Part shown: positions 1-64,000 of the stretch, in pieces
Layout: each line of letters opens with the position of its first letter
How positions within the stretch are numbered: position 1 is the stretch's first letter
Position numbers and translations under genes: made by a program
Origin: Polynucleobacter alcilacus
GTDB lineage: Bacteria; Pseudomonadota; Gammaproteobacteria; Burkholderiales; Burkholderiaceae
Assembly (NCBI RefSeq): GCF_018881545.1
Contig: NZ_JACVQD010000001.1
Location: 1,578,039-1,642,038 of the forward strand
Direction of reading: 5' to 3'
DNA length: 64,000 nucleotides
Notes under the pieces: generated by a model
The model's input: the letters and a program-made list of their open reading frames with translations, nothing else
The model's database searches: none
What the model was told of the DNA's origin: nothing

Positions 1-1652
1 TAGCAGCTCTAAAGGCTGTGGCTTTATATGGTTTTTTCTATGCGATTTTTATCGCTGCAATGGGTTTTCAGGGGGTGCCGCGAACTCTCGGATTAATCCA
101 GCCCATCTTGCTAATGATTGCCATTGGCATTTCGAGAGTAGTTGCAAGTCATTGGCTGGGTGACTCTTATCGCCAGCAATTACGGATTGGCTCCTTACCC
201 CGCGTATTGATCTATGGCGCTGGATCAGCTGGAAGAGAATTATCTGCTGCATTAAGAAATAGCAGACAAATGCGAGTTGTGGGATTCTTGGATGATGATC
301 CAAGTTTACAAGGTCGGGTTCTAAATAATATTCCTATCTATAACCCAAATGACTTACCCAATTTAGTAACAACATTGGCCATTAGCGATGTATTGCTGGC
401 TTTACCATCGCTTGGTAGAAAAAATAGAAATCAAATTTTAAAGCGGATCTCTCAATCCAAGGTTTCTGTTCAAACCTTGCCCAGCATTACTGAATTAGCT
501 TCGGGCAAGGTAAAGACGGCCGATCTGCGTGACTTAGATATTGAGGACTTATTGGGTAGGGAGCCTGTTGCCCCGGATATGAATTTGTTGGCAAAGAATA
601 TTGAAAACAAAGTAGTTTTGGTAACGGGTGCCGGAGGATCGATTGGTAGTGAGTTGTGTCGTCAAGCATTGAAATGCCACCCCACAACCCTAGTATTAGT
701 TGAGCAGAACGAGTTTGCCCTGTACGCCATACAGCAGGACCTTCAAAAACAATTGGAAAGTCAGCCAGGCTTGGCTACTCAGGTTATTTCTATCTTGGCA
801 TCAGTCAGAAATAGCGACTTAATTGAACAAATATTCGTAACCTGGAAACCCCACATTGTCTTTCATGCTGCTGCATATAAGCATGTGCCATTGGTTGAGG
901 AAAATATTGCCGAAGGAATTGAGAACAATGTTTTTGGAACATTAGTTTGTGCCAAGCTTGCTGAGAAATTGGGTGTGCCTTATTTTGTTTTCATCAGTAC
1001 AGACAAGGCGGTTCGACCAACGAATGTGATGGGGGCGACAAAGCGTATAGCAGAAATGATTTTGCAGGCAATAAGCTTTGATGGTGAAGATAAGCAGCAA
1101 AGTGCCCGAACAATTTTCTCTATGGTTCGCTTTGGTAATGTGTTGGATTCCTCTGGCTCTGTAGTGCCGTTATTCAGGCAGCAAATTCGTGATGGTGGTC
1201 CAATCACGTTGACTCATCCTGAGGTAACCCGCTATTTCATGACTATCCCTGAAGCGGCTCAACTTGTCTTGCAAGCTAGTGCAATGGCTAGCGGTGGTGA
1301 TGTTTTTGTGCTTGACATGGGAGAGTCGGTAAAAATTATCGATTTGGCGCGGCATATGATTGAACTATCTGGCCTGGAAGTCCTTGATGAAGATAATCCT
1401 GCAGGGGATATAGAAATTGCTATCACTGGTTTGCGCCCTGGAGAGAAGCTCTATGAAGAGTTGCTCATAGGGGATAACCCAGTTGCAACTACACACCCCC
1501 GAATTTTGAAGGCGCATGAAGAGTTTTTATTCTTGGCTGAGCTAGAGGAGCAGTTGGGGGTATTAAAACTTGCTATCGGCCAAGATGCAAATCAAGTTAA
1601 GACGGTGTTGCGCTCTCTGGTAAGGGACTATCAGCCAGATATCAAGAAATAA
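1..1652 (+). CDS. Nucleotide-sugar 4,6-dehydratase, WbpM/CapD/FlaA1 family (5' end cut by window edge)
   Basis: This is a membrane-anchored NDP-sugar dehydratase/epimerase of the kind that makes UDP-4-keto-6-deoxy-GlcNAc for O-antigen or capsule. The reading frame is open to the left edge (first complete codon at 3), so the N-terminal membrane segments are missing; the GTG at 18 is probably not the true start. Numbered from that GTG, a first Rossmann motif (GAGSAG, about 67-72) belongs to the CoA-binding-like domain. The catalytic extended-SDR domain starts at TGAGGSIG (203-210) and continues with STDKA (327-331) and NVMGATK (336-342). Met occupies the usual SDR Tyr position, as known for the S-M-K triad of WbpM. 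It leads a run of polysaccharide assembly genes. Family is certain; exact substrate is inferred. Confidence 0.9.
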   Translation, partial: AALKAVALYGFFYAIFIAAMGFQGVPRTLGLIQPILLMIAIGISRVVASHWLGDSYRQQLRIGSLPRVLIYGAGSAGRELSAALRNSRQMRVVGFLDDDPSLQGRVLNNIPIYNPNDLPNLVTTLAISDVLLALPSLGRKNRNQILKRISQSKVSVQTLPSITELASGKVKTADLRDLDIEDLLGREPVAPDMNLLAKNIENKVVLVTGAGGSIGSELCRQALKCHPTTLVLVEQNEFALYAIQQDLQKQLESQPGLATQVISILASVRNSDLIEQIFVTWKPHIVFHAAAYKHVPLVEENIAEGIENNVFGTLVCAKLAEKLGVPYFVFISTDKAVRPTNVMGATKRIAEMILQAISFDGEDKQQSARTIFSMVRFGNVLDSSGSVVPLFRQQIRDGGPITLTHPEVTRYFMTIPEAAQLVLQASAMASGGDVFVLDMGESVKIIDLARHMIELSGLEVLDEDNPAGDIEIAITGLRPGEKLYEELLIGDNPVATTHPRILKAHEEFLFLAELEEQLGVLKLAIGQDANQVKTVLRSLVRDYQPDIKK

Positions 1653-1762
1653 AAACCAAGATAGCTTTAAAGTGCTTTTAGATATTGCATTTACTAATTT
1701 GAATTTTTGTTTATGTTAGTTAAATTTCAAAATTTAAAGTCGGCCAATCTTATAAAAACTAG

Positions 1763-3160
1763 GTGGTTATATTAACCATATATAATATTATTTTAACTTT
1801 TAAGATCGCTGTGAGAATTTTTAATTCGATTGTAGACGTGTTAAAGCGATTTTCGCCGCAAATTCTGACGTTGATTTTTTTAGGCTACGCTCCATTTTTT
1901 GGGGAATCGTTTCGCCTATATTTCAAAAATCCCTCGGGATTCATTCTACTTGCCATCATCCTTGCTCTCATGTATTGGAGGCAGTTTAAGAATTTTATTT
2001 TTGAAAAAAATGCTACACAATTTTGGTGGTTATTAATCACGCTTTATTGCGTATTAATTACTTTGCCGCATTTTGGCCAATATTCCGCGTACTATATTTA
2101 TCTCGATCTCGGGATATTTTGCACTCTATTTTTTGGGATATTCTTCGGAAAAAAAATTGCATCCAAATTAACTTTGAAGGAGTTAGTCGTTGTAATGACC
2201 ATTATCCTGGTATTGTTTTCAGGAAAGATTATATGGATGTGGCTAAATCAAACTCCCGCATTAAATGAGGGCTACGGTTTTTTTATTGGATTCGCAAGCT
2301 ATAGCTCTCTCCCAAAAATTATTCTACGCGGTCAAAATCCTTTTCTAATTGCCATGTTTATACTCGTTACAGGAATTCTTCTGTTACGTAAAAATAATGC
2401 TTTAGAGATTATAGGGTTAACATTAATATTTTTATTGACCATGGGTATGATTGTAATTAGTGGCGTGCGCTCTATTTATTTCGGAATCATCCCAAGTTGT
2501 ATCTTCCTTGTATTGCAGGTTCCGAAGGTGTACTTCAAAAAAGTTGCTTACGTAACTATATTATTGGGGACATTTTTCTTTACCCTCCATCTCTTTATTG
2601 GCCGCGACAAAATACCTACAAATCCCGCTGACTCTTTTATTGTCTATCATGGGATGGATATTTTGGCTGATAATGGGTGGGGGTTCTTGAATGGCGATCT
2701 AATAGACAGGATGGCGAGTAACTACATACCAGCATTAAATTCAAGATCGGTGGCTTTAAAAATGGCTGAATATCTAGAAGTTATTGCTTGCGTGAATGAC
2801 AATTGGCTAAGCGGCCTAGGAAGCGGGGCTTTATGCTTTAGTCCGGCCACCCAAAATTTTGGAAATTATGTTCATTCGCAGCCTCTTTGGCTTTATTTGA
2901 AGGGCGGTCTAATATTGGTCATCCTATTTTATAGTTTAATTATATATACCATTTTTAAAATTATTCAATTATTCAGAGATCATCCTGAAGAGATAGGCTT
3001 AAGAATAGGGTCAGCGATAATTATTGCATTATGTATTTTGGATATATTAACCAATCAATTCCCCACCCTGGCAGGAAGTTTTTATTTGGGGTTCTGGATT
3101 GGTTGCAATCCCAAAAAACCAGAGGTATGCTTTTCTAGAAGGCCTAGGGTATCAACGTAG
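1763..3160 (+). CDS. O-antigen polymerase/ligase-like (Wzy or WaaL) membrane protein
   Basis: This 465-residue integral membrane protein has about ten or more hydrophobic segments. A large loop lies in the second half, and a C-terminal helix follows a VHSQPLWLYL-like stretch that resembles the H-x3-L pattern common in Wzy/WaaL proteins. It probably polymerises or ligates lipid-linked glycan in the periplasm. The GTG start at 1763 has no clear ribosome-binding site, so a start slightly downstream is possible; the first strong membrane segment begins near residue 33. It lies between the WbpM-like dehydratase and the Wzz-like protein, the classical setting for wzy. Sequence in this family is poorly conserved, so polymerase versus ligase cannot be decided. 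Confidence 0.7.
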   Translation: MVILTIYNIILTFKIAVRIFNSIVDVLKRFSPQILTLIFLGYAPFFGESFRLYFKNPSGFILLAIILALMYWRQFKNFIFEKNATQFWWLLITLYCVLITLPHFGQYSAYYIYLDLGIFCTLFFGIFFGKKIASKLTLKELVVVMTIILVLFSGKIIWMWLNQTPALNEGYGFFIGFASYSSLPKIILRGQNPFLIAMFILVTGILLLRKNNALEIIGLTLIFLLTMGMIVISGVRSIYFGIIPSCIFLVLQVPKVYFKKVAYVTILLGTFFFTLHLFIGRDKIPTNPADSFIVYHGMDILADNGWGFLNGDLIDRMASNYIPALNSRSVALKMAEYLEVIACVNDNWLSGLGSGALCFSPATQNFGNYVHSQPLWLYLKGGLILVILFYSLIIYTIFKIIQLFRDHPEEIGLRIGSAIIIALCILDILTNQFPTLAGSFYLGFWIGCNPKKPEVCFSRRPRVST

Positions 3161-3270
3161 GGCTTAATTATGCATTTAATTGCATTAAACGTTTTTAGAT
3201 TTTAATCTATCTATTAAGTAATAAATTTAGTAAGGGGATTGAATGATTAAAGCTCAAAGCGGGTGGCTAA

Positions 3271-4122
3271 ATGAAAACCCGTGATTTTAATTATGATGAA
3301 AATTTAGATATGTCTATTCTCAGCATTTTTTTCTTTGTTAGAGGCGCTTGGAAAGAGATTCTATTATTCGGAGTTGCGGGATTAGTTCTGTCGATTATTT
3401 TTATAACTAAGGCCCCAAAGAAATTTGAGGCTGGAGGTCAAATATTCATGGCACAACTTATGCCTATGGATGTTATTAATCCTAAGGCTATGAATGTCGA
3501 GGAACCATCAGCCTTGATTTGGCGTCTGTCCCATCCAAATAGTTTTACACCTCAAGTCTCTGCAGCCTGTGGCCTTCAGGATCAGCCAAATGCTGGCCAG
3601 TTACTCGGTCAGTCAAGTCATTTCACGCTCCCTAAGGGGGTTACAAATGCGCTGGAGTTCAAGGTCTTGCGTCCAACGCCCGAATTGGCCAAGGAGTGCG
3701 GACTCGCCATTTTTGAGTTCATTAAAGCTACTCAGTCCGCGCTTGTTGCGCCAGTTACTGATGAAGCTGAAAGTAGGCTCGCCTTTGAGGAAGGACGCCT
3801 GCAGAAATCGAAAGAATTTGTTCTGAGGGTTGAAAAGATGGGGAATCAAGCTATGTCCGCAGCTTATATCTTTGAATATAATGAGATGCGCCAGTCAATA
3901 GGTGAAATTAGGCTTTTGAAAAATATGATCAACTTTAATCAAAATCACGTCACTCGCCTTTTGTTCCCTATAAACAGCTCAGATACGCCTATTGGCCCAC
4001 AGAAAAGTTTAATTCTTGCCACAGGAATTATAGGAGGAGTTTTCTTGGGTCTTATTATTGCCTTCATAAAAAAATTATTCCTACGTAACAGATCTCAATC
4101 TAATGGGTCACGATGTACCTAA
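3271..4122 (+). CDS. Chain-length determinant-like protein (Wzz/PCP family)
   Basis: This 283-residue protein has the two-helix layout of polysaccharide co-polymerases: one transmembrane segment at about 29-47, a periplasmic domain, and a second transmembrane segment near 248-268. The second segment is preceded by a GPQKS stretch resembling the Pro-rich motif of Wzz. The role inferred from family and context is to control the chain length of a Wzy-made polymer. It is on the short side for Wzz and has no C-terminal tyrosine-kinase domain. A GGGTGG stretch a few bases before the ATG serves as ribosome-binding site. It is followed closely by the ABC exporter gene. Confidence 0.75.
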   Translation: MKTRDFNYDENLDMSILSIFFFVRGAWKEILLFGVAGLVLSIIFITKAPKKFEAGGQIFMAQLMPMDVINPKAMNVEEPSALIWRLSHPNSFTPQVSAACGLQDQPNAGQLLGQSSHFTLPKGVTNALEFKVLRPTPELAKECGLAIFEFIKATQSALVAPVTDEAESRLAFEEGRLQKSKEFVLRVEKMGNQAMSAAYIFEYNEMRQSIGEIRLLKNMINFNQNHVTRLLFPINSSDTPIGPQKSLILATGIIGGVFLGLIIAFIKKLFLRNRSQSNGSRCT

Positions 4123-4131
4123 TGTATCAAA

Positions 4132-5952
4132 ATGCGAATTAGTGGAAGTCGATTATTTTCGACTTATTACTCTAACGTTATGAATCCGAACCCTTCTATT
4201 AATTCACTTTTAAATCGTCTTTGGCGTCACATCAGTCCAAATCGTCGGCATCAGTTTTTAATTTTATTGATTATGATGTCGTTCGTTTCATTTACGGAAA
4301 TTCTGAGTATTGGGGCAGTGCTACCATTTTTAGGAATATTAACTGACCCCGAGCGTATTTTTAAGATGCCCCATGTACAGCCCATTGTTGAAAACTTTAG
4401 GCTAACAGATCCAAAACAGCTACTGCTTCCGTTTACTGTTGCATTTGGTTTGGCAGCATTGATTGCTGGTGTAATGCGCCTTTTATTGCTTTGGCTAACT
4501 ACAAGATTATCTTTTGCTACAGGTACTGATCTGAGTATTGATATCTACCGACGCACACTTTATCAACCATTTACAGTGCATTGCGATCGAAATAGTAGCG
4601 AGGTAATTGATGGAATTTCTGCTAAAGCCAACGGAGTTATTTACAGTATTATTTTTCCGATTTTGACTGTTATAGGCTCTTGTATATTGCTCATTGCCAT
4701 ATTGATTGTGCTCTTAATGGTGCAGCCTTTGATAGCATTAATAACTTTTGGAGGTTTCGGTTTCATTTATATAGTTATTATTCGATTGACCCGAAAGCAA
4801 TTAATGGTTGATAGTAAATGTGTTGCACGAGAATCTTCTCATGTAATCAAGTCTCTTCAGGAGGGGCTGGGAGGTATTCGTGATGTTTTAATAGATGGTA
4901 GTCAGGAGGCGTATTGTAAAATTTATAGAGATGCTGATGCCTCGCTTCGTCGCGCACAAAGCAATATTGTCTTTATTGGTGCAAGTCCACGGTACGGCAT
5001 GGAGGCATTGGGAATGCTTCTTATTTCTGCACTTGCGTATTCTCTTGCTCAGCAGGAAGATGGTATTGCTGAAGCTCTGCCAATTTTGGGGGCTTTGGCT
5101 CTTGGCGCACAGCGCATGCTACCAGTCTTACAGCAGGCTTATGGATCTTGGACTCAAATAAATAGTGGGCGAGCCTCCTTAAAAGATACTCTTGAATTAC
5201 TTGATCAACCAATACCGAGTTACGTTACAAATCCTGTTCCACGGTTACCATTCAACCAAGCTATTACCATTAGTAAGCTCAAATTTCGCTATGGAGAGGA
5301 AGGTCCCGATGTGATAAATCACATAGACCTAACAATAACCAAGGGTAGTCGTATAGGAATTATTGGAGCAACTGGTGGGGGAAAAAGTACTTTGATTGAC
5401 ATAGTTATGGGTTTACTTCAGCCTACCGATGGCGTGCTCATGATTGATGGACAACCAATTACTCTCGCCAATCAACGCGCTTGGCAATCGCATATTGCCC
5501 ATGTACCCCAAGTAATTTTTTTGGCAGACAGTACTATTGAGGAAAACATAGCTTTCGGAATTCCTGTTGACCAGATTGATCATTCTCGAGTTAGAGAGGC
5601 GGCGAGACAGGCGCAAATTGCCGACAGCATTGAAAGCTGGCCTAAGCAATATCAAACTTTTGTTGGTGAACGCGGGATTCGTCTCTCTGGTGGTCAGCGG
5701 CAACGAATCGGAATTGCGCGTGCGCTTTATAAGCGAGCAGATGTAATTATTTTTGATGAAGCAACTAGTGCCTTAGATGGAAAAACTGAAGAAGCAGTCA
5801 TGAATGCCATCAATAGCCTTAACAAGAATCTTACTTTAATTATTATTGCACATCGTTTAACAACACTTAAAAATTGTACCCAAATTATTGAGTTAAGCAA
5901 TGGCGATATACGACGTTGCTGTAATTACCAAGATGTTTTGCATCAACAATAA
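4132..5952 (+). CDS. ABC exporter, fused permease and ATPase (PglK/MsbA-type; possible lipid-linked glycan flippase)
   Basis: A single 606-residue chain carries an N-terminal membrane domain of about six helices (roughly 40-340) and a C-terminal nucleotide-binding domain. Walker A is GATGGGKST at 412-420, the signature is LSGGQ at 518-522, Walker B ends with D542-E543, and an IAHRL His-loop follows. The half-transporter should act as a dimer. In its setting between wzz-like and pseB genes, and with no Wzx-type flippase visible in the window, it may flip the lipid-linked oligosaccharide as PglK does in Campylobacter; that is an inference. A second in-frame ATG at 4180 (residue 17) is an alternative start; neither start has a strong ribosome-binding site. 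Confidence 0.85.
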   Translation: MRISGSRLFSTYYSNVMNPNPSINSLLNRLWRHISPNRRHQFLILLIMMSFVSFTEILSIGAVLPFLGILTDPERIFKMPHVQPIVENFRLTDPKQLLLPFTVAFGLAALIAGVMRLLLLWLTTRLSFATGTDLSIDIYRRTLYQPFTVHCDRNSSEVIDGISAKANGVIYSIIFPILTVIGSCILLIAILIVLLMVQPLIALITFGGFGFIYIVIIRLTRKQLMVDSKCVARESSHVIKSLQEGLGGIRDVLIDGSQEAYCKIYRDADASLRRAQSNIVFIGASPRYGMEALGMLLISALAYSLAQQEDGIAEALPILGALALGAQRMLPVLQQAYGSWTQINSGRASLKDTLELLDQPIPSYVTNPVPRLPFNQAITISKLKFRYGEEGPDVINHIDLTITKGSRIGIIGATGGGKSTLIDIVMGLLQPTDGVLMIDGQPITLANQRAWQSHIAHVPQVIFLADSTIEENIAFGIPVDQIDHSRVREAARQAQIADSIESWPKQYQTFVGERGIRLSGGQRQRIGIARALYKRADVIIFDEATSALDGKTEEAVMNAINSLNKNLTLIIIAHRLTTLKNCTQIIELSNGDIRRCCNYQDVLHQQ

Positions 5953-5981
5953 TTTTTTATAAAAGATTGGGAAGGTTGCGC

Positions 5982-6983
5982 GTGTTAAAAAATTCATCTA
6001 TTTTAATCACTGGTGGAACGGGATCATTTGGGAATGCTTTTGTACCAATGACCTTGTCTAAATATAATCCTCGACGTTTAGTAATCTATTCACGTGATGA
6101 GATGAAGCAGTGGGAGATGGCTAAGCAATATTCCAATGATGACAGAGTGCGCTTTTTTATTGGCGACGTTCGGGATAAGGACCGCCTTTCTAGGGCATTA
6201 AATGGCATTGATTACGTTATTCATGCCGCTGCCACTAAGATCGTCCCCACTGCCGAATATAATCCATTTGAGTGCGTAAAAACTAATGTATTTGGTGCAA
6301 TGAATTTAATAGATGCCTGTATTGATCAGCGCGTTAAAAGAGTAGTGGCGCTTTCTACTGATAAGGCAAGTAGCCCGGCTAACTTATATGGTGCAACGAA
6401 GCTTACTTCAGATAAGTTATTTATTGCTGGTAATGCTTATGTATCGCGCGATGATGATACTCGCTTTGCAGTTGTTAGATATGGGAATGTTATGGGCTCT
6501 AGGGGGTCTGTGATCCCCTACTTTATGAGCTTAGTTGACAAAGAAAATTTACCAATAACAGATTTACGTATGACTCGTTTTATGATTACGCTGCAGCAAG
6601 GGGTTGAGCTTGTTTGGCGTGCTTTTGAAGATATGATTGGTGGTGAGATTTACGTAAAAAAAATACCATCAATGAAAATAGCGGATGTAGCATCAGCTCT
6701 GGTGCCTAATGCTACTCATAAAATAATTGGCATTAGACCGGGCGAGAAATTACATGAGCAAATGATAGGTCCAGAAGATGCGCCTCATACATTTGAATAT
6801 CCTGAATACTATAAAATCTTACCCGCTATTCATGAATGGAGTAGTGATCCAGTGCGTATTGGTGAAGGTAAGCCCGTAGACGCAGATTTTACTTATTCTT
6901 CAGATAATAACTTAGAGTGGATGAGCATCTCAGACTTACAGAGTTGGGTAAAACTAAATCAAAAAAGCATAGGCAAAATATGA
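5982..6983 (+). CDS. pseB: UDP-N-acetylglucosamine 4,6-dehydratase (inverting), PseB
   Basis: This is the first enzyme of CMP-pseudaminic acid synthesis, converting UDP-GlcNAc to the 4-keto-6-deoxy-L-arabino sugar. It is a soluble extended SDR of 333 residues with the NAD(P) motif GGTGSFG at 11-17, STDKA from 125, and a YGATK catalytic pair (Tyr136, Lys140). The usual Tyr is present, unlike in the WbpM-like protein upstream. I chose the GTG at 5982 because a GGGAAGG ribosome-binding site lies about seven bases before it; a TTG at 5967 is in frame but sits before that site. Its stop overlaps the start of pseC (ATGA), so the two are co-translated. Confidence 0.92.
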   Translation: MLKNSSILITGGTGSFGNAFVPMTLSKYNPRRLVIYSRDEMKQWEMAKQYSNDDRVRFFIGDVRDKDRLSRALNGIDYVIHAAATKIVPTAEYNPFECVKTNVFGAMNLIDACIDQRVKRVVALSTDKASSPANLYGATKLTSDKLFIAGNAYVSRDDDTRFAVVRYGNVMGSRGSVIPYFMSLVDKENLPITDLRMTRFMITLQQGVELVWRAFEDMIGGEIYVKKIPSMKIADVASALVPNATHKIIGIRPGEKLHEQMIGPEDAPHTFEYPEYYKILPAIHEWSSDPVRIGEGKPVDADFTYSSDNNLEWMSISDLQSWVKLNQKSIGKI

Positions 6984-8149
6984 CAATTGCCATTCCCTAC
7001 GGGCGCCAAGACATAAGCCAAGACGATATTGATGAGGTTGTGGCTGTTTTGCGGTCTGATTTTTTGACGCAAGGACCAGTAGTACCTTCTTTTGAAAATT
7101 CTGTTGCTCAGTTTTGTGGTGCAAAATATGCCGTAGCTGTTAATAGCGCTACCAGTGCTTTGCACATTGCTTGCTTGGCTCTGGGTGTGGGTGAGGGTGA
7201 CATTGTCTGGACAACCCCAATAACTTTTGTGGCTAGCGCTAATTGTGCACTGTATTGTGGTGCCGAGATAGACTTTATCGATATTGACCCGTTCACTTAT
7301 AATTTAAATGCTTCTTTATTGGCCGACAAGCTTGCCGAGGCCGAAAAAATAGGTCAATTGCCTAAAGTTTTAATTCCAGTTCATTTGTGTGGTCAGAGCT
7401 GTGACATGGCTAAGATATATGAATTAAGTCTTAAATACGGTTTTAAGATAATTGAGGATGCATCGCATGCCATCGGCGCTAAATATAAAGGTGAACCAAT
7501 TGGTAGCGGCAGGTATAGCGACATCACTGTTTTTAGTTTCCATCCCGTCAAAATTATCACAACTGGCGAGGGTGGCATGGCGACAACTAATAGCGAATCG
7601 CTGGCAAAGCGTATGCAACTCTTTCGAAGTCATGGTATCAGAGCGTTGTCCGATAAGGCGCATCACTTAAATAACGAGATCTGGAATTATGAGCAAATTG
7701 AGTTAGGTTTTAACTATCGGATGACTGATTTGCAGGCTGCATTAGGTTTGAGTCAAATGGATCGATTGAATTATTTTGTTGAATGTCGCAATAACATTGC
7801 ATCACGATATGACGAGGCACTAGTTGATCTCCCACTGATTACACCCTGGCAGCATCAAGATAGTAATTCTAGTTATCATCTTTATCCAATTCGCATTAAA
7901 GCGCCGTTTGGTGAAAAAAATCAGAGAGAGATTTACGACGAGCTGAGAAGGAGTGGGATTGGCGTGAACCTACATTACATACCAGTTTATCGCCAACCTT
8001 TTTATGCCAGCAGAGGATTTTTTGCCGGGTATTGTCCTGAGGCTGAAAATTATTATCACCAAGCTATTAGCTTACCTATTTTCCCTGCGCTTAGTCATGA
8101 AGACCAAGACTATGTTATTGATGCCGTAAAAAAAGCTACCGTAATATGA
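6980..8149 (+). CDS. pseC: UDP-4-amino-4,6-dideoxy-N-acetyl-beta-L-altrosamine transaminase, PseC
   Basis: This PLP-dependent sugar aminotransferase of the DegT/DnrJ/EryC1 family acts directly on the PseB product. The 389-residue protein has the family landmarks: a phosphate-binding NSATSALH stretch near 55-62, IEDASHAIGA around 158-167, and the PLP lysine Lys191 in SFHPVKIITTGEGG. The ATG at 6980 overlaps the pseB stop by four bases, and its own stop overlaps the pseF start in the same way. This is a tight three-gene pse operon and strongly supports the assignment. Confidence 0.93.
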   Translation: MTIAIPYGRQDISQDDIDEVVAVLRSDFLTQGPVVPSFENSVAQFCGAKYAVAVNSATSALHIACLALGVGEGDIVWTTPITFVASANCALYCGAEIDFIDIDPFTYNLNASLLADKLAEAEKIGQLPKVLIPVHLCGQSCDMAKIYELSLKYGFKIIEDASHAIGAKYKGEPIGSGRYSDITVFSFHPVKIITTGEGGMATTNSESLAKRMQLFRSHGIRALSDKAHHLNNEIWNYEQIELGFNYRMTDLQAALGLSQMDRLNYFVECRNNIASRYDEALVDLPLITPWQHQDSNSSYHLYPIRIKAPFGEKNQREIYDELRRSGIGVNLHYIPVYRQPFYASRGFFAGYCPEAENYYHQAISLPIFPALSHEDQDYVIDAVKKATVI

Positions 8150-8853
8150 ATATTTGCATAATACCTGCGCGGGGTGGGAGTAAAAGAATCCCCCAAAAAA
8201 ATATAAAAAATTTTCATGGACATCCGATAATTTCATATTCCATTCAATCGGCAATTAAATCTAATTTATTTGATGAAGTGATGGTTTCCACTGATGATCC
8301 TGAGATAGCAGAGATCAGTATTAAATATGGCGCTTCTGTCCCCTTTTTAAGGAGTGCAGCTAATTCTGATGACTACTCTGGGACTGGGGATGCTCTTAAT
8401 GAGGTCTTAAAAAAGTACGAGGAGGTGGGTAAATATTTCTCTGTTGCTTGCTGTCTTTATCCTACCGCTCCATTTGTTACAGAGGATAGGATTAAGCAGG
8501 CATTTGCAGAGTTACAAATTTCAACATTTGATGTGATATTTCCGGTTGCTAAATTTAGACCAACTATTTTTCGCTCATATCGTATGTTGGCCGACTCATC
8601 TGTCGCAATGAATTTCCCTGAGTATGAAATATCTCGTTCGCAGGATCTCCCTGATGCGTATTATGATGCAGGTCAATTTTATTTTTTTAGAACACAGAAT
8701 TTTTTTAAACTAAAAAATAAAAATACATTTGGATTAAGTAAAGGAGTAATTGTTCTCGATGATTCCGAGGTTCAGGATATAGACTCTCCCGAAGACTGGC
8801 AAATGGCTGAGATGAAATATTTAGTGAATATTGGAGCCGTTTCTTATGAGTGA
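8146..8853 (+). CDS. pseF: Pseudaminic acid cytidylyltransferase, PseF
   Basis: PseF activates pseudaminic acid with CTP to CMP-Pse, the donor used by glycosyltransferases. It is a 235-residue CMP-sugar synthetase with the CTP-binding motif PARGGSKRIPQKN at 7-19, typical of the NeuA/KdsB fold. The start overlaps pseC by four bases (ATGA). The stop overlaps the next gene's ATG at 8846. The order pseB-pseC-pseF matches many Pse loci. Confidence 0.92.
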   Translation: MNICIIPARGGSKRIPQKNIKNFHGHPIISYSIQSAIKSNLFDEVMVSTDDPEIAEISIKYGASVPFLRSAANSDDYSGTGDALNEVLKKYEEVGKYFSVACCLYPTAPFVTEDRIKQAFAELQISTFDVIFPVAKFRPTIFRSYRMLADSSVAMNFPEYEISRSQDLPDAYYDAGQFYFFRTQNFFKLKNKNTFGLSKGVIVLDDSEVQDIDSPEDWQMAEMKYLVNIGAVSYE

Positions 8854-9913
8854 CTTATCGCCAAAAAATTATAATTTTGCTCGCGATACTGCGATGAAAA
8901 TGGCGGATATTTATCTCCAGAACAGCGGTAAGTATATGGTGAATGAGAGTTGGGGCCCTGAGGGAACATTATATCTTTCGGAATCTGCATACGCGCTTTT
9001 ATCAATATATAAGCTGACTAGAGAGCAGAAGCTTCTCAGTGCTGTTGAGGTAATTTTAGGGGAAATAAAATCACTTCAAATGGACAGTGGTGGATTAGGT
9101 ATTCACCTTGGAAGATACGGTGATGGCCTAAGATTTAAAGTGACAAATGACGTGGCTTTTGCTACGTCAACAATAGAGGATGTTCCCCCAACTATTGCAA
9201 CTCTAAAAGTTGTTGCTGATTATGAATGCATAACTGGTAGCAATAGATTTCTTGATGTTGGTGAGAAGGCCTACAAATATTTAATAAGAAAATGGAGCGA
9301 TAAAGATGGATGTTTTGTTGAAGAGACTAATCCAGTTTTACAGTCCCTAAGATCAAACCCCAGGAGTTACCAATTGTTTAGTTATCTTGGTATGAAGGCT
9401 TGGAAAGATAAGTGCGTAAATGATTCTGATGCGATTGTTGATAGATTATTGAGTTACATAGTAGATACATTTGAGAGTTATGACGGAAGCACGATGCCTC
9501 TTGTTTATGGGTTGCATGCAGCAATTCTCTGTCAGGCAATGCCACTCTCATACCTGAAGGAGTTCATTAAGCCACGCATTGATGAGCACCTCGGATTAAG
9601 TAGCAAATTCCGTATTGCCAACATAAAGGGAGCCTATGGACACCGTGATGGTCAACGTGGGATAGTTTTAGATGAGGCTCATATAAGAAGCGCATGTGGA
9701 GCGGCTATCGCAATGAGATTTTATGATATTTATACCAATTCATGTGAGTATCAGAACAGTGAACAATATCAAGATATTGCTGGTTGGATAATGAGTATGT
9801 ACGATAAGCAAAATGGATTTTACGAGTTTCAAGATATTGGAAGCATGAGAAGGTGTGGAAGAGGCTCTCCGGGTCAATATCTTCCAATTTGGTGGATGAC
9901 AGGAATGATCTAA
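8846..9913 (+). CDS. Unrecognised alpha-toroid-like protein in the pseudaminic acid operon
   Basis: I do not recognise this 355-residue soluble protein with certainty. It is rich in amphipathic helices, with repeated aromatic, Gly and Trp-containing turns (for example ESWGPEGTLYLSESAY near 33-48), and ends in PGQYLPIWWMTGM. This is reminiscent of (alpha/alpha)6 or alpha-toroid folds found in glycoside hydrolases, sugar epimerases and cyclases. There is no signal peptide or membrane segment. The ATG at 8846 has a GGAG site nine bases upstream and overlaps the end of pseF, so it is translationally coupled to the pse operon. A role in making or trimming a modified nonulosonic acid is inferred from position only. 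Confidence 0.6.
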   Translation: MSDLSPKNYNFARDTAMKMADIYLQNSGKYMVNESWGPEGTLYLSESAYALLSIYKLTREQKLLSAVEVILGEIKSLQMDSGGLGIHLGRYGDGLRFKVTNDVAFATSTIEDVPPTIATLKVVADYECITGSNRFLDVGEKAYKYLIRKWSDKDGCFVEETNPVLQSLRSNPRSYQLFSYLGMKAWKDKCVNDSDAIVDRLLSYIVDTFESYDGSTMPLVYGLHAAILCQAMPLSYLKEFIKPRIDEHLGLSSKFRIANIKGAYGHRDGQRGIVLDEAHIRSACGAAIAMRFYDIYTNSCEYQNSEQYQDIAGWIMSMYDKQNGFYEFQDIGSMRRCGRGSPGQYLPIWWMTGMI

Positions 9914-9982
9914 AGAGATAATTACTTGAACCACAGTACCTAATATGACTAATTTTATATTTCTTATAAAAAGGCACCAATC

Positions 9983-10438
9983 TTGAAAATCAAAATTAGG
10001 CATGCAAATTTAAATGATGAGATGTTGTTGTTGAGTTGGGCGAATGATTCGACTGTACGTGAGAATGCCTTTAATTCACAATTCATAACGCCCGCAGCAC
10101 ATCATGAATGGCTTTACGGTCGATTAAATGAATGTTCCAGATGCCAAATTTTTATAGCTGAAGAGGAGGGTGTTGTTGCCCTTGGTCAGGTTAGATTTGA
10201 AAAAAAAGGCCCAATTTGGGAGATTGACTATTCAATAGATAAAGATTTTCGATCAAGAGGGCTTGGTGAATTGGTATTAAATATAGCCCTTAAAAAAATG
10301 AAATACAATTATCCTGAATCATGTTTCGTTGGATATGTCAAGAAAGGCAATACGCCTTCATCAAAAGTATTCGAAAAACTCGGATTTGTAGCGGAGATTA
10401 AAGCAGATTTTGTAATATGGAGATCCCACGGCAAATAA
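9983..10438 (+). CDS. pseH: GNAT N-acetyltransferase, probably PseH (amino-sugar N-acetyltransferase)
   Basis: This 151-residue GNAT-fold enzyme has the acetyl-CoA loop near DFRSRGLGELVLNIAL (about 88-103) and a C-terminal SSKVFEKLGF motif. In the pse pathway PseH acetylates the 4-amino group of the PseC product. This is the only GNAT in the operon and sits where pseH is expected. The start is TTG at 9983 with AAGG about nine bases upstream. It is slightly shorter than typical PseH, and another acyl donor cannot be excluded because the operon also holds acyl-tailoring genes. Confidence 0.75.
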   Translation: MKIKIRHANLNDEMLLLSWANDSTVRENAFNSQFITPAAHHEWLYGRLNECSRCQIFIAEEEGVVALGQVRFEKKGPIWEIDYSIDKDFRSRGLGELVLNIALKKMKYNYPESCFVGYVKKGNTPSSKVFEKLGFVAEIKADFVIWRSHGK

Positions 10439-10518
10439 AAATTTAAACTTCTTAAGCTGTTTATAGAGCCTCATGAATCCATAAACGAGCGAGTTTAAAT
10501 TAATAAAAAGGAATATAC

Positions 10519-11661
10519 GTGCTTTATAGTAAAAAATCACAGGAAATTGGGGTTGCAAGCTCAATTGAGCAAAATGAGCTTGTTTATAAAAAACGCAGAG
10601 AAGGCGGAGATCCCATTATTCTCTCCTATGGTGAAGCCCCTTTCAAAATTAGCCCAATCTTAAGCAAGGAGAGCGATTGGGAGAGGGGGTGTCATTATTC
10701 CGAAGGAAAGGGTGTGCCAGAATTCCGCCAGGAAATTGCGAAATACATCAAGGATGTGACTGATGTAGAGATATCTTGGGAAAAAAATATACTTGTATCA
10801 GCAGGTTCGAAGATCATCAGTTATTTTATTGCTCAAGCACTGTTAAATCCTGGTGACAACATAATGCTACACGAGCCTTCTTGGGTAAGCTATCAGGAAC
10901 ATGCCAAACTCAATCAGGCTAGCACCACCTTTCTAGATTACACCCGATCTGTCTATGATTTTGAGGATCTTTATAAGTCTCATCCCAATACAAAACTTAT
11001 ATACCTTAATAATCCTAATAATCCAAGAGGTTATGTTTATAGTGAGAAAGAATTAAGGTGGTTGGCGAATTTTTGCGCTGACAAAAATATTGTACTAGCG
11101 ATAGATGAAAGCTATTCTGATTTCGTGATTGATGAAGACTTTTATAGCGGTATTATTTTAATAAAAGATTTTCCAAATGTAGTGGTATTTAATTCAATCT
11201 CTAAAAATTTTGGCTTATCAGGCTGGCGAATTGGGTATTGTGTCGGAAGTGAGGATTTTATAAATAGACTTAATAAATTTAATCAGCATTTAATTACTTG
11301 TGCCCCTACTTGCTTGCAATTGGATCTTGTTGGCAAGTTAAGTACCTTACGTGCTGAAATTGGTCCGCAGCTCAAGGCACTTAATTCAAAGAGGAGTGAT
11401 GTAATTGACTTGCTCCAAAAGTTTGGATTTAAATATTTATCTGGATCATCCACTTTTTATGTATTTATCGATGTATCTCATAAGGTGAACGATACTAAAC
11501 AGTTCGCAGTAGAATTTTTAGAAAAATCAAATGTTTCCTTAATTCCGGGGGGTGCTTATGGGGAGAGTACCTCAGGATTTTTAAGGTTATCTTTTGCAAT
11601 AGAGCCAATTGATAGAATTGAACTCGCATTAACACGCCTTCATTCTGCACTTAATGACTAA
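10519..11661 (+). CDS. Class I/II PLP-dependent aminotransferase
   Basis: This fold-type I aminotransferase of 380 residues resembles the AspC/HisC/cobalamin-type group. The NNPNNPRGY substrate/PLP loop lies near 168-176, and the PLP lysine is Lys229 within SISKNFGLSGWRIGY. Such enzymes act on amino acids or keto acids rather than nucleotide sugars, so its presence in a pse operon suggests synthesis of an amino-acid-derived building block. The GTG start at 10519 has an AAAAGGA site six bases upstream. It is followed by pseI 42 bases later. Confidence 0.85.
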   Translation: MLYSKKSQEIGVASSIEQNELVYKKRREGGDPIILSYGEAPFKISPILSKESDWERGCHYSEGKGVPEFRQEIAKYIKDVTDVEISWEKNILVSAGSKIISYFIAQALLNPGDNIMLHEPSWVSYQEHAKLNQASTTFLDYTRSVYDFEDLYKSHPNTKLIYLNNPNNPRGYVYSEKELRWLANFCADKNIVLAIDESYSDFVIDEDFYSGIILIKDFPNVVVFNSISKNFGLSGWRIGYCVGSEDFINRLNKFNQHLITCAPTCLQLDLVGKLSTLRAEIGPQLKALNSKRSDVIDLLQKFGFKYLSGSSTFYVFIDVSHKVNDTKQFAVEFLEKSNVSLIPGGAYGESTSGFLRLSFAIEPIDRIELALTRLHSALND

Positions 11662-11703
11662 TTGTGTTTATATGTACGATGCCCCATAATCATAGGATTT
11701 ATT

Positions 11704-12738
11704 ATGAAATTCATCAGAATTGGCGATAAAGAGCTGGGAAACGGGAAAGTTTTTCTTATAGCTGAAGTTGGTTCAAATCATGCTTCTTCGCTGGATATTG
11801 CTATTGAAAGTATTGAAAGGGCTCATTGGGCGGGCGCGGACGCAGTAAAGTTTCAGTCAATTAATATAGATGCGCTTTACCACAATCCAAATATCGATGT
11901 CCGTAATCTACATAAAAAAATTGATTTCCCCGAAAGTTGGTATAAAAAGCTGAAGTCAGAATGCGACAAGCTCGGACTAGTTTTTTTATCTTCCCCAACA
12001 TATTTGTCGGCAGTCGGACTCCTGGAGTCAGTTGGGGTGGAGTTGTATAAGATTGCATCAGCTCAAGTCGCTGTCTATCCTCAATTGATAGAGCGAGTAG
12101 CAGCTCTAGGTAAGCCGGTGGTCATTTCTAGTGGTTTAGCAACAGAGAACGAGTTATCTCGAGTGGTTGATATATTTCATAAGGTAGGGAATGAAAAGTT
12201 CATTATCTTGCATTGCAATAGTGTGTATCCTGCAAATCCAGACATAGTTCACTTGCCTCGTATGTTGGGCTATCAAAAACGATTTTCTTGTGCAGTTGGG
12301 TTTTCTGATCACACAGTTTCTGATGTTGCTTCTATAGCTTCAGTAGCAATGGGTGCGGCTGTAATAGAAAGGCACTTTACGATAAGCAAAAAAATTGACT
12401 CTCCGGATGCAGAGCTTTCTCTTGAGCCTCAAGAGTTTAGAAATTTTGTCTCATCAATTCGTGAGGCTGAATTAATTTGTAGAAATTTACCCCGTGATAG
12501 TTTAGAGTTTGATGAGCTGGCGTTCAAAAATCGTATTCAACACAATCTTGTTGCAACTAGGGAAATACTTTCAGGTCAGATAATCGATCAAAACAATAGT
12601 GATCTAATGAGGGGAAATGATTCTGTTGGCATTGATGCTTGGACTGTATATGAAAAAAGAGAAATATTTATAGCAAAGAAGGATATACAAGCAGGCTCAT
12701 GGATTACGTGGGAATTTGTGGAGCGTTCCCAAATTTAA
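11704..12738 (+). CDS. pseI: Pseudaminic acid synthase, PseI (NeuB family)
   Basis: PseI condenses the free 2,4-diacetamido-trideoxy-altrose with phosphoenolpyruvate to give the nine-carbon nonulosonic acid. The 344-residue protein has an N-terminal TIM barrel with IAEVGSNH (19-26) and AGADAVKFQ, a HCNSVYP-type strand, GFSDHT in the second half and a C-terminal SAF/antifreeze-like domain. I chose the ATG at 11704 because the family N-terminus begins there and an AGGA site precedes it; an upstream extension to 11662 carries no family sequence. Position among pse genes favours PseI over NeuB or LegI. Confidence 0.88.
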   Translation: MKFIRIGDKELGNGKVFLIAEVGSNHASSLDIAIESIERAHWAGADAVKFQSINIDALYHNPNIDVRNLHKKIDFPESWYKKLKSECDKLGLVFLSSPTYLSAVGLLESVGVELYKIASAQVAVYPQLIERVAALGKPVVISSGLATENELSRVVDIFHKVGNEKFIILHCNSVYPANPDIVHLPRMLGYQKRFSCAVGFSDHTVSDVASIASVAMGAAVIERHFTISKKIDSPDAELSLEPQEFRNFVSSIREAELICRNLPRDSLEFDELAFKNRIQHNLVATREILSGQIIDQNNSDLMRGNDSVGIDAWTVYEKREIFIAKKDIQAGSWITWEFVERSQI

Positions 12739-12790
12739 AGCTGAATTTATCTACTAGGTCAAGACCGAAACTCCACCCATAAAAAATAAT

Positions 12791-13993
12791 ATGATAATAA
12801 ATAGATTGATGGTGATAGGGGCAACCTGGGAGCAGGTTCCTTTAATTAGGGCAGCAAAAAATATGGGGTGCGAGGTTATTGCAACCTCTTCTTCATCAAA
12901 CTCCGAAGGATTTGCTTATGCCGATTACTCTGAGATTTTGGATCCTCGAGATTTAAATGCTATTGTCAAAATCGCAGAAAAATATTCAGTTGATGCGGTA
13001 ACCTCAGATAGCTGTGATTATTCAAATTACGCTGCCATGTTCCTGAGAAATAAGATGGGATTGCATAATTTTGGCATGAATGCAGTTCAGTTCACAACAA
13101 ATAAACATTGGATGCGGAACAAATGTGCCGAAGAGGGGGTGCTGCAACCTCGTTTTGAAATCTGCCGAAGTTATTTCGAAGTTTGCAAGGCTTCCGAAAG
13201 TATTGGTTACCCTTTAATTATTAAGCCTTCGGATAATCGTGGCTCATTTGGCGTTACACGTGTTGCTAAATTTAGCGATCTTCAGGATGCTTTTTTGCAT
13301 GCATTAATGAATGCTCACTCTCGTGAAGTCTTAGTTGAGGAGTACATATCTGGCATCCATATAACCGTAGATGGTTGTGTAGATTCAGATGGGAAGCATA
13401 TAAACTTAGGTATTGCATCTAAAAAAATTACATCTGATGAAATTCCAATAATCGTAGAAGTTCTATACCCAGCAAATAATATTGATGACGGGTTAATGAA
13501 AAATATTTTCAATATTAATAATAATGTTGTGAAGGCGCTGGAGATTAAGCGTGGCCTTACACACTCAGAATACATTGTTGACTCACATGGGGGCTGTTAT
13601 CTTGTCGAGATGGCAAATCGAGGGGGTGGAGTTTTAACATCTGGAGTTATCATTCCAGCAATATCCGGAGTTAATCTATCTGAAATCTTGGTTCTAGAGG
13701 CATTAGGCAGGCCCTATGACGTGACTCCATGGAGCAAATCTTTATTTGCCATGTTGGATTTTTTGATCTTCCCAACAGGATTAGTGTCGAAAATTGAAGG
13801 AGTTTTAGAGGCATCGGAACACCCTAAAATTCTTCATCTCAAAATGATGATAAAAGAAGGCGATTTCTTGGGAAAGCCATCATCAGGGGCTGAACGCCAT
13901 GGATTTGCTATATATATTGGGAGTAGTTATGAGGAGCTTGAAAGCTTAAAGAAATTAATAAGAAAGTTAATTAAAATAGAATATGAAAATTGA
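12791..13993 (+). CDS. ATP-grasp superfamily ligase (carbamoyl-phosphate synthase/PurK-like)
   Basis: This 400-residue ATP-grasp enzyme has an N-terminal Rossmann-like pre-ATP-grasp domain (VIGATWEQ at 8-15) and a nucleotide-binding core with IIKPSDNRGSFGV at 143-155. A Mg-binding end follows around YLVEMANRGGG in the second half. Members join a carboxylate, activated as acyl phosphate, to an amine or similar nucleophile. In this operon it could attach an amino acid or other acyl group to the amino sugar, or make such a group, but the substrate is unknown. The next gene starts 11 bases before its end. An in-frame ATG at 12809 is an alternative start. Confidence 0.85.
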   Translation: MIINRLMVIGATWEQVPLIRAAKNMGCEVIATSSSSNSEGFAYADYSEILDPRDLNAIVKIAEKYSVDAVTSDSCDYSNYAAMFLRNKMGLHNFGMNAVQFTTNKHWMRNKCAEEGVLQPRFEICRSYFEVCKASESIGYPLIIKPSDNRGSFGVTRVAKFSDLQDAFLHALMNAHSREVLVEEYISGIHITVDGCVDSDGKHINLGIASKKITSDEIPIIVEVLYPANNIDDGLMKNIFNINNNVVKALEIKRGLTHSEYIVDSHGGCYLVEMANRGGGVLTSGVIIPAISGVNLSEILVLEALGRPYDVTPWSKSLFAMLDFLIFPTGLVSKIEGVLEASEHPKILHLKMMIKEGDFLGKPSSGAERHGFAIYIGSSYEELESLKKLIRKLIKIEYEN

Positions 13994-14642
13994 CAGTTTA
14001 GCTCTAAAAATTGCAGATGAAAAACTGATAGAACGCTATAGCAATCGATTGCGCAAATTTGGGGGTGATGCCCGTACTCTTGGTTGGGATAATCAAAATA
14101 ATCAATATAGCCGCTTTGAAATTGCGATGAAAATTGTCGATTTTAATGGCCGAAAAATTTTAGATATTGGCTGCGGACTCGCAGATTTTAGGGCGTTCTT
14201 AAAACTCAAAGATATAGTGCCAGCCGTTTATGCGGGGTGTGATATTAATCCTGAGTTATTGGGGTATTGCAAAAATAGATGGCCAATGGACAATTTTTAT
14301 TTAGCTAATATTCTTGTAGACGATATCAGCGACACTTCGTACGATATTGTTACCTTATTTGGAGTCCTAAATTTCCGCTTTAAAGAATTTGATAATATGG
14401 ATTTTGCTCGACAAATGATTTCTAAGGCTTTTACCATATGTAGAGAATCTGTAGTTGTGGACTTTTTAACTGCTGTTAAAGATTTAAAATATCCAGAAGA
14501 GGATTTTGTTTATTATTATGATCCTTGTGAAATTCTGAAATTTGCTTTAACTCTCACTCCTCATGTAACGCTCAGACATGACTATCAGTCCTTACCGCAG
14601 AGGGAGATGATGCTGGTACTTCATAGGCATCCTTCATCATGA
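13983..14642 (+). CDS. Class I SAM-dependent methyltransferase
   Basis: This 219-residue Rossmann-fold methyltransferase has SAM motif I at KILDIGCGLADF (58-69), an acidic residue ending the second strand in YAGCDINPE, and a VTLFGVLNFR post-motif. The target (N-, O- or C-methylation of the modified sugar or its acyl group) is not visible. It overlaps the ATP-grasp gene at its start and the amidohydrolase gene at its end (four-base ATGA), indicating strict co-translation of the three. Confidence 0.82.
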   Translation: MKIDSLALKIADEKLIERYSNRLRKFGGDARTLGWDNQNNQYSRFEIAMKIVDFNGRKILDIGCGLADFRAFLKLKDIVPAVYAGCDINPELLGYCKNRWPMDNFYLANILVDDISDTSYDIVTLFGVLNFRFKEFDNMDFARQMISKAFTICRESVVVDFLTAVKDLKYPEEDFVYYYDPCEILKFALTLTPHVTLRHDYQSLPQREMMLVLHRHPSS

Positions 14643-15436
14643 TAGATATGTTCATACATCCGCTTTCCAATGCGCGTGAGCATATGCTTTTCGATCTATC
14701 TCATATCTGTTGGGATGACTGGGTTGGCATAACACTGAGATCTATGGATGAAAATGGCGTTAGAGCATCAGGCGTTTGTATTATGGATGATAGGGTTCTT
14801 TGGAACAGGGATTTTTGCAAACATCTAGAGGTCTCTCATAGTTCAAAACGATTATGGTTTACTCTTATGGTCAACTTTCGTGCTGACGATCCATTGCGTA
14901 GTATTAAGATGGCTGCGGATGCAGGTTTCAAGGGGATTACATTTCATAGCTATCTTCAGGAAATTAAACCTTGCGATTATTCAAGAGTAGTGAGCATTAT
15001 TAATTATGCCAATTCGATTGGGATGTTTGCAGGTTTATGCACAGCATTTGGGGGAAAAGGGATTTATGATTTTGAGAGCTTGCCTTTGGCTGTTGAAATC
15101 TTAAAGCAGTCAGGAGATTATCCTCTCGTCCTTTACCATAGTGGCGGCGCCCGAATTTTGGAGGCGCTTTTGTTATGTGAAATGTGGCCTAATTTATTTC
15201 TTGAGACTTCCTTTAGCTTAAGTTATTGGCTAAATAGCAGCATTGATTTAGATATTGCTTTTTCAATACGAAAAATTGGCGCAAAAAGGTTTATGTTTGG
15301 TTCTGATTCACCATTTTTACCACTTAAAAATGCAATTGGTGACCACATTACATTTTTTGAAAAGCACGGATTTGATGAATCTACAAGAAAATTAATCTTT
15401 GGAGGATCTGCACGGAAGGTATTCAAATTTATATAG
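14639..15436 (+). CDS. Amidohydrolase-like metal-dependent hydrolase (TIM barrel)
   Basis: This 265-residue protein resembles the TatD/amidohydrolase_2 group: an N-terminal FIHP stretch (His7), GITFHSYLQ near 99-107, VLYHSGG near 163-169 and the terminal catalytic Asp in FGSDSP (Asp223). The canonical N-terminal HxH pair is reduced to a single His, so metal binding may differ from typical members. It is translationally coupled to the methyltransferase upstream. Possible roles are hydrolysis of an amide or lactone intermediate during sugar tailoring; this is inferred from family and location only. Confidence 0.72.
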   Translation: MIDMFIHPLSNAREHMLFDLSHICWDDWVGITLRSMDENGVRASGVCIMDDRVLWNRDFCKHLEVSHSSKRLWFTLMVNFRADDPLRSIKMAADAGFKGITFHSYLQEIKPCDYSRVVSIINYANSIGMFAGLCTAFGGKGIYDFESLPLAVEILKQSGDYPLVLYHSGGARILEALLLCEMWPNLFLETSFSLSYWLNSSIDLDIAFSIRKIGAKRFMFGSDSPFLPLKNAIGDHITFFEKHGFDESTRKLIFGGSARKVFKFI

Positions 15437-15457
15437 TTAAACCTCAAAAATTTAACT

Positions 15458-15466
15458 GGGGGGGGG
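15458..15466. repeat. Nine-base poly-G tract upstream of pseG
   Basis: An uninterrupted run of nine G lies in the 87-base gap between the amidohydrolase and pseG genes, ending 57 bases before the pseG ATG. It is the longest G run I found in the window. G runs of this length are slippage-prone; in a leader or promoter they can alter spacing. Whether it varies here is unknown. Confidence 0.85.
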
Positions 15467-15523
15467 ATCTTTGCATTTCTACGGCTTCCCTCCGATTATC
15501 TCTAGTGATGAAGTTCCTAATAA

Positions 15524-16489
15524 ATGAATAATATTTTAATATTAACTGAGGCTGGTGGATCGGTTGGGTATGGTCATATTTCTCGCTGCTTGGGAATCAC
15601 ACAAGCCTTAAGTGGAGAAGCAGGGCTTGTATTGACCTCTTCAGAGGAAATGACCTTCGAGAATAACTCAAGAGTTTCAAATTGGATTAGAAATCCTGCG
15701 GAGCTTCCAGATTTAAATGGTGGTAAATGGCCAAACACAGTGTTGATAGATTCCTATAATGCTGATATAGACTGTATTAATTATTTACGTAAATCGGTAA
15801 ATTATTTAGCTGTAATAGATGACTTTGATCGCATGCCTTACCCATGTGACAGCATAATAAATCCCTCCTTATTAGGTCCGAATTACAGTCAGCAGTGCGC
15901 AAAGATTTTTAAAGGGTCTGAATTCATAATTCTACGAGAAGACATTAGGTTTAGTAAACCAAAGCAAAAGCATGGGGAGCTAAAAAGTTTATTAGTTACA
16001 TTTGGAGGTGGGGATACTAGCCCCATCCTGAATCTTACGCTTCCAATATTGGAGGCATTGGATTTGAATATTCATGTGCTCACTGGTGATAATGAGAAGG
16101 CATCCTTTCTTCGCTCAAAATTTCGTAGCAATAAATTTAATATTTTAGGTAGATTGAATTCTTATGAAGTTGCAAAATTATTTTTGGATATCGATTTAGC
16201 TATCAGTGCAGGAGGTCAAACTCTAAATGAATTGGCATTTTTGGGGATACCATTTATTGCAGTTGAAACTGGTATGGACCAGTACTGGAATATTGAGGGA
16301 TACGTGCAAAATTTAGTAACAGGTAGACATTTGTATGCAAAAGACCCACAGTTTAGGACATTATTATTAGCGGAAATAAGTAGAATGAGGGATTTATCTC
16401 TGCGGGTTGAGGCTTCTAGATTGGGTAGGGGCATTGTTGATGGTTTGGGTGCAAATCGTATTTCTAATTTATTAAAAAATAAAGATTAA
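15524..16489 (+). CDS. pseG: UDP-2,4-diacetamido-2,4,6-trideoxy-beta-L-altropyranose hydrolase, PseG
   Basis: PseG removes UDP from the diacetamido sugar to supply PseI. The 321-residue GT-B-like protein has the diagnostic N-terminal GYGHISRCL motif; His18 corresponds to the catalytic His of Campylobacter PseG. A C-terminal UDP-binding stretch, AISAGGQTLNELAFLGIPFI, resembles MurG. An in-frame TAA directly before the ATG excludes an upstream extension. It is separated from the previous gene by an 87-base gap with a nine-G run, the first real gap after pseI. Confidence 0.9.
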   Translation: MNNILILTEAGGSVGYGHISRCLGITQALSGEAGLVLTSSEEMTFENNSRVSNWIRNPAELPDLNGGKWPNTVLIDSYNADIDCINYLRKSVNYLAVIDDFDRMPYPCDSIINPSLLGPNYSQQCAKIFKGSEFIILREDIRFSKPKQKHGELKSLLVTFGGGDTSPILNLTLPILEALDLNIHVLTGDNEKASFLRSKFRSNKFNILGRLNSYEVAKLFLDIDLAISAGGQTLNELAFLGIPFIAVETGMDQYWNIEGYVQNLVTGRHLYAKDPQFRTLLLAEISRMRDLSLRVEASRLGRGIVDGLGANRISNLLKNKD

Positions 16490-16547
16490 ATTTTAAAGAG
16501 TGGCGCCCATTAATAACGCCCTATTAACAAATCTCGTGGATGCCATC

Positions 16548-16577
16548 TTTATTTACATAAAATATAGCTTGTATAAT
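16548..16577 (+). promoter_or_regulatory. Possible sigma-70 promoter before the PIG-L deacetylase gene
   Basis: In the 167-base gap after pseG there is a consensus -10 TATAAT at 16572-16577 with a weak -35 TTTATT at 16548-16553, spaced 18 bases. It could start a second transcript for the deacetylase, amidotransferase and HisH/HisF genes. The rest of the gap shows nothing else recognisable. Confidence 0.3.
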
Positions 16578-16656
16578 CGACCACATTATTGCCCATAAAG
16601 AATTAAATTTACTAAAAAACATTGGCCAGCTAAAGAGTGTACAAAAGGACAATTAA

Positions 16657-17325
16657 TTGAAAAAAATTCTTGTTGTAGCTGCGCATCCAGATGATGAAGT
16701 TCTTGGCTGTGGTGGAACAATTTGTCGTCATGTAGAAGGGGGTGATGATGTCCACTTGGTTCTCATGGCTGATGGTGAGACTTCTCGAGAATCAGCTTCT
16801 TTTTCTAGTGCTCATGGTCGTAAATCTGCAACATTAAGGGCTAAAGAAATACTTGGTATTTCAAGTGTCGTGAATTTGGGGTATTCAGATAATATGATGG
16901 ATGAATTTCCTTTGTTGCAAATAATTAAATCGCTTGAGGATATTATTCATATGCTTAAGCCATCAGTTGTGTATACACATCATTATGGTGATCTAAATAT
17001 TGATCACAGAATTACACAACAGGCGGTAATGACGGCATGCAGACCTATTCCCAACGCCAGCGTTAAGGAAATTTATGGCTTTGAAGTGCTCTCAAGCACA
17101 GAGTGGAAATCTAACTCTGTGATTCCATTCTCCCCATCTCTATTTATTGATATCAGCAGTCATTTAAAAACCAAGTTGCTGGCAGCGGGTGCATATAACA
17201 GCGAGATGATTGCTGCGCCTCATTCAAGAAGTGTTGAGCATATAGAAATTCTTGCCCGACATAGAGGTTATTCAGTAGGCACAAATGCAGCAGAAGCATT
17301 TGAGGTGTATAGGGTACTTAAATAA
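16657..17325 (+). CDS. PIG-L family N-deacetylase
   Basis: This zinc-dependent de-N-acetylase of 222 residues has the family motif AHPDDE (9-14) and a second metal/catalytic cluster THHYGDLNIDHR (107-118; His108, His109, Asp112, Asp116 and His117). PIG-L enzymes remove N-acetyl groups from sugars. In this operon it could free an amino group on the nonulosonic acid precursor for a different substituent, next to the amidotransferase gene 12 bases downstream. The start is TTG at 16657 with an AAGGA site about seven bases upstream. Confidence 0.88.
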   Translation: MKKILVVAAHPDDEVLGCGGTICRHVEGGDDVHLVLMADGETSRESASFSSAHGRKSATLRAKEILGISSVVNLGYSDNMMDEFPLLQIIKSLEDIIHMLKPSVVYTHHYGDLNIDHRITQQAVMTACRPIPNASVKEIYGFEVLSSTEWKSNSVIPFSPSLFIDISSHLKTKLLAAGAYNSEMIAAPHSRSVEHIEILARHRGYSVGTNAAEAFEVYRVLK

Positions 17326-17337
17326 AAAGGTGGTTCA

Positions 17338-18501
17338 ATGTATTACTGTAAAAAATGCTTATATCCGTCAACTAAGCCAGACTTATGGTTTACTGAAGAA
17401 GGTGTCTGTGGCGCCTGTCATTCTTATGAAACTCGCGGAAGTTATGATTGGAGTGATGCAAAAAATCAATTCCACAAACTGATGCGAGAAAATAAAAAAA
17501 ATCCAAAATATGATTGCATTGTGCCTGTTTCTGGTGGAAAAGACAGCACCTACCAAGTGTGGAGAATGTTGGCGGAAGGTTATAACCCGTTATGTGTAAC
17601 AGCCCCAACTGATTTTTTAACGCCTCTAGGCAGAAGAAATATTGAAAATCTTAAGAATTTGGGCGTTGATTATATTGAGGTATCAGTTAATAGGGATGTC
17701 AGAAAGAAAATTGCAAAGTATTCATTGCGTTCGGTTGGAGACATACAGTGGTCTGAACATGTTTTGATATACACAGTCCCAGTCCATATTGCCGTTAATT
17801 TTAATATTCCAATAATCGTTTGGGGAGAGTGCGGGCAACGAGAATATGGTGCAGGTAGACCAGAGGATGCAAAAATGGTTCTATTTGATCGCCGAGTATT
17901 GGAGGAGTATGGAAGTCTAAATGGGCAAAGGGTTAGCGATTTATTGTCAATTCCCGGAGTCTCTTCTAAGGACTTGTATTTTTATGAGTACCCTGAGCCT
18001 GACACAGTTGAGGGGCTGGGATTAAAGGGAATTTATTTGGATAACTATTTTGAATGGCACGGAATTACAAATGTCGTCATATCTCAAGCACTTGGATTTG
18101 AGGTATCCCCGAATAACATTGTTGGAACAATCAGTAATTATGAAAATTTAGATAATTACGTTCATGGAATCCATGACTATTTTAAATATTTAAAGTTTGG
18201 ATTTAGCCGCTCAACAGATATTGCTTGTAATCTAATTAGAAGAAAATTGCTAACGCGCGAGGATGCGATATTCCTTGTTGCAAAGAATGATGGTGTGTAC
18301 CCCTCTGAGTACTTAGATAAAAGTTTACAAGAAATATTGAATTATTATTCTGTTACTTCAGATGAATTTCATGAGATTTGTGATGACTATACAGACTATA
18401 GTTTATTTAAAAGAACGCCTGCCGGTGAATTGGTTAGGCGTAGTGATGGATCTCCATCTTTAATTTCCAACTTTAACCAGTATAAAAATCATATTGAATA
18501 A
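17338..18501 (+). CDS. pseA: N-acetyl sugar amidotransferase, PseA/WbpG family
   Basis: This 387-residue protein of the ExsB/PP-loop ATPase superfamily has an N-terminal four-Cys zinc site (Cys4, Cys7, Cys24, Cys27) and the PP-loop SGGKDS at 65-70. Relatives (PseA in Campylobacter, WbpG in Pseudomonas) convert an N-acetyl group of a bacterial sugar to an acetamidino group using ammonia from a HisH/HisF-type pair. Such a pair follows 750 bases downstream. This supports an amidino nonulosonic acid, although whether the acceptor is the Pse precursor or another sugar is inferred. Confidence 0.88.
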   Translation: MYYCKKCLYPSTKPDLWFTEEGVCGACHSYETRGSYDWSDAKNQFHKLMRENKKNPKYDCIVPVSGGKDSTYQVWRMLAEGYNPLCVTAPTDFLTPLGRRNIENLKNLGVDYIEVSVNRDVRKKIAKYSLRSVGDIQWSEHVLIYTVPVHIAVNFNIPIIVWGECGQREYGAGRPEDAKMVLFDRRVLEEYGSLNGQRVSDLLSIPGVSSKDLYFYEYPEPDTVEGLGLKGIYLDNYFEWHGITNVVISQALGFEVSPNNIVGTISNYENLDNYVHGIHDYFKYLKFGFSRSTDIACNLIRRKLLTREDAIFLVAKNDGVYPSEYLDKSLQEILNYYSVTSDEFHEICDDYTDYSLFKRTPAGELVRRSDGSPSLISNFNQYKNHIE

Positions 18502-18515
18502 GTAGACTAAAAATA

Positions 18516-19223
18516 ATGGCTAAAAGTAATCTCAATCTCATCCATTCGGAAGGATTTGCTGTCATCAAAACTGAAATATCTTCCTTATTAGAGGCAATGA
18601 GGTCTGACTTTATTCAATTATTTAATCGAATATCTCAACACCATGGCTGTGGAGCTGTTCATAATGATGCTGATGTCTGTAGACTATATGAAAATAACCA
18701 TTCGCTATGGGTTGCGGCTTATAACCAATTAAGATTTCACCCCAAAGTATTTGAGATTGCGTCCTCTAAAATCATTCTTGATATTTTAAATAATGCTGGA
18801 TTAGTGTCCCCTCATATCGGCGCCCAGTGCATCGTTCGTGCTGATATGCCGTTTGATGATCCATGGAGATTCCCTCCGCATCAAGACTATCCTTTTAATA
18901 AAGGATCGCTTAACTCAGTGACACTATGGGTGCCATTTCAGGATACTGGCGAGGATATGGGGTGTTTACAAGTGATTAAAGGATCAAATAAGCTCGGGTT
19001 ACTTCCAGAAAAAAATAACGAAATAATAGAGCAATTCCCCGATATAAATTATGAATCGGCTCCTATAGCCTTGGGGGAGATTCTGTGTTTTTCGCAGTTT
19101 CTAATACATAAATCAGGATTTAACCGAAGTGAAAAAATTAGATTTTCTTTGCAGCTAAGATATAACGATCTTGCACATGACGAATACCTCTCTAGAAAAT
19201 TGACATTTTCTAGAGAGTACTAA
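18516..19223 (+). CDS. Phytanoyl-CoA dioxygenase (PhyH) family Fe(II)/2-oxoglutarate oxygenase
   Basis: This 235-residue jelly-roll oxygenase has the 2-His-1-carboxylate iron site: HQD at 122-124 (His122, Asp124) and His198 in FLIHKS, followed by Arg-rich 2-oxoglutarate contacts in KIRFSLQLRY. It probably hydroxylates a small molecule or sugar-bound acyl group. It sits between the amidotransferase and its presumed ammonia-supplying HisH/HisF subunits, which makes a tailoring role likely; the substrate is unknown. Confidence 0.82.
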   Translation: MAKSNLNLIHSEGFAVIKTEISSLLEAMRSDFIQLFNRISQHHGCGAVHNDADVCRLYENNHSLWVAAYNQLRFHPKVFEIASSKIILDILNNAGLVSPHIGAQCIVRADMPFDDPWRFPPHQDYPFNKGSLNSVTLWVPFQDTGEDMGCLQVIKGSNKLGLLPEKNNEIIEQFPDINYESAPIALGEILCFSQFLIHKSGFNRSEKIRFSLQLRYNDLAHDEYLSRKLTFSREY

Positions 19224-19254
19224 TCTTAGATCTAGAAGTATCTTAATTATATAG

Positions 19255-19911
19255 ATGATATATATTCCACCATCAAACCTAAGTAATTTATCAAGTGTAA
19301 AGAGATATCTCGATTTTGGTGGGCATGATTATGAATTTCTCAAGAAAGATGTTTTTTTGGAGGTGGGTCGGGATGTAATTCTTTTACCTGGTGTAGGTAC
19401 TTTTAAGTCTGGAATGAATGCATTGGTGCTATCCGGTCTAGTTGATGTTATTAAAAGATTTGGTCTTTCTGGGGGACATATTTTGGGAATTTGTCTTGGC
19501 ATGCAGTTATTACTCGAGTCTAGCCAAGAGAGCCCGGGAATTGAGGGGTTGGGATTAATTAATGGTGCAGTCAAACTACTCCCACCATCTTTGAGCGAAC
19601 GAATTCCACGGGTGGGCTGGGATGAGTTGTTGATAAGTAGTAATTCCAAGACCTACTCCTATGAAAGATCATTGATAGCATCAGATTGTGATTACCCCTC
19701 CAAATCTTTTTACGACTATTATTTTGTTCACTCTTACTATTGTCAAACATCAAAACCTGAGGATGTTTCAAGCTGGTTTGAGTATGATAAGCAGCTTTAT
19801 TGTGCCTCTATAGAGTCGGGAAATATAATTGGGTTGCAATTTCATCCAGAAAAAAGCGGGGAGGGTGGCTATCTACTCCTAGACAATATATTGAATCAGG
19901 TTATGGCTTGA
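19255..19911 (+). CDS. hisH: HisH-type glutamine amidotransferase subunit (HisH2, glycan-associated)
   Basis: This class I glutamine amidotransferase of 218 residues has the nucleophile Cys80 in GICLGMQ, preceded by the LLPGVGTF oxyanion region (43-50), and His197/Glu199 in FHPEKS. It releases ammonia from glutamine for its partner HisF-like subunit. Located after pseA and beside a hisF paralogue with no other histidine genes, it most likely feeds the sugar amidotransferase rather than histidine synthesis. Confidence 0.88.
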   Translation: MIYIPPSNLSNLSSVKRYLDFGGHDYEFLKKDVFLEVGRDVILLPGVGTFKSGMNALVLSGLVDVIKRFGLSGGHILGICLGMQLLLESSQESPGIEGLGLINGAVKLLPPSLSERIPRVGWDELLISSNSKTYSYERSLIASDCDYPSKSFYDYYFVHSYYCQTSKPEDVSSWFEYDKQLYCASIESGNIIGLQFHPEKSGEGGYLLLDNILNQVMA

Positions 19912-19927
19912 TGCTGCTGTTATTATT

Positions 19928-20689
19928 ATGAAAAAAAGAATTATTCCAATCATGCTGATGGGCTCAGGTGGGCAGATTGTTACCAGCAAAAAATTTAATC
20001 CATGGAGAACTGTTGGGGTGATTATGCAGTCGTTAAGGCTGCATGATTCACGGGGCGCCGATGAGATCATTATTCTTGATGTTAATGCTTCAAAATCTGC
20101 CAACAGTATTGACCTTCGTTTATTACATAAAATTTCCCAGAATTTAAAGATTCCATTGACTGTTGGAGGCGGAATTAGTACTTTGGATATAGCTAGGGAT
20201 TACATCTCATCGGGCGCTGATAAGGTTTCACTTTGCTCTGCATGTATAGATAATTTATCTTTGGTAGAAAGTATTTCAGAAAGTCTTGGGGCTCAAGCGG
20301 TAGTTGGCTCCCTTAATATCTCATTCATAGACGATGTGGCTTTTTTATATGATTATCGAACATCAAGTAGTTTAGATATAAAACTAACTGATCACATTCC
20401 AAAATTAATTAAAGCTGGAGTGGGTGAGATTATGATCACTTCAGTCGACAAGGATGGTTCCTTATCCGGATTTGATTTACGTATTTTGAATTTATTAGAT
20501 TTAATTAAGCCATCAGTGCCGGTGATAATAGCTGGAGGTGGAGGCAGCCCAGAACATTTCGTTGAAGTCCTTAAGCATGACTACTTGATGGCTGCCGCAG
20601 GAGGTTCAATTTTTGCATTTACTGAAAATACTCCCTCAACCTTGAGAAAATTCTGTCTGAATAGCTGCATTTCCATGAAGAGGCATTAG
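19928..20689 (+). CDS. hisF: HisF-like cyclase subunit paralogue (HisF2) lacking catalytic aspartates
   Basis: This 253-residue (beta/alpha)8 barrel of the HisA/HisF family has a phosphate-binding TVGGGIST near 79-86 and ITSVDKDGSLSGFD in the second half. By manual alignment with histidine-pathway HisF, the first catalytic Asp (Asp11 in Thermotoga HisF) is Leu10 here. The second (Asp130) falls on a non-acidic residue in VVGSLNI. This fits paralogues that channel ammonia with HisH to a PseA/WbpG amidotransferase but no longer make imidazole glycerol phosphate. It directly follows hisH. Confidence 0.87.
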   Translation: MKKRIIPIMLMGSGGQIVTSKKFNPWRTVGVIMQSLRLHDSRGADEIIILDVNASKSANSIDLRLLHKISQNLKIPLTVGGGISTLDIARDYISSGADKVSLCSACIDNLSLVESISESLGAQAVVGSLNISFIDDVAFLYDYRTSSSLDIKLTDHIPKLIKAGVGEIMITSVDKDGSLSGFDLRILNLLDLIKPSVPVIIAGGGGSPEHFVEVLKHDYLMAAAGGSIFAFTENTPSTLRKFCLNSCISMKRH

Positions 20690-20809
20690 AGATGTATTTG
20701 TATTACATATATTAATATGCAAATATAAAATTTCATAGTTTATGCTTTCCTTTAAATATATGCCTTTATTAAGCGCCAACAGGAATAAATAATTTTATAT
20801 GGTGAACTG

Positions 20810-21979
20810 ATGAGACTGTTGAGAAAATTTTATTTTGATTGGGTGCTTCCGAAAACAATATTTGTTCCTTACTTTATTCTAAAAGTAATTTTATGGCCCA
20901 CGTATATCTTGTCTTTATTAAAGAAATATTTCAGAAAAAGAAGCGTACTTAATTCGATAGTTTGTATTGAGGCTGGAGAGAAGGGTTGGGAGTCAATTGA
21001 GTTTAAGGAGATGTACCAGTCTGCGGTTGAGTATTTTGGAGTCGATAATGTAATTAAACTAGTTATCCATCATGATGAAAAATACTTGCATCAAGTTGTA
21101 CAGACTATAAAAAAAACTAAGCCGACACACTACATGCATGATCCTAGAAGTATGTCGGGAGGCCCTTTTCTTAAGGTTTATCAGTCCTTTTTGTTGGCCT
21201 CTCTTCTAATTAGTCAAGGAATAATTCCAATAGTAATTTTGACGGATATTTCTTTAAGGATCCCAAGATTGCAGGGTGCAGTGGTAACCCCTTTTACTGG
21301 GGTGGCAATTTGTTTCATGTCGGCAAAAGAAGCTCAAAAAATATTTCCGCATGAACGTATGATTGCGCCTAGTCTGATGCCCTTTTCAATAAAAACACTA
21401 AAGAATCTAAGGCAAATAAGAGAGTCAAAGCCAGATTCAAATGACTGTGAAACTATTTTCATAGGAGCTCTATATGAGCCTAGGACAAGCATTTTAGAGG
21501 GGATAAAGTGTGGCTTGGAGTCCAATGGTTACTCTTTTGATGTCAAGGGAAGGTTGCCTGGCGAGAAAAGAGTCGATGATAACGAATATTGGAAGAAGCT
21601 AGCTCACGCAGACATAATTGTTACAACAACACAGCAAGGGTTTCAACATAAGACTTCATCAGGTAGATTGATTTTCAGTGGCGCGGACCGAGTGGATGTG
21701 CCGCAGTTGATCTACCGATTTCTAGAGGCTACTGCTTGCGGAACTTTGCTTGTGGCGTCTGAGGTGCCAGGTGTAGAGCGTTACTTTACTCCCTGGGAGC
21801 ACTTTATACCTTTTGTTACAGTTGAAGAGGCTGTAGAAAGAATCTCATATTTTAATTTAAATAAAGCTGAGAGGCAAAAAATTGCATATGCCGGTCTAAA
21901 AAAAGCGGAAGCACTAATTAAATCAAGAAGCTTTTGGTTGCTGATTGATTCACATCTTCGAAAGCACTCAATCTTCTGA
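20810..21979 (+). CDS. Glycosyltransferase-like protein (GT-B/CgeB-like)
   Basis: This 389-residue protein has a basic, hydrophobic N-terminus (about 10-45) that could associate with the membrane. The C-terminal half resembles GT-B transferases: VPQLIYRFLEATACGTLLV and EVPGVERYF near 300-325 match the acidic nucleotide-sugar-binding EX7E-like region. It probably transfers a sugar in repeat-unit assembly. It follows the HisF2 gene after a 120-base gap with no other feature seen and precedes an FkbM methyltransferase. Donor and acceptor are unknown; one option is CMP-Pse use, but nothing in the sequence proves it. Confidence 0.65.
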   Translation: MRLLRKFYFDWVLPKTIFVPYFILKVILWPTYILSLLKKYFRKRSVLNSIVCIEAGEKGWESIEFKEMYQSAVEYFGVDNVIKLVIHHDEKYLHQVVQTIKKTKPTHYMHDPRSMSGGPFLKVYQSFLLASLLISQGIIPIVILTDISLRIPRLQGAVVTPFTGVAICFMSAKEAQKIFPHERMIAPSLMPFSIKTLKNLRQIRESKPDSNDCETIFIGALYEPRTSILEGIKCGLESNGYSFDVKGRLPGEKRVDDNEYWKKLAHADIIVTTTQQGFQHKTSSGRLIFSGADRVDVPQLIYRFLEATACGTLLVASEVPGVERYFTPWEHFIPFVTVEEAVERISYFNLNKAERQKIAYAGLKKAEALIKSRSFWLLIDSHLRKHSIF

Positions 21980-22023
21980 ATATATAGTAGTATTAATAAA
22001 AACTTAAATAATACACATTAATT

Positions 22024-22695
22024 ATGAGCAACACTATAGTTCTTGACAAACTAAGAAGAAATAAAAACTATAGTTCTTTTTCAAAGAACATAAGAACTAT
22101 TGGAGTTAAAAACTATTTCTCTCAAGCCGGTCAAGATTTATTTGTTCTTGCCATGCTAAATAATAAAGAAAATGGGACTTATTTGGAGATAGGGGGGGCT
22201 GACCCTTTTGACTCAAACAATACATTTTTGCTCGAGTCAGTTTTTGGTTGGACTGGATTTTCTATAGAATTTAATGCTGAGCTATCAGCTAAATACAGCA
22301 AGCTCCGAAATAATATTTGTATCTCTGCTGATGCCACAATATTTGATTATGAAGCCCAAGCTAAGCTACTTCATTTTCCAAGTCAAATTGATTATCTCTC
22401 AGTAGATATTGATCCAGCAGAGAATACTTATGCAGCACTTATAAAATGTCCATTTAATCAATATAGATTTTCTGTAATTACTTACGAGCATGATGCATAC
22501 TCTAGTGGAGATGCGTATGCAAACTTATCAAGAAAATTCCTGAAAGATAGGGGTTATAGATTGGTGGCAAAAAATGTGAAATGTTTCGGTAGGGCATTTG
22601 AAGATTGGTGGGTTGATCCAAAGATCGTTGCTGATTCAATTTGGATGCCGTATCAATCTGAAGACGCTGAATTTAGTTCAATATTTTGTAATTAG
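22024..22695 (+). CDS. FkbM family methyltransferase
   Basis: This 223-residue SAM-dependent methyltransferase of the FkbM type has AGQDLFVL near 37-44, SAM motif YLEIGGADPFDSNNT (about 54-68) and an IDYLSVDID strand in the middle. It probably O-methylates a sugar or other glycan component. It is related to the larger minus-strand FkbM gene at 30035-30886. Codons for the SAM motif contain a seven-G run (22192-22198), in frame in this sequence. Confidence 0.82.
   Translation: MSNTIVLDKLRRNKNYSSFSKNIRTIGVKNYFSQAGQDLFVLAMLNNKENGTYLEIGGADPFDSNNTFLLESVFGWTGFSIEFNAELSAKYSKLRNNICISADATIFDYEAQAKLLHFPSQIDYLSVDIDPAENTYAALIKCPFNQYRFSVITYEHDAYSSGDAYANLSRKFLKDRGYRLVAKNVKCFGRAFEDWWVDPKIVADSIWMPYQSEDAEFSSIFCN
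22192..22198. repeat. Seven-base poly-G tract inside the FkbM methyltransferase gene
   Basis: The run encodes the two glycines of the SAM-binding motif. It is a possible slippage site; the gene is in frame with seven Gs. Confidence 0.7.
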
Positions 22696-22742
22696 TAAAA
22701 ATTTAATAGGCATTAGGATTAATACGTTAACTCTGGAAAAAA

Positions 22743-23975
22743 ATGAAATATTCACAAATAGATAGATGTAGAATCAGCGGTAGTCAACATCTTATTCCGG
22801 TGCTTGATTTAGGTATTCAATCGCTAACAGGCGTCTTCCCTAAAGCTGAATCTGATCAAATTACAGCGGGCCCGTTGAGATTAGTTTTATGCCCAGATAG
22901 TGGATTACTGCAACTGAATCACACTTATGACTTGGCTGAGATGTATGGTGATAACTATGGTTATCGGTCTGGGCTTAACGCATCTATGGTGCAGCATTTA
23001 CAGCAAAAAGTAAGATTTTTACAAAAGATTTGTCCCGCTACATCAGGCGACTTTGTTCTTGATATTGGCAGTAATGATGCAACTTTATTAAAAGCATATG
23101 ATTGTCAGGGCGTTAAAAGGATTGGCATTGATCCAACGGGCGAGAAGTTTAAGCAGTTTTACGATAATGGATTAGAGTTAATACCAGAATTTTTTTCTTC
23201 ATCTGCATATTTTAAGAGATTTGATAAAAAGCCAAAAATAATTACATCAATCTCAATGTTTTACGATCTTGAGGCGCCAATGGAATTTGTGCTTGACATA
23301 AGCAAAATATTACATGATGAAGGCGTTTGGCATTTTGAGCAAAGCTATATGCCTACAATGTTGCGTATGAATTCATATGACACAATTTGCCACGAGCACC
23401 TCGAGTATTACTCGCTCAGTGTAGTAAAAAAGCTCCTTGAAAATTGCGGGATGAGAATAATTGATGTACATATGAACTCAATTAATGGCGGTAGTTTTGC
23501 TGTTACAGCAGTTAAGCGCGCATCAAAATTAAAATCAAACGATGCTGTCATTAATTGGATGCTGGACCAGGAAGATAGAATGGGACTTCATACGCCCCGT
23601 CCTTTTAGGCAATTTGAGGAAAGAGTATTTGAGCATAGGCAAAATTTAGTACAACTAATAAGGGATTTAAATTCTGACGGCAAAAAAGTGATGGGGTATG
23701 GAGCCTCTACCAAGGGCAATGTTTTGTTGCAGTTTTGTGGATTTACATCAAATGATATTTCGTGTATTGCAGAAGTAAATCAAGATAAATTTGGAAGCTT
23801 TACGCCTGGATCTAAAATTCCAATTATGAGTGAAAGCGAAGTTAAAAGAATGAAGCCAGATTATTTGCTTGTAATGCCATGGCATTTTAGAGATCATATT
23901 ATTAGAAGAGAGGCGGAGTATTTGGCTTCAGGTGGAAAGCTAATTTTCCCAATGCCAGAGATTGAGATAGTTTGA
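22743..23975 (+). CDS. NDP-sugar C-methyltransferase-like SAM enzyme (zinc-binding N-terminal domain)
   Basis: This 410-residue protein has three parts. An N-terminal putative zinc-binding domain begins with CRISGS and LDLGIQSLTGVFP and includes LCPDSGLLQL. A central SAM domain has DFVLDIGSNDATLL (about 99-112). The C-terminal domain has KVMGYGASTKGNVLLQ. This order matches the TylCIII-type C-methyltransferase group that methylates keto-sugars at carbon, and also proteins of unclear role found in many O-antigen loci. Its neighbour is an SDR-type epimerase, so together they may make a C-methylated deoxysugar. Confidence 0.8.
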   Translation: MKYSQIDRCRISGSQHLIPVLDLGIQSLTGVFPKAESDQITAGPLRLVLCPDSGLLQLNHTYDLAEMYGDNYGYRSGLNASMVQHLQQKVRFLQKICPATSGDFVLDIGSNDATLLKAYDCQGVKRIGIDPTGEKFKQFYDNGLELIPEFFSSSAYFKRFDKKPKIITSISMFYDLEAPMEFVLDISKILHDEGVWHFEQSYMPTMLRMNSYDTICHEHLEYYSLSVVKKLLENCGMRIIDVHMNSINGGSFAVTAVKRASKLKSNDAVINWMLDQEDRMGLHTPRPFRQFEERVFEHRQNLVQLIRDLNSDGKKVMGYGASTKGNVLLQFCGFTSNDISCIAEVNQDKFGSFTPGSKIPIMSESEVKRMKPDYLLVMPWHFRDHIIRREAEYLASGGKLIFPMPEIEIV

Positions 23976-23981
23976 CGAAAT

Positions 23982-24929
23982 ATGCCCAAGGTAATAATCA
24001 TTGGAAGTGAGGGTCAAGATGGCAGATTACTTACAAATAGCCTAATAGATAGTTGCTCAGATGTTTTGGGAATCGGAAGAAATAGCGTCAAAAAAAATGG
24101 CTTATGTGATTACGGTAATTCAATTAATATAAGCTGTGCTGAGCAGGTTAAAGACTTATTGAGTGACTTTAACCCTGATGAAATATATTATCTAGCGGCG
24201 CATCACGTATCATCTGAGGAGGGTAAAAACTCCTTAAATATATACGATGAATACATTAGATCTAACTCTACCCATGTTATCGGACTGCTGAATTTTTTGG
24301 ACGGGATGCTAAAAGTTTGTGCAAGTAGCAAGCTTTTCTATGCTTCATCATCTCTAGTGTTTGGTGATGCCAATTCTGCAACTCAAGACGAGATGACTGC
24401 CTTTGATCCTCAGGGGATTTATGGGATGACTAAAATGCAAGGCATATTACTCTGCAAAGAATTTCGGACCAAGCATCATATATTTGCATCTTCTGGCATT
24501 CTGTACAATCATGAATCAAAGTTCAGATCTGAAAAATTTCTTCCTATCAAAATTATTAAAACAGCACTTAGAATTTTAAAAGGATCAAATGAAAAATTAG
24601 TGGTTGGAAATTTAGATGCTGTAGTTGATTGGGGACATGCAGCGGATTATGTCGAGGCGTATCAACAAATATTAAAGCTAGATAAATCTGGAGAATATAT
24701 AGTTGCTTCTGGTGAAGGGCACTCGGTACGTGAATTTATTGACATTGTTTTTAAATATTTAGGGATAGATATTGCTTCAAACGTAGTTGTCAATCAAAGT
24801 ATTTTGACCAGAAATCCGCCAGCTAGAGTAGGAGATGTGAGGAAGCTAATGCGCGACACTGGATGGCGTCCGAGTTCAAACTTTAATGATTTTGTCATTA
24901 GACTAATAAGTGAGTTGCAAAGTGCATAA
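23982..24929 (+). CDS. NAD-dependent epimerase/dehydratase (GDP-mannose 4,6-dehydratase-like SDR)
   Basis: This 315-residue extended SDR has an N-terminal dinucleotide motif GSEGQDG (8-14), a form typical of the GDP-mannose dehydratase group. It also has SSSLVFG in the middle, a GIYGMTK catalytic Tyr-Lys pair, and a C-terminal RNPPARVGDVRKLMRDTGWRP-type stretch split by variable residues. It is shorter than typical Gmd and lacks some conserved substrate residues, so the substrate is uncertain. It starts six bases after the C-methyltransferase gene. Confidence 0.75.
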   Translation: MPKVIIIGSEGQDGRLLTNSLIDSCSDVLGIGRNSVKKNGLCDYGNSINISCAEQVKDLLSDFNPDEIYYLAAHHVSSEEGKNSLNIYDEYIRSNSTHVIGLLNFLDGMLKVCASSKLFYASSSLVFGDANSATQDEMTAFDPQGIYGMTKMQGILLCKEFRTKHHIFASSGILYNHESKFRSEKFLPIKIIKTALRILKGSNEKLVVGNLDAVVDWGHAADYVEAYQQILKLDKSGEYIVASGEGHSVREFIDIVFKYLGIDIASNVVVNQSILTRNPPARVGDVRKLMRDTGWRPSSNFNDFVIRLISELQSA

Positions 24930-26202
24930 AAACACTAATAATTCTAAAAAGAATTTAATTGTACTTAACGACCTAAGAGCGACACCAGTAATTTCATCAA
25001 TTAAGCTGAGATACTTAGTTGATAATGCAGTTTTGGTGGCGCATGAGAGTATTTTTGAAAACAAAGAGTACGCAGATCATACACATTTAGCATGGAAAAT
25101 TTTTCTAAAATACCTCCTTTTGATTTTTACAGATCTTAAAATAATCAAAACTGTTGCAAATGAATTGAATATAAATGATGGAGATATGGGTTTACAGTCA
25201 TCTCTCTATTCTATTACCCAAGATTCCAATTCTTCTGAACATAGTCATCCAGATATTTATTACCAGCTTAAAAAATTAGTTCTTGGGGCAAAGGACATTA
25301 TTTCTTATGTTCAGAAAAATAATTTTTCTAATATATTTATTTTTAATGGTAGAACGGCATCTAGTTATTTGATTACAAAATATTGTGTAAAAAATAATAT
25401 AAATATTTTATACATTGAGTATGCTGGTCATGCTAATGGGTTTAGATTATTTCCCGTGCCTCCACATGCATCAATGCGCATTGGAGTGTTGATGCTTAAT
25501 TATTATAGATATGGAATATATTCAATCGAAAATCTTTACAAAGCTTCACGAAGTCTTATTGGTGAAAAACTAAACTCTCCTTATGCAAAGAAAAATAAAT
25601 TAGAGACGAAAAAAAATTATGATATTTGTGTTTTTTTAGGATCGGATTTTGAATATACAGCAGTAGATACGGAAATCTGTGGGGTTGAGTGGAGGGGTAA
25701 TATTAAATTTTGTGAATCTGTATTTGGAAAATATGGATTAAGTAAAACTTATGTAATTAGATGTCATCCAAATTCAGAATTAGATCCAAATTGGCCTAGA
25801 TTATTTAAGCAGTTAGAGCTTTTTTTAGAGAGATCTGGGGCTAATGTTGATTTGATAGGCCCTAATGAGAGGATTGATTCTCATATGCTCATACAAAATA
25901 GCTCTCTCATTGTTACTGATTTGTCTACTATAGCATTGGATGCCATTTTACTTGATAAACCTATTGAAATTTATGGTAATACGGACATAAAATATATATA
26001 TAATAATGAGTGGATGCGAGATTTATCAGGGGGTAAGATCAATCTTATGATTGCTGAGCCATTTTCTTTGGTCCATAATTTTTTAGTATTCCGATTTACT
26101 GGCATAGATAAATTCTTATGGAAAATTATGTTTTATATTCATAGGGGATTTGAGAAGTATGCTGAATGGGATAAATTTAGGAATAAAAAATCTTATTCTT
26201 AA
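24922..26202 (+). CDS. Putative GT-B glycosyl- or glycerophosphotransferase-like protein
   Basis: This protein of about 426 residues is encoded by very AT-rich DNA. The C-terminal part contains RCHPNSELDPNWP, then SLIVTDLSTIALDAILLDKPIEIYG. The latter is characteristic of GT-B capsule/teichoic-type transferases (CDP-glycerol glycerophosphotransferase-like, polysialyltransferase-like). The N-terminal half is not recognised. GTG at 24922 has an AAGTGAG-like site seven bases before it; a GTG at 24910 is the alternative. The 5' end overlaps the preceding gene. A CMP-nonulosonate transferase is one possible function, but this is speculation. Confidence 0.55.
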   Translation: MHKNTNNSKKNLIVLNDLRATPVISSIKLRYLVDNAVLVAHESIFENKEYADHTHLAWKIFLKYLLLIFTDLKIIKTVANELNINDGDMGLQSSLYSITQDSNSSEHSHPDIYYQLKKLVLGAKDIISYVQKNNFSNIFIFNGRTASSYLITKYCVKNNINILYIEYAGHANGFRLFPVPPHASMRIGVLMLNYYRYGIYSIENLYKASRSLIGEKLNSPYAKKNKLETKKNYDICVFLGSDFEYTAVDTEICGVEWRGNIKFCESVFGKYGLSKTYVIRCHPNSELDPNWPRLFKQLELFLERSGANVDLIGPNERIDSHMLIQNSSLIVTDLSTIALDAILLDKPIEIYGNTDIKYIYNNEWMRDLSGGKINLMIAEPFSLVHNFLVFRFTGIDKFLWKIMFYIHRGFEKYAEWDKFRNKKSYS

Positions 26203-26899
26203 ATATAGGTGGCCGCTTCTTGAATTAATAGATCCTGATTATTCATACTCATATAAATGTAAATACTTATTTTTTCTGGAAAATAATCTGGAAGCATTTT
26301 CGCTTAAGAATAAGAATTTTAAAACACTAGAAATTATAAATTCAAGCTTTGAAAAAGACTTGATTGCTAATAATCTTGTAAGCGGCGGCTTTGCTCATGA
26401 AGTCCATATAGCTAATTTTTTTTTTAGCACTCTTAGACTTGTTGATATTGATCTAGCTACAAAAATCAGATCAAACAATCCTACCGCTGGATTGTTCGGT
26501 AGTGATCAAAGGCAGAATTTATCTTCATTGAAATTTAAATCTCATGCTGAATTGTGTGAACATCTTCTTTTGCCTGCAAGTAGCTATCCTTTGGTTATAT
26601 TGCATTATCATCCCCAGCTGATTGAAGTCCTTGAGAATGTTTCATTTTTAAACTCGTACTATATTCTTTTGTTAAATAACAATGAGGGGTTATTCTCGAC
26701 TGGCAATAATCAGATACGGACTTATTTAGCCAATAAGGGCTTTATATTTAAATCCAGGATGAATCAGGCTGCTGATTTTTTTGTCGCCTCTAATGCAATT
26801 AATGGGTTCCCTAAAGAGTTGTTTATTCAAATTGGAACAACTCGCTTGCAGAAACTGGTATCTCTGCCTCCTGATGGCGACTTTACTAGGTTTAGGTAG
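26159..26899 (+). CDS. Hypothetical protein in the glycan locus
   Basis: I do not recognise this protein of about 246 residues. It has no clear membrane segments or catalytic motif; it is rich in Asn, Leu and Phe and encoded by AT-rich DNA. The ATG at 26159 overlaps the end of the preceding transferase-like gene by 44 bases and has GGGGA about ten bases upstream; TTG at 26150 is an alternative. A ten-T run (26416-26425) lies in the coding sequence. Position between two transferase genes suggests a role in glycan assembly, but none can be assigned. Confidence 0.5.
   Translation: MLNGINLGIKNLILKYRWPLLELIDPDYSYSYKCKYLFFLENNLEAFSLKNKNFKTLEIINSSFEKDLIANNLVSGGFAHEVHIANFFFSTLRLVDIDLATKIRSNNPTAGLFGSDQRQNLSSLKFKSHAELCEHLLLPASSYPLVILHYHPQLIEVLENVSFLNSYYILLLNNNEGLFSTGNNQIRTYLANKGFIFKSRMNQAADFFVASNAINGFPKELFIQIGTTRLQKLVSLPPDGDFTRFR
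26416..26425. repeat. Ten-base poly-T tract inside the hypothetical gene 26159-26899
   Basis: The run encodes three phenylalanines and is in frame here. Long T runs can slip, but the local DNA is so AT-rich that this may be chance. Confidence 0.6.
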
Positions 26900-26906
26900 T
26901 TAGGTA

Positions 26907-27686
26907 ATGAAAAATAAAATTTCTATTTATTTAGAGGTATATAACGAAGCTCATAGACTCCAAAAATGTTTATCTTCGTTTCAATGGGCGGATCAAATTG
27001 TTATTTTTGTTAAGAAGTCTGATGATGACACTCTTGAAATTGCTAAACAATTTGCTACACATGTTTATGAGGTTGATTATTGTGATGGAAATGAAAATTT
27101 AATATCTAATATTAATTCTCACACCTGGAATGAGTGGATTTTATTTTGTACTGCTTCCAGTGCTATGGATGATTCTTTAGTGCCTATGGTGGTGGAAAAA
27201 ACTAGTGGAGAATTTGAGTATGATGCAATTGGGCTACCATATAAAATGACTGTCTTTGGTTTAAGTAACAAGTGTTCACCATGGGGGGCAAAATACAAAT
27301 ATGGACTTATTAGAAAAGCCTCTCTTGTAGTAAGTAGTAAGTTACATCAAGAATTTTCATGGACGGGAGATAGGATTGGAGTTATTGAAGTACAGTCTAC
27401 AGATGGAAGATTTCATCATAATACCCACCAGAATTTAGATGAATTTTTTAGCAAGCATCTTCGTTATATTTCCCTTGAGTCAGACCAATTTATTAGTGAG
27501 CATGGAGACAAAGCTTATCGGTATGCTCTTGTAGACTTCCTTAGATCAATAGCGTTTGTATCAATTAAAAGAAGATCAATTTATCGAGGGAGGGATGGAT
27601 TCGTAATGAGCTTAGCGTATGTCTCTTATTTTTTTAATAGATTGTTAAGTGTATGGTTTAAGCTACGTAGCAATAAAAATATTTAG
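26907..27686 (+). CDS. Family 2 glycosyltransferase
   Basis: This 259-residue GT-A fold transferase resembles the WaaE/KdtX group. The N-terminal ISIYLEVYNEAHRLQKCL matches the GT2 start, and a donor-binding acidic stretch SDDDTLEIAKQF lies near 37-48. The nucleotide-sugar DxD position appears as an atypical TASSAMDD stretch. The C-terminal part contains the HHNTHQNLDEF His-rich segment common in this subgroup. It adds a sugar on the cytoplasmic face; substrate unknown. It sits between an unknown gene and a Wzy-like gene. Confidence 0.75.
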   Translation: MKNKISIYLEVYNEAHRLQKCLSSFQWADQIVIFVKKSDDDTLEIAKQFATHVYEVDYCDGNENLISNINSHTWNEWILFCTASSAMDDSLVPMVVEKTSGEFEYDAIGLPYKMTVFGLSNKCSPWGAKYKYGLIRKASLVVSSKLHQEFSWTGDRIGVIEVQSTDGRFHHNTHQNLDEFFSKHLRYISLESDQFISEHGDKAYRYALVDFLRSIAFVSIKRRSIYRGRDGFVMSLAYVSYFFNRLLSVWFKLRSNKNI

Positions 27687-27692
27687 CATTGA

Positions 27693-28958
27693 ATGAAAAA
27701 AGATTATTTATATATTGCCCTGATCTGGGTATTATTTACAAGCACAGCACCATTTGAATTTTATTCGATTATTCCGAATCATCCTTACAAAGTTCTAGCA
27801 GCAATCAGCTCATTGCTAATTTTATATTTTTCGTTTAAAAAAAATTTTTACAATAGTGGCGGTATTATTTTTGCGCTATTAATAATACAGATTATCTATA
27901 GTCTTCTCACAGTTTTAATACATTTAATTTCGTTTGATGAATATCAATTCAATGATTTAGGTATTTACCTTAATTTAACTATTCAACTTTCAGTAGTATT
28001 TATTCTCTATCATTTTATATGTTTGTATAAATTAAATAGGCCGCTGGCAATATCGATAATATATATAGTATCAATCATGTCAATTTTTGGATGTCTTGTA
28101 TTAATATTGGGTATTACGATTAATATTCAACCTTTTTCAAAATCATTGCTAGAGGGTCATAGGGATATTTTTAACTATGGATTAACATTTTCTTCTAGCA
28201 TTTCAAATTTCGAATCATTCTCTATTATAAGATCAGCTGGATATTTTGATGAGCCGGGGACAATGGCAACTTATGTATTGTTAGCAATATTATTAAATAG
28301 ACTATATTTGTACTCCAAAAATATGGAAAAGATTCTAATAATAACTGGTTTTTCAACATTATCTATGGCGTATATGATAATAGTTTCAGTTTACTTTTTT
28401 AGTATTCTTCTTTTTAAGAAAAATTATCTGAAAATTTTATTTATATTGGTAATGGTATTTGCGGTACATTTAATTATCTATGCTTACAAAGATGAGTCAG
28501 TTTTGGTGCATGGAGTTTATGAGTTAACTTTTCAGAGGTTCGAAATTGCAACACAGTCTGATTCTTTTGTTCAGGGGGATAACAGAAGCGCAAACTTATC
28601 TAATGCATACCGAGCATTTTTAGACGCTCCTTTTTTTGGCTATGGAATGAGTGCCCATACCAATGAAAAAATTGAATACTTTGGAAAGCTTTGCTGCAAT
28701 CCTTTGCACCCATTTGCAACTGAGGGAGTGGTGGGCGTAGCTATATTTTTTTCCATATTTATTTATTGGTCTATTCTTGTATTTAAAACAAAGCCTCTTG
28801 ATAAAGTTGTTCTTTTATGCTGGCTGGTTGTGACTTTAAACTTATTGCAGAGACCTGGTTTTAATGCCGGCTCCTTTGGCACCCTTTACTTCATATTCTT
28901 AGTTGATGCAACTAGATGGAGATATGCGAATATTAAAAATTTGCGGATGACGTGGTAG
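27693..28958 (+). CDS. O-antigen polymerase/ligase-like membrane protein
   Basis: This 421-residue protein has about ten hydrophobic helices. A loop late in the chain holds PFFGYGMSAHTNEKIEYFG and NPLHPFATEGVVGVAIFF; the latter corresponds to the H-x4-EGxxG pattern of Wzy/WaaL-type proteins. It is the second such protein in the window (the first starts at 1763), so one may be the polymerase and the other the ligase, or they may serve different glycans. It starts six bases after the GT2 gene. Confidence 0.72.
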   Translation: MKKDYLYIALIWVLFTSTAPFEFYSIIPNHPYKVLAAISSLLILYFSFKKNFYNSGGIIFALLIIQIIYSLLTVLIHLISFDEYQFNDLGIYLNLTIQLSVVFILYHFICLYKLNRPLAISIIYIVSIMSIFGCLVLILGITINIQPFSKSLLEGHRDIFNYGLTFSSSISNFESFSIIRSAGYFDEPGTMATYVLLAILLNRLYLYSKNMEKILIITGFSTLSMAYMIIVSVYFFSILLFKKNYLKILFILVMVFAVHLIIYAYKDESVLVHGVYELTFQRFEIATQSDSFVQGDNRSANLSNAYRAFLDAPFFGYGMSAHTNEKIEYFGKLCCNPLHPFATEGVVGVAIFFSIFIYWSILVFKTKPLDKVVLLCWLVVTLNLLQRPGFNAGSFGTLYFIFLVDATRWRYANIKNLRMTW

Positions 28959-29016
28959 CGATGTTACTGTTCAATTTGAATTGTTAATGAAAGCAGCGGT
29001 CGAATTGATTTAATTC

Positions 29017-29790
29017 CTACAAAACTATGTATGAAATCCAAGGATCAAACAGAAACCTATTTATTATGTATTTGTTTATTCCTATAATCTCGTGAAGAGC
29101 AAGTGTCTCGCCAGGAAATGATTCGCAGTTGATTTCGTCGAATGCCACTATTGCGCCTTTTGGCATACGAGGTAAGAATAATTCAGGGGCCCTTTTTGTT
29201 GGCTCATACAAGTCAAAGTCGAGGTAGAGCAGTGAAATAATTGTATGCTGATTGCTTTTCAAGTATTGCTCAGCAGTTACATTAAAGCCTCCTTTTACAA
29301 GACTCACATTTTTAATGTGTGACAAATGTCTTTCACTGTTATATTTTTCGATAGACAGTTCTATTTCTTCAATGCTGCTACCCTTTAAGTCACCTTCTTT
29401 GCTAACTAAGACGCCAGTGTTGTCTGCGCTATTAACGCTTGGGAAGCCTTCAAATGTATCAAATCCAACCATTTTTCTGTTGTAGTTTGTGAGTTCATAA
29501 ATGTTAGATAACTATTCCCAAGTAAATAAGCCTGCTCCGTTGAAAACACCGAATTCTACGATTATGCCGTTAGTATGAAGTATTTGTTCAAAAAGATTTT
29601 CTTTCGCGATGAAGCATGCTAATGAACGTTTAATAGAAAAGCGAGGAAAGCTTTCCAGCTTATCTAAAAATGAGATATTTGATTTTTCAAATGCTTGCTC
29701 CGCCAAGCTGTAAGCATTTTTGTCTTTTGCACTATGTCTGCCTTCGTATGGGCCATTAGGAATGGCTAAGGCTTTGCTCTCTTTTGGCAT
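29017..29790 (-). pseudogene. TylF/macrocin O-methyltransferase-family gene interrupted by an in-frame amber stop
   Basis: Two minus-strand open stretches lie in the same frame and together make one TylF-like methyltransferase of about 257 codons. They are separated only by a TAG at 29512-29514. Reading through, the product runs from VEFGVFNGAGLFTWE across the stop into LSNIYELTNYNRK and then GFDTFEGFPS, a continuous match to the SAM-binding core of the family. Lys is a plausible original residue (AAG to TAG). Both halves are otherwise intact, including YLDFDLYEPT and AFDEINCESFPGE, so the mutation appears recent, a base-call error, or is suppressed. It is on the opposite strand from its neighbours. 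Confidence 0.8.
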
Positions 29791-30034
29791 TGCCGTTGCT
29801 TTTAAGTTGGTTGTTTATGTATCTATTCTAATTTGGCTTAGTTGCTTCACTATGGTATTTTCTTATCAGCATAAGTTGTAGGCTAATGGCGTGTTAAATT
29901 TATAATAACCTATGCGCAGAAGAGATTTTTAAAAAACAATGTGGTACTAGCGGCAGACTTTGATTGCATATTCATTCATATAGCCATGTTTTAAACTGTG
30001 CAAATATAAGTCTACATTTTTTAAAATGTCTAAT

Positions 30035-30886
30035 CTAGAGAGGATTAGCGTAGTCTTTTATGTACCAATCATCAAAAAGTGATAAATCTTGGTGAACTCG
30101 TTTGTAACCATTATTTTTTAGCAATTTATAAATATTCTCTCTCGCATCATCGTTAAAGTTGTGTTCGCAAGAAATCACACGAAAAGTGTATTTCGTAAAG
30201 TCGAACTTTGAAAGTATTTCAAATTCACTTCCTTCGGTATCAATGGACATATAATCAATTGTAGATGGAGCATCATATTTCTCGAGGAGGTCTACCAGCG
30301 AAATTGTTTTTACCTGGTAATCTTTGTAGTTTAGTCTGTGGTTCTGATGTGAGTCGCAATCAGCAAAATCTTTAATGGTCGACAATTCTGCAATTGAGGT
30401 TTCTCTGAATGTTATGTTTGAACCACTTTCACTCCAAACTGCCATAGTCTCAATGTCTACATTCCTATTGCTTCTAATGCTTTTGTGCCATACATGTGCA
30501 GGTTCTGCGATGATTCCAGTCCAGCCAAAGTGTTTTTCTAAAATGTAGGTATTTGAGTAGGTTATGCCATCCGACCCACCAAACTCTACAAAATACCCAT
30601 TACGTTTAAATTCTAGGTGAGATAAAACAAATATATCTTGCCTTAATTGAGATTTAGAATCATCTAAAATTTTTAATATTCGTGATGTGTGGGACTCTGG
30701 CAAAGCTTTGATAATTTTTATATCGCTGACATTTCTTTTGGTCTCCATTAAAAGCTCAAGAGTTTTAATGTTTATAATAGCGACTCCAAATAAGGCAAAA
30801 AATTTTTTGATATAAATTTTAGGTGACAACATTTTATAATTTTTATGTTTGTAAGTTAAGAAAAAATTTTGAAGCTTGCCAGCCAA
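30035..30886 (-). CDS. FkbM family methyltransferase
   Basis: This 283-residue SAM-dependent FkbM-type methyltransferase has SQLRQDIFVLSHL near 92-104, SAM motif YFVEFGGSDGITYSNTY (about 112-128) and TIDYMSIDTEGSEFE in the middle. It likely O-methylates a glycan component. It and the broken TylF-like gene are the only minus-strand genes within the long plus-strand run. The 244-base gap between them (29791-30034) contains nothing I can identify. It diverges from the GT2 gene starting at 30922. Confidence 0.83.
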   Translation of the reverse strand: MAGKLQNFFLTYKHKNYKMLSPKIYIKKFFALFGVAIINIKTLELLMETKRNVSDIKIIKALPESHTSRILKILDDSKSQLRQDIFVLSHLEFKRNGYFVEFGGSDGITYSNTYILEKHFGWTGIIAEPAHVWHKSIRSNRNVDIETMAVWSESGSNITFRETSIAELSTIKDFADCDSHQNHRLNYKDYQVKTISLVDLLEKYDAPSTIDYMSIDTEGSEFEILSKFDFTKYTFRVISCEHNFNDDARENIYKLLKNNGYKRVHQDLSLFDDWYIKDYANPL

Positions 30887-30921
30887 AAATAAGTATTAAG
30901 AAAGCATAATGTAATACTAGC

Positions 30922-31737
30922 ATGAAAATTACCATTATCACCTCAACATATAACTGCGGCAATCTAATTGGCTTTACTGCTGATTCAATACGCATGCAAA
31001 ATAATAAAAATTTTCAATGGATTGTTGTTGACGGTATGTCGACAGATGAAACAAGCTATCACATAAATTTAAATAAAGATTTAATCTCTGTACTCATACA
31101 AGAAGTTGATAATGGCGTCTACGATGCTTGGAATAAAGCATGTGATTATATTGCCGGGGATTGGGTTATTTTTTTGGGGGCGGGCGATACTTTTGTGAAC
31201 GGTAATGTATTGACTGAATTTAGTCAATTTTTAAAAAGTATATCCATTGATATTATTGCAATTTATGGAAATGTTGAGGTTCTCAATGAGATGGGTGAAA
31301 TAAGATACATCGATTCTCTAAAGAACCTAGAAAAATTCAAATATGGAAGACCAATTCTTCCCAACCATCAAGGAGTTTTTCATAGTAATAGTTTATTTAA
31401 GGGCAGCCAAAAAACATTTGATGATTCCTTAAAAATTGCTGGAGATACTAAATTTCTTCTTGAGGCTTTGAGGGTGGGTAAATTTGAGCATATCAATCTT
31501 AATGTTACTAAGATGATAGGTGGAGGGATCAGCAATAGTCATAGAAATATATTTTTAGCAAGAAATGAAATCAGAGAAATATGTAAGCAATTAAAAATAC
31601 AAGTACCAATTTATCACCTTTTTGTATCTGACATTAGCTGGATTATTATTTATTGCTACAATTTGATTGTGCCAAAAAATATTAAAAAAATCACGCGAAA
31701 ATTTATTGATATTTACAGAGGGTCAATTAGTAAATGA
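30922..31737 (+). CDS. Family 2 glycosyltransferase (WcaA/PGL-like)
   Basis: This 271-residue GT-A glycosyltransferase has the standard start ITIITSTYNCGNLIGFTADSI, a WIVVDGMSTDET acceptor strand near 33-44, and the QEVDNGVYDAWNKACD stretch characteristic of this subgroup. GAGDTF follows in place of the DxD. The last 60 residues are basic and partly hydrophobic, possibly for membrane association. It is followed 22 bases later by a GT4 gene. Confidence 0.85.
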   Translation: MKITIITSTYNCGNLIGFTADSIRMQNNKNFQWIVVDGMSTDETSYHINLNKDLISVLIQEVDNGVYDAWNKACDYIAGDWVIFLGAGDTFVNGNVLTEFSQFLKSISIDIIAIYGNVEVLNEMGEIRYIDSLKNLEKFKYGRPILPNHQGVFHSNSLFKGSQKTFDDSLKIAGDTKFLLEALRVGKFEHINLNVTKMIGGGISNSHRNIFLARNEIREICKQLKIQVPIYHLFVSDISWIIIYCYNLIVPKNIKKITRKFIDIYRGSISK

Positions 31738-31759
31738 TTGCCGATACTGCTAAACCAGT

Positions 31760-32797
31760 ATGAATAAATTAAGATTTATTCATCTTATTCCTGAGGATAG
31801 GGTGGGTGGCGTAGAAGTTGCTGCTAAATCTTTTCCATTTTTTGAAAATGATATTTTTAAATATTCAGTTAAATATATTTATGATTACCCTGAATTAAGA
31901 TCCGATATTTTTTTTTCATTGTTTAGGTATTTAAAAATAATATGTTTAGCAAGAAAAATTTCTAAGGGTGATGTAAACGTTATTATTGTCTCACTCTGGC
32001 GTTCTTGTTTGTGCGGGTTATTAATAAAGCTATTCAATCCTAAAATAAAACTTATTACTTTTTTACATTCCTGTAATGATGTTCATTTCGTTGATTATCT
32101 TCTAACACGTATTTCAGTTTTATTTTCTTTTCGTATTTTTTCTGATTCAGCCGCTACGATACTTCAACGCCTTCCTTGGCTTTCTTCGACTAGGGTTGAT
32201 ATAGTATCTTTTGTAATAAATAGATACTCTAATTCTCTGTCAAAAAATGCCACTCCATCCTTCATCTTTTGGGGTCGCTTAAGTAAAGAAAAGGGATTAG
32301 ATATTGCAATAGATTTTTTTTATACAATTTATAGAAATTATGAATATGCAAGCTTTTTAATTATTGGCCCGGATTGCGGAGTTTTAAGCTCCCTTAAAAC
32401 ACAAGTAAAAAGTTTGAAGCTGGAGTCTTCCGTGATTTTCTCTGGCCCTTTATCAAGTTCAGAGATAGTTAAGCGCGCGAGTATGGCATCTTTTTATCTT
32501 CAGGCAAGCCATTATGAGGGCATGGGTATGTCTGTTGTTGAAGCTATGCAGTTGGGTCTAGTTCCGGTTGTTACTCCAGTGGGACAGATTGCCTCCTATT
32601 GTAAGGATGGCTATAACTCAGTTTTTCTCAACAACAAGAACTCCCTTAAAGATGTTTTATTTGCTATAGAGAATGTTGATATTTACCATGCCTTAAGCCA
32701 AAACTCAGTTACTACTTGGAAGAATCACCAGATTTATTCTGAGGCAATGATTGCTGCATGTGAGAAAATTGCAAAATTATTAGAGAAAACTGGTTGA
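31760..32797 (+). CDS. Family 4 glycosyltransferase
   Basis: This 345-residue GT-B transferase has IHLIPEDRVGGVEVAAK at the acceptor-binding N-terminus and FIFWGRLSKEKGLDIAI at the start of the donor domain (about 168-184). The conserved EX7E-like segment is HYEGMGMSVVEAMQLGLVPV near 250-270. It should extend the lipid-linked glycan in the cytoplasm. A nine-T run occurs at 31918-31926 in the coding sequence, in frame here. It is co-oriented with the epimerase gene starting five bases later. Confidence 0.85.
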   Translation: MNKLRFIHLIPEDRVGGVEVAAKSFPFFENDIFKYSVKYIYDYPELRSDIFFSLFRYLKIICLARKISKGDVNVIIVSLWRSCLCGLLIKLFNPKIKLITFLHSCNDVHFVDYLLTRISVLFSFRIFSDSAATILQRLPWLSSTRVDIVSFVINRYSNSLSKNATPSFIFWGRLSKEKGLDIAIDFFYTIYRNYEYASFLIIGPDCGVLSSLKTQVKSLKLESSVIFSGPLSSSEIVKRASMASFYLQASHYEGMGMSVVEAMQLGLVPVVTPVGQIASYCKDGYNSVFLNNKNSLKDVLFAIENVDIYHALSQNSVTTWKNHQIYSEAMIAACEKIAKLLEKTG

Positions 32798-32801
32798 AAT
32801 T

Positions 32802-33809
32802 GTGAAAATACTTATAACTGGAGCAGCAGGTTTTATCGGGTCAGCCTTAGCTCTAAAATTGCTGTCTCGAGGAAATGTAGTAATTGGGATTGATAATCAC
32901 AATTCATATTATGATCCGAAATTAAAGGAGGATAGACTCGCAAGGCATAAAGATCACGCTAACTATACCCATTTGCGATTCGACATTTCTGATGCAGGAT
33001 TATTGGAGAAATGTTTTATAGACCATAGGCCAAATATCGTAGTAAATCTCGCTGCCCAGGCAGGAGTTCGTTATTCTGTGGAGAATCCTTATGCTTACTT
33101 AAATAGCAATATTGTTGGCTTTTTAAATATTCTTGAGTCATGTCGTCATCACGAGGTAAGTCATTTGGTATACGCAAGTAGCTCAAGTATCTACGGGGCA
33201 AATACCTTTATGCCTTTTTCTGAGCGAAATAATGCCAATCATCCCTTAAGCTTTTATGCGGCAAGTAAAAAATCTAATGAACTAATGGCTCATTCATATA
33301 GCAGCCTCTATGGCCTACCTACTACTGGTTTGAGATTATTTACAGTTTATGGCCCATGGTCGAGACCTGATATGGCGCTATGTAAATTTGCTGATGCCAT
33401 GATGACTGGAAACCCCATTCAATTGTATAACTATGGGCAACATAGAAGAGACTTCACTTATATTGATGACGTGGTTGAGGGGATTATCAAAGTCTTGGGT
33501 CAACCTGCAACTTCTGACGGCTCATGGAACTCTCGGGATCCGGATCCAAGCTCAAGTGTAGCCCCTTGGAGGATTTATAATCTAGGAAGTGGTAATCCTG
33601 TGGAATTAAATAAATATGTGGCTGCACTTGAGCTGGCTCTCGGGATTGAGGCGAAAAAGGAGTATTTGCCCATGCAAGCAGGAGATTTGCATGAAACCTT
33701 TTCAGACAATGCAAGCTTTTTTAAGGATTTTGGATTTATGCCTAAAACTCATGTGGAGGAGGGGGTTAAGATCTTTTCTGAGTGGTATTTAGGTTACATG
33801 AATAAATAA
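32802..33809 (+). CDS. UDP-glucuronate 4-epimerase-like NAD-dependent epimerase
   Basis: This 335-residue extended SDR begins with ILITGAAGFIGSALALKLL (GAAGFIG at 7-13), followed by GIDNHNSYYDPKLKEDRL, a hallmark of UDP-GlcA 4-epimerases. The substrate-domain stretches SSSIYGAN, FYAASKKSNE (catalytic Tyr-Lys) and VYGPWSRPDMA also fit. It probably makes UDP-galacturonate from UDP-glucuronate. The GTG start at 32802 lies four bases after the previous stop. An AsnB-type amidotransferase two genes downstream could amidate such a uronic acid. Confidence 0.87.
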   Translation: MKILITGAAGFIGSALALKLLSRGNVVIGIDNHNSYYDPKLKEDRLARHKDHANYTHLRFDISDAGLLEKCFIDHRPNIVVNLAAQAGVRYSVENPYAYLNSNIVGFLNILESCRHHEVSHLVYASSSSIYGANTFMPFSERNNANHPLSFYAASKKSNELMAHSYSSLYGLPTTGLRLFTVYGPWSRPDMALCKFADAMMTGNPIQLYNYGQHRRDFTYIDDVVEGIIKVLGQPATSDGSWNSRDPDPSSSVAPWRIYNLGSGNPVELNKYVAALELALGIEAKKEYLPMQAGDLHETFSDNASFFKDFGFMPKTHVEEGVKIFSEWYLGYMNK

Positions 33810-33884
33810 TGCCTGCCTCCCTATTTTTGCATATTGAATACTTAATTATCACGATGATATGTTTTTCATCAAGGCATATTGTTT

Positions 33885-34781
33885 ATGAGAGCTAATTGGC
33901 TTAGTCTTCCTTGGAGGCTCCGATTATTAATAAAAATTATCTTATCTAGACTACCGTTCCCTTATTCATTTTGGAAAAAAATAGGGATTTTTGAACACGG
34001 GGATATGAATAATTTCCATAAAGCAATTACCCAATTTCTTGAGCATGCCAGCACTGCTAGTATTTTGGAGTCTACTGATATAGGATCTGGCGATCTAAAG
34101 TTCAAAAATTATCTTACGGTATTAGAACTTGGCCCTGGAGACTCCCTAATCTCAGCAGTTATTGCAAAATCTTTGGATGCTAAAAAAATTTGGCTGGTTG
34201 ATGCAGGAAATTTTGCCGGCTATGAAGTGGATAATTCAAGTATGAGCACTGCTCTTAGAGCTCAAAATTTATCTGATCCTCTATTCGGTGTAACAAATGT
34301 TTCATTGAGTGAATATTTGCAAATTTGCAACTGTGAGTATTTAACACAAGGCCTGAACTCGCTTATAAGTATTCCAGATGGCTCAATTGATTATTGCTTC
34401 TCAAATGCTGTTCTAGAGCATGTTCAAAAAAAAGACTTTTATAGAACCATTACCGAACTTTATCGTTTGCTAAAGCCTGGGGGGATTTGCGTGCACAGAG
34501 TTGATCTGAGAGACCACTTAGGGGGCGCGCTTAATAATCTCCGCTTTACAGAAGCTACTTGGGAGAGCTCCTTGTTTGCTAGTTCTGGTTTTTATACTAA
34601 CCGCATCCGTTTTGGCGAGATGTTAAAGTTTTTTGAGCAAGCTGGTTTTTTAGTTAGAGTTGAGAATAAAAAAAACTGGGAACATTTGCCAACAGCTCGT
34701 ATTTCTATGGATCAATCTTTTTCTTCCTTACCGGTCGAAGATTTAAGGGTTCAAGTTTTTGACTTGATAGCCATAAAATAA
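33885..34781 (+). CDS. Class I SAM-dependent methyltransferase
   Basis: This protein of about 298 residues has SAM motif VLELGPGDSLIS near 84-95, a second-strand acidic WLVDAG, and a Methyltransf_11-type C-terminal part with CFSNAVLEHVQ and LYRLLKPGG. It likely methylates a sugar or lipid-linked intermediate. I prefer the ATG at 33885 (AAGG about ten bases upstream) to the TTG six bases earlier. It is followed closely by the AsnB-like gene. Confidence 0.82.
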   Translation: MRANWLSLPWRLRLLIKIILSRLPFPYSFWKKIGIFEHGDMNNFHKAITQFLEHASTASILESTDIGSGDLKFKNYLTVLELGPGDSLISAVIAKSLDAKKIWLVDAGNFAGYEVDNSSMSTALRAQNLSDPLFGVTNVSLSEYLQICNCEYLTQGLNSLISIPDGSIDYCFSNAVLEHVQKKDFYRTITELYRLLKPGGICVHRVDLRDHLGGALNNLRFTEATWESSLFASSGFYTNRIRFGEMLKFFEQAGFLVRVENKKNWEHLPTARISMDQSFSSLPVEDLRVQVFDLIAIK

Positions 34782-34797
34782 AGGATATAAATATCTG

Positions 34798-36741
34798 ATG
34801 TGTGGAATCGTCGGTTTTCTATCTTCTAATCAAGAGCTTTTTGGTGATGCCAAAGAGGCTCTTAGTGGCATGATAGATGCAATTCGTCATCGGGGCCCTG
34901 ATGACCAGGGGCTTTGGTTTGATAGTGGCCAATTGATTGGAATTGGTCATGCTAGATTATCAATTTTAGATTTATCTTCTTTAGGTCATCAGCCAATGGG
35001 CTCTGTTAGCGGGCGCTATCAGATTGTATTCAATGGAGAAATATACAACCATTTAGAGTTACGTAAAAAATTGCCATCTACTTGGAGGGGGTCATCTGAC
35101 ACTGAAACTTTGCTGGCTGGATTCGAAGCTTGGGGCATTGTCGAGACTATTAAAAAGTGCGTTGGTATGTTTGCTTTTGCAGTTTGGGATAGTTACTTAG
35201 AATGCCTAACCTTGGGTCGTGACCGTATTGGTGAGAAGCCGCTTTATTATGGCTTGCTAAGTCGCAATGGTTTTAATTTATTCCTGTTTGCTTCAGATTT
35301 AAGGTCACTTAAATCGCACCCAATGTTTAACGCGGAAGTTGACAGGGATGCTTTGTGTTTATTTATGCGTTATGGATATATTCCTTCGCCATATTCTATT
35401 TACCAGGGTATAAAAAAATTAAACCCTGGAACTTTAATAACAATTACCAAATCTAATTTACATCAATATTCTGAGCAGTATTGGTCACCAGACTTTATTG
35501 AAACATCAAGAGACAATCGCGTATCTCCAGTAGATTCTTGTAAGGCGGTTGAAAGACTAGATTCATTGCTGAATATTACAATAAGTCAAGAATCAATTGC
35601 CGATGTTCCTATTGGGGTTTTTCTATCGGGTGGGATAGATTCATCTGCTATCGCTGCGATTTTACAGTCTCAAACCGCTATGCCTATTAATACATTTACA
35701 GTGGGGTTTGAAGAGGCTGGATTTAATGAAGCAGATTCTGCTGCTTGTATTGCAAAATATTTGGGTACTTCACATGAGGAGTTGTACGTCACATCAAGGC
35801 AAGCATTGGATACCGTTCCATCTATGGCAAAAATTTTTTCCGAGCCATTTTCTGACCCTTCTCAAATCCCTACATATTTACTGGCCAAATTTGCAAGAAA
35901 AAAAGTTTCGGTTGCGCTTTCTGGTGACGGCGGAGATGAGTTATTTGGGGGCTACAATAGGTATTTGTTTACACAGAGATTTTGGAGGTGGATATCAATC
36001 TTTCCAGTCGAAAGTCGTCGACTAGTTGCTAATTTGCTTTTGAGTGCAAGCCCAGATAGGTGGGATTCTATAATAGCTTCTCTGAACTGGATAGCGCCGA
36101 CTTTTTTGAAGGGTGCGAATAAGGGCCCCTTGATTCATAAAGGGGCCAATGTTCTGGCCTGCGAAGACATAAAAAGTCTTCAAATTGAAGCGATGTCTCG
36201 ATGGAAGAATCCTGAATCTTTGGTAATAAATGGGCGCGAACCGATTCTAAAATCTTACGATGAGGCTATCTTAGATTCTCACAGTGGTTTAGAGCGAATG
36301 ATGATTTCTGATATTAAGTCTTATTTGCCCGATGATGTTTTAGTAAAGTTTGATCGTGCGACTATGGCTGCATCGCTTGAAGGTAGATCTCCATATTTAG
36401 ACCATCGAGTAGTAGAGTTTGCGTTATCTTTGCCGTTAGTGCTTAAATTTAAAAACGGCGAAGGCAAATGGATTCTTCGTAAAGTGCTCGAAAAATATAT
36501 GCCAAGAGATTTAATCGATCGTCCGAAAATGGGGTTTGGTGTTCCAATTTCTGAATGGCTACGTGGTCCACTTAAAGAGTGGGCATCGGAGCTGCTTGAT
36601 GAAACTAGATTGCGACGAGAAGGCTTCTTCCAAGCGGAGCCAATAAGAGAAAAATGGCTAGAGCACTTATCTGGTAGGCGTAATTGGCAAGATTGTTTGT
36701 GGACTGTGCTCATGTTCCAGGCGTGGCTGGAAGAAAATTGA
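34798..36741 (+). CDS. asnB: Asparagine synthase-like glutamine-hydrolysing amidotransferase, AsnB family
   Basis: This 647-residue two-domain enzyme has an N-terminal Ntn glutaminase with nucleophile Cys2 (MCGIVGF) and RHRGPDDQG. The C-terminal synthetase has the PP-loop SGGIDSS at 277-283 and the DVLVKFDRATMAASLEGRSP motif in two pieces near the end. In glycan loci such proteins often amidate uronic acids rather than make asparagine. The UDP-GlcA epimerase two genes upstream makes that reading attractive, though it is inferred. Its stop overlaps the next gene by one base (TGATG). Confidence 0.87.
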   Translation: MCGIVGFLSSNQELFGDAKEALSGMIDAIRHRGPDDQGLWFDSGQLIGIGHARLSILDLSSLGHQPMGSVSGRYQIVFNGEIYNHLELRKKLPSTWRGSSDTETLLAGFEAWGIVETIKKCVGMFAFAVWDSYLECLTLGRDRIGEKPLYYGLLSRNGFNLFLFASDLRSLKSHPMFNAEVDRDALCLFMRYGYIPSPYSIYQGIKKLNPGTLITITKSNLHQYSEQYWSPDFIETSRDNRVSPVDSCKAVERLDSLLNITISQESIADVPIGVFLSGGIDSSAIAAILQSQTAMPINTFTVGFEEAGFNEADSAACIAKYLGTSHEELYVTSRQALDTVPSMAKIFSEPFSDPSQIPTYLLAKFARKKVSVALSGDGGDELFGGYNRYLFTQRFWRWISIFPVESRRLVANLLLSASPDRWDSIIASLNWIAPTFLKGANKGPLIHKGANVLACEDIKSLQIEAMSRWKNPESLVINGREPILKSYDEAILDSHSGLERMMISDIKSYLPDDVLVKFDRATMAASLEGRSPYLDHRVVEFALSLPLVLKFKNGEGKWILRKVLEKYMPRDLIDRPKMGFGVPISEWLRGPLKEWASELLDETRLRREGFFQAEPIREKWLEHLSGRRNWQDCLWTVLMFQAWLEEN

Positions 36742-37851
36742 TGTCAAGACAAAAGATTTTGTTTGTGGTAACCGAAGACTGGTACTTTGTTAGTCATCGC
36801 CTTTCTTTGGCTATTGCCGCTAAAAAAGTAGGTTTTGAAGTTTTAGTTGCTACAAATGTAGGGGCTTATGGTGAACTGATAAAGTCGCATGACCTCGAAT
36901 TAATCCCCTTAAAGTTATCTAGAAGGGGGGGGTAATCCAGTTTTGGAAATATGGAAATTGGTGAGTTTGTATTCAAGAGTTTCCCCGGATATTGTTCATC
37001 AAGTGGCATTAATTCCAGTATTTTATGGTTCTATTGCTGCAATAATTACAAAAGTTCCTAAAATTGTTAACGCAGTTTCTGGATTGGGCTGGTTATTTAC
37101 CTCTACCGGAATATTGGCTGGAGCTATCAGATTATTATTTATACCCCTCTTCAGTCACTTGCTTTCCAACCCGCGTAGTAAAAATATAGTACAAAATCCA
37201 GAAGATGGCTCTTTGCTGGTAGCTGCTGGCGTACCTCAGAATTCGCTAACACTCATTCGGGGTGCTGGAGTTGATATTAATAAATTTATCCCCTCTGTTA
37301 AAAAACTAGACACAGTTAATGTGGTCATGGTATCCAGAATGCTTTGGGCAAAAGGAGTGCATGAATTCATGTTAGCAGCAAAAATTTTAATGAATGAAAA
37401 TATTGATGCCCGATTTATTTTAGTTGGTGGCATTGATTTAGGGAATCCCACATCCGTTCCAATTAAAGAGCTTGAGAGCTGGAGTAAGCGAGATGGATTT
37501 GAATGGTGGGGGAAAAGGTCTGATATCCCTGAGGTTCTTAGAGATGCTGATATTTTGTGTCTTCCATCATATTATGGTGAGGGTGTACCCAAGGTTTTAC
37601 TCGAGGGGGCGGCAGCTGGTTTACCGCTAATCACTACAAATACCCCGGGCTGCAAAGAAGTAGTTCAAGATGGATTTAATGGCATTCTCATACCGCCTAG
37701 GGATGAGAATGCTCTTGCTAAAAGCATTAGGAAATTAGTGATGCATAAAAATTTAAGGGAATTAATGGGTTCAAACGGGAGAGAAAAAGCTATTAGAGAG
37801 TTTTCGGATGAGCTAATTATTGGTCAGACACTATTGCTTTACACTAAGTAA
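36741..37851 (+). pseudogene. Family 4 glycosyltransferase gene put out of frame by an eight-G tract (possible phase-variable OFF state)
   Basis: The gene begins with ATG at 36741 (KILFVVTEDWYFVSHRLSLA), typical of GT4 enzymes. After 64 codons it runs through an eight-G run (36925-36932) straight into TAA. Removing one G joins it in frame, through RRGGNPVLEIWKLV, to the remainder, which continues to 37851 with ARFILVGGID, LCLPSYYGEGVPKVLLEGAAAG and other GT4 donor-domain motifs. The repaired product would be about 369 residues, a normal length. No other defect is visible. This is either a frameshift mutation, a sequencing error in the homopolymer, or a slipped-strand phase switch. Confidence 0.85.
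36925..36932. repeat. Eight-base poly-G tract causing a frameshift in a glycosyltransferase gene
   Basis: With eight Gs the frame ends at a TAA immediately after the run; with seven the glycosyltransferase is complete. Confidence 0.9.
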
Positions 37852-37988
37852 AACAATCAGTTTTCTTTTGGACTACTCAGGTAGGTATTGTTATTTATAT
37901 ATAAATATTCTTTCTTGTAGATTGCGCATATTTCTTTTTAACTTGTATGAAGAAATCTGAGATCGTAAGTTTAAATTGAGGGTAAATC

Positions 37989-38753
37989 ATGAAGGCAGTA
38001 ATTTTAGCGGGCGGTCTTGGTACTAGGATTAGTGAAGAAAGCATTATTCGTCCGAAGCCTATGATTGAGATTGGTGGTATGCCGATACTATGGCATGTTC
38101 TAAAGATTTATTCATTTCATGAAATACACGACTTTGTCATATGCTGTGGTTATAAGGGCTATATGATCAAAGAATATTTTGCTAACTATTTTTTACATAT
38201 GTCAGATGTAACGATTGACATGAGTCACAATTCTATAGAAGTGCACCATAGAAAGGCTGAGCCCTGGAAAATTACTCTTGTTGATACTGGGCAAGACACT
38301 CAGACAGGTGGTCGTCTTAAGCGGGTGGCTCAATATTTATCTGAAGATTTTTGTATGACCTATGGAGATGGGATCGGATCAGTGGATATATCGGCTTCTA
38401 TTGCATTTCATAGACAGCATGGAAGATTGGCAACAATGACGGCTGTTCAGCCTCCAGGGCGGTTCGGCGCGTTGGATCTTGATGCAACTGCTATTAAAAC
38501 TTTTAATGAAAAGCCGCAAGGTGATGGTAGTTGGATTAATGGTGGTTTTTTTGTACTTAATCCAAAAGTGATTGATCTTCTTGAGTCTGACGAGACTATC
38601 TGGGAGAGGGGGCCATTAGAGGCCTTGGCAAAAGAGGATCAACTCCAAGCATATTTTCACCCGGGCTTTTGGCAGCCCATGGATACTTTGCGCGATAAAA
38701 CCTATCTTGAGCAGTTGTGGGCCAGTGGCAACGCTCCATGGAAAACTTGGTAA
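37989..38753 (+). CDS. rfbF: Glucose-1-phosphate cytidylyltransferase, RfbF
   Basis: This enzyme makes CDP-glucose from CTP and glucose-1-phosphate, the entry to CDP-3,6-dideoxyhexoses. The 254-residue nucleotidyltransferase has [13 protein letters not shown] (6-18), [10 protein letters not shown] (21-30) with Lys23, and GWQPMDT-like [11 protein letters not shown] near the end, diagnostic for RfbF. It follows a 137-base gap after the broken GT4 gene. Its TAA overlaps the rfbG ATG (TAATG), so the two are coupled. Confidence 0.95.
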
Positions 38754-39859
38754 TGAGTTTAAGTTCGCGTGGAGAGGTTAATCCGCAATTTTGGTCCGGC
38801 AAAAGCGTCTTTTTGACTGGCCATACAGGCTTCAAAGGTGGCTGGATCAGTGTGTGGCTCTCTTCAATGGGTGCAAAGATAACTGGTTTTTCTCTTGCGC
38901 CAAATACCGATCCCAATCTTTTTGAAGTGGCAGGGATAGCTTCCTTGTGTGTGAAATCCCATATTGGTGATATTCGTCATCTTGATGATTTACGCAATGC
39001 GATGTTGACAGCTGGTCCTGACATTGTGATTCATATGGCGGCCCAACCTTTGGTGCGCTACTCTTATAGCAATCCAGTCCAAACCTATGAAACTAATGTG
39101 ATGGGTACGGTGCATGTATTAGAGGCCATACGTTCCTGCAAATCTGTTAAGTCGGTAGTGATCGTTACCACTGATAAATGTTACGAAAACAAAGAATGGG
39201 TTTGGGGCTATCGTGAGAATGAGCCTATGGGCGGCTATGATCCATACAGCAACAGTAAGGGCTGCGCAGAGTTAGTAACTTCAAGCTATCGCCAGTCCTT
39301 TTTCCCAGAAAAGGACTATGTTAAGCATGGCGTTGCTATTGCATCGGTGCGCGCTGGCAATGTAATTGGCGGCGGAGATTGGTCGTTAGATCGACTGGTA
39401 CCTGATGCTATCACCGCATTTGAATCCGGAAAGCCTTTAATGATTCGAAATCCTTTGGCTACCCGTCCTTGGCAGCATGTTTTGGAGCCTTTATCGGGCT
39501 ACTTGGTCCTGGCACAAGCTTTATATGAGCAAGGTGCTATATATGGTAACGCTTGGAACTTTGGGCCAATCGATGCAGATACACGATCGGTTAAGGAGGT
39601 TATTGAGCTGCTTATTGATCAATGGGATGGAGCCGCCGCTTGGAAGCAAGATGGTTGCCCTGCGCCACATGAGGCGCAATCTTTGAAGCTCGATTGCTCA
39701 AAAGCTCGTGAAGAATTAGCATGGACTGCTCGCTGGAGATTAGAGAAGGCTATCAAGGCAATCGTGCAGTGGCAAGCAGTCTATCGAGGGGAAGGCGACG
39801 TTCGCTCAATGATGCAGTTGCAGATTAACGACTATTGCCATTCAGGACGCTCTATCTAA
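38753..39859 (+). CDS. rfbG: CDP-glucose 4,6-dehydratase, RfbG
   Basis: RfbG converts CDP-glucose to CDP-4-keto-6-deoxyglucose. The 368-residue extended SDR has TGHTGFKGGW (22-31), the characteristic RfbG form of the dinucleotide motif, then VTTDKCYENKEW and DPYSNSKGCAE (catalytic Tyr-Lys). I use the ATG at 38753 overlapping the rfbF stop; in-frame sequence upstream lies within rfbF and does not resemble the family. Confidence 0.95.
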   Translation: MSLSSRGEVNPQFWSGKSVFLTGHTGFKGGWISVWLSSMGAKITGFSLAPNTDPNLFEVAGIASLCVKSHIGDIRHLDDLRNAMLTAGPDIVIHMAAQPLVRYSYSNPVQTYETNVMGTVHVLEAIRSCKSVKSVVIVTTDKCYENKEWVWGYRENEPMGGYDPYSNSKGCAELVTSSYRQSFFPEKDYVKHGVAIASVRAGNVIGGGDWSLDRLVPDAITAFESGKPLMIRNPLATRPWQHVLEPLSGYLVLAQALYEQGAIYGNAWNFGPIDADTRSVKEVIELLIDQWDGAAAWKQDGCPAPHEAQSLKLDCSKAREELAWTARWRLEKAIKAIVQWQAVYRGEGDVRSMMQLQINDYCHSGRSI

Positions 39860-39899
39860 TTGAGCTCTTATTTCAATCATTTTCTAAGTAATTAAATTT

Positions 39900-41243
39900 A
39901 TGGCCGAAACCACTTTTCCTACCAATCAATTTGCTAAAGACAAAATTCGTAAACAAATACTAGATTTGGTTAAAGAATACTCTGATCTAGAATTTGCTCC
40001 CAAAGCTTTTATCCCAGGGCAAACAGTTGTACCGCCCTCTGGGAAAATGATAGGTACTGCTGAGTTGCAGAATATGGTGGAAGCCTCTTTGGATGGCTGG
40101 CTAACTACAGGGCGCTTCAATGACTTATTTGAGAAAAAATTAGCGCAGTTTATTGGCGTTAAGTATGCTATTACAGTCAATTCTGGCTCGTCTGCGAATT
40201 TAGTAGCTTTTTCTGCACTGACATCACCTAAATTGGGAGAGCGTGCAATCAAACAAGGCGATGAGGTTATTGGCGTTGCAGCAGGATTTCCTACAACGGT
40301 AAATCCCATCATTCAATTTGGTGCAGTGCCCGTTTTTGTGGATGTTGACCCGCTTACTCACAATATCGACGCCTCCAAAATTGAAGCAGCTATTAGCTCC
40401 AAAACTAAAGCCATTATGCTGGCCCATTCATTGGGGAACCCATTTAATTTAGATGTTGTTACGGCACTTTGTAGAAAGTACAACCTTTGGTTAATTGAAG
40501 ATTGTTGCGATGCATTGGGTACAACTTATAAAGGCCAAATGGTGGGTACTTTTGGTGATATTGGAACCTTAAGTTTTTATCCTGCACATCACATTACTAT
40601 GGGCGAAGGGGGTGCTGTTTTTACCAACAACCATCAGCTCAAACAAATTGCTGAGAGCTTTAGAGATTGGGGCAGGGATTGTTATTGCCCCCCAGGTAAA
40701 GATAACACTTGCTCAAAACGTTTTGCGTGGCAGTTGGGCGATCTACCTTTTGGCTATGATCACAAGTATACCTATAGTCATTTGGGATTTAATCTAAAAA
40801 TTACTGATATGCAGGCCGCCTGTGCTTTGGCGCAGCTGGAAAAAGCACCGGTATTTATACAAGCTCGAAAAGATAATTTTATCTTCTTAAAAGAGCGCTT
40901 AAAAAGTTGCGAAGATTTTTTACAACTTCCAGAAGCAACTGAAGGTTCCGATCCATCTTGGTTTGGCTTCCCAATTACATTGAAAGAAGATTGCCCAGTC
41001 TCAAGAGTTGATTTGACAGCCTATTTAGATCAACAAAAGGTTGGAACTCGCTTGCTTTTTGCTGGCAATCTTACAAGGCAGCCTTATATGGCTAATGCTA
41101 AATATCGTGTTGCTGGAGATCTGACTAATACCGATATCGTTATGAATAATACTTTTTGGATAGGGGTGCAGCCTGCATTAACCAAGGAAATGCTTGAATA
41201 TGCAGCTTTGAAAATTGAAACTTATCTCGGTATAAATTTTTAA
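39900..41243 (+). CDS. rfbH: CDP-4-keto-6-deoxyglucose 3-dehydratase (E1), RfbH
   Basis: This iron-sulfur, PMP-dependent dehydratase removes the 3-hydroxyl for 3,6-dideoxyhexose synthesis. The 447-residue DegT-like protein has His230 in [14 protein letters not shown] where ordinary aminotransferases have the PLP lysine. Its Cys203, Cys261, Cys263 and Cys271 show exactly the spacing of the [2Fe-2S] ligands of E1. It completes the rfbF-rfbG-rfbH series. No E3-type reductase gene is seen nearby, so electrons must come from elsewhere. Confidence 0.94.
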
Positions 41244-42274
41244 TGTTCCTCTCACCCGCTGAAGATCTTAAAGATATAGAAACCCACTTGGGTTCTCTAG
41301 TAGAGCAACTTCAAAATAAGACTATTTTTTTAAGCGGGGCTACAGGCTTTATAGGTAAATGCCTAGTCGAGGGTCTAGTATGGCTAAATAGATCCAAAGG
41401 ATTAAATTTATCAATTCATTCAGTCTCTAGAAATCCAGAGAAATTTTTTTGTGAGTACCCTCACTTTCGGGAATACTCTGAATTTTATTTACTCTTTGGA
41501 GATATTCGCGACAGAGATATTTCATTTTCTGGTATTGCAATTGATTTTGTAATTCATGCGGCTACAGATGTTGTTGGTAAAGTCGAATCAAGCGATCTTT
41601 TCGGTACATGTATCAATGGGACTTCTAACGTTTTAAATCTTGCAATCAAAAATAAATGTAAAAATTTTTTGTTATTAAGTTCGGGTGCAGTATATGGTCG
41701 GCAACCGATTGATTTAGAGGGGATTCCAGAATCATATGAAGGTGCAATCAATTTGAGTTCTTCTGGATCTGCTTATGCACTCGGTAAACAAGGTTCTGAA
41801 TGGTTGACTCAGCAGGCAAGAAATGAGATGGAGGTGAAAATAGCGAGATGCTTTGCTTTTGTTGGCCCATATTTGCCTTTAGATCAACATTTTGCAGTTG
41901 GCAATTTTATACGTAACGCGATTTCAGGTGAGGATATTAAGATATTGGGTGATGGATTGGCATCTAGGACCTATTTATATACCTCAGACTTATTCATTTG
42001 GCTACTCAATATATTGCTAGATGGTGAAAATGGCGGCGTATGGAATATTGGCGGTGATGAAGTAATCTCTATTGCAGATTTAGCTCTTATGGTGGCTGAA
42101 TTAATTAACCCAAATGTAGGTGTGCAGGTTTGTCAATTACCCTCTGGAAATCCTCATCGTTATATTCCTGATATTCGGAAGGTATCGATTGATATGGGAC
42201 TTGCTCCAAGAATTAACCTTCGGCAAGCCATCCAGAAAACAGCTGATTGGAATAAGCGATATGGTAAGTACTAG
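41243..42274 (+). CDS. NAD-dependent epimerase/dehydratase, probable CDP-sugar 4-ketoreductase/epimerase
   Basis: This 343-residue extended SDR has FLSGATGFIGKCLVEGL (motif GATGFIG near 34-40), LLSSGAVYGRQP and a SAYALGKQGSEW catalytic Tyr-Lys segment. Its location between rfbH and a split transketolase suggests it reduces or epimerises a CDP-keto-dideoxy or branched CDP-sugar, in the way RfbJ makes CDP-abequose; this is inferred. The ATG shares a base with the rfbH stop, and its end overlaps the next gene by 14 bases. Confidence 0.8.
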   Translation: MFLSPAEDLKDIETHLGSLVEQLQNKTIFLSGATGFIGKCLVEGLVWLNRSKGLNLSIHSVSRNPEKFFCEYPHFREYSEFYLLFGDIRDRDISFSGIAIDFVIHAATDVVGKVESSDLFGTCINGTSNVLNLAIKNKCKNFLLLSSGAVYGRQPIDLEGIPESYEGAINLSSSGSAYALGKQGSEWLTQQARNEMEVKIARCFAFVGPYLPLDQHFAVGNFIRNAISGEDIKILGDGLASRTYLYTSDLFIWLLNILLDGENGGVWNIGGDEVISIADLALMVAELINPNVGVQVCQLPSGNPHRYIPDIRKVSIDMGLAPRINLRQAIQKTADWNKRYGKY

Positions 42275-43061
42275 TTGGGAATTAGCAAAAAAAGTAAGAA
42301 TAGATTCTCTTAAGATGGTTGCTCGGGCTGGGGCATCGCATATAGGTAGCGCGCTTTCAATAGCTGATATTGTCGCCGTTCTTTATGAGAATATTTTAAA
42401 TGTTGATTCAAAAAGTCCCATCAGTCAAACTAGAGATAGATTAATTTTAAGTAAGGGGCATGCATGTGTAGCAATTTATGCGGTCCTAGCTAATAAAGGC
42501 TTTTTCCCTGCGGCAGATCTGGAGAGTTATGGGCAGGACTATTCCTTCCTAATGAATCATATTAGTCATAAAGTGCCTGGGGTTGAGTTTTCAACCGGAT
42601 CCTTGGGGCATGGTCTACCTTTTGGTGCAGGGAAAGCGTTTTATGCAAAGAAACATCATGAAAAGTGGCAAACTTTTGTAATCTTGGGCGATGGTGAGAT
42701 GGACGAGGGCAGTAATTGGGAGGCGCTAATGTTTGCTGCCCATCATCGATTAAGTAACCTAACTGCAATTATTGACTATAACAAGCTGCAAAGTCTTACT
42801 ACGATTGAAGAAACCCTATCAATTGAGCCTTTGGCGGATAAACTAAAAGCATTTGGTGCAATGGTTTTGGAGGTTGATGGACACTCCCATCAAGAGTTAC
42901 TTCATGCTTTTAAGGAAAGGGCCAATCAACCTAAAGTAATTATTGCTCATACCATTAAAGGTAAGGGTGTTAGTTTTATGGAAAATCAAGTGCTTTGGCA
43001 TTACAGGTCTCCCAGTGAGGAACAGCTCAAAGATGCTATAACGGAGATAATTAATGCGTAA
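42261..43061 (+). CDS. Transketolase-like protein, N-terminal (TPP-binding) subunit
   Basis: This 266-residue protein corresponds to the N-terminal domain of transketolase: SKGHACVAIYA, FSTGSLGHGLPFGAGKA and the TPP/Mg motif GDGEMDEGSNWEA. The remaining domains are in the next gene, which overlaps by eight bases. Frame upstream of the ATG at 42261 lies inside the epimerase gene and is not family-like. In this CDP-sugar operon it likely transfers a two-carbon unit to a keto-sugar rather than serving the pentose phosphate pathway. Confidence 0.88.
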   Translation: MVSTSWELAKKVRIDSLKMVARAGASHIGSALSIADIVAVLYENILNVDSKSPISQTRDRLILSKGHACVAIYAVLANKGFFPAADLESYGQDYSFLMNHISHKVPGVEFSTGSLGHGLPFGAGKAFYAKKHHEKWQTFVILGDGEMDEGSNWEALMFAAHHRLSNLTAIIDYNKLQSLTTIEETLSIEPLADKLKAFGAMVLEVDGHSHQELLHAFKERANQPKVIIAHTIKGKGVSFMENQVLWHYRSPSEEQLKDAITEIINA

Positions 43062-43947
43062 TGCCTTTATTGATGAGTTGGTGGCATTGGCAGCCATTAA
43101 TCCTAATATTGTTTTAATGGTTGGAGATTTGGGTTTTTCTGTCGTAGAGCCTTTTCAAGATTTATTTCCAGATCGGTTTATAAACGCTGGAATTGCTGAG
43201 CAAAATATGATGGGAATGGCTGCGGGATTAGCGTCCGAGGGTTGCCATGTATTTGTGTATTCAATAGCAAATTTCCCAACTTTTAGATGCGCTGAACAAA
43301 TTAGAAATGACGTTGATTATCATAAGCTCCCCGTGACTATAGTTTCTGTTGGAGGTGGGCTTGCCTATGGTAATTTGGGATATTCTCATCATGCAGTCCA
43401 GGATTATGCTTTGATGAGAGTGATGCCAAATATATTGATTGCAGCCCCAGGCGATCCATTTGAAGTTCGTGGTTGCTTGAGATATTTGGCTGCTAATCCC
43501 CAGCCTTCATATCTGAGGCTTGGTAAAGCGGGGGAAAGGATTTTTCACAATAAAATACCTGAGCTTGAGCCAGGCATTTGGACCAATATATTTAAAGCCG
43601 ATCAGTCCAATGGTGAAATTTTTCTAACCACAGGCAATGGCCTGCAGATTTCAGCTCCAATGCTGGACGGCATTAAAGAGCCTGGCTGTGACTTATATAC
43701 GTTACCATTATGGGGCATGTCCGTTAAATCACTTCAGGCCAATCAGATCCCTGACTGCAATGAACTTTACACCGTAGAAGATCATTTGCTGGATGGCGGC
43801 TTTTCTTCCTGGATTCTCGAATCATTAATACAGTATCCAAATCTCATATCAAGGGTCCGTCCGAGAGCATTGACGGATAATGTCTGTAGTGTGGTTGCTA
43901 GTCAGAAGGAATTACACCGTCTAGGCGGTCTAGGGATTTTAAGGTAG
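43054..43947 (+). CDS. Transketolase-like protein, central and C-terminal subunit
   Basis: This 297-residue partner of the preceding gene has the pyrimidine-binding domain with catalytic Glu49 in NAGIAEQNM, GYSHHAVQDYALMR, and a C-terminal transketolase domain with YTVEDHLLDGGFSS. The ATG lies within the end of the N-terminal subunit gene, so the two are made together. Split transketolases in O-antigen loci are thought to build C-branched sugars. It is the last plus-strand gene of the locus and converges with a minus-strand WecA-like gene 25 bases away. Confidence 0.88.
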   Translation: MRNAFIDELVALAAINPNIVLMVGDLGFSVVEPFQDLFPDRFINAGIAEQNMMGMAAGLASEGCHVFVYSIANFPTFRCAEQIRNDVDYHKLPVTIVSVGGGLAYGNLGYSHHAVQDYALMRVMPNILIAAPGDPFEVRGCLRYLAANPQPSYLRLGKAGERIFHNKIPELEPGIWTNIFKADQSNGEIFLTTGNGLQISAPMLDGIKEPGCDLYTLPLWGMSVKSLQANQIPDCNELYTVEDHLLDGGFSSWILESLIQYPNLISRVRPRALTDNVCSVVASQKELHRLGGLGILR

Positions 43948-43972
43948 GGCTTACTCCACCCTCTTCTAGCAT

Positions 43973-45067
43973 TTATTTTCTGGATATTAGGAAGGCAGGC
44001 ACTTTGTGCCGTACTATCGACCAATATATCCATGCATAGGTTATTGCAAAAAGAAGCACAAAGCCTTTAAGGATTAGGTGGTATCTCCAAAACAGTACCG
44101 CCGGAATAACTGCAAATAGACATAGCAACCACAAGTAAGGCGATGTCATTGAATTTCTATATGTTTGCTTCTGGGTATCCGATCCATTGTCGCCCCAGCG
44201 TACAACACGTCGATAAATAAGTTGATGTAAATGAGAGGCATCTGGCATACCAGGGTGTGATCTTTTTAGAATCACTCGTCGATAGATCGTGAACAGAGTT
44301 TCAAAAATGGGGTAGATACACAAAAGCAGAGGGAACCATTTTGATACTTCCGCATGCCTGGCAGTAAGCAGTACTGAGAGTTCGGCAATCCAAAAGCCAA
44401 TTAGGTAAGCCCCACCATCACCTAGGAAAATAAGACCTCTAGGATAGTTCCACACTAAAAATCCGAGGATTGCACCAATCAAAGCTAAGGCTGCAATCAT
44501 GATTTGGTGATCGCCAACTTGAAAGGCTACATAGGTAAGTCCGCATAGAATAATAATGGCTACCATGCTGGAGAGGCCGTTGTAACCGTCGATAATATTA
44601 AAGGCATTTGCAACTCCTGCCACCGCAAAGCAGGTGATACCAATTGCAAAAACTGGATAAGCAAGCATTAAGTTATCAATGCCAAAAAGCTGAACTGATG
44701 TAAGCCATCCTCCCAGTAGGTGCCCTGCAATTCCGGCTGCAATAAAGCTGGCAATTAAACGAAACTTGACTCCAATTTTCTTGGTAACGTCTTCTAAAAA
44801 TCCAGATAAAAATACTGGTAATGCAGAAACAAATAGCAAGAGCCCAAAATTACCTACAGCTTCATTTTCAAAGCGGCGAGCAAGCAAGGCGGACAAGAGT
44901 CCGAATAATATGCCAAGACCGCCAATTCTGGGGACTACGCGAGTATGGAATTTTTGAATTCCATTGATATCTGAGTCTGCGCTAAATTTGCCATGTATGT
45001 GATTATTGCGCGCGATCCACAGGGTGGTCAGAAGTGAAACTAGAAAAGATATGGCTAAAACGCTCAT
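43973..45067 (-). CDS. Polyprenyl-phosphate GlcNAc/sugar-1-phosphate transferase, WecA/WbpL/MraY family
   Basis: This 364-residue integral membrane enzyme has about ten helices. It starts repeat-unit synthesis by moving a sugar-1-phosphate from UDP to undecaprenyl phosphate. The family motifs visible are ANAFNIIDGYNGL (Asp-containing substrate loop) and FLGDGGAYLIGFW (Mg/nucleotide-binding Asp). A cytoplasmic loop late in the chain holds KRSHPGMPDASHLHQLIYRR with the usual His cluster. It is probably the initiating transferase for the glycan made by this locus. The 201-base region upstream (45068-45268) shows no gene. Confidence 0.88.
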   Translation of the reverse strand: MSVLAISFLVSLLTTLWIARNNHIHGKFSADSDINGIQKFHTRVVPRIGGLGILFGLLSALLARRFENEAVGNFGLLLFVSALPVFLSGFLEDVTKKIGVKFRLIASFIAAGIAGHLLGGWLTSVQLFGIDNLMLAYPVFAIGITCFAVAGVANAFNIIDGYNGLSSMVAIIILCGLTYVAFQVGDHQIMIAALALIGAILGFLVWNYPRGLIFLGDGGAYLIGFWIAELSVLLTARHAEVSKWFPLLLCIYPIFETLFTIYRRVILKRSHPGMPDASHLHQLIYRRVVRWGDNGSDTQKQTYRNSMTSPYLWLLCLFAVIPAVLFWRYHLILKGFVLLFAITYAWIYWSIVRHKVPAFLISRK

Positions 45068-45268
45068 AATTTCTAGATAAAGTATGTTTTCATATACATG
45101 GGACTATTTTAGTGTATCGATTAAGTAATTCTTATTTGATAGGGGATGCTAAAAAAGACTATCAATTTACTGAGCATAAAGTCATTATAAATACTAAAAC
45201 AGCTCTAATTGAGGTATTTCATTGGGGCTTATTGGATTTGTATAGATGTTTATAAGATGCTGGGGTGC

Positions 45269-46216
45269 TTATTGAGGATTATTGATTACGTTCACTTTAT
45301 CTTGTTGGATTAACAAGAGAAGCCCTGCGATTCCCTCGATGAGGTTTGTTTGGCTACCGGATGAGGTAGTTGGTCCTAGTTCCGACTTGAACTGCACCAC
45401 TCGTTGATATTGAGCGCTCTTCACATCCGCTTGAGTAACGATTCGTAAGTTGCGTTTTGATATTCTTCGCAGAATAGAGATGATTTGCGCTATGGATGTT
45501 GATATACCTGAGGCAATGATCTTGATATATATGCCAGAGGTTTTCTCGAGATGACTTACTGAGTAGATGATTTCTTGGGCAGCAACTTTGGCGCTGGTAT
45601 AGTCGCGCATTGTTTCTAGAGGTACATAGATATGAATGACTTCATTAGATAGCGCTCTACGTACCATCTCTGCCAGTAAGCCTTGTTGTTTGCCGTTCTT
45701 TTGTTTGAAGCCATAGAGTGTCGTAATGCGACAAGATATGACAGTAGTGCCCATTTGATTCAATACGTTAACAATGGATTCTTGTGCTAATTTGGTGTGT
45801 CCATATGCATTGATAGGGGAAGGTTGGGTTGATTCATTAATTGGATCATCGTGTTTTCCTGCATAAATAGCACCTGCTGAGCTTGCAAATACAAAGGTTC
45901 CAGCATGTAGAGTCAGCCTTTCATTTTTTAGTAAATCAGTTACGACTGCTTGCAGAATATCGGTTTCATCTTGCAGCTCTTCTGCAGTACTATGCATGGT
46001 GCCAATACCTGCAGCCCAATAGATTTTCCATTCCCCATGCTGGGCTTGTGATGCAAAAGCGCTTACTGCCTTTTTAAATTGTGCACAAGCAAGCTCTTTG
46101 TCATCCCAACTAAATCGGGTTTGAGGATCAAACAGATTATGTGGGTGTTGTGATAACTCTTGGTAAAGGGCGCTACCTAATAAGCCTCCTTTACCAATCA
46201 CCCAGACTAAAGCCAT
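45269..46216 (-). CDS. NAD-dependent epimerase/dehydratase (SDR)
   Basis: This 315-residue extended SDR has dinucleotide motif GKGGLLG (8-14) at the N-terminus, VFASSAGAIYAGKHDDP and AYGHTKLAQE with the Tyr-Lys pair. The substrate is not evident; the C-terminal third is atypical. It begins one base after the preceding GT2 gene ends, so it belongs to a three-gene minus-strand unit with a polyprenyl-phosphate transferase and a polytopic protein. Confidence 0.75.
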   Translation of the reverse strand: MALVWVIGKGGLLGSALYQELSQHPHNLFDPQTRFSWDDKELACAQFKKAVSAFASQAQHGEWKIYWAAGIGTMHSTAEELQDETDILQAVVTDLLKNERLTLHAGTFVFASSAGAIYAGKHDDPINESTQPSPINAYGHTKLAQESIVNVLNQMGTTVISCRITTLYGFKQKNGKQQGLLAEMVRRALSNEVIHIYVPLETMRDYTSAKVAAQEIIYSVSHLEKTSGIYIKIIASGISTSIAQIISILRRISKRNLRIVTQADVKSAQYQRVVQFKSELGPTTSSGSQTNLIEGIAGLLLLIQQDKVNVINNPQ

Positions 46217-46217
46217 T

Positions 46218-47204
46218 TTATTTAGCAGGTCTCGTGGGCTTTGATGTCACCACATAGAGTGGCTTGCCCATCACAATGGCGGTAGTGAGGGCTAGATATT
46301 CGGCCACAACACCAAGCGATAGCATGATAAGGCCAGAGAAGAAAGAAATAATGATGAGCAAAGAGGTCCATCCCTGAATAGGAGTGGATTCAACAAATTT
46401 GGAATAGAGTGCGTACCCCGATAAAAAGAGTGCAAGCAGAAAAGAGACGCCACCCATGATGGTGATGAGTCGTAGGGGTCTAGTGCCTGAGGTCAGTACC
46501 ATTCTCCAAAAATGGTTTAGTAGCATGCCAAAAGAATAGCTCGAAGGCCTTTCTTCTCCTCTGAGCAGCATTGGTGCATAACCTACGCGATTGGCAATCC
46601 AAAATAAAGCCACATCTAAGTACACACCATTGCCGCAATAAGCAGCCAGGATTCTGGCGATCTCACCCTCAATTAAACGAAAACTATTAAAAACGCCACT
46701 TCGGTACTGCGTTCCCAAAAATTGGACCGCTAACTTTTTAGCAAACTTACTGCAGAAGTTTCTAAACATTCCATGCGGGGCTGCATTGGTAGGTTGGGCA
46801 TAAACAATTTGGTAATTACCGGCTAAGGCAATATCTAACATAGCCCCGATTTCTTTTGGATCTTGTTGACCATCTTCATCCATCGTCACTACCCAGCTAG
46901 CAGCGGTACTTGCCATACCCGCTAAGGTGGCGGCATGCTGACCAAAGTTACGAGACAACCAAATGGGTTTAACAAAATCATACTCAGATGCAAGATCTTC
47001 AAGAGTGCGATCAGAGCGATCGGGGCCGCTATCGTGTACCAGTAATACTTCTTTAATAGTGAAGGCAGTCCCATTCGGCGATAGATGCGGGCCATTTGCA
47101 AAGGCTGAAATCTCTTTTATCAGTCCAGGCAAGCTCTTTTCCCCGCGATAGACCGGTATGACTACCGATACAGTTAAAGCAGAAGGGGCGATTGATGAAT
47201 TCAT
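46218..47204 (-). CDS. Polyprenyl-phosphate glycosyltransferase, GtrB/ArnC-like (GT2 with two C-terminal TM helices)
   Basis: This 328-residue enzyme has a GT2 catalytic domain (VSVVIPVYRGEKSL at 13-26; VVTMDEDGQQDP with the metal-binding acidic residues near 108-119; GEERPSSYSF) followed by two C-terminal transmembrane helices. This is the layout of bactoprenol glucosyl or amino-arabinosyl transferases. It loads a sugar on undecaprenyl phosphate for use on the periplasmic side. It overlaps the upstream membrane-protein gene by four bases (ATGA). Confidence 0.88.
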   Translation of the reverse strand: MNSSIAPSALTVSVVIPVYRGEKSLPGLIKEISAFANGPHLSPNGTAFTIKEVLLVHDSGPDRSDRTLEDLASEYDFVKPIWLSRNFGQHAATLAGMASTAASWVVTMDEDGQQDPKEIGAMLDIALAGNYQIVYAQPTNAAPHGMFRNFCSKFAKKLAVQFLGTQYRSGVFNSFRLIEGEIARILAAYCGNGVYLDVALFWIANRVGYAPMLLRGEERPSSYSFGMLLNHFWRMVLTSGTRPLRLITIMGGVSFLLALFLSGYALYSKFVESTPIQGWTSLLIIISFFSGLIMLSLGVVAEYLALTTAIVMGKPLYVVTSKPTRPAK

Positions 47205-48469
47205 TGAGGTACCTTGAGGTCGATCGGGGGATTGGGTGTCTTGGTGGGGTAGTAATAACCTATTTCTGTCGCACGTTTGAGAGTAGTTACAGCATACTCT
47301 AAAGAGGGATGCTGCAAAACACCGCTTTCTAAATCTTCATAGCGTGCGGCAATGTTTTCTTGTCCATGAGAAAACCAGTAGGAAAAAATGACTAATGAAA
47401 GAAAGAAGCCAACTCCGAGTGAACGCATCCTCATCTTTATAGATGATGCACTAAACAAACAAGTTAAATACACAATCGAGGTAAATATCAGTGAGTAAGT
47501 GGTGTAGCGACTACCTTGCCCAGTGCGAATACCAATAGCTCCCCGAGTAATCGCATTCGTCATTGCGGTAACGAGAAGATAGACTGTTAGCCAGAACAAG
47601 AAAGGATATTTGGAGTATAAAAATTTCCATTTAAAGAGAAGAAAAGCAGTAAAGGCAATTCCCAGCCCAATGGAGAATTTATAGGTGTTGCCAATATTTC
47701 CTAAAAACCCCATCGCATATGTAATCAAATACAGCGGAGACTGCAAGGCCAGAAAGACGTTCGGATGAGTTGCCGGTTGAACATAACCTAATAGTGGAAA
47801 GTAGATAATAAAAACAGTTCCCACTACTAATACGCTAATCAGTAGATTGCGCCACTCTTTTTTGGAGAGGTAGTAGAGGAAGATCACTGGCACAACACAA
47901 ATTCCGCCTCCAGCAGAAAAAATGGCACAAGTAAAAAAGCTGAGTGTCAGAGTAATACTTCCAGAGACTAAGTAATAAATCGATAAGACGCAAAAGAATA
48001 CTTGGAAGTAGTGTTGCACACCCGCCATTGCCATCGTCATTAACTCGTAATGCGATAGACACATCATTCCAATCAGGATTGGTGAAAACTCGACAAAACT
48101 CACTTGATTCTTTTTGGCATATTTCCAGAAAAGAAACACGATGAGAAACCAGCCAATATTGCCAATCCAAATCATCCAAACAAAATCAAACTTTCCTGTG
48201 AGTAAAACCATCAACAGGCTAATCACATTATCCAAAAGGATTCTGTGCTCATTATTTTGATTAAATAAGTGCAGAAATTGTTGCGGGAAAGTGAGATCAG
48301 GCAGTGGATTTAAAAAACCAAAAATGGCATCAAAATCATCCCGATAGGGCATTCCACTAGAGTATCGGTGAATGATGTACAAATGAATGGCGGTAGCAAA
48401 TAGCGAGAACCCTATGGCACACCAAAGATAGATGGAGCGTGGGCGATAGTGGGTCAGGCTTGCGATCAT
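47201..48469 (-). CDS. Polytopic membrane protein, possible GtrC-type glycosyltransferase
   Basis: This protein of about 422 residues has roughly ten hydrophobic segments and a periplasmic-looking first loop holding SSGMPYRDDFDAIFGFLNP, where Asp residues follow the first helix as in GT-C transferases. Coupled translation with the GtrB-like gene suggests it takes the polyprenyl-linked sugar and adds it to the surface glycan; this is inferred. I prefer ATG at 48469 to a TTG eleven codons upstream. No specific family is recognised. Confidence 0.65.
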   Translation of the reverse strand: MIASLTHYRPRSIYLWCAIGFSLFATAIHLYIIHRYSSGMPYRDDFDAIFGFLNPLPDLTFPQQFLHLFNQNNEHRILLDNVISLLMVLLTGKFDFVWMIWIGNIGWFLIVFLFWKYAKKNQVSFVEFSPILIGMMCLSHYELMTMAMAGVQHYFQVFFCVLSIYYLVSGSITLTLSFFTCAIFSAGGGICVVPVIFLYYLSKKEWRNLLISVLVVGTVFIIYFPLLGYVQPATHPNVFLALQSPLYLITYAMGFLGNIGNTYKFSIGLGIAFTAFLLFKWKFLYSKYPFLFWLTVYLLVTAMTNAITRGAIGIRTGQGSRYTTYSLIFTSIVYLTCLFSASSIKMRMRSLGVGFFLSLVIFSYWFSHGQENIAARYEDLESGVLQHPSLEYAVTTLKRATEIGYYYPTKTPNPPIDLKVPQ

Positions 48470-48570
48470 TTTTCCATTATATTGTTGCCAATGTAGCCTC
48501 AAGTGCTATTACCCAAGCGCCCGCCATATAGACATCAACCCTAGCAAATTCATTCCCTAGGGCCCCTATT

Positions 48571-48600
48571 CTTCAAAAGGTAGTTAACTTTCTTTTGAAG
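48571..48600. repeat. Nine-base inverted repeat (hairpin) between the Gtr-like unit and the exchanger gene
   Basis: CTTCAAAAG (48571-48579) and CTTTTGAAG (48592-48600) are perfect inverted copies with a 12-base loop in the 167-base gap. It lacks a T tract on the minus strand, so it is not a clear terminator for the exchanger gene. Confidence 0.45.
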
Positions 48601-48636
48601 GTCTATGGTCGCTAAGCCCCTATTTGGTTCCTGTTC

Positions 48637-49665
48637 TTAAGGCACCAAACTCAAAAATAAGTACTCGAAGAAGATAATCAGATGCACTACACCTTGCAAT
48701 AGGGTGGTTCTACCAATCGCTAGTGTTAAAGCCCCAATGAAGAAGGTTAAATACATCAGTGTCATATTGAGTTCACTGATGCCTAGAGTTAAGGGTAGTT
48801 GAAAGACAATCGCAATCGCAGCAATCACCGGAATGGATAGTCCAATACTGGCTAGGGCTGAGCCTAGCGCTAAGTTCAAACTGCTTTGTAGGCGATTGGC
48901 TCTGGCTGCTCTTACTGCAGCGTAGCCCTCTGGTAGAAGTACCAGCATGGCAATCGCAATACCTACAATCGTCTTTGGGGCTCCTAATGCGGCAACGCCT
49001 GACTCAATTGCTGGACTCAGCAGCTCTGCCATCGCCACCACAACAATCAATGAGAGTAATAGTAAAACCACGCTTATGGCAGTTTTGGCATTACTTGGCT
49101 TTTGCGCATGAAAGTTGATATCGGTTTTCTTATCCTGCGCTTTAGGCAGGTAGTAGTCACGATGGGTAATTGTTTGAAAAAACAGAAAAGCCATATACAG
49201 GGCAAAAGAGGCAATACCAGCAAAGGCAAGCTGACTCTTAGTGAAATCTGGTCCTGGGGTGCTGATGGTGACTATGGGCATAACTAAAATGAAAGTAGCT
49301 AAGGCAGTGAGGACTGCTAGAGCAGAGTTTGTACCTTCATTACGGAAAGTCATTTCATGATGCTTGAGGCCGCCAATAAAGATGCACAAACCAATCACAC
49401 CATTAATCACAATCATTACAGTAGCAAATACAGCATCTCTTGCAATAAATTCTGAGCCTTCATGGCCTGTCATCATCATAGAAATAATTAAGGACACTTC
49501 AATGACGGTAATACACATGGCTAGCACTAGAGTTCCATAAGGCTCTCCTGTTTTGTGGGCAACCACTTCAGCATGATGAACTGCTGAAAGAACGCCGCCA
49601 ATGAGCATTACTGCCATGAGAGCAATAACCCAAGTTTGACTAGTAAGCTGAGTGAGATTTGACAT
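48637..49665 (-). CDS. chaA: Calcium/cation-proton exchanger, ChaA family
   Basis: This 342-residue inner-membrane antiporter has about eleven helices arranged as two inverted repeats. The conserved acidic cores are visible: TVIEVSLI in the first repeat and LLPEGYAAVRAARANRLQSS plus NLALGSALASIGL in the second. It should expel Ca2+ or monovalent cations in exchange for protons. It diverges from the chelatase gene, with the shared upstream region between 49666 and 49747. Confidence 0.88.
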   Translation of the reverse strand: MSNLTQLTSQTWVIALMAVMLIGGVLSAVHHAEVVAHKTGEPYGTLVLAMCITVIEVSLIISMMMTGHEGSEFIARDAVFATVMIVINGVIGLCIFIGGLKHHEMTFRNEGTNSALAVLTALATFILVMPIVTISTPGPDFTKSQLAFAGIASFALYMAFLFFQTITHRDYYLPKAQDKKTDINFHAQKPSNAKTAISVVLLLLSLIVVVAMAELLSPAIESGVAALGAPKTIVGIAIAMLVLLPEGYAAVRAARANRLQSSLNLALGSALASIGLSIPVIAAIAIVFQLPLTLGISELNMTLMYLTFFIGALTLAIGRTTLLQGVVHLIIFFEYLFLSLVP

Positions 49666-49747
49666 GGATGAGCTTATGTAAAGTGTTGATTCATGAATGC
49701 TATTAATATTAGCTAATTATCAAGGCATTAAAAGGAATTTGGAAAAA

Positions 49748-50110
49748 ATGAAGGCAATCATCTTATTTGGGCATGGCGCTAGAGATCCTCGGTGGCGTGA
49801 GCCCTTTGACAGACTGGCTGAATTATGGCGTCAACAACATGCTGAGACACCAGTAGAACTTGCCTTTTTAGAGATGATGCAGCCTTCACTAGAGGAAGCG
49901 GTAGCCAGCTTAAGCACTCAGGGCGCTACTCAGATTACGGTAGTACCTGTTTTTTTTGGACAGGGCGGACATCTACGCAATGACTTTCCAGTACTACTAG
50001 ATGCCTGCAGGGCAAAGTTCCCTGCAGTGACCTTAAGCGCGACGCCAGCTGTTGGCGAGGATTTGGCCGTCTTGCAGGCTATTGTGGATTTTGGGGCTAG
50101 AAAAACATAG
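49748..50110 (+). CDS. cbiX: CbiX/SirB-type sirohydrochlorin chelatase
   Basis: This 120-residue single-domain class II chelatase has the metal-binding His in LFGHGARDPRW (His10 region) and VPVFFGQGGHLRNDFP near 75-90 with the second His. Such small CbiX proteins act as dimers to insert Fe2+ (siroheme) or Co2+ into sirohydrochlorin. With cobA and the siroheme-using cysI nearby, siroheme synthesis is the likely pathway. ATG at 49748 is chosen because the family sequence starts there; frame upstream to 49697 has no similarity. Confidence 0.87.
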   Translation: MKAIILFGHGARDPRWREPFDRLAELWRQQHAETPVELAFLEMMQPSLEEAVASLSTQGATQITVVPVFFGQGGHLRNDFPVLLDACRAKFPAVTLSATPAVGEDLAVLQAIVDFGARKT

Positions 50111-50134
50111 TATTAAATATTCAATAAAAGAAAA

Positions 50135-50369
50135 ATGATAAAAGTAATTATTCGCACCGATAGGGTTGAGGATTTCTTTGAGCGCGCCAGAAAGGCCGCT
50201 CAAAAAAAGTGACCATGGTGAGCCATTCAATCAGTCAGTCACGTTTTCGTTTAAAGACCCACATGAGGCGTTGATGGTTCTCTCCGAAGCCCGAAGTCTT
50301 TTATTGCTTGAGGAAGATTTAACTCAGCCCAACGACTCAGGGCAGCAAAGTTCAAGTAAGCTTTTTTAG
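50135..50369 (+). pseudogene. Small regulator/antitoxin-like gene with a frameshift in a poly-A run
   Basis: The frame from ATG 50135 (IIRTDRVEDFFERARKAAQ) stops at a TGA right after a seven-A run. One A fewer would continue into SDHGEPFNQSVTFSFKDPHEALMVLSEAR in the adjacent frame, ending at 50369. The combined pattern (ERAxxxAxxxDxGEPxxxSxTxSFxDPxxxLxVL) matches a widespread small DNA-binding/antitoxin-like family as I remember it. The C-terminal helix-turn-helix region seems short or lost, so I read this as a decayed gene. Confidence 0.55.
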
Positions 50370-50507
50370 TCGAAGGTGGGGCTTAGCCTACTTTCCTTCA
50401 ATAAATTATTAAAGCATTGAGATGGGTATTTGTGCCAGATCATCTCCCGCTGACGACTCTTCAACCCCTCTTGGATGAAGAGATAAAGTTTTAATAGAGG
50501 GTTTACT

Positions 50508-50527
50508 TTATACCTATATAGGTATAA
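50508..50527. promoter_or_regulatory. 20-base perfect palindrome immediately before the higB-like start (probable autoregulatory operator)
   Basis: TTATACCTATATAGGTATAA is a perfect palindrome ending one base before the toxin ATG at 50529. Toxin-antitoxin operons are typically repressed by the antitoxin at such sites. The 159-base gap upstream holds nothing else clear. Confidence 0.6.
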
Positions 50528-50528
50528 T

Positions 50529-50891
50529 ATGTCGAACTCTTTAAAACCACTGTATTGGATTGGCTCTTCTAAGAAGGACTTAATATCTTTACCAGAATTG
50601 GTTAGGGATATTGTTTGCTATGCCTTGCACTTATCGCAAGATGAAAAAAAACATGTTCAAGCTAAGCCTTTAAAAGGGTTTGGGGGCGCAGGGGTTTTGG
50701 AGGTAGTTGAAGACTATCTTGGTAATACCTATCGAGCGTTCTATACGGTAAGGCTAGCAGATGGGGTGTATGTGTTGCATTGTTTTCAAAAGAAATCGAC
50801 CAGCGGTATTGCCACCCCAAAACCGGATATGGATTTAATTTATGAGCGCCTAAAGGTTGCTCAAGAGCATGCGAAAGGCAGTACAAAATGA
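50529..50891 (+). CDS. higB: RelE/HigB-type toxin (phage Gp49-like family)
   Basis: This 120-residue protein of the Gp49-like/HigB group has KPLYWIGSSKKDL at the N-terminus, a KPLKGFGGAGVLEVVEDYLGN-type core with the YRAFYTVRLADGVYVLHCFQKKS beta strands. These are known in the family to cleave ribosome-associated mRNA. It precedes an XRE-type antitoxin whose start overlaps by four bases (ATGA), the reversed gene order typical of higBA. Confidence 0.85.
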   Translation: MSNSLKPLYWIGSSKKDLISLPELVRDIVCYALHLSQDEKKHVQAKPLKGFGGAGVLEVVEDYLGNTYRAFYTVRLADGVYVLHCFQKKSTSGIATPKPDMDLIYERLKVAQEHAKGSTK

Positions 50892-51208
50892 ATGCAATTG
50901 AAATTAGTAGTGGTAACGTCTATGTTGATCTGGGTGATGCCGAAGCAGATGAAATGTTGGTCAAAGCCCGCCTGGCTTTTAAGATTGGTGAAATCATTAA
51001 GCAACGCCACTTAACTCAGATTCAGGCTGCTGAGCTTTTGGGGCTTACTCAACCTAAGCTCTCTGGTTTATTGCGTGGTCAATTTAGAGGTGCGAGCGAA
51101 ACAAAAATGCTCGAATGCCTAAATCGATTAGGCAGAGATGTGCAAATTGTGATTCGTAGACGATCGCGCTCTCAAGTCAGTGGGCATACCAGCGTGGTGT
51201 TTGCCTAA
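50888..51208 (+). CDS. higA: HigA-type antitoxin, XRE helix-turn-helix protein
   Basis: This 106-residue antitoxin has a helix-turn-helix domain in the middle: LTQIQAAELLGLTQPKLSGLL around 41-61, followed by LNRLGRDVQIVIRR. It should neutralise the HigB-like toxin and repress the operon, probably at the palindrome before higB. It is translationally coupled to the toxin gene. No further gene follows on this strand before the convergent cobA. Confidence 0.87.
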   Translation: MNAIEISSGNVYVDLGDAEADEMLVKARLAFKIGEIIKQRHLTQIQAAELLGLTQPKLSGLLRGQFRGASETKMLECLNRLGRDVQIVIRRRSRSQVSGHTSVVFA

Positions 51209-51278
51209 TTTATTAGCATTAACTGAGTCTTACTATGGGTAATTACAGACTGATCTCAAGTGCTTATAGGCGGGATTG

Positions 51279-51307
51279 AAAAAGCCTCTATAACTATATT
51301 AAGAGGC
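51279..51307 (-). terminator. Rho-independent terminator of the cysI–DUF934–cobA unit
   Basis: On the minus strand GCCTCT (51307-51302) and AGAGGC (51289-51284) form a six-base GC-rich stem, followed by five T (51283-51279). The stem overlaps the last codons of cobA. Confidence 0.55.
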
Positions 51308-52102
51308 GGCTAATTTCAGACCTTGCACAGAGAAGCTCAATTCACCTTCTTTAGTGCTTGCATTACTCAAAGCTTCGCCAACCATAATTAGGGCTGGCGA
51401 GCTGCTATCAAACCATTGATCTGCTTTGCCAAGAGCGAGCTCACCTAAAGTACTAGACCACTGACGCTCACGCGGTGTGCTGACTGCTTCTAAAATTTGT
51501 ACTGGTGTATTTGTTGTTTGATTGGGGCTTTGCTCAATGAGTTGTTGTGCAATCTTGGTGGCATCTTTACGGCCCATGTAATACACCAGAGTATCCGCAG
51601 TTGGATTACTCATGGGTTGGATTTGGTCTCCACTTTCATTTTCAGTAGCTTGCGCCAAAGTAATAAACGCCACACTTCTTGAAATACCCCTTAAGGTAAG
51701 CGACTGCTGAATGCTCGCTGCACCAGCTAATGCAGCAGTGATTCCGGGAACCACTTCTACTGCAATTCCCGCATTTTTAAGAGCTTGGATCTCTTCATCG
51801 GCTCTGCCAAAGAGCATTGGGTCCCCACCCTTAAGGCGCACGACTATTTTGTACTGCTGGGCCGCATCGATTAAACGCTTATTAATAAAGCGCTGAGCAG
51901 AAGAAAGCTTGCCACAACGCTTACCTACAGGCACTTTCACTGCGTGTTTACAAAGTTCCAACATCTCGGGTTCCACCAAAGCATCATGAAACACAATGTC
52001 TGCTTGCTCAAGTAACTTAGCGCCACGCACGGTAATCAGATCAGCAGCGCCAGGACCAGCACCAACCAAATAGACTTTACCGAGAATTGAAGAAGGTTTC
52101 AT
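51299..52102 (-). CDS. cobA: Uroporphyrinogen-III C-methyltransferase, CobA/SUMT
   Basis: This SAM-dependent enzyme of 267 residues makes precorrin-2 for siroheme. It has the SUMT landmarks: VYLVGAGPGAADLITVRGAKLL at the N-terminus in two overlapping motifs, VRLKGGDPMLFGRADEE near 88-104, VVPGITAALAGAA, and a CobA C-terminal GEAL strand. It lacks the CysG dehydrogenase/chelatase domains, so the separate CbiX-like chelatase nearby may supply the last step. It lies downstream of cysI and DUF934. Confidence 0.92.
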   Translation of the reverse strand: MKPSSILGKVYLVGAGPGAADLITVRGAKLLEQADIVFHDALVEPEMLELCKHAVKVPVGKRCGKLSSAQRFINKRLIDAAQQYKIVVRLKGGDPMLFGRADEEIQALKNAGIAVEVVPGITAALAGAASIQQSLTLRGISRSVAFITLAQATENESGDQIQPMSNPTADTLVYYMGRKDATKIAQQLIEQSPNQTTNTPVQILEAVSTPRERQWSSTLGELALGKADQWFDSSSPALIMVGEALSNASTKEGELSFSVQGLKLAAS

Positions 52103-52149
52103 GATGAATAATTTGTTTTGATTTAAGAGTGCTGATTAATGTGTGCTTA

Positions 52150-52722
52150 TTACAGTACGCTCATTACAGTACGCTTATCACGCCAACTGTTTTGTGTAGT
52201 CACACTAAAGAGATCGAATTGCTTTTGCGCTACAGCCAAATCTTGATCTTGGCGTAACTCAAAGCTATCAAAACCCACTCGGGCACCTTGCAACAGTTGA
52301 TCAATCAATACATCACCAATCATGCGGATTTCTTTATTCCAGCAAAGGCGATCACGCAAGATCGCGGCAGTGCTAAAGCTTCTGCCGTCCCTAAAAATAG
52401 GAAAGTGCGCTGCTACTAAAGGCCAATACTCTTTACCTTCTTCAATCAGATCAGCATGTTTTAGAACATCCTCATCGGCAGCAAACCAAACACCAATCTC
52501 CCCATTTTTAGCTTTTGTCAGTACATTGGAGTTTGGTTGGTGCGCATGAAAATGACTGCGCCACCAGGTAAATGGTACTAAGACCTTATGTGAGCCATGG
52601 TCTAGATCAGGGGGCGTAGAATTTGCACCATCGTCTTGGCTGCTCCAGACCTGCCATTCATTGGGAGCAAGACAGATCTTGCCACCTAAAGGAAAGTGCA
52701 AGATATGCTGTTGTGCGCTCAT
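52150..52722 (-). CDS. DUF934 family protein, sulfite-reduction associated
   Basis: This 190-residue protein of the DUF934 family has GVWFAADEDV and FPIFRDGRSFSTAAILRDR near 110-128, the family signature. The function is not established, but the gene is almost always next to a sulfite or nitrite reductase hemoprotein gene and is thought to assist siroheme-dependent sulfite reduction. Its ATG overlaps the cysI stop by four bases, indicating coupled expression. Confidence 0.88.
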   Translation of the reverse strand: MSAQQHILHFPLGGKICLAPNEWQVWSSQDDGANSTPPDLDHGSHKVLVPFTWWRSHFHAHQPNSNVLTKAKNGEIGVWFAADEDVLKHADLIEEGKEYWPLVAAHFPIFRDGRSFSTAAILRDRLCWNKEIRMIGDVLIDQLLQGARVGFDSFELRQDQDLAVAQKQFDLFSVTTQNSWRDKRTVMSVL

Positions 52723-54461
52723 GATGCAGTCCCAAGTGATTTTTCAGCTTGGTCTTTATTCTTAGTGTTCTCGCCCTTATTCTTGTATGCAGCCTCTTTA
52801 AACGGGACCACACCTAAACGATGATAGGCTTGGATAAAAGATTCATCCTCACCGCGATTACTGACGTAGGTATCAATGACATTGGTGATGACATCAGGGA
52901 TTTCATCGGCGTAGAAGGAGGGGCCAATGACTTTGCCAATAGCCGCATCGTTGCCTTGCTCACCGCCTAAGGTAATTTGATACCACTCTTCACCGTCTTT
53001 ATCGACACCCAGCACGCCAATATTGCCCACGTGATGATGCCCGCAAGAATTAATACAACCCGAAATATTTAAAGAGATATCACCAAGATCAAATAAGTAA
53101 TCAAGATCATCAAAGCGCTCTTGAATCGCTTTAGCAATTGGTAAAGATTTGGCATTAGCGAGTGAGCAGAAGTCACCCCCAGGGCAGGCGATAATATCAG
53201 TCAGCAAGCCAATGTTTGGCAGGGCTACATGTTGCTGCTTGGCTGCTTGCCAGAGTTCAAATAATTTCGCCTGCTCAACATCAGCGAGAACGAGGTTTTG
53301 CTCATGAGTAACCCGTAGTTCACCAAAGCTATATTGATCTGCCAAATCAGCAATGGCATTCATCTGAGCCGTGGTGGCATCGCCTGGAGCAACAGTGCCA
53401 TGCGGTTTAAGGGACAGAATCACGCTAGCATATCCTGATACTTGATGGGGCTTCACATTGCGCTCTAACCAGCGAGAAAATGCTGTTTTTTCTGTTTTAG
53501 TTGCGCTCGTAAGTACTTCTTCATTACTCAGTGAAGGCAGAGTTTGATACGCAGGCTTAGTAAAGTGCTGAGCGACACGATCCCATTCTACTTTCGTGAA
53601 ATTATCATCACTATTCTGAATCTGTAACCACTCACCTTCAACCTGGCGGGCGAATTCTTCTGGGCCTAAAGCTTTTACCAAGATCTTGATACGGGCCTTA
53701 TAAATATTATCTCTTCTGCCAAAGCGGTTGTACACACGCAATAGAGCAGTAAGGTAGCTTGGGAGCAATTGCCAAGGTAGGCCTTGTTTAATCAAGGATC
53801 CTAAGATAGGTGTACGCCCCATACCACCACCGGCATAGATGTTTGCTGTTAACCCATTTGTGAGTTCACCAGGATTTACATCCTTATTTTTCTGGAGCTC
53901 AATACCTACGTCATGGCAAAGTAAAACGGTACGATCTTCTTTGGCACCATTGACTGCAAACTTAAACTTGCGTGGTAGGTGGGCGAATTCAGGATGAAGG
54001 GTGGACCATTGGCGCAGTAATTCACAAACGGGGCGGGTATCTACATACTCATCTCCAGCAACGCCTGCAAAAGCATCACTTGTAATATTGCGAATGCAGT
54101 TGCCTGATGTTTGAATGGCATGCATTTCTACTATAGCAAGGTCAGCCAAAATGTTGGGAGTGTCTTCAAGAGTGATCCAGTTGAACTGGATATTTTGACG
54201 GGTAGTGAAATGCCCATAACCCCGATCGTATTTCTCAGAAATATTTGCTAAGGTTCGCAGTTGCTTTGAACTTAAAAGACCATAAGGAATGGCAACCCGC
54301 AGCATGTAGGCATGGCGCTGGTGATAAAGACCATTTTGTAGACGTAGGGGACGAAACTCTTCTTCGGCCAAAGTACCATTAAGGCGGCGGGCAACTTGAT
54401 CTCGAAATTGGGCAACCCGTTGGTCTACCAGGGTTTGGTCAATATGGTCGTATTTATACAT
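52719..54461 (-). CDS. cysI: Sulfite reductase hemoprotein (nitrite/sulfite reductase), CysI
   Basis: This 580-residue siroheme and [4Fe-4S] enzyme of assimilatory sulfate reduction has two ferredoxin-like half domains and the cluster-binding Cys motifs CPGGDFC (about 425) and GCINSCGHHH (about 465-475). Arg and Lys residues for siroheme and sulfite contact are present in the N-terminal half (RHAYMLRVAIPYG; FTTRQNIQFNW). No flavoprotein CysJ gene is adjacent, so it may use ferredoxin. It heads the unit with DUF934 and cobA. Confidence 0.92.
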   Translation of the reverse strand: MYKYDHIDQTLVDQRVAQFRDQVARRLNGTLAEEEFRPLRLQNGLYHQRHAYMLRVAIPYGLLSSKQLRTLANISEKYDRGYGHFTTRQNIQFNWITLEDTPNILADLAIVEMHAIQTSGNCIRNITSDAFAGVAGDEYVDTRPVCELLRQWSTLHPEFAHLPRKFKFAVNGAKEDRTVLLCHDVGIELQKNKDVNPGELTNGLTANIYAGGGMGRTPILGSLIKQGLPWQLLPSYLTALLRVYNRFGRRDNIYKARIKILVKALGPEEFARQVEGEWLQIQNSDDNFTKVEWDRVAQHFTKPAYQTLPSLSNEEVLTSATKTEKTAFSRWLERNVKPHQVSGYASVILSLKPHGTVAPGDATTAQMNAIADLADQYSFGELRVTHEQNLVLADVEQAKLFELWQAAKQQHVALPNIGLLTDIIACPGGDFCSLANAKSLPIAKAIQERFDDLDYLFDLGDISLNISGCINSCGHHHVGNIGVLGVDKDGEEWYQITLGGEQGNDAAIGKVIGPSFYADEIPDVITNVIDTYVSNRGEDESFIQAYHRLGVVPFKEAAYKNKGENTKNKDQAEKSLGTAS

Positions 54462-54515
54462 AGCCCACGATTGTCACGGATTTTCAATATTGCTACAAAT
54501 ACTCAAAAGTCGGCT

Positions 54516-54538
54516 CTATATAACCTTTAGCTATATAG
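54516..54538. repeat. AT-rich inverted repeat upstream of cysI
   Basis: CTATATA (54516-54522) is mirrored by TATATAG (54532-54538) with nine bases between, in the 176-base divergent region between cysI and a serine hydrolase gene. It could be an operator, for example for a LysR-type regulator, but AT-rich pairs arise easily by chance. Confidence 0.3.
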
Positions 54539-54637
54539 AATAGAAAGTGAATTTGTACTTCAAAAGTCTGCTTCAATACCTTTAAAGGGTCCACACCAAG
54601 ACGAGCCCCATAGAAAATAAAAAATTTTGGAGACAAC

Positions 54638-55927
54638 ATGAAGAAATTACCGCTGATTAACCTATCCATCGCCCTAGGTGCTTGCTTGCTTCTCTGCTCA
54701 CCGCTCTTTGCGGCCGATATATCAAAAGCACCGTTACCGCTAAGTGCTCCTTTAGGCCAAGGATTTAGCCAAGATGGCCTCAAAAGAATTGATACTTTCT
54801 TTGCCGATCAAATCGCTGGCAATAATATGGCTGGCGCAGTATTGGCGGTATCTAAAAATGGCAAGTTGGTAATCTATAAGCCATACGGCTATCTTGATAA
54901 GGCCAATAACAAACTCATGACAACAGATGCCATTTTTAATTTGGCATCAATGACCAAGGTAATGGCTTCAGTGAGTGCCCTCACTTTTTATGAAGAAGGC
55001 AAACTTCCATTAAATGCACCGATCTCCAATTGGTTGCCACAATTTAAGGATATGAAGGTCGGCCAAGTAGATGCCGATGGAAAGCTCAATTTAGTTCCTG
55101 CAAAAAATCCAATCACCGTCCAAGACTTGATGCGCCATACCAATGGCTTAACTTATGGCGGCCGCGGCGCTACTCCAGTGCATAAGACATATCCGGCAGG
55201 TTCTGCGCCAGCAGCAGTGCAATACACCGCACAAGAATTTATAGACAAATTGGCTAGCAACCCCTTGCTCTATGAACCAGGCACTGCTTGGGACTATGGA
55301 TTTGGCCTCGATGTGCTCGGCATTATTGAAGAGAAGATAGCCGGCAAACCCTTGGGTGCAGTAATGCAAGAGCGCATCTGGAATAAAGTGGGGATGCCGA
55401 ACACTACTTTTGACCTTGCGGAAAAAGATCGTCCACGTTTAGCGCAACCATTACCAATAGATCCATTGACAGGTAAGCCACAGAAGGTCGATATCCATAC
55501 GCAGAAAGTAAAGTTTGATTGCGGCGGATCATGTGCGTACTCAACAGCTGGCGATTACATTCGCTTTGGTCAAATGTTGCTCAATGGTGGAAGCCTAGAA
55601 GGTAAAAGAGTATTGGGTCCGCAAACAGTTGCCTTTATGACATCAAACCATCTCAACAAAGACATTAAAAATAATGTGAGCGGCACTGAGCCAGGCCGTA
55701 TGGGTTATGGATTTGGTTTGGGTGTAGCGGTACGCACTGATAGGGGTCTTTCAGCTATCAACGGTAACGTCGGGGATTTCACATGGAATGGCGCCTATGG
55801 AACGATTTTCTGGGCTGATCCAAAAGAACAGATGGTGGTTGTCATGATGGGTGTGGCACCGGGAGAAATCCGCAAGGTACACCGTGAGCAGCTCAATGCT
55901 GTGATTTATGGGGCGCTAGAAAAATAG
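54638..55927 (+). CDS. Exported serine hydrolase of the beta-lactamase (class C/EstB) family
   Basis: This 429-residue protein has an N-terminal signal peptide (basic KK, hydrophobic core about 6-24, cleavage near LFAAD). The catalytic S-x-x-K is SMTK, with Ser104 and Lys107. The second-motif Tyr is in WDYGFGLD, and a GAYGTIFWADP stretch lies near the C-terminus. Members are esterases, carboxypeptidase-like or beta-lactamase-like enzymes; the substrate is unknown. It has a GGAG site before its ATG and its own terminator downstream. Confidence 0.88.
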   Translation: MKKLPLINLSIALGACLLLCSPLFAADISKAPLPLSAPLGQGFSQDGLKRIDTFFADQIAGNNMAGAVLAVSKNGKLVIYKPYGYLDKANNKLMTTDAIFNLASMTKVMASVSALTFYEEGKLPLNAPISNWLPQFKDMKVGQVDADGKLNLVPAKNPITVQDLMRHTNGLTYGGRGATPVHKTYPAGSAPAAVQYTAQEFIDKLASNPLLYEPGTAWDYGFGLDVLGIIEEKIAGKPLGAVMQERIWNKVGMPNTTFDLAEKDRPRLAQPLPIDPLTGKPQKVDIHTQKVKFDCGGSCAYSTAGDYIRFGQMLLNGGSLEGKRVLGPQTVAFMTSNHLNKDIKNNVSGTEPGRMGYGFGLGVAVRTDRGLSAINGNVGDFTWNGAYGTIFWADPKEQMVVVMMGVAPGEIRKVHREQLNAVIYGALEK

Positions 55928-55977
55928 TTAAGGTAAGTACTCATTATTAGAGTATGGTTTTTCTGCTCTTTAAAATA

Positions 55978-56009
55978 AACGCAGTCACTAAATATGACTG
56001 CGTTTTTTT
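55978..56009 (+). terminator. Rho-independent terminator after the serine hydrolase gene
   Basis: AACGCAGTCA (55978-55987) pairs perfectly with TGACTGCGTT (55995-56004) around a seven-base loop, followed by a T tract to 56009. This is the clearest terminator in the window. Confidence 0.85.
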
Positions 56010-56076
56010 ATTCTTAAATTTTTTTCAAGGAGATCGACATGATGTAACTAATTAATAACAGTATGAGGAATTTGTT

Positions 56077-56391
56077 ATGTCGAGAACATTCAGACGCAAA
56101 AATCAACAGCATGAATATGTCTGGGTATTAAAAAACTGGGATGTATTTTTTAATGGCGGGCCCACTATATTTCATAGCCCTAATTCTGCTGCTGGGCGAA
56201 AGGCAATTGCCGTCTTTCATTCAGATGCACAGGTCACCATGGCTAGTTCAGCGCCTCGTTGGTATCGAAAGGCATTTGAGCACAGACGCCGCACAAGAAA
56301 TAACAGGGTAATGAGGCTTTGGCTTAAGGGTTTGGCTGATCCTTTGTTTGAGGCGCGCCATAGGCACGATGCAAATTGGTCATGGTGGTGA
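56077..56391 (+). CDS. Conserved-looking small basic hypothetical protein
   Basis: I do not recognise this 104-residue protein. It is strongly basic and rich in Arg, His and Trp (RTFRRKNQQHEYVWVLKNWD; FEHRRRTRNNRVMRLWLKGL; ending in WSWW). There is no membrane segment. Such composition suggests nucleic acid or ribosome contact, or a phage-derived protein, but nothing specific can be claimed. A GAGG-like site (ATGAGGAA) lies about ten bases before the ATG. Confidence 0.55.
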   Translation: MSRTFRRKNQQHEYVWVLKNWDVFFNGGPTIFHSPNSAAGRKAIAVFHSDAQVTMASSAPRWYRKAFEHRRRTRNNRVMRLWLKGLADPLFEARHRHDANWSWW

Positions 56392-56419
56392 GTGGGTATT
56401 TTGTTGATTTTCTATAATA

Positions 56420-56471
56420 TATGTTTCTTATAGTTTACAAATTATAAATAAAGTATATAATAAGAAACATA
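56420..56471 (+). promoter_or_regulatory. Promoter of the XRE regulator gene bracketed by a 12-base inverted repeat
   Basis: A -35 TTTACA (56434-56439) and -10 TATAAT (56456-56461), spaced 16 bases, place transcription start within a few bases of the ATG at 56472. TATGTTTCTTAT (56420-56431) and its reverse complement (56460-56471) flank the promoter, a likely operator pair for autorepression. Confidence 0.6.
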
Positions 56472-56966
56472 ATGGAAAAGACCATAAACCAGTTGAGCAC
56501 TCCAAACCCGCCTTATTTGGTGCGATTGGGCGCTCAAATCACGGCTAGAAGAAAGGTGTTGCGGGTTCGGGCGCAATCTTGTGCGGGGGCTGCAAATATT
56601 TCTAGAGTGACCCTTCATCGTATTGAAAAAGGTGAGCCATCAGTAAATATGGGAGCTTATTTACAGGTATGTGAAGCGCTGGGATTGCATTTAGCTTTAC
56701 TACCCCTAGGTCTTCAGGAGGCTCCAGAAAATCACCCGAATCTCAGTGAAGATCCTGATATGCCACACATCTGCATTAAAGACTACCCGCAATTAAAAGC
56801 CTTATCTTGGCAACTTAATGAAGAGGAGTATTTGACAGATGCCCAAGCAATGTCAATCTATGAGCGTAATAAACGCTTCTTGGATTTAGATCATATTGAT
56901 GATCGTGAGAGGGCGCTTATGCAAAGATTGGTCAAGAACAATAGTATGGAGCAATTGATTGTATAA
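56472..56966 (+). CDS. XRE family regulator, probable antitoxin of a lost AbiEii-type partner
   Basis: This 164-residue protein has an N-terminal helix-turn-helix domain (RLGAQITARRKVLRVRAQSC then NISRVTLHRIEKGEPS, about 18-59) and a C-terminal part with YPQLKALSWQL and SIYERNKRFLD. It resembles XRE antitoxins paired with nucleotidyltransferase (AbiEii/AbiGii) toxins. The expected downstream toxin appears reduced to a stump that overlaps its stop codon. Its mRNA is probably leaderless or nearly so. Confidence 0.8.
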   Translation: MEKTINQLSTPNPPYLVRLGAQITARRKVLRVRAQSCAGAANISRVTLHRIEKGEPSVNMGAYLQVCEALGLHLALLPLGLQEAPENHPNLSEDPDMPHICIKDYPQLKALSWQLNEEEYLTDAQAMSIYERNKRFLDLDHIDDRERALMQRLVKNNSMEQLIV

Positions 56967-57089
56967 ACGAGAACACCATCAAAATATTGCAAATGTACTA
57001 GGGCAGCTCACTTGGCGATCTTAAATAAGCAGCTTGATCAAAATTTAAAAGATATTGACCATATTTTGGCCCATCTTAAAGAAAAGTAA
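56959..57089 (+). pseudogene. Apparent stump of an AbiEii-type nucleotidyltransferase toxin gene
   Basis: A TTG at 56959, overlapping the XRE stop, opens a 21-codon frame YKREHHQNIANVLGQL. This resembles the N-terminus of AbiEii-family toxins linked to XRE antitoxins, then it stops at 57024. A second frame, LAILNKQLDQNLKDIDHILA, ends at 57089 and could be a piece of the same or another gene. The enzyme core is absent, so an internal deletion is likely. The similarity is recalled, not searched. Confidence 0.4.
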
Positions 57090-57101
57090 TCGCCTATCTC
57101 T

Positions 57102-57473
57102 TTAAAACCGAAATTCCCGATAGTACCTATAGAGATTGGCAATGGATGCAAAGCCCAAAATCACAATCAGGACGGCAAATAGGTAGTCGATCGTGAGGTA
57201 GGTAAAGATTCCTAACTGGATCAGAATTGCTAGGCCTATAAAAGCACCAATCGATCCAAATGCGACGAGCTTAAAGTTCGGAATAAAAGCACCCAGGGTA
57301 ATAGCAATAAACACGATATAAAGATCGGATACTAGCTGATCAGCGGTCACAAAAACCGTGTTAGTAAATTCTGGATAGGTCAATTTTCCGATGACAGCAA
57401 AGAGCAAAATGGCAGCCAAGATCGCAAAGTTCAACTTTGATTTGATGAGGATGGCTTTAAGTTGATCGTTCAT
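57102..57473 (-). CDS. Small polytopic membrane protein of unknown function
   Basis: This 123-residue protein is mostly hydrophobic, with about four transmembrane helices (near 14-28, 44-64, 68-88 and 92-112), a basic N-terminus and a basic tail YRYYREFRF. No family is recognised. It is the last gene of a minus-strand series beginning with the Bug receptor. Confidence 0.6.
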   Translation of the reverse strand: MNDQLKAILIKSKLNFAILAAILLFAVIGKLTYPEFTNTVFVTADQLVSDLYIVFIAITLGAFIPNFKLVAFGSIGAFIGLAILIQLGIFTYLTIDYLFAVLIVILGFASIANLYRYYREFRF

Positions 57474-57512
57474 GCGGTTTGATTATTTTGTTTGTATTTT
57501 TTTATGTTTCTT

Positions 57513-57737
57513 TTATGAAGCACTACCATTAAAGACCAAGCTGATGCCTATCCATAACAGTACAAAAGCCACCAGGATCGTAAAGCCAATTTTCTTAAGA
57601 AAGTATTCAAGACTATCCATATACGCCTCATCATTGCGACCAAAGTATTGATCAAAGCGTTTCCATACCAGTCGACCTACTACTAGTGGCAGGATCATGG
57701 CAACGATGCCAAGAATGACGGTGAGAGTGTTATCCAT
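57513..57737 (-). CDS. Small two-helix membrane protein of unknown function
   Basis: This 74-residue protein has hydrophobic segments at about 5-22 and 51-69 separated by a polar loop with RFDQYFGRNDEAYMDSLEYF. No family is recognised. It lies 30 bases after the amidohydrolase gene and 39 bases before the four-helix protein gene, so it may be part of the same transcript. Confidence 0.6.
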   Translation of the reverse strand: MDNTLTVILGIVAMILPLVVGRLVWKRFDQYFGRNDEAYMDSLEYFLKKIGFTILVAFVLLWIGISLVFNGSAS

Positions 57738-57767
57738 TGAGAATCATTTCTTTCTTGCTGACCTTGC

Positions 57768-58688
57768 TTAACGACCGACTGTATTAAATGCCGGAAAGTC
57801 ATACAGGATACAGGGGTTATCAACCAAGATGGTCTTTCTAAGGGAAGAATCAGCTACCCAGCTAGCGAAGAGCTCACAAAGGTCAGCATCATGGGGCATG
57901 TGCTTTTTGACCATGACGTGTGGCCAGTCGCTTCCCCAGACCAGCCGCTTAGGATTTGCCTCAATGACCGCATCATTGAATGGGCGCATATCGATATAAG
58001 GAAGATTGCCATCACAGATGCGGTAGGGCCCAGTCATTTTGACCCAAGCCTGTTCATTGCGCATGAGTTCCAGCAAACCTTGAAAGCCTTTGTCATTTAC
58101 ACCATGCTTTGCATGGGTGTAACCAAAATGTCCAAACACTAAATTGACTGGGAAGTTTTCAAACACTTTCGCTAGATTAGGATATTCATTTACGTGCATG
58201 AGTAGTTCTAGATGCCAGCCAAAAGGTTTAATCCGCTCTGCTACAGCTTTTAAGGTTTGGATTGGTAGTCCGGCAGTTTTATCAGCAACATCCACAATAT
58301 TGCAACGCACGCCGCGCACGCCGGCATCATGGAATTCTTGCAAGTACTGTTCACTGACATCTTCTAGATTGTGAGGGATTACAGCAACCCCCCGAAATTG
58401 CTTGGGATAGGATTTAAGGGCGGCCAGTAGCGCCCGATTATCGGTACCATACACACTAGGTTGCACTAGTACTGCGCGGTTGATTCCCAACATCGCTAAT
58501 AGGGCTTGGTAGTTTTCTAAAGTAGCATCCGGCGGAGTGTAGATGCGCTCTGATGCGTAAGGAAATAGATTAGCAGGACCGCATACATGGGCATGACAAT
58601 CCACAGCCCCTGCCGGAAATGGGATCGAAGGTGATCGAATCTCTGAATCAGGGGCTTGGCACAGTGGCGCTGAAAGATCTTGAATCAA
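57768..58688 (-). CDS. Amidohydrolase, 2-pyrone-4,6-dicarboxylate lactonase-like
   Basis: This 306-residue TIM-barrel hydrolase of the amidohydrolase_2 family has the N-terminal metal motif VDCHAHVCGP (HxH near 33), VFGHFGYTH in the barrel and the final Asp in VWGSDWPH. Relatives hydrolyse PDC or other dicarboxylic lactones in aromatic degradation. The gene starts 15 bases after the Bug receptor gene, suggesting the imported compound is its substrate or precursor. Confidence 0.85.
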   Translation of the reverse strand: MIQDLSAPLCQAPDSEIRSPSIPFPAGAVDCHAHVCGPANLFPYASERIYTPPDATLENYQALLAMLGINRAVLVQPSVYGTDNRALLAALKSYPKQFRGVAVIPHNLEDVSEQYLQEFHDAGVRGVRCNIVDVADKTAGLPIQTLKAVAERIKPFGWHLELLMHVNEYPNLAKVFENFPVNLVFGHFGYTHAKHGVNDKGFQGLLELMRNEQAWVKMTGPYRICDGNLPYIDMRPFNDAVIEANPKRLVWGSDWPHVMVKKHMPHDADLCELFASWVADSSLRKTILVDNPCILYDFPAFNTVGR

Positions 58689-58703
58689 AGTAGGTTGCTA
58701 TAT

Positions 58704-59708
58704 TTATTGTGGCTCGATGTTGGCTTCAGTAGCAATCTTTTTGTACTTTGCCATTTCTTCACGGACAAATTTACTAAACTCTGCAGGATTCATTGGGGTT
58801 GGCTTAATTCCTTTGCTTTCATAAGCCGTTTTTACTTCAGGGTCTTGCATTGCTTGATTAATGTCTAGATTAATCTTTTTCACAATCGCTGGCGGAGTAG
58901 CAGCGGGTGCCCAAACACCGAACCACAAACCAATCTCAAAGTTGGGATAACCTTGCTCTGCAATGCTCGGTATATCCGGTACTGCGGCATTGCGAGTTTT
59001 GCTAGTTAATCCTAGGGCGCGTACTTTACCGCCCTTAAGCTGGCCAATGGCAGTGTCCAGTGGCGCCATGTAAAAAGCAGTGCGTCCTGACATCGTGTCA
59101 GAAATAGCCTCGGGTGAACCTTTGTATGGCACATGAATGAGTTTGATGCCCATGACTTGATTAAAGTATTCGGCAGCTAGGTGGGTAGAACTACCAACAC
59201 CAGCTGAGGCGAAAGTGATTTCACCGGGTTTGGATTTAGCAGCAATCACTAAATCTCGAATGGTTTGATAAGGACCATCAGCCGCAGTAATCATCACATA
59301 AGGCGTTTGCCCAAGAATAGCCACATCAACCAGACTTTTGAGTGGGTCATAAGGCAGCTTTTTAAAAATCGCCGGATTGGCTGCATACGATGCTGACTGA
59401 ACTAGTAGTGTGTAACCATCGGGCTCAGAGTTCACGACTACTCCAGTACCAATGAGTCCGCCGGCACCAGGACGGTTTTCAATAATGACCGATTGCTTCC
59501 AGGTTTCGGAGAGGCTCTTGGCAACGACGCGTCCTGCAATATCAGCACCCGAACCCGTAGTTAAAGGAACTACCATTTTGACAGTACGATTGGGGTAGTT
59601 TTGGGCCTGAACAAGAGTTGCTCCAAAGCACAGGCTAAGAGCGAGCATAAGACTGCCCAGAATGGGGGTATTTGGGGCGCGTTGCCCCTGTTTAGATGAG
59701 GTGCTCAT
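58704..59708 (-). CDS. Tripartite tricarboxylate transporter substrate-binding protein, Bug/TctC family
   Basis: This 334-residue periplasmic receptor has a signal peptide (hydrophobic core about 17-33, ending LVQAQ) and the Bug signature YPNRTVKMVVPLTTGSGAD, then VIENRPGAGGLIGTGVV and VPYKGSPEA. Bug proteins bind carboxylates and are greatly expanded in Burkholderiales. Matching TctA/TctB membrane genes are not nearby, which is usual for them. It is divergent from the hydrolase gene at 59817. Confidence 0.92.
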   Translation of the reverse strand: MSTSSKQGQRAPNTPILGSLMLALSLCFGATLVQAQNYPNRTVKMVVPLTTGSGADIAGRVVAKSLSETWKQSVIIENRPGAGGLIGTGVVVNSEPDGYTLLVQSASYAANPAIFKKLPYDPLKSLVDVAILGQTPYVMITAADGPYQTIRDLVIAAKSKPGEITFASAGVGSSTHLAAEYFNQVMGIKLIHVPYKGSPEAISDTMSGRTAFYMAPLDTAIGQLKGGKVRALGLTSKTRNAAVPDIPSIAEQGYPNFEIGLWFGVWAPAATPPAIVKKINLDINQAMQDPEVKTAYESKGIKPTPMNPAEFSKFVREEMAKYKKIATEANIEPQ

Positions 59709-59816
59709 CTTGTCTCCTTGGTATTTTTATAGTTTTTTCTTGTTTCATCGGATAATCTAACATGCTCTTAAGAATAGATAAATAAAGATTAAAAAATTAG
59801 TTAAAGGTAGAAATAA

Positions 59817-60632
59817 ATGACGCAAATGCAAGATAAGCAAACCGTCAAGGCGAATGGCGTAGATATAGCCTATCGTTTTGATGGTCCCAAAGAGGGCCGT
59901 GTTCTTCTTGTTGCGAATAGCTTGATGGCCAACAGCAGTATGTGGGAGTGGAATGTCCCTGCATTCGCTGATCGTTATCGCGTATTGCGCTATGACAAGC
60001 GTGGTCACGGTGATTCTGGAGTCACTGCTGGCCCGTACAGCATTGCTCAACTCGCAGATGATGCAGTGGGACTATTAGATGCATTAGGAATTGAAAAAGC
60101 ACATTTCATGGGCCTATCGATTGGCGGCATGATTGGTCAGCAATTGGGTGCGCGCTATCCTGAACGACTATATTCTTTATCGCTGTGCAATACGGCATCA
60201 GAAATGCCGCCACGCAGTCTGTGGGAGGAGCGTTTTGAAATCGCTCGCACCCAAGGAATTGCAGGCTTAGTGGATGGCACTATCAAGCGTTGGTTTACCG
60301 CTCCTTTTATTGAGCGGGCACCCCAAGATATTGAAAAAGTACGTCAAATGATTTTGGGTACTGATGTCAATGGCTATATGGCCTGTGGCAGCGCAGTGCG
60401 TGATATGGCACAAAGTACGATGTTGCTCAAAATCAAAACTCCAACCCTAGTCCTTTCAGGGCGATATGATCCAGCGTGTACAGTAGAGCAGGGCATAGTA
60501 CTGCATCGTCTTATTGAAGGTTCTCAGATGGTAGTTTTGGAGGATGCAGCGCATTTGTCTAATATTGAACAAACCGCGGTGTTTAACCGTACAGTACGAG
60601 ATTTCATTGATTCTGTAGATAACACTTTATAG
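59817..60632 (+). CDS. Alpha/beta hydrolase, 3-oxoadipate enol-lactonase-like
   Basis: This 271-residue alpha/beta-hydrolase resembles PcaD: nucleophile Ser101 in GLSIGG, YDKRGHGDS near 59-67, an acid residue in SGRYDPACT and the catalytic His in EDAAHLSNIEQ near the end. With the divergent Bug receptor and PDC-hydrolase-like gene it could serve a small ring-cleavage or lactone pathway. No other pca genes are visible, so the substrate is uncertain. Confidence 0.85.
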   Translation: MTQMQDKQTVKANGVDIAYRFDGPKEGRVLLVANSLMANSSMWEWNVPAFADRYRVLRYDKRGHGDSGVTAGPYSIAQLADDAVGLLDALGIEKAHFMGLSIGGMIGQQLGARYPERLYSLSLCNTASEMPPRSLWEERFEIARTQGIAGLVDGTIKRWFTAPFIERAPQDIEKVRQMILGTDVNGYMACGSAVRDMAQSTMLLKIKTPTLVLSGRYDPACTVEQGIVLHRLIEGSQMVVLEDAAHLSNIEQTAVFNRTVRDFIDSVDNTL

Positions 60633-60702
60633 GTAGTTGTGCTTTAAGAAGAACGTATTTCAATTTTTATCTGCAACATTTAACTTAAACCGAAAGTACC
60701 CC

Positions 60703-61293
60703 ATGACTGAACTATCTAGCACTCAAATTCAAGAAATCCGTACCAAAGTACTAGGAGCAGCTGCCAAAGTTCCTGGTGCTCTCCTCGGCCTTGGCATCTT
60801 ATTTATTGCACTGGGCCTCATTGGAATTGCTGGCCAAGTATTCTTTTCATTCGTATCAGTCAATATTTTAGGCATCTTTCTATTTGCTGGCGGTCTCTTG
60901 CAGGGTGCACATGCCTTTCAGTCATCTGGATGGAAGAGCGTTAGTGTGCAACTGATTTTTGCAGTCCTATATATAGTTGCCGCAGTGTATGTGTGGGCAT
61001 TCCCGATTCCAGCGCTTGAAGTCATTACCTTATGGATGGCGGCAATCTTTTTTGTGACTGGTGTACTGCGCTTAATCTCGGCATTCCAACACCGTCATTT
61101 TGGTGAATGGATCTGGTTGTTACTGTCAGCAGGACTCTCTATTTTGATGGGTGTTCTTATCATGAATAGTTACCCAGCATCTAGCTTATGGTTACCCGGT
61201 TTATTGATTGCGATCGAATTATTGCTGCAAGGCTGGTCTTTATTGTTCTTGGGTTTTGCCGCACTCTCAGTTGCCAAGTCTGTAACTAAATAA
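60703..61293 (+). CDS. HdeD-like membrane protein (DUF308)
   Basis: This 196-residue protein has about six short hydrophobic helices in three pairs, as in HdeD/DUF308 proteins. Recognisable pieces are NILGIFLFAGGLLQGAHAF, WMAAIFFVTGVLRLISAFQ and WLLLSAGLSILMGVLI. HdeD is linked to acid tolerance in enterics; the role here is unproven. I use ATG 60703; in-frame codons before it (from TTG 60637) have no family similarity. Confidence 0.8.
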   Translation: MTELSSTQIQEIRTKVLGAAAKVPGALLGLGILFIALGLIGIAGQVFFSFVSVNILGIFLFAGGLLQGAHAFQSSGWKSVSVQLIFAVLYIVAAVYVWAFPIPALEVITLWMAAIFFVTGVLRLISAFQHRHFGEWIWLLLSAGLSILMGVLIMNSYPASSLWLPGLLIAIELLLQGWSLLFLGFAALSVAKSVTK

Positions 61294-61329
61294 GTCAATT
61301 TGAAGCGGTCAGCGTAAAGCATACATCTG

Positions 61330-61512
61330 ATGTCAATGAAAAAAACCGACCTGTATAAAAATTTAGCCCTAGCGACTGCTCAGCGCATGAAGAATGACGC
61401 AAAGACACCTAAGTTTGGGGCGGTAGATAAGGCTAAAACTAAAAAAGAGCTGGCAGAGGCAAATCCTTTACTAGCTTCTTTAATGGGTAAGGCCAAACCA
61501 AAATCAAAGTAA
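61330..61512 (+). CDS. Small basic hypothetical protein
   Basis: This 60-residue lysine- and alanine-rich protein (KKTDLYKNLALATAQRMKND; ending GKAKPKSK) has no membrane segment or known motif. It is a plausible small gene between hdeD-like and acyltransferase genes. Two in-frame ATGs (61330, 61336) are possible starts. Confidence 0.5.
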   Translation: MSMKKTDLYKNLALATAQRMKNDAKTPKFGAVDKAKTKKELAEANPLLASLMGKAKPKSK

Positions 61513-61526
61513 TGGCGAAGTAAAGT

Positions 61527-62591
61527 TTGAAGCAATCTTCGCCATTACTTCTGATTGATTTTCTCAAGGTATTTGCAGCCCTTTTAATCATTCTTCACCA
61601 TCTTTCTAGTTACGGGCAGATTGCAGAAGATGCACGCAAAGTCCTGCCTGGACTAATGACTTGGCTGTTTGAATATGGGCGGTATGCAGTACAAATATTC
61701 TTAGTAATGGCAGGCTATTTAGCCACTCAATCTTTAAGCCGCTACGCTGATGACAAAGTTGGTGTGCATGGTTTATTAAAGGTAATCCTCAATCGCTATT
61801 TGCGTCTCTTTGCTCCTTATGCAGTCGCATTAATCTTGACGATTGCTTGTGCCTATATCGCACGCTTTTGGGTGAGCGATGAGTTCGTGGGCGAATCTGA
61901 GACCCTCTCTCAATTTTTAGCCCATCTCTTTTTGATTCAGGGGATCTTAGGCCTAGACTCTATTTCAGCTGGCGCTTGGTATATTGCGATTGATTGGCAG
62001 TTGTATTCAGTATTGGCGATACTGCTGATTTCCTTTCCGCGGTATCAGTCAATCATTTGGACCATCAGTGTTTTAGTGGTCAGCTCTTTGCTCTTCTTTA
62101 ATCGCTCTGGCACTTATGAGGCTTACTTTATTTATTTCATTGGCTCTTATGGATTAGGAGTTCTAGCGTACTTGGCCAAAGGCTTTCAAAACCAGAGCGT
62201 AAATCGCTTAGCAAGAGCAGCCTTATTCGTTATTGGCGCGATTATTGTCATTTCTAGCTTTCACCAAATCTGGTTGAGAAATTTCTTGGCTTGGTTTGTA
62301 GCAATCGCATTATTCTTCTGGGGTAATAGACCTTACCCGCCCCAGCAGGCAAAACCCAATTCTTTTTTGAAAGCTATCGCTTGGGCTAGTCAGCGGTCCT
62401 ACAGCGCTTTCCTAATCCACTTTGCCTTTATCTTGCTAGCAAATACGCTGTACATCGCCACTAATCTGCATGCCCATGAAAGTGGCTTACTCGCTATTGC
62501 TTTAATGCTTGGGGTAGTGGGGTGCAGCACCATCGCTGCGAATTATTTGTACCGCTGGATTGAAGTTCCGGCGATGAAGCTAAAGGTTTAG
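61527..62591 (+). CDS. Acyltransferase family 3 membrane protein (OafA/YrhL-like)
   Basis: This 354-residue membrane acyltransferase has about ten helices, with the family start LLLIDFLKVFAALLIILHHL (catalytic His pair near 19-20), FLVMAGYLATQSL, and a PYAVALIL/AWYIAIDWQLY loop. Such enzymes O-acetylate or otherwise acylate polysaccharides, lipids or peptides. The start is TTG at 61527 because no ATG precedes the family sequence. It lies far from the glycan locus, but could modify its product. Confidence 0.85.
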   Translation: MKQSSPLLLIDFLKVFAALLIILHHLSSYGQIAEDARKVLPGLMTWLFEYGRYAVQIFLVMAGYLATQSLSRYADDKVGVHGLLKVILNRYLRLFAPYAVALILTIACAYIARFWVSDEFVGESETLSQFLAHLFLIQGILGLDSISAGAWYIAIDWQLYSVLAILLISFPRYQSIIWTISVLVVSSLLFFNRSGTYEAYFIYFIGSYGLGVLAYLAKGFQNQSVNRLARAALFVIGAIIVISSFHQIWLRNFLAWFVAIALFFWGNRPYPPQQAKPNSFLKAIAWASQRSYSAFLIHFAFILLANTLYIATNLHAHESGLLAIALMLGVVGCSTIAANYLYRWIEVPAMKLKV

Positions 62592-62607
62592 CAAGACTTT
62601 AGAAAAC

Positions 62608-63135
62608 TTACAGCCCCATATCCTTTAGGACGCGGAAGATTTCTCGATAAGCCTTCGGTGGTTTGTTGAGCTCTTTCTCTCTGCGAGCATTGCGAATTAA
62701 GGTACGCATATTCTGAATATCCATATCAGGATATTGCTCGATCATTTTAGTGAAGGTCTCATCATTCGCAATCAGCCGATCGCGATAACTCTCTAAATAA
62801 TGCAGCTTAGCTGTTTCTGCTTTGCTGACCCCTTGAATAGCATCAAGCCGTTTTTGGATGACATCCAATTCCTCATCATCTAGAAAGCGCATCAATTTAC
62901 CAAGGTATTGCTTATGACGGCGAATTGCTTCAAAACTTTTGATTTTGTTTGTTTCGGCGATCGCTGTTTTGATTGCTTCATCTAAGGGAATGGTTTTGAG
63001 AGCATCGCTGCTGAGGGCAGCCAAGACTTCTGCCAATTTCTGGCGTTCAGTCATTTGGCGTTTTAACTCAGACTTGCTAGGCCCATCATCAGGCTCCGCT
63101 ATCTTTGGTGTGCGATTCTTCTCATTAATATGCAT
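62608..63135 (-). CDS. yjgA: Ribosome biogenesis factor YjgA/DarP (DUF615)
   Basis: This 175-residue DUF615 protein is highly charged and helical, with SKSELKRQMTERQKLAEVL near 20-38, RRHKQYLGKLMRFLDDEE in the middle and NARREKELNKPPKAYREIF near the end, all typical. YjgA/DarP associates with late 50S ribosomal intermediates. It converges with the acyltransferase gene and diverges from the oxidoreductase gene. Confidence 0.93.
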   Translation of the reverse strand: MHINEKNRTPKIAEPDDGPSKSELKRQMTERQKLAEVLAALSSDALKTIPLDEAIKTAIAETNKIKSFEAIRRHKQYLGKLMRFLDDEELDVIQKRLDAIQGVSKAETAKLHYLESYRDRLIANDETFTKMIEQYPDMDIQNMRTLIRNARREKELNKPPKAYREIFRVLKDMGL

Positions 63136-63249
63136 TGCGCCATTTTAGACGGGTATTGAAACTTTTCCGATTGAGTGCCCAATTCCCACATTTGGTAAAT
63201 AATAGAGTGATCAAAGTGAGTAAATGCAGTTTTATCTAACTTAGAGAAT

Positions 63250-64000
63250 ATGACTCAATCCAACACCTACGACTACATCATTATTGGGGCAGGCAGCGCT
63301 GGCTGCATGTTGGCTAAGCGCTTGACAGAAAATTCCAATAAAAAGGTCCTTCTGATTGAGGCAGGTAAAAACGATCACTACATCTGGATTCATATTCCAG
63401 TAGGTTATCTCTACTGTATTGATAACCCACGGGCAGATTGGCGCTTTAGAACGGTCGCTGAAAAGGGCCTCAATGGCCGTTCATTACTCTATCCCCGTGG
63501 TCGTGTTCTAGGCGGATGTTCTTCAATCAACGGCATGATCTATATGCGGGGTCAAGCGGGTGATTACGCATCTTGGGTTCAGGCCACCGGTGATGACTCG
63601 TGGTCCTGGGAAAATGCATTAAAGCGCTACAAGCAATTCGAGGACTATCACGGCGATGCCAATCAGTGGCATGGCAAAGGCGGTGAGTGGACCGTTTCTA
63701 AGCAACGCTTGCGCTGGCCCATCATGGATCGGTTTAAAGAGGCCGCAGTAGAGGCAGGCATTCCGGCATCAGAAGACTTTAATCGCGGTGATAACTTTGG
63801 CGTAGGGTATTTTGATGTCAATCAGCGTGCCGGCTGGAGATTAAATTCTTCCAAAGCATTTTTGCGGGATGCAGCGAAACGAAGCAATTTGACGGTGATC
63901 ACTGAAGCTGTAGTAAGTAAGTTGAAGATTGATCCTGTTACTAAAAATTGTTACGGAGTGGAATACCTCAAAGACGGTATTGCATCTGAGGCTCTCTGCA
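63250..64000 (+). CDS. GMC family oxidoreductase (choline dehydrogenase-like), 3' end cut by window edge
   Basis: This FAD-dependent alcohol or choline dehydrogenase-like enzyme is open to the right edge (about 250 codons visible). It starts with TYDYIIIGAGSAGCMLAKRL (FAD motif GAGSAG at 13-18) and EAG at the end of the second strand. The first GMC signature region, LLYPRGRVLGGCSSINGMIYM, is split by one residue here for reporting as PRGRVLGGCSSING (about 83-96). The catalytic His lies beyond the window. Confidence 0.9.
   Translation, partial: MTQSNTYDYIIIGAGSAGCMLAKRLTENSNKKVLLIEAGKNDHYIWIHIPVGYLYCIDNPRADWRFRTVAEKGLNGRSLLYPRGRVLGGCSSINGMIYMRGQAGDYASWVQATGDDSWSWENALKRYKQFEDYHGDANQWHGKGGEWTVSKQRLRWPIMDRFKEAAVEAGIPASEDFNRGDNFGVGYFDVNQRAGWRLNSSKAFLRDAAKRSNLTVITEAVVSKLKIDPVTKNCYGVEYLKDGIASEALC

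Follow-up and report, generated by a model that had tools for sequence, protein, structure and literature searches.

We found a cassette of 16 genes, all on the plus strand at positions 5982-20689 of the window (the whole 64-kb stretch of DNA analysed), in which genes for pseudaminic acid (Pse), a bacterial relative of sialic acid, are intermixed with tailoring genes, with intergenic gaps of -11 to +167 bases. The cassette starts as the known Pse pathway, its later enzymes are altered and an ATP-grasp ligase and other enzymes are added, and therefore a surface sugar with an unusual chemical group is probable. In our view there is about an even chance that the locus makes a CMP-activated Pse-type nonulosonic acid in which one N-acetyl is exchanged for a larger acyl group. 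Every gene named by the initial annotation of this DNA was found on the plus strand within this region, with Pfam or NCBIfam support for most of the labels. The mix of Pse and tailoring genes that it described is present, but to call the Pse pathway complete overstates what was found.

Conservation of the cassette

Eleven of the cassette genes recur in Candidatus Thiobius zoothamnicola, an ectosymbiont of a ciliate: pseB, pseC, pseF and the genes for a toroid protein, a GNAT acetyltransferase, the synthase, the ATP-grasp ligase, a methyltransferase, an amidohydrolase, a PseG-like protein and a PIG-L deacetylase. Since order and strand of all eleven are kept in this second genome, the arrangement is more than chance. 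Identity between the counterparts is 48% for the toroid proteins, which occupy the same gene place, 30% for the PseH-like GNATs, 41% for the methyltransferases and 56% for the PIG-L proteins. The Thiobius GNAT has a PseG-like N-terminus, and the Thiobius ligase matches PF13535, with PF18603 not among its listed matches. The Thiobius run lacks the class I aminotransferase, WbuX, PhyH, HisH and HisF; it has a DmpG-type aldolase where the cassette has the aminotransferase and differs in the genes past PIG-L.

In a comparison with 83 further synthase loci from the order (Burkholderiales), none was found to have the toroid, the amidohydrolase, PhyH or the class I aminotransferase; 21 had WbuX/HisH/HisF and seven had PIG-L. 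WbuX/HisH/HisF and PIG-L are ordinary add-ons of synthase loci. A neighbourhood search had been named beforehand as the test that could refute a heavily modified nonulosonic acid, and its outcome was two-sided: the proposal was supported and sharpened by the 11-gene core in Thiobius, but some of the accessory genes are common in synthase loci.

Pathway enzymes and tailoring genes

Membership of the Pse families was judged by NCBIfam equivalog cut-offs. Three enzymes of the canonical pathway scored above these: PseB, the inverting UDP-GlcNAc 4,6-dehydratase (5982..6983, GTG start; TIGR03589, 514 bits, cut-off 408), the aminotransferase PseC (6980..8149; TIGR03588, 547 bits, cut-off 423.5) and PseF, of the CMP-pseudaminic acid synthetase family (8146..8853; TIGR03584, 266 bits, cut-off 206). 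In contrast, the PseH-like GNAT acetyltransferase (9983..10438; TIGR03585, 30 bits, cut-off 93), the PseG-like UDP-sugar hydrolase (15524..16489; TIGR03590, 93 bits, cut-off 153.6), in which GxGH is retained, and the PseI-like synthase (227 bits, cut-off 340) all scored below, leaving the claimed pathway half complete by this measure. In both genomes the divergence from the curated Pse families is seen only in enzymes that would act on the proposed acylated intermediate.

The synthase (11704..12738), a divergent PseI-like member of the NeuB family and the sole NeuB of the genome, scored slightly higher with NeuB_NnaB (237 bits, cut-off 400) than with PseI. Its earlier identification as PseI was not upheld, as it was placed outside the canonical PseI clade in trees (SH-aLRT 99, trait column masked); a position as sister of that clade was not rejected (p 0.70). 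According to excerpts of PMC7371886, Phe at the C2-specificity position is linked to how Pse substrates are configured at C2 (a rule given in section 7), and Neu/Leg synthases have Gly at this position, not Ala. The cassette synthase has Ala120, as compared to Phe in 34 of 38 comparable PseBC loci without the ligase. Phe was absent from all five comparable PseBC loci with the ligase and from 4/38 without it, an association that is confounded by descent, comprises two independent pairs only and is not significant. Aureibacter, with PseB-C-F and the ligase, yet has a canonical Phe synthase. PIG-L was present in 4/4 loci with Asp-pocket synthases and in 3/79 other loci; the latter three, lacking the Asp pocket, all contain a formyltransferase, for which no match was found in the window or in Thiobius.

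The ATP-grasp carboxylate-amine ligase (12791..13993; PF13535, 60.6 bits, cut-off 27) has an L-amino-acid-ligase C-terminal domain (PF18603 LAL_C2, 46.3 bits, cut-off 29.4), and its closest solved relative is an L-amino acid ligase (3vot). Its gene is overlapped by that for the SAM methyltransferase (13983..14642; PF08241, 25.2 bits, cut-off 21.2), so that synthase, ATP-grasp and methyltransferase genes lie in one run (11704-14642), likewise in Thiobius. A sugar aminotransferase adjoins the ligase in all four plasmid relatives found. Of the 27 relatives in the order, three are within PseB/PseC/NeuB loci, each with a SAM methyltransferase directly adjoining, and 22 are without such neighbours; PIG-L is absent from the three other clusters of the order with the ligase.

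The class I aminotransferase (10519..11661; PF00155, 195 bits) has aspartate aminotransferase as its best NCBIfam match (219 bits, below the cut-off of 550). N-terminal HxH is a motif of the active metal site of amidohydrolase_2 proteins. It is absent from the cassette member (14639..15436; PF04909, 54 bits, cut-off 26.4), with DxFxH in the window and DxNxH in Thiobius; HSGG and G(S/T)D are retained. The PIG-L family N-deacetylase (16657..17325; PF02585, 106 bits, cut-off 28.2) has the HPDD motif. The acetamidino module consists of a WbuX/PseA N-acetyl sugar amidotransferase (17338..18501; TIGR03573, 305 bits, cut-off 203) and dedicated copies of a HisH-type glutaminase (19255..19911; TIGR01855, 151 bits, cut-off 105) and a HisF/WbuZ-like partner (19928..20689; PF00977, 133 bits; WbuZ, 189 bits, below the cut-off of 300), distinct from the housekeeping pair, a second HisH/HisF pair being located elsewhere in the genome. 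A PhyH-type Fe/2-oxoglutarate oxygenase (18516..19223; PF05721, 56 bits, cut-off 22) is also encoded. The orphan toroid protein (8846..9913; the ORF opens with TTG at 8831, ATG at 8846 being the likelier start) was matched by no Pfam or NCBIfam model at E 0.001, nor by any Pfam model when the limit was relaxed to E 10, and both of its AlphaFold models are helical toroids of low-to-moderate confidence (mean pLDDT 57 and 64).

Proposed product and alternative explanations

From these family assignments we suggest that PseB and PseC would produce UDP-4-amino-4,6-dideoxy-AltNAc, and that the PseH-like GNAT may acetylate N4 and the PseG-like enzyme may strip UDP, two steps with weaker family support. 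The N2-acetyl would be taken off by PIG-L, and a carboxylic acid, possibly prepared with the aminotransferase, the amidohydrolase and the methyltransferase, would be joined to the freed amine by the ATP-grasp ligase. The NeuB-family synthase, with its small C2-pocket residue, would then condense this putative substrate with phosphoenolpyruvate, PseF would give the CMP sugar, the other acetamido group may be converted to acetamidino by WbuX, HisH and HisF as in their families, and PhyH may hydroxylate the product. The predicted sugar is a 5-N-acylated (methylated, possibly amino-acyl), 7-N-acetimidoyl nonulosonic acid. Its destination would be a surface polysaccharide rather than flagellin; no flagellin gene was found. 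In favour of this scheme are the gene order kept in Thiobius, the restriction of divergence to the later enzymes, the L-amino-acid-ligase domain, the neighbours of the ligase in its plasmid relatives and in three relatives of the order, the Ala of the C2 pocket, the loci in which PIG-L occurs, the acetamidino module with its dedicated HisH/HisF pair, and the sfm operon of Shewanella oneidensis. Against it stand the 22 relatives of the ligase without such neighbours, the Phe synthase of Aureibacter, the absence of PIG-L from the three other ligase clusters, the descent that confounds the pocket association and the aldolase of Thiobius; in addition, the scheme assigns no step to the toroid and no definite one to the amidohydrolase. 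The amino-acyl group raised as a possibility by the initial annotation fits the L-amino-acid-ligase domain together with the aminotransferase, but an amino acid as the acyl group is not established, because in the Thiobius run such an aminotransferase is missing and a DmpG-type aldolase is present.

Alternatively, the ligase may replace PseH and acylate N4 (the future N7), with PIG-L freeing N5 and the GNAT then modifying the attached acyl, giving a product that resembles N-acetylalanyl-legionaminic acid from Vibrio vulnificus. The GNAT is indeed far under the PseH cut-off, the cassette GNATs had no match in the three other clusters of the order with the ligase, and in Aureibacter the ligase is between pseF and a PseG-like gene with PseH not annotated. 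The Asp-pocket synthases accompanying PIG-L also suggest a free amine at C2, and Leg5Ac7AcAla is already known from the excerpted PMC7371886. However, the cassette synthase has Ala at the C2 position, not Asp, and the PseG-like N-terminus on the Thiobius GNAT is what would be expected for a PseG-PseH fusion, and we regard N4 acylation as unlikely. It is also conceivable that an ordinary Pse pathway operates with an acetamidino module, and that the remaining accessories are for different sugars in that polysaccharide, their place among the pse genes being due to chance. PseB, PseC, WbuX, PseF and HisH all pass their cut-offs, amidination genes are frequent in synthase loci, and further sugar genes are present in the window; against this, the accessories sit between Pse genes in an order kept in Thiobius even though the genes after PIG-L differ, and the only NeuB of the genome is not a canonical PseI, which leaves this explanation a small chance.

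The toroid protein could also be a 2-epimerase acting after PseG on the free 2,4-diamino sugar, and the synthase would therefore receive the C2 epimer, with or without acyl exchange. C5 inversion changes L-glycero-L-manno to L-glycero-L-altro, and the product would thus have the acinetaminic (Aci) configuration, as given in PMC5595891. The best 20 structural matches of the better toroid model were sugar 2-epimerases/isomerases (Z 21.7-18.9, rmsd 3.5-4.3, 300-314 residues aligned), and the synthase, which lacks the Phe tied to C2 configuration, has a slightly higher NeuB than PseI score. With the second model, though, epimerases were level with glycoside hydrolases, the top Foldseek matches were other toroids, and no link to 2-epimerases was detected by sequence (hhalign probability 0.5%; PDB profile search). 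Confidence in the models is limited, Neu/Leg enzymes have Gly rather than Ala, and the catalytic His in the last helix of 2-epimerases was not seen in the toroid by helix count, made with no superposition. We consider such an epimerization very unlikely. Equally slim are the chances of a fully rerouted Pse pathway, in which toroid epimerization of the free 2,4-diamino-6-deoxy sugar, exchange of N-acetyl for a methylated acyl by PIG-L and the ligase, and a non-PseI synthase would lead directly from a Pse intermediate, not via CMP-legionaminic acid, to a CMP-nonulosonic acid of L-glycero-L-altro (acinetaminic) skeleton with a new N-acyl and an acetamidino group.

Significance and relation to known systems

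Hosts, phages and predators all encounter the nonulosonic acids located on bacterial surfaces. Should the acyl exchange or the epimerization be true, a new N-acyl or stereochemical form of these sugars would come with the cassette. Possibly, the residue in the C2 pocket of a synthase (Phe, Gly, Asp or small) reports whether the N2 group is retained, lost or exchanged, and genome-based sugar prediction would benefit from this. Since Thiobius, the second carrier, lives on a ciliate, the sugar may have a role where bacterium and host meet.

Compared with canonical PseB-C-H-G-I-F pathways, the cassette shares PseB, PseC and PseF above cut-off, whereas its PseH-, PseG- and PseI-like proteins are below, the synthase being outside the PseI clade and without Phe. 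It resembles WbuX/WbuY/WbuZ acetamidino modules (PseA with HisH/HisF-like proteins) in that its WbuX passes the cut-off and has HisH- and HisF-like genes as neighbours, but the HisF-like protein is below the WbuZ cut-off and the PhyH gene lies in between. Neisseria PglB2 (GATDH) and Clostridioides difficile CDR20291_0245 also link an ATP-grasp to an acylated or peptidylamido sugar, although these pathways concern other sugars and have no nonulosonate synthase in the excerpted descriptions (PMC11130364, PMC5207246). The nearest studied system, likened from excerpts of its published description (PMC3765264), is sfmABCDE of Shewanella oneidensis, where a NeuB-family synthase, a SAM methyltransferase and a PF13535-type ATP-grasp are in one operon and PseB and PseC in the genome. 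The Pse associated with this operon has only one N-acetyl and carries an O-methylated C9H16O7 unit. As described there, the Shewanella system modifies flagellin, while a polysaccharide is predicted for the cassette, and it has a TPP enzyme and an SDR where the cassette has the aminotransferase, amidohydrolase, PIG-L and toroid.

The cassette and its second carrier

The cassette comprises 16 co-directional genes on the forward strand (5982-20689) with intergenic gaps of -11 to +167 bases. The window spans C1:1578039-1642038 in a genome of 2.03 Mb, which holds one NeuB-family gene. The cassette is preceded by a dehydratase of family PF02719, an ABC transporter and weak, below cut-off matches to Wzy_C and GNVR/Wzz, and is followed by genes of glycosyltransferase type and a further weak match to Wzy_C; we read the whole as a surface polysaccharide locus. 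The G+C content is 38% in the cassette vs. 44% at 44-64 kb, and that of the glycan locus (window 1-31000) is lower than that of the right end, which is consistent with acquired DNA. An asparagine-synthase homologue is found within the glycan locus (34798-36741). Further on, the interval 37989-43947 encodes a nucleotidyltransferase, two SDRs, a DegT aminotransferase and, in two separate genes (42120-43061 and 43054-43947), a split transketolase. It resembles a module for a branched-chain deoxysugar extended by two carbons, perhaps of the yersiniose type.

A scan of 84,980 species genomes, using patterns from a single protein, identified one relative, in the ciliate ectosymbiont Candidatus Thiobius zoothamnicola (Thiobius). 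Its genes run pseB, pseC, pseF, toroid (an orphan helical protein), a GNAT with a truncated PseG-like N-terminus, synthase, ATP-grasp ligase, DmpG-type aldolase, methyltransferase, amidohydrolase, PseG-like and PIG-L, and order and strand of 11 genes are common to both genomes. Identities are 72% for PseB, 63% for PseC and 55% for PseF (by tblastn), and 48% for the toroid, 30% for the GNAT, 48% for the synthase, 34% for the ligase, 41% for the methyltransferase, 31% for the amidohydrolase, 28% for the PseG-like protein and 56% for PIG-L. The Thiobius GNAT (L034:9196-9990) appears as if it were the remnant of a PseG-PseH fusion. Flagellin was rejected as target of the sugar, as no flagellin family match was obtained in either carrier genome (the control search was positive in 4 of 14 genomes).

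The two versions differ: in the window, GNAT and synthase are separated by a class I aminotransferase, whereas in Thiobius the aldolase lies between ligase and methyltransferase, which suggests that different acids are supplied to the same ligase. WbuX, PhyH, HisH and HisF follow PIG-L in the window only. One HisF match was found in Thiobius; the window genome has a second strong HisF adjoining a HisH, and a third, weak match at the same place, so the HisH/HisF pair of the cassette is a dedicated copy.

Pathway enzymes and the synthase pocket

The initial annotation described a complete pseudaminic acid (Pse) pathway. This holds for PseB, PseC and PseF, which score above the NCBIfam equivalog cut-offs, but not for the PseH-like GNAT, the PseG-like hydrolase and the PseI-like synthase, which fall below them, the synthase (11704-12738) scoring slightly higher as NeuB than as PseI. 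Passes and fails are identical in Thiobius. In both genomes, then, the steps before N4-acylation and the last one, CMP transfer, have conventional enzymes, whereas the enzymes handling the acylated intermediate are unconventional.

According to a study of Vibrionaceae synthases (PMC7371886), a position linked to C2 of the sugar is mostly, though not strictly, Gly in neuraminic-type (Neu) and legionaminic (Leg) enzymes and Phe in Pse enzymes. This residue is Ala120 in the window synthase and Ala in Thiobius. We defined as comparable those loci of the order, Burkholderiales, with PseB and PseC at ≥50% identity, and among the 38 without ligase the residue was Phe in 34, Asp in three and Cys in one (in the best-scoring 40 loci Phe was found in 27/27 PseB/PseC loci; the wider set is the figure used here). 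Comparable loci with ligase had Ala (window), Ala (Thiobius), Ser, Ser and Tyr. The absence of Phe in 5/5 (Fisher p 1.3e-4) is confounded by descent; counted by kinship there are two independent pairs only and the association is not significant. Aureibacter, where PseB and PseC are under the 50% identity limit, combines a ligase with a Phe synthase.

At a second position the study reports Ser in Pse enzymes (PMC7371886); the cassette synthase also has Ser there, a Pse-like feature. With the C2 column masked the Phe PseI clade excluded the cassette synthase (SH-aLRT 99), with long branches meeting in one of the trees, and an 80-row tree placed it on the non-Pse side. A Neu/Leg-side enzyme is not established by this, since the masked-column data did not reject (p 0.70) a tree that makes it the sister of the PseI clade.

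Fate of the accessory genes in other loci

The frequency of accessory genes was determined in 83 NeuB-family loci of the order, 75 of which are 20 kb long and the remaining 8.9-19.7 kb. Within this set the third match of genome G088 lacks a separate locus of its own, L259 and L148 share one synthase place (both Gly), and the L221 and L222 synthases are near-identical (both Phe). WbuX, HisH and HisF were present in 21 loci each, PIG-L in seven, the ATP-grasp profile in three, the methyltransferase in two and the DmpG aldolase in one, and toroid, amidohydrolase, PhyH and class I aminotransferase in 0/83. Among 80 viral-contig loci we found PIG-L in 17, WbuX in 18, HisF in 16 and the methyltransferase in one, with toroid, amidohydrolase and ATP-grasp in 0/80; separate viral scans gave one weak locus for the methyltransferase and two for the ligase. 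The two order loci with methyltransferase relatives at E 1e-5 (L220 and L235) have no ligase, and of eight plasmid relatives three contexts, one without gene annotation, were examined and were little informative.

The seven PIG-L loci of the order fall into two groups: L142, L147 and L149 have a formyltransferase, and the other four (L230, L238, L244 and L247) have a synthase with Asp at the C2 position. PIG-L thus accompanies 4/4 Asp loci vs. 3/79 others (p 1.9e-5). On viral contigs, Asp synthases occur in L038, L045, L052, L057, L059 and L061, and PIG-L in 4/6 of these vs. 13/74 others (p 0.017). As the Asp synthases are related (35-77% identical), these associations represent few evolutionary events. 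A formyltransferase match was present in 9 of the 17 viral PIG-L loci and, without PIG-L, in four order loci, and none was found in the window or the Thiobius locus. The data are most simply read as follows: PIG-L releases an amine, probably that at C2, whose fate differs by locus type: it may be left free in the Asp class, formylated, or, in the cassette, acylated by the ligase. This suggests substrates with a free amine at C2 for the Asp synthases and an acetyl-to-formyl exchange in the Pse clusters of L142, L147 and L149. Among open-licence PMC papers we found none that pairs Pse with PIG-L.

The toroid (8846-9913) is known from the window genome and Thiobius only in the sampled sets: it was found in 1/300 genomes of the order, 1/151 of the genus, 2/398 of the phylum and 2/369 of the class (the second being Thiobius), without a third carrier, and in Thiobius's order in 1/195, Thiobius itself. 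The second phylum match, 84 residues at E 8.6e-4 with two internal stops, was not counted. Toroid relatives were absent from the plasmids, phages and viral contigs sampled, and amidohydrolase relatives from plasmids and viral contigs; in the amidohydrolase HSGG and G(S/T)D are conserved and HxH is missing.

The toroid was modelled twice with AlphaFold, from two sequences each time, with mean pLDDT of 57 and 64. For the better one the 20 best structural matches were sugar 2-epimerases/isomerases (Z 21.7 to 18.9) with GH105 next (18.8), and for the other epimerases tie with glycoside hydrolases; Foldseek gave C3d-type complement domains, GH76 mannanases and terpene cyclases as best (E 8.7e-3, 5.4e-4). 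By sequence, both a 2-epimerase (hhalign probability 0.5%) and a GH88 (1.0%) were rejected, and neither a PDB profile search nor a Pfam search at E 10 gave a link. A bold reading of the models is that the toroid may be a 2-epimerase fitting the changed C2 pocket. By nomenclature such an activity would lead to Pse epimerised at C5, with the L-glycero-L-altro configuration of the acinetaminic (Aci) skeleton; PMC5595891 gives the configuration of Aci and a proposed route to it via CMP-Leg.

Ligase partnerships and known systems

The ligase (12791-13993) combines PF13535 with the L-amino-acid-ligase domain PF18603, and the closest relative with a solved structure, judged by sequence, is 3vot, an L-amino acid ligase. 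All plasmid relatives of the cassette ligase (4/4) lie in gene clusters for carbohydrates, together with a sugar aminotransferase, the fourth adjoining a DegT aminotransferase, and the Aureibacter plasmid has the order pseB-pseC-pseF-ligase-PseG-like-acyltransferase-pseI. Among 27 ligase loci of the order, six of which were assigned by profile match because tblastn at 1e-5 detected no ligase in them, three have NeuB, PseB and PseC, two a DegT aminotransferase and 22 neither. In the three PseB/PseC loci (L194, L197 and L199) the ligase gene directly adjoins a SAM methyltransferase and the synthase lacks the Pse Phe; by inspection, two have flagellin-like genes. These methyltransferases match Pfam methyltransferases and are weakly or not similar to that of the cassette. 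A Pse cluster with a flagellin-like neighbour gene (L143:7387-13087) carries a methyltransferase, a DmpG-type aldolase and an AMP-binding ligase, possibly a second way of attaching an aldolase-made acid.

Taken together, the cassette is real, rare and conserved, and serves a modified Pse-type sugar whose chemistry we infer throughout. It is a new version of the acyl-nonulosonate clusters, combined with amidination genes of an ordinary kind. Treponema denticola reportedly makes a methoxy-acyl nonulosonic acid; a search of open-licence PMC papers did not find it, and the reading does not rest on it. The pairing of ligase and SAM methyltransferase in L194, L197 and L199 resembles sfmABCDE of S. 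oneidensis, whose flagellin sugar is described in PMC3765264 as Pse with a single N-acetyl and a C9H16O7 unit with O-methyl groups. The paper assigns no single step to a gene; when the ligase gene is lost, the mass shift is slightly smaller than on loss of the others (PMC3765264).
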